Source of the DNA: a virus
DNA length: 25,911 nucleotides
Strand: one strand, 5' to 3'
IMG/VR virus record: IMGVR_UViG_3300044981_000054
Location: 1 to 25,911 of that record
Below the pieces are notes generated by a model. It searched no databases and was not told the DNA's origin. It was given only the letters and a program-made list of their open reading frames with translations. A program made the translations under genes and the position numbers. Numbering within the stretch: the stretch's first letter is position 1; the number at the start of each line of letters is the position of its first letter. Positions 1 through 25,911 of the stretch are shown here, piece by piece.

Positions 1-300
1 ACCGGCGAGACGGAGTCCGGCGCCACCATCGGAATCCGTGCGGACGGCGATACCACGCACAGCGCCGGCAACTACCAGTACCTGATCATCGTGCCGGCCA
101 CGCAGTCCACGGAGACTCCTGCGCAGATCAACGCGGCGCTCGGCAAGGCGTTGGCTCCGGGCAACTACTGGGCGGCGATCGACCAGACCGACACACTGGC
201 CGGCAATCCCTCCACCAGCGCGTGGACCGCGGAAGTCCCGTTCAGCATCCCGGCCCCGATCGTACAGCCGGCGCCCCCGACCGCTTTCTCAGCTGCTTAG
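1..300 (+). CDS. C-terminal part of a beta-rich phage protein (5' end outside window)
   Basis: The frame is open from the first base to TAG at 298-300, giving about 99 residues with the true start upstream of the window. A GTG at 91 could serve as a start, but the open frame before it has the same composition, so I read this as the tail of a longer gene. The visible part is rich in Gly, Thr, Ala and Pro, has alternating hydrophobic residues (YQYLIIVPA, NYWAAIDQTD) and ends in a proline-rich stretch. This is typical of phage fibre or immunoglobulin-like beta domains. I do not recognise a specific family. A function in the virion surface is only an inference from composition and from the neighbouring structural genes. 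Confidence 0.6.
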   Translation, partial: TGETESGATIGIRADGDTTHSAGNYQYLIIVPATQSTETPAQINAALGKALAPGNYWAAIDQTDTLAGNPSTSAWTAEVPFSIPAPIVQPAPPTAFSAA

Positions 301-369
301 TAGCCTGGCTAAGCTATTGGTTCAACTCAGGCCCCCAACCCACGTGTACCCTCAAATGGCCACCGTGAC

Positions 370-615
370 ATGAACGCACTCGTCCTCGCCGCGATTCTCG
401 CCTCGCATACGCTCCACTGGGACGCACCGAAGCATCACGCCCACCTGATCGGATACGTGGTCTACGCGCTCTCCAAGGAGGGGGAGCGACGCAAGCTGGA
501 CACGCTGCCGAAGACGGCGACGAGCTACACCGTGCGGGGCGAGCCGGGAGATTGCTTCCAGGTGTCAGCGCTGCACGGCAAACGCGAATCCGCTGGCATC
601 AAGGTGTGTCTGTGA
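370..615 (+). CDS. Small FN3-like protein, possibly exported
   Basis: An 81-residue protein. Residues 1-12 are hydrophobic (NALVLAAILAS) and could be a short signal sequence or membrane-contacting segment, although there is no Lys/Arg before the hydrophobic run. The rest reads like one fibronectin type III-like beta sandwich: HWDAP, a GYVVYAL strand, TSYTV, then a CFQVSAL strand and a final Ile-Lys-Val strand. Two cysteines (in GDCF and in KVCL) could pair if the protein is exported. No good Shine-Dalgarno precedes ATG 370. Its stop overlaps the GTG start of the next gene (GTGA, 612-615), which supports the reading frame. Function unknown. Confidence 0.6.
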   Translation: MNALVLAAILASHTLHWDAPKHHAHLIGYVVYALSKEGERRKLDTLPKTATSYTVRGEPGDCFQVSALHGKRESAGIKVCL

Positions 616-1058
616 ACTGGCCCGAGATCGCGGTCACTCTGATGTGGAAGCTCGCTCCTGCGGGTGTAGTGATCACCCGCAAGGACCTGGCGAGCCTGCC
701 GCAGGACCGCGTGTTGATCGATGAACGTGATGCGACGAGCGTGCGCTTCTCATGGATGACGCCCGAGGCGGCGCGGCTGCATGCGAAACGTCTGAAGCAA
801 CACACGGGCGAGAAGGCCGGTGTCTCGCAACTTCAAGGACGTTGGCAGAAGATCGCGGTCGTTCTACTGTGGAAGCTAGCCAAGGACGGTGTAATGTTAG
901 GACAGACAGACCGGGATGCAGTGCCCGCGCACCTCACCTTGCTCGCTCACGGGCACGAGCAGGACATCGAGTATCGGTTCGTGCCACGATCGGAAGCGCA
1001 ACGGATCGCCCGCTGGGAAAAAGACAACGAAGGCAAGACGATTGTGGAGGCGATGTGA
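612..1058 (+). CDS. Hypothetical protein made of two tandem copies of one ~70-residue domain
   Basis: A 148-residue protein. I chose GTG 612 because it overlaps the preceding stop (GTGA) and has AAGG seven bases upstream. An upstream in-frame start at 552 would lie inside the previous gene. The protein is an internal duplication. Residues 3-70 (WPEIAVTLMWKLAPAGVVIT...) align along their whole length with residues 78-145 (WQKIAVVLLWKLAKDGVMLG...). The copies share the IAV-L-WKLA-GV core, an Asp/Pro middle, a strand ending in Arg/Phe and an EA-R-A-R helix. The period is 75 residues. I do not know a function. Short phage proteins carrying one such unit are familiar, and the lack of a signal or membrane segment suggests a cytoplasmic role. 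Confidence 0.75.
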   Translation: MNWPEIAVTLMWKLAPAGVVITRKDLASLPQDRVLIDERDATSVRFSWMTPEAARLHAKRLKQHTGEKAGVSQLQGRWQKIAVVLLWKLAKDGVMLGQTDRDAVPAHLTLLAHGHEQDIEYRFVPRSEAQRIARWEKDNEGKTIVEAM

Positions 1059-1333
1059 GGCAACATTCAGCCCTGATCCGTGAGCGCGTCGTCGCACGCA
1101 CGCTCGACATGCTCGAGCACCTGCGGATCCAGGTGTCCTGTCTTCCCAAGACCGAGATCGACATGGACGCGCTCAAGAAGCTCGAGCGTCCCCAGCAATT
1201 CGATCTGGCCGAGGTGGTGGCGCGCTGTGTGATGGAACAGCTTTATCCCCAGGACCCTCGTTTCGATAAGACCCGTCGCACCGTGAATCAGCAAATAAAA
1301 AGCTTGAGAGGGGATGGCGATGCCACGACGTAA
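1055..1333 (+). CDS. Hypothetical helical protein, 92 aa
   Basis: GTG at 1055 overlaps the previous stop (GTGA) and lies 4 bases after GGAGG (1046-1050), which decides the start. The same frame is open further upstream but that part is a shadow of the preceding gene. The 92-residue product is charged and looks mainly helical: RERVVARTLDMLEHL, MDALKKLERP, then DLAEVVARCVMEQLYP and a basic C-terminus. There are no membrane segments or catalytic motifs that I recognise. It overlaps the next gene by about 20 bases. It sits directly upstream of the packaging genes, a region that often carries small regulators or DNA-binding proteins, but nothing in the sequence proves that role. Confidence 0.65.
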   Translation: MRQHSALIRERVVARTLDMLEHLRIQVSCLPKTEIDMDALKKLERPQQFDLAEVVARCVMEQLYPQDPRFDKTRRTVNQQIKSLRGDGDATT

Positions 1334-1652
1334 GCCCAAACTCGGTGTGCCTGATTCGCTCGAAGCCGCTCAGGAATGCGCACGGCTCGCGCAGGAGGGC
1401 AACGTCAAACTCGCTCGTGCCGTCGACATCCTCAGGGGGGCCATGGAGATCGCGATCATTGCTGAGGTGGACAACCAGACTGGCCGTCTCGTCACATTGC
1501 AGGATCTCAAGGGCATTCTGAGCGCTGGTCTGGATGAGTATTCCCGTCTCACCGGCCAGAACTGGCGCCTGCCGAAGAACAAGCTTCAGGGCAGCTGGGC
1601 GGGTGGTACGGGCAACAAACCGGTTCACGAACGGGAGATGAGCGATGGCTGA
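1314..1652 (+). CDS. Hypothetical protein, 112 aa, upstream of terminase
   Basis: Two in-frame ATGs, at 1314 and 1320, are possible. GAGAGGGG at 1308-1313 fits the second better, and would give MPRRKPKLG as the N-terminus. The first ~10 residues are strongly basic. The middle (SLEAAQECARLAQEGNVKLA, then RAVDILRGAMEIAIIAEV) looks alpha-helical, and the C-terminus is Gly/Lys-rich. The basic start followed by helices would suit a nucleic-acid-binding protein, but I recognise no family. Its stop (TGA 1650-1652) lies inside the next small gene, which begins at 1645, so the two are translationally linked. Confidence 0.65.
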   Translation: MAMPRRKPKLGVPDSLEAAQECARLAQEGNVKLARAVDILRGAMEIAIIAEVDNQTGRLVTLQDLKGILSAGLDEYSRLTGQNWRLPKNKLQGSWAGGTGNKPVHEREMSDG

Positions 1653-1818
1653 CAGCATGAAACCCGGCGGCGGTGGCCGCTTCAAGGCGCTCGAAGGCAA
1701 GCTGGAGCACAAGAAGGGCGTGAGCAATCCTGGCGCGCTGGCGGCGTACATCGGCCGGCGCAAGTACGGTGCTGGTCAGATGGCCAAGTGGGCGGCGAAA
1801 GGCCGCGCAGCAAAATAG
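1645..1818 (+). CDS. Conserved small basic phage protein, 57 aa
   Basis: A short ORF beginning ATG 1645, with GGGAG seven bases upstream (1633-1637), and ending TAG 1816-1818. The product has a Gly-rich start (MADSMKPGGGGRFKALEGKL), then HKKGVSNPGALAAYIGRRKYG and a Lys/Ala-rich tail. The pattern GRF-AL-KL, followed by GV-NP-ALAAYIGR-KYG, is one I associate with very small proteins encoded near packaging and portal genes of many phages. They have no established function. The protein is short and basic with no membrane segment. The 8-base overlap with the previous gene and the clear Shine-Dalgarno support expression. Confidence 0.7.
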   Translation: MADSMKPGGGGRFKALEGKLEHKKGVSNPGALAAYIGRRKYGAGQMAKWAAKGRAAK

Positions 1819-1832
1819 TGATGGTTTGGTGA

Positions 1833-2087
1833 ATGGCCGCTCCCAAAGGTACTGTTCCACCCAACGCCGGCAAGGGTCGTAAGCCCGGCAGCCGCAATAA
1901 GGTTGGGGCCGATATCCGGGCGATGGTCCACACCGCGCTCGTCAAGGCGGGCGGCGTCAAGTACCTGCAGACACAGGCCGAGGAGAATCCGTCTGCCTTC
2001 CTGGCGCTGGTCGGCAAGACGCTGCCCAAGGATGTCAATTTGAGTGCCGATGGCGGGTTGTCGCTCTCCATTACCCTCTCGAAGTGA
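1833..2087 (+). CDS. Putative small terminase subunit
   Basis: An 84-residue protein immediately before the large terminase, whose GTG start overlaps its stop (GTGA, 2084-2087). The N-terminus has a Gly/Lys/Arg-rich DNA-contacting segment (GKGRKPGSRNKVGADIRA), the KG-P-GSRNK pattern seen at the start of many phage small terminases and related DNA-binding proteins. A helix and NPSAFLALVGKTLPKDV follow; this pattern is also common in these short proteins, where it precedes the oligomerisation part. The Shine-Dalgarno before ATG 1833 is weak. A small terminase recognises the packaging site and loads the motor. The assignment rests on position and N-terminal pattern; the protein is shorter than many small terminases. 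Confidence 0.6.
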   Translation: MAAPKGTVPPNAGKGRKPGSRNKVGADIRAMVHTALVKAGGVKYLQTQAEENPSAFLALVGKTLPKDVNLSADGGLSLSITLSK

Positions 2088-3550
2088 TTAACTACGACTA
2101 CAAGAGCCCCGGGCCTGTCGTTGATGAGCTGCTGCTCAGCGATTCCTTTGTCACTGGTATCCGTGGACCGATCGGCTCAGGAAAGTCCACCGGGTGCGTG
2201 ATGAAATGCCTGATAATCTCTGACAAGCAGCCGGTGCAATCAGATGGACGGAAGCATTCGCGCGGCGCGATTATCCGCAACACCTATCCCGAACTAACCA
2301 CCACAACCATCAAGACTTGGCACCAGTGGGTTCCCAAAGAGATTGGTCGCTGGCAGTCACAGGGTCCGCCTACTCATCACATCATCGACGACAAGCTCGA
2401 CATGGAGGTGATGTTCGTAGCTTTGGATCGACCCGAGGACGTGCGCAAGCTTCTATCCCTCGAGCTGACATGGGCCTGGATCAACGAAGCTCGCGAGGTG
2501 CCCAAAGCGATCCTGGACGGTCTTACCGGTCGCGTCGGCCGCTTCCCGCCTGTTCGTGACGGGGGCTGCGTCGATCCGCAGATCATCATGGACACGAACT
2601 CACCCGAGATCGATCACTGGTGGTACGTGCTGGCGGAACAGGATACCTCCAGTCAGCGTAACGCCGATCTGGTGGAGAGCGTCAAACTGGCTGAAGCCGA
2701 GATGCGCGCCAGCGGCTCACTACGCTTCGACCAGCCGCTGTTCAAGTTCCTGGCCCAGCCGGATGCCAATTCGCCCGACGCTGAGAATCGCGTCAACCTG
2801 CCGAGCGACTACTACGCCAAGGCGAGCGCGGGTAAATCAGACGAGTGGAAGAAGGTCTACATTCGTGGCGCCTACGGCTTCGTACAGGACGGTCGACCGG
2901 TCTATCCGGAGTTCCGGGAGAACCTGCACGTCAAGATATTCGAGCTCAATCCGCGCTTGCCGATCGATATCGGGATCGACTTCGGACTCACGCCCGCCGC
3001 CACACTGGGCCAACGCACGTTCACGGGTATCCACCGGGTGCGCTGGGAAGTGGTGACCGAGCACATGGGCGCCAAGCAGTTCGCGCTTCTGCTCAACGGC
3101 TTCATTCAACAGACCTGTCCCAACTTCCAGATCGGCTCGATCACGGGTGACCCGGCAGGTGATTCCGACAGTCAGAGCGACTCGGACGAGACCTGCTTCA
3201 AGATCCTGCGCGCCAACAAGGTGAACGCCAAGCCGGCACCCACGAACGATCCGACCATCCGGCGTGAGGCGCACGCCCAGGCCATGACGCGGTTGATCGA
3301 CGGGGAGGCGGGGTATCAGATCCATCCGCAGGGCTGTCCGACGCTACGCCGTGGGATGGCTGGCCAGTATCGCTATCGACGCGTCCAGGTAGTCGGTGAC
3401 GAGCGCTTCCACGACAAGCCCGAGAAGAACTCGGTCAGCCATGTGTGTGAGGCGGATCAGTACCGCATGCTGGGGACCGGTGAGGGCAGGGTGGTATTGC
3501 AGGGGACACTCGGCGGCAAACGGATCAGGCCCGCTTACTCGCTCATGTAG
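2084..3550 (+). CDS. terL: Terminase large subunit (packaging ATPase and nuclease)
   Basis: A 488-residue protein starting at GTG 2084, coupled to the small-terminase stop. The N-terminal ATPase has a Walker A loop at residues 28-36 (GPIGSGKST), an arginine-bearing IIRNTYPEL segment, and a Walker B strand ending in WINE with the acidic residue near 135 (TWAWINEAREV). The C-terminal RNase H-like nuclease shows three acidic positions: D299 in DIGIDFG, D356 in TGDPAGD and D458 in the CEADQY segment. Length and motif order match phage large terminases. This enzyme cuts concatemeric phage DNA and pumps it through the portal using ATP. It is one of the most certain calls in the window. The closest family cannot be named without a search. 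Confidence 0.95.
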   Translation: MINYDYKSPGPVVDELLLSDSFVTGIRGPIGSGKSTGCVMKCLIISDKQPVQSDGRKHSRGAIIRNTYPELTTTTIKTWHQWVPKEIGRWQSQGPPTHHIIDDKLDMEVMFVALDRPEDVRKLLSLELTWAWINEAREVPKAILDGLTGRVGRFPPVRDGGCVDPQIIMDTNSPEIDHWWYVLAEQDTSSQRNADLVESVKLAEAEMRASGSLRFDQPLFKFLAQPDANSPDAENRVNLPSDYYAKASAGKSDEWKKVYIRGAYGFVQDGRPVYPEFRENLHVKIFELNPRLPIDIGIDFGLTPAATLGQRTFTGIHRVRWEVVTEHMGAKQFALLLNGFIQQTCPNFQIGSITGDPAGDSDSQSDSDETCFKILRANKVNAKPAPTNDPTIRREAHAQAMTRLIDGEAGYQIHPQGCPTLRRGMAGQYRYRRVQVVGDERFHDKPEKNSVSHVCEADQYRMLGTGEGRVVLQGTLGGKRIRPAYSLM

Positions 3551-3579
3551 TTGATTGTGCCCGCAACCTTGGCCACATT
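3551..3579 (+). promoter_or_regulatory. Copy 1 of a three-copy 29-bp motif (candidate phage promoter/operator)
   Basis: TTGATT, then a 17-base block GTGCCCGCAACCTTGGC, then CACATT. The central block is shared with copies at 11637 and 17529. It fills the short gap between the large terminase and the next gene, ending a few bases before that gene's start. Read as a sigma70 promoter it has a fair -35 and a poor -10. The conservation of the spacer argues instead for a dedicated recognition sequence, such as that of a phage RNA polymerase or regulator. Confidence 0.5.
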
Positions 3580-3585
3580 CTGGCC
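3571..3585 (+). other. Small inverted repeat abutting a start codon
   Basis: GGCCA (3571-3575), loop CATTC, TGGCC (3581-3585): a perfect 5-bp stem that ends at the base before ATG 3586. No Shine-Dalgarno is visible in this gap. The stem may affect initiation of the next gene or be part of the regulatory motif it overlaps. Confidence 0.4.
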
Positions 3586-3846
3586 ATGAGCTTTCTCGCC
3601 CATCTGCAGCAGAGCGTCCACAAGGTTGATCCCGTCGATACCGCTGTCAGCAAGGCGGTGGGGTTGAACTTCGCGCCCAAGACGCCTCCGCCGACTCCGG
3701 GCGTGCCCAATCCCAACGACGCTGCCAATGCCGCGCAGAACCTCACCGACCAGATGCGCATGCGGCGGGGGCTGATGGCCAACATCTACGCGGGTGCCGC
3801 GGCCAATCAGCAGCCTGTCACGGGCAAGACCGCCCTGGGCACATGA
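3586..3846 (+). CDS. Conserved small phage protein preceding the portal, 86 aa
   Basis: ATG 3586 gives MSFLAHLQQSVHKVDPVDTA, then a proline-rich linker (PKTPPPTPGVPNP), a helix with MRMRRGLMANIY, and a C-terminus TGKTALGT. Many podophages encode, next to the terminase or portal, a short protein with an MGFL-like N-terminus, a Pro/Ala-rich middle and a final arginine-rich helix before a G-KT-LG end. This protein fits that pattern. The function of those proteins is not established. The start has no ribosome binding site, unlike most genes here, and follows directly after the three-copy motif. The stop overlaps the next ATG (ATGA). Confidence 0.7.
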   Translation: MSFLAHLQQSVHKVDPVDTAVSKAVGLNFAPKTPPPTPGVPNPNDAANAAQNLTDQMRMRRGLMANIYAGAAANQQPVTGKTALGT

Positions 3847-4115
3847 CTCCCGTGGCGCTCTCCAAGGCCGAGAGCCTGGCGAAGTTCGCGCAGGCCTCGG
3901 GCTCGCCCCTCAACACCTTCGCGCTCACGCTCACACGCGGGGAAGCGTACGAGCTGCTGGACTACATGGCGGAAGGAGGGCTGGGAAAGTGTCAGTTCCA
4001 CGACGATCTGGTACGTGACATCCGCCAGGCCAAGTCGGATGGTGATCCCTGGGTGATCCTCAGGAACTTCCAGCTTCAGGGGCTGGATATCGTGTGCGTG
4101 GACAGCCTGCACTGA
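3843..4115 (+). CDS. Hypothetical protein, 90 aa
   Basis: ATG 3843 overlaps the previous stop, and the TGA at 4113-4115 overlaps the portal start (TGATG). The 90-residue product is predicted to mix helices and strands: ESLAKFAQASGSPLNTFALTL, then GEAYELLDYMAEGG, a segment with several acidic residues, and a C-terminal strand IVCVDSLH. It has two cysteines, no membrane segment and no motif that I recognise. Its position between a small conserved protein and the portal, with tight coupling on both sides, suggests it is made together with head components. No function can be given. Confidence 0.7.
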   Translation: MTPVALSKAESLAKFAQASGSPLNTFALTLTRGEAYELLDYMAEGGLGKCQFHDDLVRDIRQAKSDGDPWVILRNFQLQGLDIVCVDSLH

Positions 4116-5773
4116 TGTCCGATGACGCCAACAGCCTGATCCGCGAGTACGAGTACCTATGGAGTAAGCAGGGCAACTTCCGCATGCTCTGGAACACGGC
4201 CGCGCAGTACGTTATGCCGGCGTGGGACAACTTCATCGGTGAGTTCGCGGAAGGTGTTAACCGCAACACCCGTATCTTCGATTCGACGGGCGTCATCGCC
4301 AACGAACGGTTCGCGGCTGCCATGGAGGCGATGCTCACGCCGCGCAGCCAGATCTGGCACAAGCTCAAGAGCGCTGACGAGGAACTGAACGATATCCCAG
4401 CCGTGCAGCGCTACCTGGATCAGGTCAACAAGATCCTGTTCGCCGCGCGCTATCACCCGATGGCGAACTTCGCCTCCCAGACGGACGAGTGCTACATGTC
4501 ACTCGGGGCGTACGGGAATAACCTGCTTTTCATCGATGAGGTGGTGGGAACCTGTCTGCGCTACCGCTCCGTGCCGCTATCCGAGCTCGTGTGGGCGCTC
4601 AACCATCAGGGGATGGTCGATACCGTCTATCGCAAGTTCAAATACACGGCCAAGCAGGCCATCGATCATTGGGGTAAAACGAACGTCCCGCAGGTGATCC
4701 AGAACCAGTTCGCCAAGAATCCGTACGAAGAGTCCGAGTGGCTCCACGTGATCCGGCCCAACGGCGAGCACGTGCCCTTTTCCTACGGCGATAAGGGGAA
4801 GAAGTTCGAATGCTGGTATATCCACCTGGGGACCAAGTCGATCCAGGAGCGCAGCGCCTATCGGACTTTCCCGTGCGCTGTCGGCCGCTATCGCGTAGCG
4901 CCGCGCGAGAACTATGGCCGGGGACCTGCGACGACCTGTCTGCCTGACATCCGTACGGCCAACGAGATGGTCAAGACGGGCCTTCGGGCCGGCCAGAAGG
5001 CGGTCGATCCGCCCATCCTGCTGGCTGAAGAGTCAGTCCTCCAGAACTTCAACCAGCGTCCCGGTGCCAACAACTACGGGATGATGACCAGCGACGGCAA
5101 GCCCCTCGCCATGGCCTTCGAGGGCAAGAACAACTGGGAGATCGGCAAGGAGCAACTGGAGGGTACCCGCGCCACAGTACGTGACACGTTCCTCAACACG
5201 CTGTTCCAGATCCTCGTCCAGAATCCCAACATGACGGCGACCGAGGCTTTGCTCCGCGCCCAGGAGAAAGGCGAGCTGATCGCTCCCGCGATGGGCCGAC
5301 AGCAGAGTGAGTTCCTGGGTCCGGATATTCACCGCGAGATCGACATTCTCTCAAATGCCAACCAGTTGCCGCCACCGCCACGGGAATTCCTGCGGTCGCG
5401 CAAGGGTATTCAGATCGAGTACACCAGTCCGATGGCCATGGCACTGCGTGCCCAGGAAGGCACGGCGATCATGAACACGGTGAGCGATCTCGCCCAGATG
5501 GCCAACCTCGACAAGTCCGTCCTGCAGCTCTTCGACTTCCACGAGGCCGGCCGGGAGATGGCGATTATCCGGGGCTGCCCGGCGAAGCTCATCCGCAGCG
5601 AGGATGAGGTGCAGGCGCTCATGGAGCATGCGGCGCAACTGCAGCAGCAGCAGGAGGCCGCCCAACAGGCGCCGCAGGTGGCGATGGGTGTGAAGAACCT
5701 CGCCCAGGCCGCTCAGGCGATCGGCGGTGGGGCTGCGGCTCCCGGTAGTCCCCAGGTGGCGGCAGCCGCATGA
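4115..5773 (+). CDS. Portal (head-to-tail connector) protein, T7 gp8-like
   Basis: I place the start at ATG 4115, which overlaps the preceding stop; an alternative start at 4094 would sit inside the upstream gene. The 552 residues match the size of T7-type connectors (T7 gp8 is about 535). Characteristic segments are the N-terminal helix LIREYEYLWSKQGNFRMLWN followed by QYVMP, then MLTPRSQIWHKL, the mid-protein YRKFKYTAKQAI, the core RENYGRGPA and a C-terminal LRAQEKGELIAPAMGR region. The last ~45 residues are Gln/Ala-rich, probably a flexible tail. The product forms the ring through which DNA is packaged and released, bridging the capsid vertex and tail tubular protein A. Its place just after the terminase agrees. 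Confidence 0.92.
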   Translation: MSDDANSLIREYEYLWSKQGNFRMLWNTAAQYVMPAWDNFIGEFAEGVNRNTRIFDSTGVIANERFAAAMEAMLTPRSQIWHKLKSADEELNDIPAVQRYLDQVNKILFAARYHPMANFASQTDECYMSLGAYGNNLLFIDEVVGTCLRYRSVPLSELVWALNHQGMVDTVYRKFKYTAKQAIDHWGKTNVPQVIQNQFAKNPYEESEWLHVIRPNGEHVPFSYGDKGKKFECWYIHLGTKSIQERSAYRTFPCAVGRYRVAPRENYGRGPATTCLPDIRTANEMVKTGLRAGQKAVDPPILLAEESVLQNFNQRPGANNYGMMTSDGKPLAMAFEGKNNWEIGKEQLEGTRATVRDTFLNTLFQILVQNPNMTATEALLRAQEKGELIAPAMGRQQSEFLGPDIHREIDILSNANQLPPPPREFLRSRKGIQIEYTSPMAMALRAQEGTAIMNTVSDLAQMANLDKSVLQLFDFHEAGREMAIIRGCPAKLIRSEDEVQALMEHAAQLQQQQEAAQQAPQVAMGVKNLAQAAQAIGGGAAAPGSPQVAAAA

Positions 5774-6162
5774 CGGACGCCTACGACAATGGCAATGGCT
5801 CGGTGCAACTGACGTGGCCTTCGTTCACGACGGTGGTTCCCGATAGCTATAACGTGTACGTCAACGGCACGCTGAACCAGAACGTCGCGACGCGGGTCGC
5901 CACGGTCAGCGGGCTCACGGCTACGAGCTATTCGGCGGGGGCCATTCCACCCACGCCCAACAACTCCACACGGCCGCAGAGCATGCCGCCTACCGGCGTG
6001 GTGACGGATTCGCTGACCTACCATTTCCGTATTACGGCGGTGAAGTCCGGTATCGAGATCGCGAGCCTCAAGGATGTCTCGGTGACCGCGCAGCCGGTCT
6101 CGATCCTGCTTACCACGCCGATGAAGCGCGTCTTTCCCTTTCCCAACACGGGGCTCGACTGA
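5770..6162 (+). CDS. FN3-like beta-sandwich protein, 130 aa
   Basis: ATG 5770 overlaps the portal stop (ATGA). The N-terminal ~110 residues read like a fibronectin type III domain: GSVQLTWPSF (first strand with Trp), PDSYNVYVNGTL, VATVSGLTATSY, a Pro/Asn-rich loop, then LTYHFRITAVKSGIEIA and SVTA. The C-terminus is short and basic. FN3 and other Ig-like domains are common accessory modules on phage virions, where they may bind weakly to carbohydrates. No signal peptide or membrane segment is visible. It opens a run of five beta-rich or small proteins between the portal and scaffold. Confidence 0.7.
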   Translation: MTDAYDNGNGSVQLTWPSFTTVVPDSYNVYVNGTLNQNVATRVATVSGLTATSYSAGAIPPTPNNSTRPQSMPPTGVVTDSLTYHFRITAVKSGIEIASLKDVSVTAQPVSILLTTPMKRVFPFPNTGLD

Positions 6163-6449
6163 TGGCCGCAATCGATGCCATGCACCCTGAGCACCGCGAA
6201 CGGCTTCGGACTGCCGCGGTGGTGCACGAGACGGTCAAGCATCAGGTGCACGAGTCTATCTCGACCTCGCTCCAGAAAGAGACGGAGCGCCTGTTGGTCG
6301 CCATGCAGGAAGACGTGCAGACGGACAGGGAGATCGTCGTGGCGATCCGCGAACTGGTCCAGGCCCTGCGCGCGCCGATCCAGCGGACCTGCACGTTGCA
6401 CCTGTCCACCGGTCCTGTGGCCATCACGGTTCACGAGCAACGCCTTTGA
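6162..6449 (+). CDS. Coiled-coil hypothetical protein, 95 aa
   Basis: ATG 6162 overlaps the previous stop (TGATG). Residues 10-70 are a long amphipathic helix rich in Glu, Arg, Val and Leu (HRERLRTAAVVHETVKHQVH, then a Ser/Thr/Glu stretch, REIVVAIRELVQALRAPI), consistent with a coiled coil. The last 20 residues switch to beta-type sequence (TCTLHLSTGPVAITV). A stalk-like helix followed by a short beta tip suggests an oligomeric connector, but this is inference only. There is no transmembrane segment, so it is not an obvious spanin. Confidence 0.65.
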   Translation: MAAIDAMHPEHRERLRTAAVVHETVKHQVHESISTSLQKETERLLVAMQEDVQTDREIVVAIRELVQALRAPIQRTCTLHLSTGPVAITVHEQRL

Positions 6450-6462
6450 GAGGGAATTCATC

Positions 6463-6669
6463 ATGTCACTCGCATCAACCTATGCTGCGACCATCGCGAC
6501 CGCGCAGACCAGCCTTCCGACGCCCTTTGTCGGCCCCGGTGGCCTTATCACGGCCACGGTCGCGGAGAACGGCAACTGCGCCATCACCTTGAACAACACT
6601 CAAACCTTCACCGTCCCACCCGCGATGGTGCTGGCGTTCGCCACCTGGGTCACAACCACTTTCACCTGA
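6463..6669 (+). CDS. Small hypothetical protein, 68 aa
   Basis: ATG 6463 with GAGAGGG eight bases upstream is a strong start, and the ORF ends TGA 6667-6669. The frame is open upstream only as a shadow of the preceding gene. The product (MSLASTYAATIATAQTSLPT, then a Gly/Pro turn, ITATVAENGNCAITLN, then TFTVPPAMVLAFATWV) is short, nearly uncharged and beta-prone with a C-terminal hydrophobic helix. I recognise no family. Placement in the accessory cassette suggests a virion or assembly role. Confidence 0.6.
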   Translation: MSLASTYAATIATAQTSLPTPFVGPGGLITATVAENGNCAITLNNTQTFTVPPAMVLAFATWVTTTFT

Positions 6670-6678
6670 GGATTCGCG

Positions 6679-7203
6679 ATGGTCACCTACGACTTCAACT
6701 TCCCCGTGTTCACTCCAGCCTCGCTCGTTGCGGTGGCTGGTGGTGTCACGACCGGCTCGGTGCTGACCGGTATCATCTTCCCCGGTACCAACAAGTCCTC
6801 GATTATCACCGAGATCGACATCGAGGGCTCGGGGTCTTCCAGCGCGCCGGCTACCTTCGCGCTGTTCCGCACTATCACGAGTGCTGCCGCAGGTGCGTTG
6901 ACCACGGTCATCACGGGTCAGCCCACCATCTCGGTCGCGACCAACCCGGCTTTCACCGGCTCGGCGGGACAGGGCTCGTTCGCCACCACGCAGCCAACGC
7001 TGGCCGGCGCGGCTTTGAAGAACTGCGGACTGAATGCCAACGGTCAGCGGTATTTCTGGCGTGCCAACCCGAACCTCGACAACGCCATTGATCTTCCGGG
7101 TACAGCGACGGCGCTGTTGAACGGGATCGCGATCGTGCAGGTCGTGGCGACTGGCACTTCCGCGATCGCCGCGCAGGTGCGTATCCAGCTGAAAGAGATC
7201 TAA
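6679..7203 (+). CDS. Beta-rich hypothetical virion protein, 174 aa
   Basis: ATG 6679 follows GAGGA (6668-6672) with a 6-base spacer. The 174 residues are dominated by Thr, Ala, Gly, Ser and Val with few charges. They form repeated beta-type stretches such as TGIIFPGTNKSSIITEIDIE and APATFALFRTIT, then RYFWRANPNLDNAIDLPG and a C-terminal IAAQVRIQLKEI. Low charge and alternating strands are typical of phage decoration, fibre or baseplate-like proteins. I do not recognise a named family. The neighbouring genes 5770-9713 have a similar composition, so they may act as one surface module. Confidence 0.65.
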   Translation: MVTYDFNFPVFTPASLVAVAGGVTTGSVLTGIIFPGTNKSSIITEIDIEGSGSSSAPATFALFRTITSAAAGALTTVITGQPTISVATNPAFTGSAGQGSFATTQPTLAGAALKNCGLNANGQRYFWRANPNLDNAIDLPGTATALLNGIAIVQVVATGTSAIAAQVRIQLKEI

Positions 7204-7209
7204 GCCGGT

Positions 7210-7605
7210 GTGGCTATCCAGGCCATCATCTATTCGAAGGCGACAGGCCGGGTCCGGCGCGTGCTGGACCCGCAGGCGAATGTCCCCAATGTCATAGCCT
7301 TTCTGGCTCAGGCGGGCGCTCAAACTGGCGAAGGCGTCATCGTCTATACCAAACAGGGTGGCGGTGCCGATACGCTCAACGCGTGGCAGGCCGCGGTCAA
7401 CACGGTCACGGGATTGTCGCCCTCGACAGGTGACTGGTACTGCGGGGTTGATGGCAGCAACAACATCCTATGGTGGGGCATCGCTGATCCCGCGCTCGAT
7501 AGCGTTGCGGGTCTCACGCTGATCAACGCGCCATATGGCGCTGACAACCGCTGGACCTATCTGGCCGGTGTGTTCACCGCACCGCTGCCCGGCGTGAAGC
7601 CGTGA
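7210..7605 (+). CDS. Hypothetical protein, 131 aa
   Basis: GTG 7210 is the start that keeps the gene clear of the upstream stop; only a weak AGAG-type ribosome site is seen upstream. Its stop overlaps the next start (GTGA, 7602-7605). The N-terminus (AIQAIIYSKATGRVRRVLDP) is a beta hairpin-like pattern. A central segment is TLNAWQAAVNTVTG, followed by a Trp/Tyr-rich part (DWYCGVD, ILWWGIADP, RWTYLAGVF). Seven Trp/Tyr residues in the last 60 suggest a compact binding or beta domain. No family is recognised. The gene directly precedes the glycine-rich repeat protein and may form or modify the same structure. Confidence 0.65.
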   Translation: MAIQAIIYSKATGRVRRVLDPQANVPNVIAFLAQAGAQTGEGVIVYTKQGGGADTLNAWQAAVNTVTGLSPSTGDWYCGVDGSNNILWWGIADPALDSVAGLTLINAPYGADNRWTYLAGVFTAPLPGVKP

Positions 7606-9713
7606 CGATTCTGTACATCGTCTCGGGTACGACCTTCCTAGCTCCGGGAGGCTGGCCCGGTTCCGGCCAATTCGAGTACATCGGTGGTGGCGGCGCCGGG
7701 CAGGCCGGCAATAACACGCCCGCGTCAGGTACCGGTGGCGGTGGCGCTCAATACGGCATCACCACATCCTTGACGGTCGCCAATGGTGCGGCGCTACAGG
7801 TAGGGCAGGGCGGCACGACGGCGGGCGCGAATGGCACCGATACATGGGTCGGCAGCACGTCGATCGCGCTCGCCAAAGGAGGTCAGGGCGCGCAAACCTC
7901 GGGCACGGCCGGTGTGGGTGGTGGTATCTCGCCGCAGAACGGCGGTGTCGCCACCACACTCCATAACGGCGGCAGCGGAGGCACTTACAACAGTAATAGC
8001 GATGGCGCTTCTGGCGGCGGAGGATCTGGCGGTCCCAATGGCGCGGGTGCGAACGGCGGCAGCGAGGCAACATCGACCGGCACGGCTGGTGGTACGGGAG
8101 GCGGTGGTGGAGGTGGTGGTAGCGCGGGCACCAACCAGACGGCGACGCCCAGCACTTCGGGCACCAACGGCGGTCTCGGTGCCAACGGCTCAGGCACTGT
8201 CGCCGGCACGGCGGGCGCCGGGGCTACCACGTCGGGCTCACCTAATGGCGGTGCCGGCAGCGCCTCGAGCAACTCGTCCGGCGGCGGCGGTGGCGGCGGG
8301 TTCGGAACGACCGGCGCGGGTGGTAACGGAGGCGCGGGCACTGAGTGGGACGCGACCCACGGGTCTGGCGGCGGCGGTGCGGGTAACTGCTCGGTAGCGT
8401 CCGGGACAACGCCCGTCCCCGGGAATGGCGGACTTTATGGCGGTGGTGGTGGTGGTGGCGGCGATGCTTCCTTCACCGCCTTCGGCAAGGGCGCTAACGG
8501 CATCATCGTCGTTACCTACACGGCTGCGACAAGCGCCCAGCCCTATAGCGATGAATGGGACTGGGGCACCGACGAACTCGCGTATGTCGAGGATGATCAG
8601 ACCCTGACGTTGATCGTCGCGGATTCCGCGCCTGTCGGACCTAACCAACCATCCCTGCCAGTCCAGGAAGCGGAAGTCAGCGCCGATTGGTGGCAGGACT
8701 ACGAAGATCCCCTCGTAGAGGACAGCCAGTGGTCCGGGCCAATCCTCCCCAACGCTCCTCCCCAACCGGTGGAGGATATCTGGGATGAAGGCGAGATCGA
8801 GGACGACTGGGATGCCACCAGCACTCCCGTCATGCCCGCGCCTCCTTCGGGGCTACCCCCCGATGACGCATGGGAATGGACCGAGGATGTCGGCGACGAG
8901 GATCTCACCGACGACGGTTCCGACGTCCAGAACAACAACGTGGTTCCGGTGGTTCCCGTGCTCCCGGAAGACCCGTGGCTGCACGAGGACGACCACACTG
9001 ACGAGCCGTTTGGCGATGAGCCACCATTGGGGGCGAATCAGCCGCCATTGCCCGTGGATGACGCGTGGGATTGGTCAGAGCCTGACGACACGAACGATGA
9101 GCCTCCCGATGACGACGGCTCGAATGTCCAGAACGCCAATATCGTCGCTGTACCTCCCGGTCCTGTGGAGGACGGCTGGAACTGGAACGAGCCGGAGGAT
9201 AACGCCGACGATCCACCTGACGATGACGGCAGCAACGTCCAGAACACGAGTGTTGTGCTACTGCCCAGCAACGGCGCCGAAGACCCGTGGAACTGGGATG
9301 AGGAGTCGGCCGAGGACAACTGGTGGGATGGTCTGGATGACGGTTATAACCAGCAGAACAACAACGTCCTACCGCCGGCCATCGGACCCCCGCCGACGTT
9401 GCCTGTCGGTACACTGTTACCCGGGGATCTTGGGGATGAGCTTGGTACTGGCATGGGACCGTACAAGCGTCCCGGTCAGGTGTTCGGCGAGCCCGATCCC
9501 GTTTCCCCTTGGCTGACTTCGCGCGTAGACTCAACTCACCCGGGTAGTGCCGGTCTTGGGGCGGTCGGAGAAAGTAGCCTCATAGCGATGGCTCCGGCCG
9601 CTCCCGAGGCTGTGGCGATCTTCAAAGCCCTCGGGCCGGATCTCACCGAAGCCGATATCGCGCAGATCCTGATCGCGCTAGAATTGCTCCTGCATGGCGG
9701 AACTCCCCGTTGA
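7602..9713 (+). CDS. Glycine-rich protein with tandem acidic Trp repeats (candidate head or tail appendage)
   Basis: A 703-residue protein starting at GTG 7602 (overlapping GTGA). Residues 1-310 form a glycine-rich domain: a Trp/Pro-containing entry (FLAPGGWPGSGQFEYIGGGG), then Gly/Ser/Ala/Thr/Asn repeats and an exit strand GANGIIVVTYTA. This organisation matches the glycine-rich domain found in phage tail and fibre proteins. Residues 315-600 are very acidic, with recurrent DD-W-W-E units separated by Pro-rich linkers; from residue 421 they become regular repeats of 30-37 residues. Residues ~600-703 are a short non-repetitive end (TEADIAQILIALELLL) that may be the attachment or oligomerisation part. 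The frame runs 20 bases into the next gene. Function is unknown; the domain mix suggests an extended surface appendage. Confidence 0.8.
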   Translation: MTILYIVSGTTFLAPGGWPGSGQFEYIGGGGAGQAGNNTPASGTGGGGAQYGITTSLTVANGAALQVGQGGTTAGANGTDTWVGSTSIALAKGGQGAQTSGTAGVGGGISPQNGGVATTLHNGGSGGTYNSNSDGASGGGGSGGPNGAGANGGSEATSTGTAGGTGGGGGGGGSAGTNQTATPSTSGTNGGLGANGSGTVAGTAGAGATTSGSPNGGAGSASSNSSGGGGGGGFGTTGAGGNGGAGTEWDATHGSGGGGAGNCSVASGTTPVPGNGGLYGGGGGGGGDASFTAFGKGANGIIVVTYTAATSAQPYSDEWDWGTDELAYVEDDQTLTLIVADSAPVGPNQPSLPVQEAEVSADWWQDYEDPLVEDSQWSGPILPNAPPQPVEDIWDEGEIEDDWDATSTPVMPAPPSGLPPDDAWEWTEDVGDEDLTDDGSDVQNNNVVPVVPVLPEDPWLHEDDHTDEPFGDEPPLGANQPPLPVDDAWDWSEPDDTNDEPPDDDGSNVQNANIVAVPPGPVEDGWNWNEPEDNADDPPDDDGSNVQNTSVVLLPSNGAEDPWNWDEESAEDNWWDGLDDGYNQQNNNVLPPAIGPPPTLPVGTLLPGDLGDELGTGMGPYKRPGQVFGEPDPVSPWLTSRVDSTHPGSAGLGAVGESSLIAMAPAAPEAVAIFKALGPDLTEADIAQILIALELLLHGGTPR
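8544..9390 (+). repeat. In-frame acidic/tryptophan tandem repeat region
   Basis: Regular units begin at codons for residues 421, 456, 486, 523 and 560 (bases 8862, 8967, 9057, 9168, 9279). Each starts E/D-D-x-W, most continue W-x-E, then an acidic stretch, GS-NVQN and V-x-x-P. The last two spacings are both exactly 37 codons (111 bases), which suggests recent duplication there. More degenerate Trp/acidic units precede them from 8544. The DNA copies have diverged at synonymous and other sites, so selection appears to hold the protein pattern. Confidence 0.75.
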
Positions 9714-10005
9714 AGAACAGAACGCAGTCGAGCGCGAGCGGCGCAAGACCCAACTGCGCGACCGCGCGCGGATCTTCCGTGAAGTGTTCGGGAGTTGGGA
9801 CAAGCCCACCACCCACGGCAGGATCATCCTCGATGGCCTGCTGTCCAAGTTCGGCCACGCCCTACCGCCCAATGTGTTGGACAACAATGGCCGTACCGAC
9901 GAGTACCAGACCTGGCGCCGGTTAGGTCACTTCGACGTGCTCGAATACATCAAAACCCAGATTGAATGGAGAGAAGATGTCAACCCCAGCGGCTCAGGCT
10001 CTTAG
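9694..10005 (+). CDS. Bbp19-like small phage protein, 103 aa
   Basis: ATG 9694 lies 20 bases inside the previous gene; no strong Shine-Dalgarno is visible. The 103-residue product begins with charged helices (EEQNAVERERRKTQLRDRAR). It continues FREVFGSWDKPTTHGRIILD, GLLSKFGHALPP, then RTDEYQTWRRLGHFDVLEYI. The order FG-----G--VL-DL---F, then a short loop, then E--R-LG---V---I resembles the small podophage proteins related to Bordetella phage Bbp19, which are encoded beside portal and scaffold genes. Their function is not settled; a head-assembly role is usually assumed. The family assignment is from memory of the pattern. Confidence 0.6.
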   Translation: MAELPVEEQNAVERERRKTQLRDRARIFREVFGSWDKPTTHGRIILDGLLSKFGHALPPNVLDNNGRTDEYQTWRRLGHFDVLEYIKTQIEWREDVNPSGSGS

Positions 10006-10930
10006 CGGTGCGAATGCGGGATCTGCGAGCGGCGGTGCGTCTGCTGCGGGCGCTACCCCAGCGAGCGGTACGCCTTCAGGTGCATCCCCGGCAACTGGCA
10101 CGCCTGCTGCGAATCAAACCCAGTTCTGGAACTCCTGGAACCTCCCGGAGCAGAAAGAAACCCGCGACTGGATCCAGAACAAAAACTACGACAGCCCCTT
10201 CACTCTTGCCAAAACCGCGCAGCAACTCGAGAGAGAAGCCGCGACGCTGCGTGCTGGCAAAGGCTATCCGGTCCCGGGGGCGGACGGGAAAGTCGATGCG
10301 AACGCCGACAAGGCGTGGCGGGCGCTGACTGGGGTTCCCGAGACCGCCGACAAGTACGACATTCCGGTCCCGACCGACAATCCCTATCCGCAATTCAAGG
10401 GATTCATGCAGGAGGCGTTGCACAAAGCCGGTGTGCCTGCCGCCATGGCTCCCGCGCTCGCTCGGGGTTACGAGGAGGCGGTGCAGAAGATGGAGGCACA
10501 GATCCGGGAGCAGGAGAACGCTACCAGTGCCCAACAGTTGGCTGAGCTTCAGAACCAGTGGGGCGCGCAGTATCAGGAGCGTATCGCACTCGCCAACCGC
10601 GGCAAGGAGTGGCTGTCACAGGAAGTCGGTGGCCTGTCTGAGCTCCAGATGCGCACGCTCGAATCGGTGCTCACCACGCCGAAGTTCATGGCGGCGATGT
10701 GGAAGATCGGGGCGGGGAATGGGGAGGCGCGGTTCGCGGGCGACAACCTGAACGGCGGCACACGCTTCAGCGGTGGTGCTTCCGAGGCTCAGGCGCGACT
10801 TGATCAACTCACTGCTGACCGATCGGCAGGGAAGATCTCCGACATGCAGTGGCGCGATATCTCCAAACCTGGCGGTGAATACGACAGGCTGCGCGACCAG
10901 ATCGTGGCTGGCATGGCGCCAATGCAATGA
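9977..10930 (+). CDS. Capsid assembly scaffolding protein
   Basis: ATG 9977 is preceded by GGAGAG (9968-9973, 3-base spacer), which I prefer to the in-frame TTG 9962. The 317 residues have the features of podophage scaffolds. The first ~45 residues are low-complexity Ala/Gly/Ser/Pro. A segment WNLPEQKETRDWIQNK and a helix LAKTAQQLEREAATLR follow. The middle is a long charged helical region (GYEEAVQKMEAQIREQENAT), then LQNQWGAQYQERI. The C-terminus (RLDQLTADRSAGKISDMQWR) is basic and helical, as needed to contact the capsid protein. Scaffold directs procapsid assembly and leaves before or during packaging. In related phages the capsid gene follows directly; here two small genes and a leader intervene. 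Confidence 0.85.
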   Translation: MSTPAAQALSGANAGSASGGASAAGATPASGTPSGASPATGTPAANQTQFWNSWNLPEQKETRDWIQNKNYDSPFTLAKTAQQLEREAATLRAGKGYPVPGADGKVDANADKAWRALTGVPETADKYDIPVPTDNPYPQFKGFMQEALHKAGVPAAMAPALARGYEEAVQKMEAQIREQENATSAQQLAELQNQWGAQYQERIALANRGKEWLSQEVGGLSELQMRTLESVLTTPKFMAAMWKIGAGNGEARFAGDNLNGGTRFSGGASEAQARLDQLTADRSAGKISDMQWRDISKPGGEYDRLRDQIVAGMAPMQ

Positions 10931-11091
10931 CGGAACGCGACACCCTCATCGCCTACCTACGCATGAAGGTAGAGCAGGCTGACTGGCATGGGGTTCGTGA
11001 CGCGGCAGTAGACATTGAGATATTGGAGGCTCGTGAGCGTGGACAACAAGACGTGTACCGGCTGCAGAGAGACGAAACCGGCAACGCGTGA
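10927..11091 (+). CDS. Conserved very small phage protein, 54 aa
   Basis: ATG 10927 overlaps the scaffold stop (ATGA) and the ORF ends TGA 11089-11091. The sequence (MTERDTLIAYLRMKVEQADW, then HGVRDAAVDIEILEARE) is a single amphipathic helical unit. The motif I--LR-KV---DWHGV-DAA-D---LEAR is one I have seen in short proteins beside virion genes of several phages. They have no known function. The 3' third overlaps the start of the HNH endonuclease gene in another frame by about 50 bases, so the tail after residue 37 may have been altered when that gene inserted. Confidence 0.65.
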   Translation: MTERDTLIAYLRMKVEQADWHGVRDAAVDIEILEARERGQQDVYRLQRDETGNA

Positions 11092-11602
11092 ATTCTGGAC
11101 GCCGAATCAAGGCAGTCGAGGAGGGTGGAGGTCCCAGTGCAAGCTCTGCACGAACGCGAAGGGACGCGTGAGGAGTCAGCGCTGGGGTAAGAAGTGGCAT
11201 GCCAATCGGCGCAATGGATGGCTCAAAAGAAAATACGGCATCACCCTCAGTGACTACGAACGGCTGCTGAAAGCGCAAGGAGGAGTGTGTCTAATCTGTC
11301 ACTCGCCAGAGTCTCGAAAAGACGGACAACTTCATCTAAGTGTTGATCATGACCATCAGACAGGTCAGGTGCGGGGGTTGCTCTGTGTTCGCTGCAATAC
11401 CCTAGTCGGTCTTCTTGAGACCTTGGGGCCGCATAGTAAAATTGCATGGAATGCGATGCTCTACATCAAAGGCTGTAGAAGAATCGAATTCATGGAGGCG
11501 GTCCCAAGCCGGCTGGAAGCCTCAATGGTAGGCTTCCCAGAAGATCGCGGTCAGTCCCAGCATGATCAGCCCAGCGATGGCGTAGATCAGCAGCGTCCCT
11601 AA
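11039..11602 (+). CDS. HNH / recombination endonuclease VII-type homing endonuclease
   Basis: GTG 11039 lies nine bases after GGAGG (11025-11029); GTG 11033 and TTG 11015 are in-frame alternatives. The product has an N-terminal zinc-ribbon-like part (C6, C9, C34, C37) and a basic middle rich in Arg, Lys and Trp. The endonuclease VII core is C84-x2-C87, then the catalytic D103-H-D-H segment, then C116-x2-C119-N. These are the zinc ligands and the ββα-metal active site of the family. Such free-standing genes cut relatives lacking them and spread by repair. Hand counting of 11221-11400 gives about 51% GC, clearly below flanking genes, suggesting transfer. The last ~40 residues do not look like the family and may be read-through. 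Confidence 0.88.
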   Translation: MDNKTCTGCRETKPATREFWTPNQGSRGGWRSQCKLCTNAKGRVRSQRWGKKWHANRRNGWLKRKYGITLSDYERLLKAQGGVCLICHSPESRKDGQLHLSVDHDHQTGQVRGLLCVRCNTLVGLLETLGPHSKIAWNAMLYIKGCRRIEFMEAVPSRLEASMVGFPEDRGQSQHDQPSDGVDQQRP

Positions 11603-11623
11603 AATCTCGTCTTTGATGTTCAT
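11522..11623 (-). CDS. Candidate antisense membrane microprotein, 33 aa
   Basis: On the minus strand, ATG at 11623 reads MNIKDEILGTLLIYAIAGLI, continues MLGLTAIFWEAYH and stops at TGA (11524-11522). It has a polar start, one 20-residue hydrophobic helix, and an aromatic C-terminus, a textbook single-span membrane microprotein. Codons are mostly GC-ending and conventional. Against it: no Shine-Dalgarno is seen upstream, all other genes are on the + strand, and it overlaps the atypical 3' end of the endonuclease gene. It could be a lysis-type or relic protein, or a chance reading. Confidence 0.25.
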   Translation of the reverse strand: MNIKDEILGTLLIYAIAGLIMLGLTAIFWEAYH

Positions 11624-11636
11624 TGGGCACGCAGTC

Positions 11637-11665
11637 TTGCATGTGCCCGCAAGCTTGGCTAGCGT
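11637..11665 (+). promoter_or_regulatory. Copy 2 of the three-copy 29-bp motif (candidate promoter)
   Basis: TTGCAT, 17 bases beginning GTGCCCGCAAGCTTGGC, then TAGCGT. It agrees with copy 3 at nearly every position in both halves and with copy 1 mainly in the central block. It stands about 160 bases upstream of the capsid start, in non-coding DNA. If transcription starts just after it, the capsid mRNA would carry all the hairpins downstream. Confidence 0.55.
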
Positions 11666-11709
11666 CCCCTTCAAGCGGACACGGCCACGGCCCCTTGCAG
11701 GGCGCGAGC

Positions 11710-11768
11710 CCCCGCTGACGGGGTAGAAAGCGACCCAGCCATCCCGGCTCACCGGGTAGAAGCGCCCC
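11710..11768 (+). repeat. Two tandem hairpin units in the capsid leader
   Basis: Unit 1: CCCCG (11710-11714), loop CTGA, CGGGG (11719-11723), then TAGAAAGCG. Unit 2: CCCGG (11743-11747), loop CTCA, CCGGG (11752-11756), then TAGAAGCG. Start to start is 33 bases. The fourth stem pair is C-G in unit 1 and G-C in unit 2, so pairing is kept while the bases are swapped. This pattern fits a duplicated RNA hairpin or a duplicated protein-binding site. Confidence 0.6.
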
Positions 11769-11784
11769 CTTCGGGACACGGCCT

Positions 11785-11811
11785 TCGAAAACTCATCTCC
11801 CCAGTTTTCGA
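11785..11811 (+). promoter_or_regulatory. Stem-loop adjoining the capsid ribosome binding site
   Basis: TCGAAAACT (11785-11793) pairs perfectly with AGTTTTCGA (11803-11811) around the 9-base loop CATCTCCCC. The right arm runs into GAGAGG (11810-11815), the Shine-Dalgarno of the capsid gene, which is seven bases before GTG 11823. There is no T-tract after it, so it is not a classical terminator. It may stabilise the capsid mRNA 5' end or control ribosome access. Confidence 0.6.
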
Positions 11812-11822
11812 GAGGCTGCGCC

Positions 11823-12740
11823 GTGTCAACCAACATCGTGACGTTCTATGTTCAGCAGTATGCCAAGACGCTGAACGAGCTGGTCCAACAGAAAACCTCC
11901 CGGCTGCGCAAGTTCTGCACCGAGGACAAGTACGTCGGCCAGGCAGCCTCCCCTGTTGAGCAGGTGGGCGCGGTCTCGATGCAGCCGGTCACCCAACGCT
12001 ATGGCCCGATGCAGCGTGTGGACGCGCCGACCGATCGCCGGTGGGTCTATCCCTCCGACTACGATCTGCCGCAGCTGTTCGACAACTTCGACAAGCTGCG
12101 TCTGCTCATCGATCCCAAGGGCAAGTTCGTCAGCAACGCCAAGAACGCCGCGAACCGCCAGTACGACGATCTGATCATCGCCGCTCTCGGTGGCACCGCG
12201 CAGACTGGCGTCACCGGCCAGAACTCCATCGTCCTTCCTGCGGGTGAAGTCGTCTCGGTCCAGCAGGGCGCGACCGCACCCACGGGACTCACGGTCGCGA
12301 AGCTCCGCCAGGCCAAGCTCATCCTGATGCAGAACGAATCGTACTCCGATGAGGAAGAGGACCCAGGCGATCCGAACTCCGGACTCGTCTGCGTCGCGGG
12401 CGCTCGCCAGCTGGATAACCTGATGGCGGAAGCCCAGGTCGTCAGCCGCGACTTCAACGACCAGCCGGTGCTCGAGGAGGGTCGCGTCAAGCGGTTCCTC
12501 GGCATCGAGTTCGTGCGCTCCGAGCGTCTGCAATCCGGCACGGACGATCAGGCCGGCACGAGTACCAAGGTGTTTATGTGGCAGCGCGAAGGGATGCACC
12601 TCGGTATCTGGAACGACATCACCACCAACATCAGCCAGCGGCACGACCTGCAGTCCGAGCCGTGGCAAGCCTACGTATTCATGACCGCCGGGGCGACCCG
12701 GTTGGAAGAGAAGCGCGTTACACAGATCTGGGCCCGATAA
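11823..12740 (+). CDS. Major capsid protein
   Basis: GTG 11823 has GAGAGG seven bases upstream. The 305-residue product has the layout of podophage HK97-fold capsid proteins: an N-terminal helical arm (FYVQQYAKTLNELVQQKTSR), RRWVYPSDYDLPQLFDNFDK, a spine-like helix region (AANRQYDDLIIAALGG), TVAKLRQAKLILMQNE, a central GLVCVAGARQLDNLM strand-helix, and a final strand RLEEKRVTQIWAR. Its position after the scaffold and before tail genes agrees. The acidic SDEEEDPGDPN segment is probably an exposed loop. It is the main shell subunit and is expected to be the most expressed gene here, consistent with its own leader. The exact capsid family needs a profile search. Confidence 0.9.
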   Translation: MSTNIVTFYVQQYAKTLNELVQQKTSRLRKFCTEDKYVGQAASPVEQVGAVSMQPVTQRYGPMQRVDAPTDRRWVYPSDYDLPQLFDNFDKLRLLIDPKGKFVSNAKNAANRQYDDLIIAALGGTAQTGVTGQNSIVLPAGEVVSVQQGATAPTGLTVAKLRQAKLILMQNESYSDEEEDPGDPNSGLVCVAGARQLDNLMAEAQVVSRDFNDQPVLEEGRVKRFLGIEFVRSERLQSGTDDQAGTSTKVFMWQREGMHLGIWNDITTNISQRHDLQSEPWQAYVFMTAGATRLEEKRVTQIWAR

Positions 12741-12757
12741 ACCAGGGTAAATAGCCA

Positions 12758-12771
12758 GGGGGCCGGTCCCC
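12758..12771 (+). other. Short GC hairpin between capsid and next gene
   Basis: GGGGG (12758-12762), loop CCGG, TCCCC (12767-12771): a 5-pair stem including one G-T. It lies in the 56-base gap after the capsid gene. No T-run follows, so a terminator function is not supported; a role in mRNA processing or stability is possible. Confidence 0.3.
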
Positions 12772-12796
12772 AGCTTGGAGCCCTTGAGGAACTGAT

Positions 12797-13480
12797 ATGG
12801 CACTTGTTACTCGTCTGTCGACTGTTGTCTCCAACTACGAGGCGCAGCCGCGCATTCTCACCTCGGGTTACCTTTCCGGAGGCAATGACACCGTGGGAGT
12901 GGCTTCCGTCGCCACGACCGCAACCGACTCCATCGGTTCGATCTACCGCTTCGGCTTCATCCCTTCAGGCGTGCGCATCGAAGACATCCAGTTACAGAAT
13001 GATGCCACCACGGCGGGCGTGTGGCAGGTCGGTGTCTATCTGAACGATAACCAGTCGCTCAACACCGCGCTGTCACTGACCACATGGAATGCGACCACCG
13101 CCTACGTCCCGGGCAACGTGGTGCAGTATCTGGGTGTCGTGTACTACTGCACGACCGGCAACACCAACTCCACGCCGCCTTCGGGTAACTGGACGACCGG
13201 GTTGGCGGTGAATACGCCGGCTTCATCGATCCCGAACGTCAACGGGATGCAGATCTTCAACTCCGGTACCTCGACGGCGACGGCGAACGCGGCCTGGAAA
13301 TCGGTCTACTCACCCTCAATCGGTGCGGTCGGCGTGGCAGCCGCCAACGTCAATCTGCGCGTGTGGGAACTGCTCGGCTTCGCGCAGGACCCCTTCTATG
13401 AATTCCATCTGGCCCTGACGGCCACGACTGCTCCGACCGCGGTGGGCACGATCTCGTTGCAGTGGAGCTGGGTGCGGTAA
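12797..13480 (+). CDS. Beta-rich head protein with an inserted W/YYC carbohydrate-binding-like module
   Basis: ATG 12797 follows GAGGA (12786-12790) at 6 bases. The 227 residues are low in charge and beta-rich. The outer parts (SIYRFGFIPSGVRIEDIQLQ, WQVGVYLNDNQ and a C-terminal FYEFHLALTATTAPTA) resemble proteins encoded just after capsid genes and may be a decoration or fibre subunit. Residues 97-132 form a separate module with W, then Y-x2-G, YYC, NTN, PP and a final W, the spacing of CBM5/12-like chitin-binding folds. The same module is present in the tail nozzle protein encoded at 14704. The module looks inserted between two strands of the host fold. The gene's stop overlaps the next start (TAATG). 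Confidence 0.7.
   Translation: MALVTRLSTVVSNYEAQPRILTSGYLSGGNDTVGVASVATTATDSIGSIYRFGFIPSGVRIEDIQLQNDATTAGVWQVGVYLNDNQSLNTALSLTTWNATTAYVPGNVVQYLGVVYYCTTGNTNSTPPSGNWTTGLAVNTPASSIPNVNGMQIFNSGTSTATANAAWKSVYSPSIGAVGVAAANVNLRVWELLGFAQDPFYEFHLALTATTAPTAVGTISLQWSWVR
13085..13192 (+). repeat. Module copy A (W / YYC / NTN / PP / W)
   Basis: Codes for residues 97-132 of the protein starting at 12797. In order it has W-N, Y-x2-G, V, G-x2-YYC, NTN, PP and W. The matching copy is at 15016-15126. Similarity is clearer in protein than in DNA, which points to an old exchange or a common domain source. Confidence 0.65.
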
Positions 13481-13710
13481 TGGCCGCGATCTCCTACATC
13501 ATCAGTGTCGGCGGCACGCTCGAAACCGTGACCACCGGCACGGCCGCGCCGACTTCTGGAAGCGTGGAGATCCGCATGGACCAGACCGCCACATCGGTCA
13601 CGGACGGAGGGTCGACCACCGGAACGCGCTCGCCGAAGAAGGGCGAGATCCAACAGTTGATCCGGATTCTGGAGGAATACCTCATCCGTGACACCAACGT
13701 GGTGGAGTAA
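13480..13710 (+). CDS. Conserved small phage protein, 76 aa
   Basis: ATG 13480 overlaps the previous stop (TAATG), and its own TAA overlaps the next ATG at 13710. Residues 1-45 are beta-type and Thr/Gly-rich, with VEIRMDQTATSVTDGG; residues 54-76 form a helix (KKGEIQQLIRILEEYLIRD). The pattern VEIR-DQTAT-VTD-G, a short loop, then K-E----L--I--Y--RD is one I associate with short proteins encoded near phage capsid genes. Those proteins lack a known function; a small virion or assembly subunit is plausible. The in-frame ATG at 13462 is inside the previous gene and is rejected as the start. Confidence 0.7.
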   Translation: MAAISYIISVGGTLETVTTGTAAPTSGSVEIRMDQTATSVTDGGSTTGTRSPKKGEIQQLIRILEEYLIRDTNVVE

Positions 13711-14084
13711 TGGCGGGTTACGCTTCAGCTGATGCGGTTCAACCGGTCCTCTTGCAAGGGACTTCCCTGATCAACTGCGCCAATGGTGTAGTGGGCTCAA
13801 CTGGGGCGGGGCAGGCGTTTGATTCGGTGCTACACGGGGTCTATATCCAGTTCGCCGCCACGGCCGCTACATTGACGATCGGCGGCTTTCTGGACAACAC
13901 CGGCGCCCCCCAACCGATGCTGATCAGCGGCCAGACGACGGTGGACTACTTCTGGACGCCGCCCAACCCGCTACTCAATCGGGGGGGAGCACTCACCTTC
14001 ACTCCATCGGTAGGTGCAAAAATCTGGGTACTGGTCAGGGCGTACATCGGACCCGAGCGGCCGGAAACGCGCGTCAATACGTAG
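13710..14084 (+). CDS. Beta-rich hypothetical virion protein, 124 aa
   Basis: ATG 13710 overlaps the preceding stop. The product has few charges and alternating beta segments (VQPVLLQGTSLINCANGVVG, HGVYIQFAATAATLTIGGFL, TVDYFWTPPNPLL, AKIWVLVRAYI). It ends in a short charged tail (GPERPETRVNT). One or two beta sandwiches are likely. Position between the capsid and tail tubular genes suggests a head-completion or decoration protein. I recognise no named family. Confidence 0.65.
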   Translation: MAGYASADAVQPVLLQGTSLINCANGVVGSTGAGQAFDSVLHGVYIQFAATAATLTIGGFLDNTGAPQPMLISGQTTVDYFWTPPNPLLNRGGALTFTPSVGAKIWVLVRAYIGPERPETRVNT

Positions 14085-14092
14085 GTTTCGTT

Positions 14093-14704
14093 ATGGCATC
14101 CGAAGTCGACATCGCGAACCTCGCCCTGTCGATCTTGGGGAAGCCCTCGATCGCAAGCTTTCTCGATAACTCCAATGCCGCGCGCGTCATCAACATCGAG
14201 TATGACCTGCTGCGCCGTGCATTGCTGCGCGGTCGCTCGACGTGGCGCTTCTCTGTTGGTCGCGCTTCGTTGCCCGTTTTGAGCACTGCGCCGGTTTCAG
14301 GTCCCTACACCCAACAGTACGCCATGCCGCCGGATTGCCTGCGGGTGTTGCTGGCTGGAGATACCTGGCCCGGGTTGGATCTTTCCGACTACCGTCTTGG
14401 ACCTACGGATGCCGGCTACCTCGTGGAGGGTCGCAACATTCTGTGCGATTACGGTGCGCCGCTGTCTTTGAAGTACGTGCGCGATATCACTGACACCACG
14501 CTCATGGACGCGCAATTCGTGATCGCCCTGGCCTCGGACATCGCCTACACGTGCTGTGAGCGGCTGACGGGCTCGGATGCCAAGCAGGCCGCGGCGCTCA
14601 CCCGCAAGAAAGATGCGATGGGCGAGGCGCGCGCCTCGAATGCCTTCGAGAATACTCCGGAGGCGAATGCGGACGCCGAGTGGATCGCCGCCCGGATGCA
14701 GTAA
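14093..14704 (+). CDS. Tail tubular protein A (T7 gp11-like adaptor)
   Basis: ATG 14093 begins a 203-residue protein with the hallmarks of podophage tail tubular protein A. The N-terminus is DIANLALSILGKPSIASFLD. NAARVINIEYDLLRRALLRG follows, then STWRFSVGRASLPVL, the segment YAMPPDCLRVLLAG, and a C-terminal helical pair (ALASDIAYTCCERLTGSDAK, then ALTRKKDAMGEARASNA). The size is close to T7 gp11 (196 residues). The protein forms the ring between the portal and the nozzle. The stop overlaps the next start (TAATG, 14702-14706), so adaptor and nozzle are coupled. Confidence 0.9.
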   Translation: MASEVDIANLALSILGKPSIASFLDNSNAARVINIEYDLLRRALLRGRSTWRFSVGRASLPVLSTAPVSGPYTQQYAMPPDCLRVLLAGDTWPGLDLSDYRLGPTDAGYLVEGRNILCDYGAPLSLKYVRDITDTTLMDAQFVIALASDIAYTCCERLTGSDAKQAAALTRKKDAMGEARASNAFENTPEANADAEWIAARMQ

Positions 14705-17451
14705 TGGCCAGAGCTTCCCCCGCGATCGCTGCCCAGAATGCCGGTGAGTTCGCCCCCCAGATGGAGGGTCGGACGGATATTGAGAAGTACGCGATTGCCT
14801 CCCACATCGCGCAGAACTTCCTCTCGCTGAAACAAGGTCCCGCCACTTTCCGGCAGGGCACCGCCTACGTGCAGCCGGTCAAGAACTCCGCCAACCGCAG
14901 CTGGCTGCGTCGTTTCGAGTTCTCCCAGACCCAGGCGTTCGTGCTCGAGTTCGGCGACAAGTACGTGCGCTTCTACACCAACCACGGACCGCTCCTGGCG
15001 ACCGGAGTGGCGGCATGGAACAACTCGGCGCTCTACTTCATCGGTAGTCTGGTATTACAAGGCGGCATCATCTATTACTGCGTGCTGGCCAACACCAACC
15101 AGCTGCCGCCGAACGCCACTTACTGGTATCCCCTGACGCCGTACCAGGGATCTCCCACCACGGCGATCTACGAGATTCCCTCGCCCTACGCGGTCGCTGA
15201 TCTCACGGACTCTCTCGGGGAGTTCACGCTCCAGATCGTGCAGTCCGGGGACGTGCTCTATATCGCGGGAGGGTCGGCCGGTACCGGTCCCTCAGGTGTG
15301 GGCTATCCGCCCTACACCCTGACCCGTTTCGCCAACGCGCCGCCCAACTGGAGTTTCTCGCAGTACAGTCCCACGGACGGCCCGTTCGCAAGCCCCGTGC
15401 CGATCGTGCCCAACCAGAACATCGCACTCAGTGTCTCGGCGGTGCAGGGCTCGGCTATCACCATCACAGCCTGGGGCGGCAATCTCTTCGCGCCCACGGA
15501 CGTAGGACGATTGGTTCGTATCGGTTCGCAGTACTTCAATGTCACGCCCTGGACGTTCAATGTCGCCTGGACCGCCGGTCAACAGTGCGTCAACAACGGC
15601 AACAACTACACGGCGTTGAATTCCGCCAATTCCGCAGGAGCTGCCCCTGTGCAGACCTCTGGAGCAGCTTTTGACGGCAAGGGTGGGGTGCAGTGGCTCT
15701 ACACCGATTCCGGTTACGGGATCGCGCAGATCACAGGCTACACGGATGCCCAGCACGTCACCGCCAAGGTGCTCACGCAGTTCCCGGCCAACGTGGTGGG
15801 CGTCTCGCAGGCGATCACCGGGATCACCAATGCCAATCCCGCGGTCGTGACGGTCGCGAGTGCCGCGGCGTTGTCCGCCGGCACGGCGGCGTTCATCACC
15901 GGCGTACTGGGCATGACCCAGGTGGACGGGGATGCCTTCACGATCGGGTCTTCCACCGCGACGACCTGTACGCTGGCTGGTATCGATTCCACCCTGTACG
16001 GGACCTACACCAGTGGCGGCACCATCATCGCCAATGCCTCGCTCGAATGGCAGTTGGGCGCGTGGTCCAACACCACCGAATGGCCCCGGGCCTGCGCGTT
16101 CTTCAAGGACCGGCTCTTCTGGGCAGGCAAACTCAACGTCTGGGGATCGGTCCCGGGCCTCTACAATAGCCAGGCCCAGGACTTCTTCGGCCAGCAGACG
16201 ACCGACTCCGCGCTCAACGAGCTGGTGTCCGGCTCCGATGCCTCCAACATCACGTGGCTCTCGCCGGCCATCATCCTCCTGATCGGTACCCAAGGAGGCG
16301 AATACGGACTGGACGCGGCGAATTACTCGACCAGTCCCCTGGGGCCTTCGAACGTCGAGATCCTGCGTCAATCCAACTGGCGCTGCCGGCCGATCGCGCC
16401 CGAGCTCGTGGGCACAACCGTGGTGTACGTCCAGCGGGCGGGTCGCAAGATCTTCGCCATGGACTACAACTTCTACCTGAACCGCTATGACTCCACCGAT
16501 CAGTCGAAGTTCGCCTATCACATCACCATCGGCGGACTGACCTCGATCGCCTTCATGCAGGAACCGTGGTCGATCCTGTGGGGCACACGAGCGGATGGAA
16601 CGCTCCTGTCCTACACGTTCAACCGTGAGGACAATGTAACCGCCTGGAACCGGCAAAACCTAGGGGGCGTTTCCGCCTTTGGAGGCTACGGCGCGGTGGA
16701 GAGTCTTGCGGTGATTCCCGCTCCCGATGGACTACGGGACGAGCTGTGGATGATCGTCAACCGCATCGTGAACGGGCAAACAGTGCGGACCGTGGAATAC
16801 ATGGTGAAGCACTACGAGGGTCCCCAGGCCGGTTACCCGGGCGATACCCAGTCTTCCTGTTGGTACCTCGATTGCGCCGCCAGCGTCACGCAATCCGGCA
16901 CCACGCAGATCTCCATCCCGTGGCTGGTCGGTCAGACCATCGGCATCCTGGCGGATGGCGGTGTGCAGCCTCAACAGGTCGTGCCGGCCAACGGCATCGT
17001 GACACTGGCGGGGACCTTCACCACGGTTACCGCAGGACTTCCCTATCAGGGCAACCTCGTGCCCATGCGCCCGGAGGGTGGGGCGGATGTCGGCACCGCG
17101 CAGGGCAAACTCAAGCAGGGTGCGAATCTCGTGATCCGGCTGGTCGACTCCGCTGGCGGCATCATCGGCCAACTGTCCAACCAGAACGCAACCACCCAGT
17201 TGTATCAGGATCCCCTGGGTTTGCCGACCCAAACGCTGCAGAACGCGGAGAATATCGCCTACAATTACACGACGACTCCGCTGAATTCCCCGCCGCCGCT
17301 CCAGTCTGGAGATTTCCCAATCAGTTTCCCGATGCAGGCCAATTCGGACCAGGATGCGCGGGACTTCTACATTCTCGTCCAGCAGAACTCACCCCTGCCC
17401 ATGACGGTTGTCGGCTTGTATCCCTCCTACAAGGTCGAAGAGCCTCAATGA
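14704..17451 (+). CDS. Tail tubular protein B (T7 gp12-like nozzle) with inserted modules
   Basis: I choose ATG 14704 (overlapping TAATG) rather than 14680, which lies inside the previous gene. The product is 915 residues, longer than T7 gp12 (794). The N-terminal nozzle signature is clear: NFLSLKQGPATFRQGTAYV, SWLRRFEFSQTQAFVLEFGD, then YVRFYTNHG, and later YEIPSPYAVADLTDSL and QSGDVLYIAGG. Between RFYTNHG and YEIPSPY sits an extra module (residues ~105-141). A second W-containing module spans residues 289-331, and residues 371-442 resemble the FCCH-type beta domain that phage proteins share (ITGITNANPAVVTVAS through TSGGTI). The C-terminal half is the beta-propeller-like platform. It forms the tail tip that carries the spikes. 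Confidence 0.9.
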   Translation: MARASPAIAAQNAGEFAPQMEGRTDIEKYAIASHIAQNFLSLKQGPATFRQGTAYVQPVKNSANRSWLRRFEFSQTQAFVLEFGDKYVRFYTNHGPLLATGVAAWNNSALYFIGSLVLQGGIIYYCVLANTNQLPPNATYWYPLTPYQGSPTTAIYEIPSPYAVADLTDSLGEFTLQIVQSGDVLYIAGGSAGTGPSGVGYPPYTLTRFANAPPNWSFSQYSPTDGPFASPVPIVPNQNIALSVSAVQGSAITITAWGGNLFAPTDVGRLVRIGSQYFNVTPWTFNVAWTAGQQCVNNGNNYTALNSANSAGAAPVQTSGAAFDGKGGVQWLYTDSGYGIAQITGYTDAQHVTAKVLTQFPANVVGVSQAITGITNANPAVVTVASAAALSAGTAAFITGVLGMTQVDGDAFTIGSSTATTCTLAGIDSTLYGTYTSGGTIIANASLEWQLGAWSNTTEWPRACAFFKDRLFWAGKLNVWGSVPGLYNSQAQDFFGQQTTDSALNELVSGSDASNITWLSPAIILLIGTQGGEYGLDAANYSTSPLGPSNVEILRQSNWRCRPIAPELVGTTVVYVQRAGRKIFAMDYNFYLNRYDSTDQSKFAYHITIGGLTSIAFMQEPWSILWGTRADGTLLSYTFNREDNVTAWNRQNLGGVSAFGGYGAVESLAVIPAPDGLRDELWMIVNRIVNGQTVRTVEYMVKHYEGPQAGYPGDTQSSCWYLDCAASVTQSGTTQISIPWLVGQTIGILADGGVQPQQVVPANGIVTLAGTFTTVTAGLPYQGNLVPMRPEGGADVGTAQGKLKQGANLVIRLVDSAGGIIGQLSNQNATTQLYQDPLGLPTQTLQNAENIAYNYTTTPLNSPPPLQSGDFPISFPMQANSDQDARDFYILVQQNSPLPMTVVGLYPSYKVEEPQ
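15016..15126 (+). repeat. Module copy B (W / YYC / NTN / PP / W)
   Basis: Codes for residues 105-141 of tail tubular protein B. It has the same order as copy A: W-N, Y-x2-G, V, G-x2-YYC, NTN, PP, W. It interrupts the usual nozzle N-terminal domain between two segments normally close together in this family, so it is a clean domain insertion. Confidence 0.65.
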
Positions 17452-17876
17452 GGGTCGAGCCGTACCGGCCCTATCACGTGCAACTGTTGATCGCGCAGGG
17501 CGTCCAGCCTTCGCAAGCTCGGCAGGTCTCGCATGTGCCCGCAACCTACGCTAGCGTCGAAAAACCACCGGGAATCGCGTTGACCGCGTTCGATGGGGAC
17601 GAGGTGCTGTTATGCGGCGGGATCATCCCGACGCGTCCGGGGATCGGGATTCTGTGGGCGCTGCTATCAGCGAACTCGGGTCGCCGCATGCTCTGGCTGC
17701 ACCGCGCCACGCAGCGGGTCCTGACACTGGAGCAGTGGCAACGCATCGAGGCGGATGTACCGGATGACTTCCCGCAAGGATGCCGGTGGCTGGAGTTGTT
17801 GGGATTCAAGTATGAGGGTCCGATGCCGAAATACGGGTTGAACGGCGAGACGCATCTGCGGTTCGGACGGACCTGA
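17448..17876 (+). CDS. Internal virion protein A-like (GNAT/DUF2833-like)
   Basis: ATG 17448 overlaps the nozzle stop (ATGA); the longer open frame upstream is a shadow of that gene. The 142-residue product starts with YRPYHVQLLIAQGVQPSQAR and has a central strand (GDEVLLCGGIIPTRPGIGIL) and WALLSANSGRRMLWLHRATQ. It ends ADVPDDFPQGCRWLELLGFK, then YEGPMPKYGLNGETHLRF. The pattern of an internal Gly-rich turn and a final ---WLELLGF-YEG-M--YG--GE---RF resembles acetyltransferase-fold proteins and T7 gp13-related phage proteins. T7 gp13 is a minor internal virion or assembly protein, which suits this position. Whether it has acetyltransferase activity is unknown. It carries copy 3 of the 29-bp motif within its coding sequence. 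Confidence 0.72.
   Translation: MRVEPYRPYHVQLLIAQGVQPSQARQVSHVPATYASVEKPPGIALTAFDGDEVLLCGGIIPTRPGIGILWALLSANSGRRMLWLHRATQRVLTLEQWQRIEADVPDDFPQGCRWLELLGFKYEGPMPKYGLNGETHLRFGRT
17529..17557 (+). promoter_or_regulatory. Copy 3 of the three-copy 29-bp motif, inside a gene
   Basis: TCGCAT, 17 bases GTGCCCGCAACCTACGC, then TAGCGT. It is embedded in the internal virion protein A-like gene, about 320 bases before the next gene. Here it is translated (HVPATYAS), whereas the other two copies are untranslated. Keeping the same bases in different contexts argues for a DNA or RNA function. It would serve the ejection-protein genes. Confidence 0.5.
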
Positions 17877-18376
17877 TGGCTTTCGTCGCCGCTCTGGCGC
17901 CCTATCTGGCTGCTGCCGGTGCTGCCTACCAGGGTATCCAGCAATCCCAGGCATCGCAGTACAACGCCGCGGTCACGAGCCAGGAGCAGCGCAATAGCGT
18001 CAACCAGGCTTCCGCGCAGGAAGGGCTCGTCCGCCGCAACTCGCGTGAGATGCTCGGCCGGCAGGCTGCCGCCTTCGGCGCCGCAGGAGTAGGGTACGGC
18101 GGGTCCTCGGAAACCGCGCTGGACCAGTCGGCCGTCAATCAGGAACTGGACGCGCTCAACACCCGTTACAAAGGCGCGATCACTGGCTGGGGTTACGGCG
18201 CCCAGTCTCAGGTCGATCAGGCCCAGTCGAAATCCTACGGGCTTCTGGCCGGTGCCGCGATGCTCAAGGGTCTGGGGCCGACCTACACCTTCAGTCCACA
18301 GTCCCCGGGTCAGGCCGCTGGGCTCAACTCCGCCACGCCCTCATCAGGGCTGGGCGGTAACATCCCGACGCAGTAA
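17876..18376 (+). CDS. Internal virion protein B-like (T7 gp14-like)
   Basis: ATG 17876 overlaps the previous stop (TGATG). The 166-residue protein opens with a hydrophobic helix (FVAALAPYLAAAGAAYQGI), then a Gln/Ala/Ser-rich helix (QQSQASQYNAAVTSQEQR), ARG-rich QEGLVRRNSREMLGRQAAAF and a Gly-rich hinge (GAAGVGYGGSSETALDQSAV). The end is Gly/Ser/Pro-rich. This is the usual layout of the smallest podophage ejection protein: N-terminal membrane-inserting helix, then helices containing RR---E--GRQ-AA----GV--GSS-----Q. In T7 such proteins leave the virion and span the outer membrane during infection. Gene order (A, B, C, D) supports the assignment. Confidence 0.82.
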   Translation: MAFVAALAPYLAAAGAAYQGIQQSQASQYNAAVTSQEQRNSVNQASAQEGLVRRNSREMLGRQAAAFGAAGVGYGGSSETALDQSAVNQELDALNTRYKGAITGWGYGAQSQVDQAQSKSYGLLAGAAMLKGLGPTYTFSPQSPGQAAGLNSATPSSGLGGNIPTQ

Positions 18377-20019
18377 TGGCCCGCGGCGATCCAGGCGAGG
18401 CCACCTACACCCCGGAAGTGATGCCGGAGGATTTCCCGCGCAAGCTCACTCCCCGGATGCAACCCGAGGAGGCGAGTCTCGCGGGCCGTGGGCTCGAGGA
18501 GATCGGCAACACCCTCGATCAGAAGTACCGGGCGGACTCCGCCACGTGGGCCGGGGAGCAGATCTCCAACTTCCGTGTGCAGGCGCTGAAGACCCTCCAG
18601 GACATGAAAGGCCAGGTCCAGGGCGACCCGGGAGACTTCACATCCAAGTACCTTGCGCAGTTCGACCAACAGGCCACGCCCTTGGCTGACACGGGCAATC
18701 CGGTCGCGCACTCGATGATCCAGAAGGGACTGGGAGAACTTCGCAACACGCTGGCCGAGCACAGCATGGAGTGGGAAGCCACCCAGCGCGTGGCCTACCG
18801 GACCGATGCGATCGACCAGGGGTTGCGCAATCAACTGCCGGTAGTCGAGGCGCACCCGGAACTCGCCGATCAGGTGGGCTCGACACTCATGGACCAGATC
18901 AATGCTACCGGAGGTGCTCCCGCACAACGCCTGTCGATGGCGCGCCAGATGCACCAGCAGCTTTCCGAAGCCGCATCCTACGGCCTCGCCCGCCAGGATC
19001 CCCGTGCGGTGCTGGTGGGGTTGAACAATCCCGACCAGGCGCCCGACGCACTGAAGGGGCTCACGGTAGACGGCATCGAGCGGGTACGGGCGCGAGCCAA
19101 CCAGCATCTGTCCGATCCGGTGTACGCCGCGCTCTCACAAGGGGATATCAACGGCGCGCAGGCCATGTTGAATCGCAACGCCGATGTCATGGACGCGCGC
19201 ACCTTCGAATCCGTGCAGCGGGGGATTCTAGCGACCCAAGAGCATCAGATCGTAGCCCAGGAGAAGAACCAGAAACTGGCCTCCGACAACCTCTCCAAGC
19301 AGGGAGATCAGTTGCTCGCCAGTGGACAGCTTACGGCCAAGTGGATCGAGTCCAACATCCGTACGCTCGAGCCCAACGAGGTACGTTACTTTTACAAGGC
19401 GCTCTCGGGCACCGAGGAAGCCGCCACCAATCCGAAGGTATTCGCGGACCTCTATCTGAAAGCCGCGCAGGGCCAGGATGTGCGGGAAGAGGCGCGCACC
19501 GCCCTGGTGGACAGTCACGACCTTTCACGCGGGGACTTCACCAAGATCGCTTCCCTGGTGGACCAGGAGCGTCCGGGTTGGTTCAAGCGAGGCACCCAGT
19601 TCATCTCCGGGTCGCTCGATCCCGGCCAACTCAATCCCGACCCCGACGCGCATCGCAGCCGCGAACTCGCCTTGCAGGACTGGGAGAACTGGGCCAACAA
19701 ACATCCGAATGCCACCGAGACCGAAGCCCAGACGATGCAGAATCATCTGGCGGACGCTTATCGCATTGCAGCGCCCAACACGATTACCTTGGGAATGCCG
19801 GCACCGATGCATCTGGTGGGCACCCGCGCGGCTCCAGTGGATGAGCAGGGCAAACCCGATCCGATGTTGAACGCCACCACCCGACGCATGGCGGATGCGC
19901 TCAAGAACGGGGATATCTCGGTCGAGGAGGCCCAGCAGGAAGCCCAGCTGATCATGCTCTACCGGCAGATCTACCAGACACAGCAGAACGCCGCCAAGAA
20001 GAAGGCGGCTAACCCATGA
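18376..20019 (+). CDS. Internal virion protein C-like (T7 gp15-like)
   Basis: ATG 18376 overlaps the previous stop (TAATG). The 547-residue product is almost entirely helical, with many Gln, Ala, Asp and Leu residues. The N-terminus has YTPEVMPEDFPRKLTPRMQP, then long helices (GLGELRNTLAEHSMEWEATQ) and LADQVGSTLMDQINATGGAP, and the C-terminus ends Ala/Lys-rich (QNAAKKKAANP). There is no catalytic motif or membrane segment. Size and gene position fit the middle ejection protein that forms the core stack and, after release, the channel through the periplasm. T7 gp15 is 747 residues, so this version is shorter. Sequence divergence in this family is high, so the call leans on order and composition. 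Confidence 0.75.
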   Translation: MARGDPGEATYTPEVMPEDFPRKLTPRMQPEEASLAGRGLEEIGNTLDQKYRADSATWAGEQISNFRVQALKTLQDMKGQVQGDPGDFTSKYLAQFDQQATPLADTGNPVAHSMIQKGLGELRNTLAEHSMEWEATQRVAYRTDAIDQGLRNQLPVVEAHPELADQVGSTLMDQINATGGAPAQRLSMARQMHQQLSEAASYGLARQDPRAVLVGLNNPDQAPDALKGLTVDGIERVRARANQHLSDPVYAALSQGDINGAQAMLNRNADVMDARTFESVQRGILATQEHQIVAQEKNQKLASDNLSKQGDQLLASGQLTAKWIESNIRTLEPNEVRYFYKALSGTEEAATNPKVFADLYLKAAQGQDVREEARTALVDSHDLSRGDFTKIASLVDQERPGWFKRGTQFISGSLDPGQLNPDPDAHRSRELALQDWENWANKHPNATETEAQTMQNHLADAYRIAAPNTITLGMPAPMHLVGTRAAPVDEQGKPDPMLNATTRRMADALKNGDISVEEAQQEAQLIMLYRQIYQTQQNAAKKKAANP

Positions 20020-23000
20020 ACGCCGCCGTCGACGATAGCGCCCTGACCCAGCTTCTGTCCGAGCAAGCCCCCCAACCCGGCGCTGTCCCGCCGCCGCCGA
20101 AGTCCGCCGCGCCCAGCGCCCCGGTCAACCAGCCGACGCTGGATGAGGTGGGCAACGGGTACGTGGAACATCGGCAGGCGCTCGAAGGACGAGCCGCGCT
20201 TTCTTCTTTACTTTCAGAGTCTTCTGCTCCGAGCAAACCTGATACGGCCGACCGTGGAACATCAGAGCCCTCTCAGGACCCGGCGGCTGTCTTCAAACAG
20301 CGCGTAGGCCGCGATCCTAACCCAACCGAACTCGCCAACTTCCAGGCTCACCCTGAGAACTGGGCTGGCGCTCCGGGCGCGGCCAGCAAGGCCACGGTCG
20401 GGGACGTGGCGAAGGATATCGGCGGGGGCGTTGTCGAGAGTCCCCGTGCCATCGTTCAAGGATCACGGGACGCTTTCCAGTCGATGCTCAACGGCGCGTC
20501 CGATCTGGGGACGTGGCTGGAGAAAGCCGGCCACCTGCCGGGCCTGAAGATCGATGAGCACGGCGTGCATGTGGTCTCCGACGAGGAACTGCAGAGCCTT
20601 CACCGGCCTTTCCAGGGCGATCAGTTGCCGAGTCTCGGTGAACCCAAGACGGTCACCGGGAATGTCGTCAAGTCCACCGCCCAGTTCATCACCAGCATGG
20701 CCACTCTCGGGCGTGCTTTCGGGCCTTTAGGGACCGATCTGGAGGGTACGCTCGGGCATCTGGCCACCGCAGGTAAGAGCGTCGCGGCGCTCTTCACCGG
20801 CTTCGACAAAGCCTCGGGGAATCTCGCCGACCTGGTCGAGAAGGTCCCTTCACTCTCAAACCCCGTCACGGAGTTTCTCCAGTCCGATCCCACGGACAAC
20901 GAAGCGGTCGGACGCCTCAAGAATGCGGTCACGGGGGCGGGGTTCGGCGAACTCCAGAATGGTCTCCTGCACGCCCTGGGGATGCTCAGGGGAGGGCTGG
21001 CAGCCAAGTCAGCTCTGCCTGCTGAACTCCCGGACACCCCTGGTCCCGAAGCTCCCGGCACGGTCCAGACGCCGGCCGCATTCAAGTTCCTGGGCAACCC
21101 CGATGCGGGTCCCGAGGAGCCGTTGGCCCAGATCATGCGACCGGATCTGGAAGCCGACAAAGCCGCGCGTGCCGCCGAGGCTGTCGAAGGTCTCACGCCC
21201 GAACAGGTGGCCGGCATGAAAGAGCCGGCCAATGCTGATGATCTGGCCGGACCTCGGGTTCCAGGTGCCACGGAAGCGCAGGCGAAAGAGCCGCAGGTCT
21301 ATATCAACTTCGCGCGTCTCGACACTCCGGATGACATCAAGCGGGTGATGTCGCAACTGGCGGATGCGCAGGTCGACAACATCCGCGTGGCTCAACGGGG
21401 CATCCGGACCTTCGAGGAAACCAAACTCGGCGCCAACTTCAAGGATGCGTGGCAGACCTTAATGGATCGGCGCAGCGGGCAACCGCTGAACGACTCCGAG
21501 CAACTCGCCGGGCGGCAACTGCTGGCTCAGTCGGCCATCAAGGCTGAGCAGCTCACGCAGATGACGCTGGAGAATCCGACGCCTGAGAACCTCTTCGCCT
21601 GGCGCAAGCAGATGCAGACGCACGCCATGATCCAGGCGGAAGTGTCCGGCTCACAGACTGAGATCGCCCGCTCGCTGTCGGCGATGCGTATCCCCGTATC
21701 GGGTCAGGAAGCGGTCGACCGGATGTCGGCGATCACCTCCCAACTGGACAAGATGGGCGGCTTGAAGTCCAACATGGATTTCCTCACCGCCACCAAATCC
21801 CTGATCGACTCGGGCAAACTCGAGCAACTGGGGAACGTGGCGGAGAAGTCCCTCTACGCCACCACCCGGGACGGATTGATCACCGCGTGGACCAACGGAT
21901 TGCTTACCAACCCGCTGACTCACGTCAAGGTCAACCTGTCCAACATCGGCACCATCGCGCTACGCATGGCGGAGACGCGTTTCGCCGAAGGGATGGACCA
22001 GGCCACCGATTATAACGGGGTCCCGGCGGGAGAAGCCGCGCAGACCACCGCCGGGCTGATCAGCGGGATCAAGGACAGTTTCCGTTACGTCGGCAGCCTC
22101 ATGAAACTCAACGAGGCACCGGAATCGAGTCCCGTTCAGGATGCCGCGCAAGCCTTCAAGACCGGTCACTACTCGGTGGGCGAGGAGCCACCCGACTGGG
22201 CGCAGCAGGGGCAGGAATCAGCCAACGCGCTCTCTATCGCGGATCAGGGCGGTTGGGCCGGCAAGGCGACAGACCTGTTGTCCTCCGTGGTCACCTCTCC
22301 CGGGCGGGCCTTGGCGGGTGAGCACGAGTTCTACCGCTCCATCGGCATGCGCATGGAGTTGCAGCGCTTCGCCTACCGGCAGGCGATCGATGAGGTAAAC
22401 GCCGGGAAGATCCAACCCGGGGACGTCGCGGGACGGATAGCTGATCTGGTCGAGAATCCGCCTAAGTCGATCAACACGCAGGCTGTGGCGGGGATGACCT
22501 ACCAGACCTTTACGGATGCGCCAGGGAAGCTCGCGGAGATCATCGGCAACCTGCGCGAAGCCTATCCCTCCGTCCGGGTGATCCTGCCGTTCTACAAGAT
22601 CCCGGCGCGCATCATGAGCTTCACCTTCGAACGCTCGCCACTGGCCCCCCTCATGGCCGGCTGGCGCGCGGACATCGCGGCGGGTGGCGCACGGCAATCC
22701 ATGGCACTCGCCAAAACAGGGTTGGGCTCCATGGTCATGCTGGCAGCCTCGGACGCTGTGTTGAACGGCACGATCACAGGATCGGGTCCGCGTGATAAGG
22801 GCCAACGCGAAGCCATGATGAACGAGGGCTGGCAGCCCTATAGCGCGAAGACACCTTCCGGCCGCTGGGTGCAGTACAACCGCCTGGAGACTGTGGGCTC
22901 CTCCATGGCACTCGCGGCGGATCTCACCGAGACCATCCGGGATTACCAGACGGCGGTGAACGCGGATGATCCGAACGTGGAGAAACTCACCGCCGCAGGG

Positions 23001-23750
23001 ATCGCGACGCTGGCGAACAACATCACCTCCAAGACCTACTTCGAGGGGCTCGCCCGATTCTTCGAGACGATCAGCGATCCCCGGGGTAACGCGGAAGGCA
23101 CGCTCAAGAGCTTCGCCGGCTCATTGGTTCCTGCCGGAGTGGGTGCCGCGGCCAGCCTCATGGATCCCTACCAGCGTGCCACTTACTCGATGATGGACGC
23201 CATCAAAGCGCGCACTCCCGGGCTCTCCAAGGATCTCCCTCCCGTGACCAACGTGTGGGGCGAGCCGATCCGGAAGGATTCCGGGTTTGGTACCGCCTAC
23301 GATGCCTTCGTGCCCTTCGGCTCGCATCGACCGGGGAATGAGCCGATCGATCAGGAGATTCTGAAGCAGGGCATGCATGTCAGTCTGCCGCCCACGAAGA
23401 CGAGCATCAACGGCGCCACCGTGGACCTAGGGAAAGATCCCGAGATGTACCACCGCTATGTGGAGCTCGCTGGCAACGAATTGAAAAGTCCGGCCTGGGG
23501 AATGGGTGCGAAGGACCTCCTCAACTCCATCGTCTCGGGTGACCATCCGCTGTCCTCGATCTACAACATGAAGTCGGACGGTCCTGATGGGGGCAAAGCC
23601 CTGATGCTCCGAGGACTCATAGAGCAATACCGCCGGGATGCGGCCCAGCAGGTCATGCACGAAACTCCGGCTCTCGCCCAGAGAGTCGATGCGGTCAAAC
23701 AGCGCCAGGCACAACTGAAAATGCCCGTGGTCGCACAGGGGACACCATGA
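20016..23750 (+). CDS. Internal virion protein D-like ejection protein (T7 gp16 position)
   Basis: ATG 20016 overlaps the previous stop (ATGA). The 1244 residues begin with a disordered Pro/Ala/Ser stretch (about 1-100). A long helical region follows. A conserved C-terminal half comprises LTNPLTHVKVNLSN (from residue 632), VRVILPFYKIPARIMSFTFE (near 857), GGARQSMALAKTGLGSMVML, then GSGPRDKGQREAMMNEGWQP (near 922) and WVQYNRLETVGSSMALAADL. The latter block is widely shared by very large podophage internal proteins and polyvalent proteins. T7 gp16 is about 1318 residues and carries an N-terminal lytic transglycosylase. I see no such catalytic domain here. The protein is expected to form the inner-membrane part of the DNA ejection channel. 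Confidence 0.82.
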   Translation: MNAAVDDSALTQLLSEQAPQPGAVPPPPKSAAPSAPVNQPTLDEVGNGYVEHRQALEGRAALSSLLSESSAPSKPDTADRGTSEPSQDPAAVFKQRVGRDPNPTELANFQAHPENWAGAPGAASKATVGDVAKDIGGGVVESPRAIVQGSRDAFQSMLNGASDLGTWLEKAGHLPGLKIDEHGVHVVSDEELQSLHRPFQGDQLPSLGEPKTVTGNVVKSTAQFITSMATLGRAFGPLGTDLEGTLGHLATAGKSVAALFTGFDKASGNLADLVEKVPSLSNPVTEFLQSDPTDNEAVGRLKNAVTGAGFGELQNGLLHALGMLRGGLAAKSALPAELPDTPGPEAPGTVQTPAAFKFLGNPDAGPEEPLAQIMRPDLEADKAARAAEAVEGLTPEQVAGMKEPANADDLAGPRVPGATEAQAKEPQVYINFARLDTPDDIKRVMSQLADAQVDNIRVAQRGIRTFEETKLGANFKDAWQTLMDRRSGQPLNDSEQLAGRQLLAQSAIKAEQLTQMTLENPTPENLFAWRKQMQTHAMIQAEVSGSQTEIARSLSAMRIPVSGQEAVDRMSAITSQLDKMGGLKSNMDFLTATKSLIDSGKLEQLGNVAEKSLYATTRDGLITAWTNGLLTNPLTHVKVNLSNIGTIALRMAETRFAEGMDQATDYNGVPAGEAAQTTAGLISGIKDSFRYVGSLMKLNEAPESSPVQDAAQAFKTGHYSVGEEPPDWAQQGQESANALSIADQGGWAGKATDLLSSVVTSPGRALAGEHEFYRSIGMRMELQRFAYRQAIDEVNAGKIQPGDVAGRIADLVENPPKSINTQAVAGMTYQTFTDAPGKLAEIIGNLREAYPSVRVILPFYKIPARIMSFTFERSPLAPLMAGWRADIAAGGARQSMALAKTGLGSMVMLAASDAVLNGTITGSGPRDKGQREAMMNEGWQPYSAKTPSGRWVQYNRLETVGSSMALAADLTETIRDYQTAVNADDPNVEKLTAAGIATLANNITSKTYFEGLARFFETISDPRGNAEGTLKSFAGSLVPAGVGAAASLMDPYQRATYSMMDAIKARTPGLSKDLPPVTNVWGEPIRKDSGFGTAYDAFVPFGSHRPGNEPIDQEILKQGMHVSLPPTKTSINGATVDLGKDPEMYHRYVELAGNELKSPAWGMGAKDLLNSIVSGDHPLSSIYNMKSDGPDGGKALMLRGLIEQYRRDAAQQVMHETPALAQRVDAVKQRQAQLKMPVVAQGTP

Positions 23751-25911
23751 CAATCGGCGCTATTGCCTCGCGAGTTTTGGTCAACTGCAACGGCACCTCC
23801 ACCGTATTTCCGGTACCCATTCAGTCTTACCTTGCCACCGACTTCGAGGTGATCCACACCACCGCTGCGGGGGTGCAAGTCGTTCTCACGCTCAACAGCG
23901 ACTACAGTCTGGCAATCAGCGGCACGCTGGCTCCGCCCCAGTGGAACCTGACGACCCTGTCGGCGACACCGTATCCGGCCGGGGACTTCCTGCAGATCTT
24001 CCTGAACCCGGTGCAGACCCAACAGACGCAGTACGTGCAGGGGCAGGCTTTCCCGAGCGCCGCCATACAGTCCAACGTCGATCGTCTCACCCAGATGATC
24101 CAGCGCTGCCAGGATCAGTTGAATCGCACCGTACTGGCGCCCGATGGGGATGTGAACCCGGGAATGGCGCTTCCGTCCGCGTCTCAGCGCGCCCTCACGT
24201 ATCTGGCGTTTGATAGCAATGGCAATGTGTTGCCAACCGCAGCTCTCCCCGGGACAGCCAACACACCGGCTTCCCTCGGCCCGATGCTCAATCCGCACAC
24301 CGCCGCCGAGATCGCCGCCGGGGTGACGCCGACCAATTACGTATATCCGGCTGGCTATGAGGGACGTTTCGGCATGGTGGATGATGGAGCGACCGACAAC
24401 ACGGTGGCCTTGCAGCATCTACTCAACGGCGCCGCCGGCAACGTCCCGGTAGTCATCCGTAAGTTTGGCAGCTTCTATAGAATGACAGGCCCGGTTACCG
24501 TTCCGGCCAACACGCACATCATCCTCGAGGATGGTGCGACCCTTCAGTGGACTGCGACGACGGCGACAGGACCTGTCTTCCAAGGAAACAACAGTCGGGC
24601 TGGCCTGGTGGTAAACGGGAACAACTTCCTGTTGACCGGGCGAGGCGCGCTCATCGGGCCTTCCGTCGCGTCCTACACGCAAACCGAGTGCGCGATCGTG
24701 ATGATCGGACCCACCGCGGCCAATCCGCTGGTCGGCTTCACCGTGAATGGCAAAATCGAGTTCACCGCGTGGGGATGGGGAATGTGCTTACTCCAGTTCG
24801 TCCGCACGATCGATGTGATCGGCACATACGTGCACGATGTGGGCTACCTGGGAATGTTCTTCGCTTCCTGTGTGGATGGCCGCGTCCAGCGCAATACCGT
24901 GGGCTCGGTCACTCCCGGCACTGGCGGCAATGCTTACGGCATCAGCTGTTCACACGACTCGACCAACTACAATCTGGACCCGAACGCGGGCACGAAAGCG
25001 GCGCTTAACCCATTCTGCATCGACTTCGATGTTAGCTACAACGAGGTCTATGATATTCCGCTCTGGGAGGGAGTCGACGCGCACGGGGCATACGAGACGC
25101 ACTTCCACCACAATAAGATCTACAACTGCGCCAATCCGATGTCCCTCGCGGGTAGCAGCGGCGCGGCGGCGAACTACGCTGGCTGGAACAACTCCGTGAC
25201 CGACAACGTCTGTACGACATTGCGCCGCGACGGGACGGCTTCCACGATCACGGTGACCCCGCGCACCGGTATCGGCATCAGCGGCGGTAGCACGGTCCTG
25301 CATCAGAACGTCACGGTCGCGCGCAACGTCATTGACGGCTATGGGGACAATGTGGTCTCCAGCCACTCGATCCAGGCCAAACAGTGCCTGCGAGCCAACA
25401 TCTCGGACAACATCATCACCAACTGGAAGGGGTACGCGATCTACACCTCCAACGGAGATGGCGTGATCAAGGGCAATACCTTTGATTCCGTGGCGGATCA
25501 GACCAACACGGTCTGTGTGATGCTGGATACCACCAGCAACAGCTGGTCGGTGCTGGGCAATAAGCATCGCCCCGTGTCTGGAACGGTGTCGGCGACCGGA
25601 TTGCGCATCAATAATTCCGCCAATCCGCGCTGCCTAGTGAAGGACAATGACTTCAGCTCAGCGACTGTCCCCTTCGGTGGCTTCGCCGATGGTGAGCACA
25701 CGTTGGGAGACTCGTATCCGATCCCTGCGATCATTATCACCGGTTCTCCGACGACTATTGACCTATCAGTCGGCGGTACCGGTGGAGGCGCCAACGGCGG
25801 TCCGGTCGGCGGCGCGGGCATTACTCCAGCGCCGTTAGTGGAGATCATCCTTGCTGCCTCGGGCGCCAGCACAATTGTCTCGATCTTGAACGCTGTAGTC
25901 GGACAGATCTT
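23747..25911 (+). CDS. Tailspike: T7-fibre-like N-terminus plus right-handed beta-helix (3' end outside window)
   Basis: ATG 23747 overlaps the preceding stop (ATGA), and the frame stays open to the window end, giving at least 721 residues. Residues 1-140 match the tail-binding N-terminal domain of T7-type fibres: GTSTVFPVPIQSYLATDFEV, YPAGDFLQIFLNPVQTQQTQ, then QGQAFPSAAIQSNVDRLTQM. A linker follows, then the entry to a pectin-lyase-like beta-helix at about 206-218 (GRFGMVDDGATDN). Repeated helix coils come next (HDVGYLGMFFASC, NEVYDIPLWEGVDAHGAYET, HFHHNKIYNC, ARNVIDGYGDN, ISDNIITNWKGYAIY, IKGNTF). A Gly-rich segment ends the visible part. Spikes of this build often hydrolyse or lyse bacterial polysaccharide. 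The catalytic residues cannot be assigned from sequence alone. Confidence 0.88.
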   Translation, partial: MTIGAIASRVLVNCNGTSTVFPVPIQSYLATDFEVIHTTAAGVQVVLTLNSDYSLAISGTLAPPQWNLTTLSATPYPAGDFLQIFLNPVQTQQTQYVQGQAFPSAAIQSNVDRLTQMIQRCQDQLNRTVLAPDGDVNPGMALPSASQRALTYLAFDSNGNVLPTAALPGTANTPASLGPMLNPHTAAEIAAGVTPTNYVYPAGYEGRFGMVDDGATDNTVALQHLLNGAAGNVPVVIRKFGSFYRMTGPVTVPANTHIILEDGATLQWTATTATGPVFQGNNSRAGLVVNGNNFLLTGRGALIGPSVASYTQTECAIVMIGPTAANPLVGFTVNGKIEFTAWGWGMCLLQFVRTIDVIGTYVHDVGYLGMFFASCVDGRVQRNTVGSVTPGTGGNAYGISCSHDSTNYNLDPNAGTKAALNPFCIDFDVSYNEVYDIPLWEGVDAHGAYETHFHHNKIYNCANPMSLAGSSGAAANYAGWNNSVTDNVCTTLRRDGTASTITVTPRTGIGISGGSTVLHQNVTVARNVIDGYGDNVVSSHSIQAKQCLRANISDNIITNWKGYAIYTSNGDGVIKGNTFDSVADQTNTVCVMLDTTSNSWSVLGNKHRPVSGTVSATGLRINNSANPRCLVKDNDFSSATVPFGGFADGEHTLGDSYPIPAIIITGSPTTIDLSVGGTGGGANGGPVGGAGITPAPLVEIILAASGASTIVSILNAVVGQI

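Follow-up and report, generated by a model that had tools for sequence, protein, structure and literature searches.

The window considered here, i.e., the whole stretch of DNA that was analyzed, is a 25.9-kb linear virus record that represents the late half of a T7-shaped podovirus. Its late genes encode the terminase large subunit (TerL), portal, endonuclease VII, capsid, tail tubes A and B and internal virion proteins. Among annotated phages, the best match to the capsid protein is from an uncultivated Manatee Spring phage (51%), and identity to the capsid proteins of HTVC010P-type pelagiphages is 34-37%. No cultured phages were found with DNA similar to the window or to the capsid leader described below. 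The gene after the capsid gene (12797-13480) has a relative in locus L147 with a weak match to the carbohydrate-binding module CBM_5_12 (E=3e-5, below the cut-off). The original prediction for this DNA was a 29-bp motif at positions 3551, 11637 and 17529, and all three copies are present there on the plus strand. The genes and the copies are the following:

2084-3550, plus strand: TerL gene, stop codon at 3548-3550; copy 1 begins immediately after it
3551-3580, plus strand: copy 1 (class A), TTGATT-GTGCCCGCAACCTTGGC-CACATT-C; the ATG at 3586 is the predicted +1 (leaderless)
3586-3846, plus strand: small conserved gene, the first of the portal module, predicted to be served by copy 1 without a leader
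11637-11666, plus strand: copy 2 (class B), TTGCAT-GTGCCCGCAAGCTTGGC-TAGCGT-C; predicted promoter of the capsid leader, kept upstream of the major capsid protein (MCP) gene in about 30 relatives
11823-12740, plus strand: MCP gene, GTG start (phrog_3437, E=1e-65)
17448-17876, plus strand: internal virion protein (IVP) gene (phrog_4177), which contains copy 3
17529-17558, plus strand: copy 3 (class E), TCGCAT-GTGCCCGCAACCTACGC-TAGCGT-C; inside the IVP gene, with synonymous codons constrained at the DNA level

Copy 1 fits exactly between the TerL stop codon and the ATG at 3586. A structured leader separates copy 2 from the capsid start, which is 186 nt downstream. The shared pattern TGTGCCCGCAANCTNNGC has exactly three exact matches in the window, and allowing up to three mismatches adds one site (three mismatches, minus strand); these four matches compare with 1.27 expected by shuffling, and four were reached in three of 100 shuffles. 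A bipartite form, TTGNWTGTGCC-N13-ANNNTC, has three matches at two or fewer mismatches versus 0.67 expected. These window-only statistics are post hoc and modest, and the strong evidence comes from the relatives. A generic sigma70 scan of positions 3400-18000 did not flag the three copies, as their weak -10 would lead one to expect.

The relatives consist of 32 capsid relatives from IMG/VR, most with 83-95% capsid identity, together with two phage contigs from one betaproteobacterial MAG bin (5.9 Mb). The window is a fragment, and the completeness of the relatives was judged by length only. Two distinct phages of the group (L131 and L132) are binned in one betaproteobacterial MAG, which is a weak hint as to the host.

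When the relatives are aligned over the region that precedes the capsid gene, the conserved sequence is TTGnWTGTGCCCG-N10-YAnnnTC. The information is bipartite: TTG and TGTGCC are followed by about 10 weakly conserved positions, then by a -10-like element and a C. In the -10-like element, the A at -11 is invariant and the T at -7 nearly so; the spacing is 17 nt, and nearly all of the sequences have the TTG. This layout suits a bacterial RNA polymerase; sigma70-type promoters have A-11 and T-7, and their -35 and -10 elements are separated by 16-18 bp. A matrix trained solely on the sites that precede the capsid gene in the window and about 30 relatives gives the two untrained window copies, 1 and 3, scores of 30.9 and 31.7 bits, and even at a looser cut-off of at least 10 bits only about 0.3 false matches per genome are found in Markov sequence. 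When 34 related loci (419 kb) were scanned, 63 sites were on the coding strand and two on the opposite strand. The original prediction, which viewed the motif as a promoter-like element ahead of late modules on the transcribed strand, implied that more copies would stand ahead of gene blocks; the relatives bear this out both by strand and by the fixed gene boundaries at which the sites recur, and the element is specific to the phages. We conclude from these alignments and scans that the 29-base motif is probably a promoter specific to these phages, copies of which stand at corresponding gene boundaries in about thirty related phages from soil.

The sites fall into five classes. Class A sites stand behind the TerL stop codon, class B sites ahead of the capsid gene and class C sites ahead of the tail-tube A gene; class D sites, seen in two relatives, are ahead of the gene before the capsid gene, and class E sites are inside the IVP gene. 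The portal module is likewise preceded by class A sites in L011, L012, L014, L018, L020, L031, L056, L169 and L170. The -35-like triplet is TCG in class E and TTG or TAG in the other classes. Several genomes that lack class E have class C instead. At 13 of the 15 listed class A, C and D sites, a start codon is reached at +1 to +4 when counted from T-7 (the automatic choice of start codon gave none in this range for G009 and G001); therefore, the mRNAs from these three classes should be leaderless.

A divergent clade, G010, has no sites when scanned with the capsid-copy matrix. At three places it has instead the box TTGnnATTTGCAAA: behind TerL, ahead of the capsid leader and within the IVP gene, in the last case at another codon. 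The TTGnnATTTGCAAA pattern was formed after the first two of these copies had been seen, so that only the IVP copy serves as a test. Because the box changed together at several promoters, a trans-acting factor is suggested. The relative G010 (L157, 5652-5807) has tRNA-Asn and tRNA-Gln genes; when tRNAs were considered as a clue to the host, these two were the only ones in G010.

Copy 3 could be a coding coincidence, i.e., the protein motif SxVPxxYASV with no functional site in the DNA. The copy is indeed in frame within the gene, a recurring peptide is encoded in the relatives and the -35-like triplet is TCG. However, codon choice is constrained over 11 relatives despite differing amino acids. 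All 11 have an NNT codon directly behind TCG, be the amino acid H, Y, I or L, even though these genomes use codons with a final T in the minority of cases; TCG and GTG are likewise fixed. The codon-frequency products for the 11 relatives, which ignore kinship, are 10^-9.6 for the NNT codon, 10^-6.1 for TCG and 10^-3.6 for GTG. The stretch is also prone to indels at the protein level. L020 encodes the same SYVP peptide as TCC TAC GTT CCT and has no site there; it has a tail-tube A promoter instead. Conversely, L026 has an altered peptide, yet TAGGGTC is kept through an AGG codon. A coding coincidence is therefore quite unlikely, and the original view that coding does not explain copy 3 holds up: rare codons appear to be retained here for the DNA and not for the protein.

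Copy 2 was correctly placed ahead of the capsid gene in the original prediction, to which the conserved RNA leader between the two was not visible. The parts of this leader in the window are:

11669-11812, plus strand: capsid-gene leader, a structured RNA (covariance model R1, 69.5 bits, E=1e-17)
11675-11715, plus strand: hairpin 1, with P1 (GCGG/CCGC), a 4x1 internal loop of ACAC (11679-11682) opposite C (11711) and an extended apical part, P2
11764-11782, plus strand: hairpin 2, GCC-C-CC-TTCG-GG-ACAC-GGC, with the same 4x1 loop permuted (ACAC at 11776-11779)
11783-11812, plus strand: 3' hairpin, whose 3' arm holds the capsid gene's putative Shine-Dalgarno region

The structure was derived by hand and has 31 pairs, which are 93.5% paired in the 16-sequence seed; covariation in the seed is 0.409 versus 0.132 for shuffled and at most 0.098 for slid alignments. 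In a larger, model-fitted alignment, 96% of the cells are paired, with covariation of 0.540 versus 0.150 (shuffled) and at most 0.085 (slid), and RNAalifold predicts essentially the same helices from it. The pairs of the 3' hairpin are maintained by G-U and by two-sided changes. Retention of G-U pairs on the coding strand of the leader is as expected because the element would act as RNA. The seed for R1 excluded the window, and the window leader was found regardless. The model places the leader directly before the capsid gene in every relative with searched upstream DNA, with the exception of the 40%-identical L032, and the long relatives carry it once. Folded alone, the window leader is not exceptional (z=-1.42). 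Rfam has no match to the leader at the gathering score and none at E<=5 for the leader of L014. Hence, we infer that copy 2 launches a previously undescribed covarying leader of about 145 nt, which is conserved in the relatives. A search of the literature found neither such a promoter nor such a leader.

The apical part of hairpin 1 in the window (11683-11710) is about 18 nt longer than in close relatives such as L056 and L002. Looser counterparts of the hairpins occur in L032 and L103. L032 has two GGACACGGCC-like hairpins with ACAC loops (9186-9240) before its capsid gene, in a different arrangement; its model score is 9.9 bits, for hairpin 2 only. The capsid leader of MW202898 (L103, 19830-19971) scores 7.7 bits and has GGC-C-CTGTC-GTAA-GACAG-ACAA-GCC, which is like hairpin 2, in a similar order of helices. 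Alteromonas phage ZP6 (L107) has upstream of its MCP gene a near-perfect TTGACA-17-TATAAT promoter, followed by two hairpins that share GGTAGCCAnnnGGTC; these twin hairpins are possibly another capsid leader of different sequence.

Both hairpins hold 5'-GG-ANNN-G opposite a single C, with the long strand 5' in the first hairpin and 3' in the second. The main loop types are ACAC, ACAA, ACUA, ACCC, AUCC, AUAA and GCAA. Loop bases 3 and 4 agree between the two hairpins in 31 of 32 sequences versus 12.8 expected, a level reached by none of 100,000 permutations, and base 2 is C or U in each loop independently of the other. On a capsid tree, the loop type changes several times. A shared partner or a direct contact between the loops would explain the agreement. 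Three more specific explanations were considered and rejected: no MCP column tracks the loop type, as might be expected if the capsid protein were the partner; the loops are identical rather than complementary, and so, they would not pair with each other; and a loop that pairs with the capsid start GUGUC would suit ACAC but not the ACAA, ACUA and ACCC lineages.

What, then, would recognize the promoter? The original prediction compared the motif with the late promoters of single-subunit phage RNA polymerases such as that of T7, which would suit a long, specific, multi-copy motif found on a single strand ahead of late modules. This likeness was not supported in the relatives. A search with PF00940, which finds the T7 polymerase in T7 (E=1e-109), found no T7-type polymerase in 11 relatives of 27-43 kb, the MAG or MW202898, and sigma70 regions 2 and 4 were absent from ten long relatives; hence, neither a phage RNA polymerase nor a sigma-like gene, either of which had been considered, was found in the 10-11 long relatives, though such a gene could be missing from the fragmentary window and relatives or be too divergent for PF00940. 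In addition, the motif is not a continuous block of about 20 bp that spans the start site. It is bipartite, with a 13-bp block, a variable linker of about 10 low-information positions and a 7-bp -10-like block with A-11 and T-7, and there is no conserved continuation 3' of the latter up to +1. We consider a T7-like promoter to be very unlikely. The same can be said of a DNA site with some other role, such as packaging, replication or a repressor operator, that is coincidentally at gene boundaries. The box is long and asymmetric and one copy is within a gene, as might be expected for such a site; however, the sites have a single orientation, start codons follow the -10-like element by +1 to +4 at most of the class A, C and D sites, and at the capsid site a long RNA leader starts just after the -10.

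Another explanation is that these are ordinary host sigma70 promoters, the long box being the -35 style of the host itself, with no phage factor involved. The spacing of 17 and the conservation of TTG and A-11/T-7 agree with this, and the related HTVC010P-type pelagiphage Skadi has been described as having sigma70-type promoters and no RNA polymerase of its own (PMC10504331). However, all four matches to the full pattern in the 5.9-Mb MAG are inside its two phage contigs (the bin may not be the host), and the divergent clade changed its box at several sites together. These observations make an unaided host promoter unlikely. The lack of PF00940 and of sigma70 regions, together with the confinement of the box to the phage contigs of the MAG, favors the host polymerase plus a phage factor.

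We therefore prefer, with a probability of about 0.7, a class of late promoters that the host RNA polymerase would read, probably helped by a phage factor; the capsid copy would drive a structured leader. The phages would be T7-shaped podoviruses with HTVC010P-like capsids, apparently without an RNA polymerase of their own. The host polymerase would read the sigma70-type -10 (YAnnnT) and the -35-like TTG at a spacing of 17 nt, and the TGTGCCCG block, which extends from the -35 into the spacer, would most likely be bound by a phage-encoded factor that steers the polymerase to the late genes. Leaderless mRNAs would come from the promoter behind TerL and from the one ahead of tail-tube A. The capsid promoter would produce the leader of about 145 nt, whose last hairpin would cover the ribosome-binding region; with its two matching loops, the leader probably tunes capsid translation or mRNA stability. 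What the sequences show directly is the number of copies, their strand bias and fixed gene positions, the constraint on the DNA within the IVP gene, the covariation of the RNA and the concerted loops. A more detailed version is offered only tentatively: a phage factor of a new type might retarget the host polymerase to the 13-bp box, and the leader might be a new RNA class in which the two permuted loops must match since the same partner binds both or the loops dock, thereby controlling capsid output.

One could speculate as to which protein is the factor:

612-1058, plus strand: conserved 148-aa protein with an internal duplication, a candidate phage transcription factor for the promoter

The structure model of this protein is confident (pLDDT 88) and predicts helix-strand-helix-hairpin-helix repeats. 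It has no Pfam or PHROG match and no informative PDB or viral fold match, and its gene is on the opposite strand in some relatives. A second candidate (1314-1652) has a mediocre helical model. Four small genes, the one at 612-1058 among them, are conserved upstream of TerL, and searches of Pfam and PHROG with conserved small genes from this region gave nothing significant.

Parts of this system resemble known ones. Like the late promoters of T7 and the Autographiviridae, several short promoters stand ahead of late modules in a T7-shaped set of virion genes, but the motif here has a -10-like element in a bipartite layout and the relatives have no detected single-subunit polymerase. T4 middle promoters consist of a MotA box at -30 plus a sigma70 -10. 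The promoters described here likewise have a phage-specific box in the -35 region and a sigma70-type -10; however, the sequence is different, they precede late structural genes and the activator is only a candidate. The T4 gene 32 leader and the MS2 operator are examples of structured phage leaders with protein-bound hairpins. The capsid leader, too, is structured, stands at the 5' end and extends over the ribosome-binding region of a phage gene with high expression, but it differs in its two matching permuted 4x1 loops and in having no counterpart in Rfam. Finally, the HTVC010P-type pelagiphages (Skadi and HTVC010P) have the same structural gene order and capsid family, whereas neither the box nor the leader RNA was seen in the HTVC010P or HTVC028P stretches examined.

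In conclusion, these sequences provide a testable late-gene switch for uncultivated podoviruses that apparently lack a polymerase. One genome is predicted to mix leaderless and long-leader late mRNAs, which would be unusual, and a promoter inside a gene is apparently maintained by codon choice. The structured RNA is new, and its two loops, which change together, give a clear handle on finding the binding partner.
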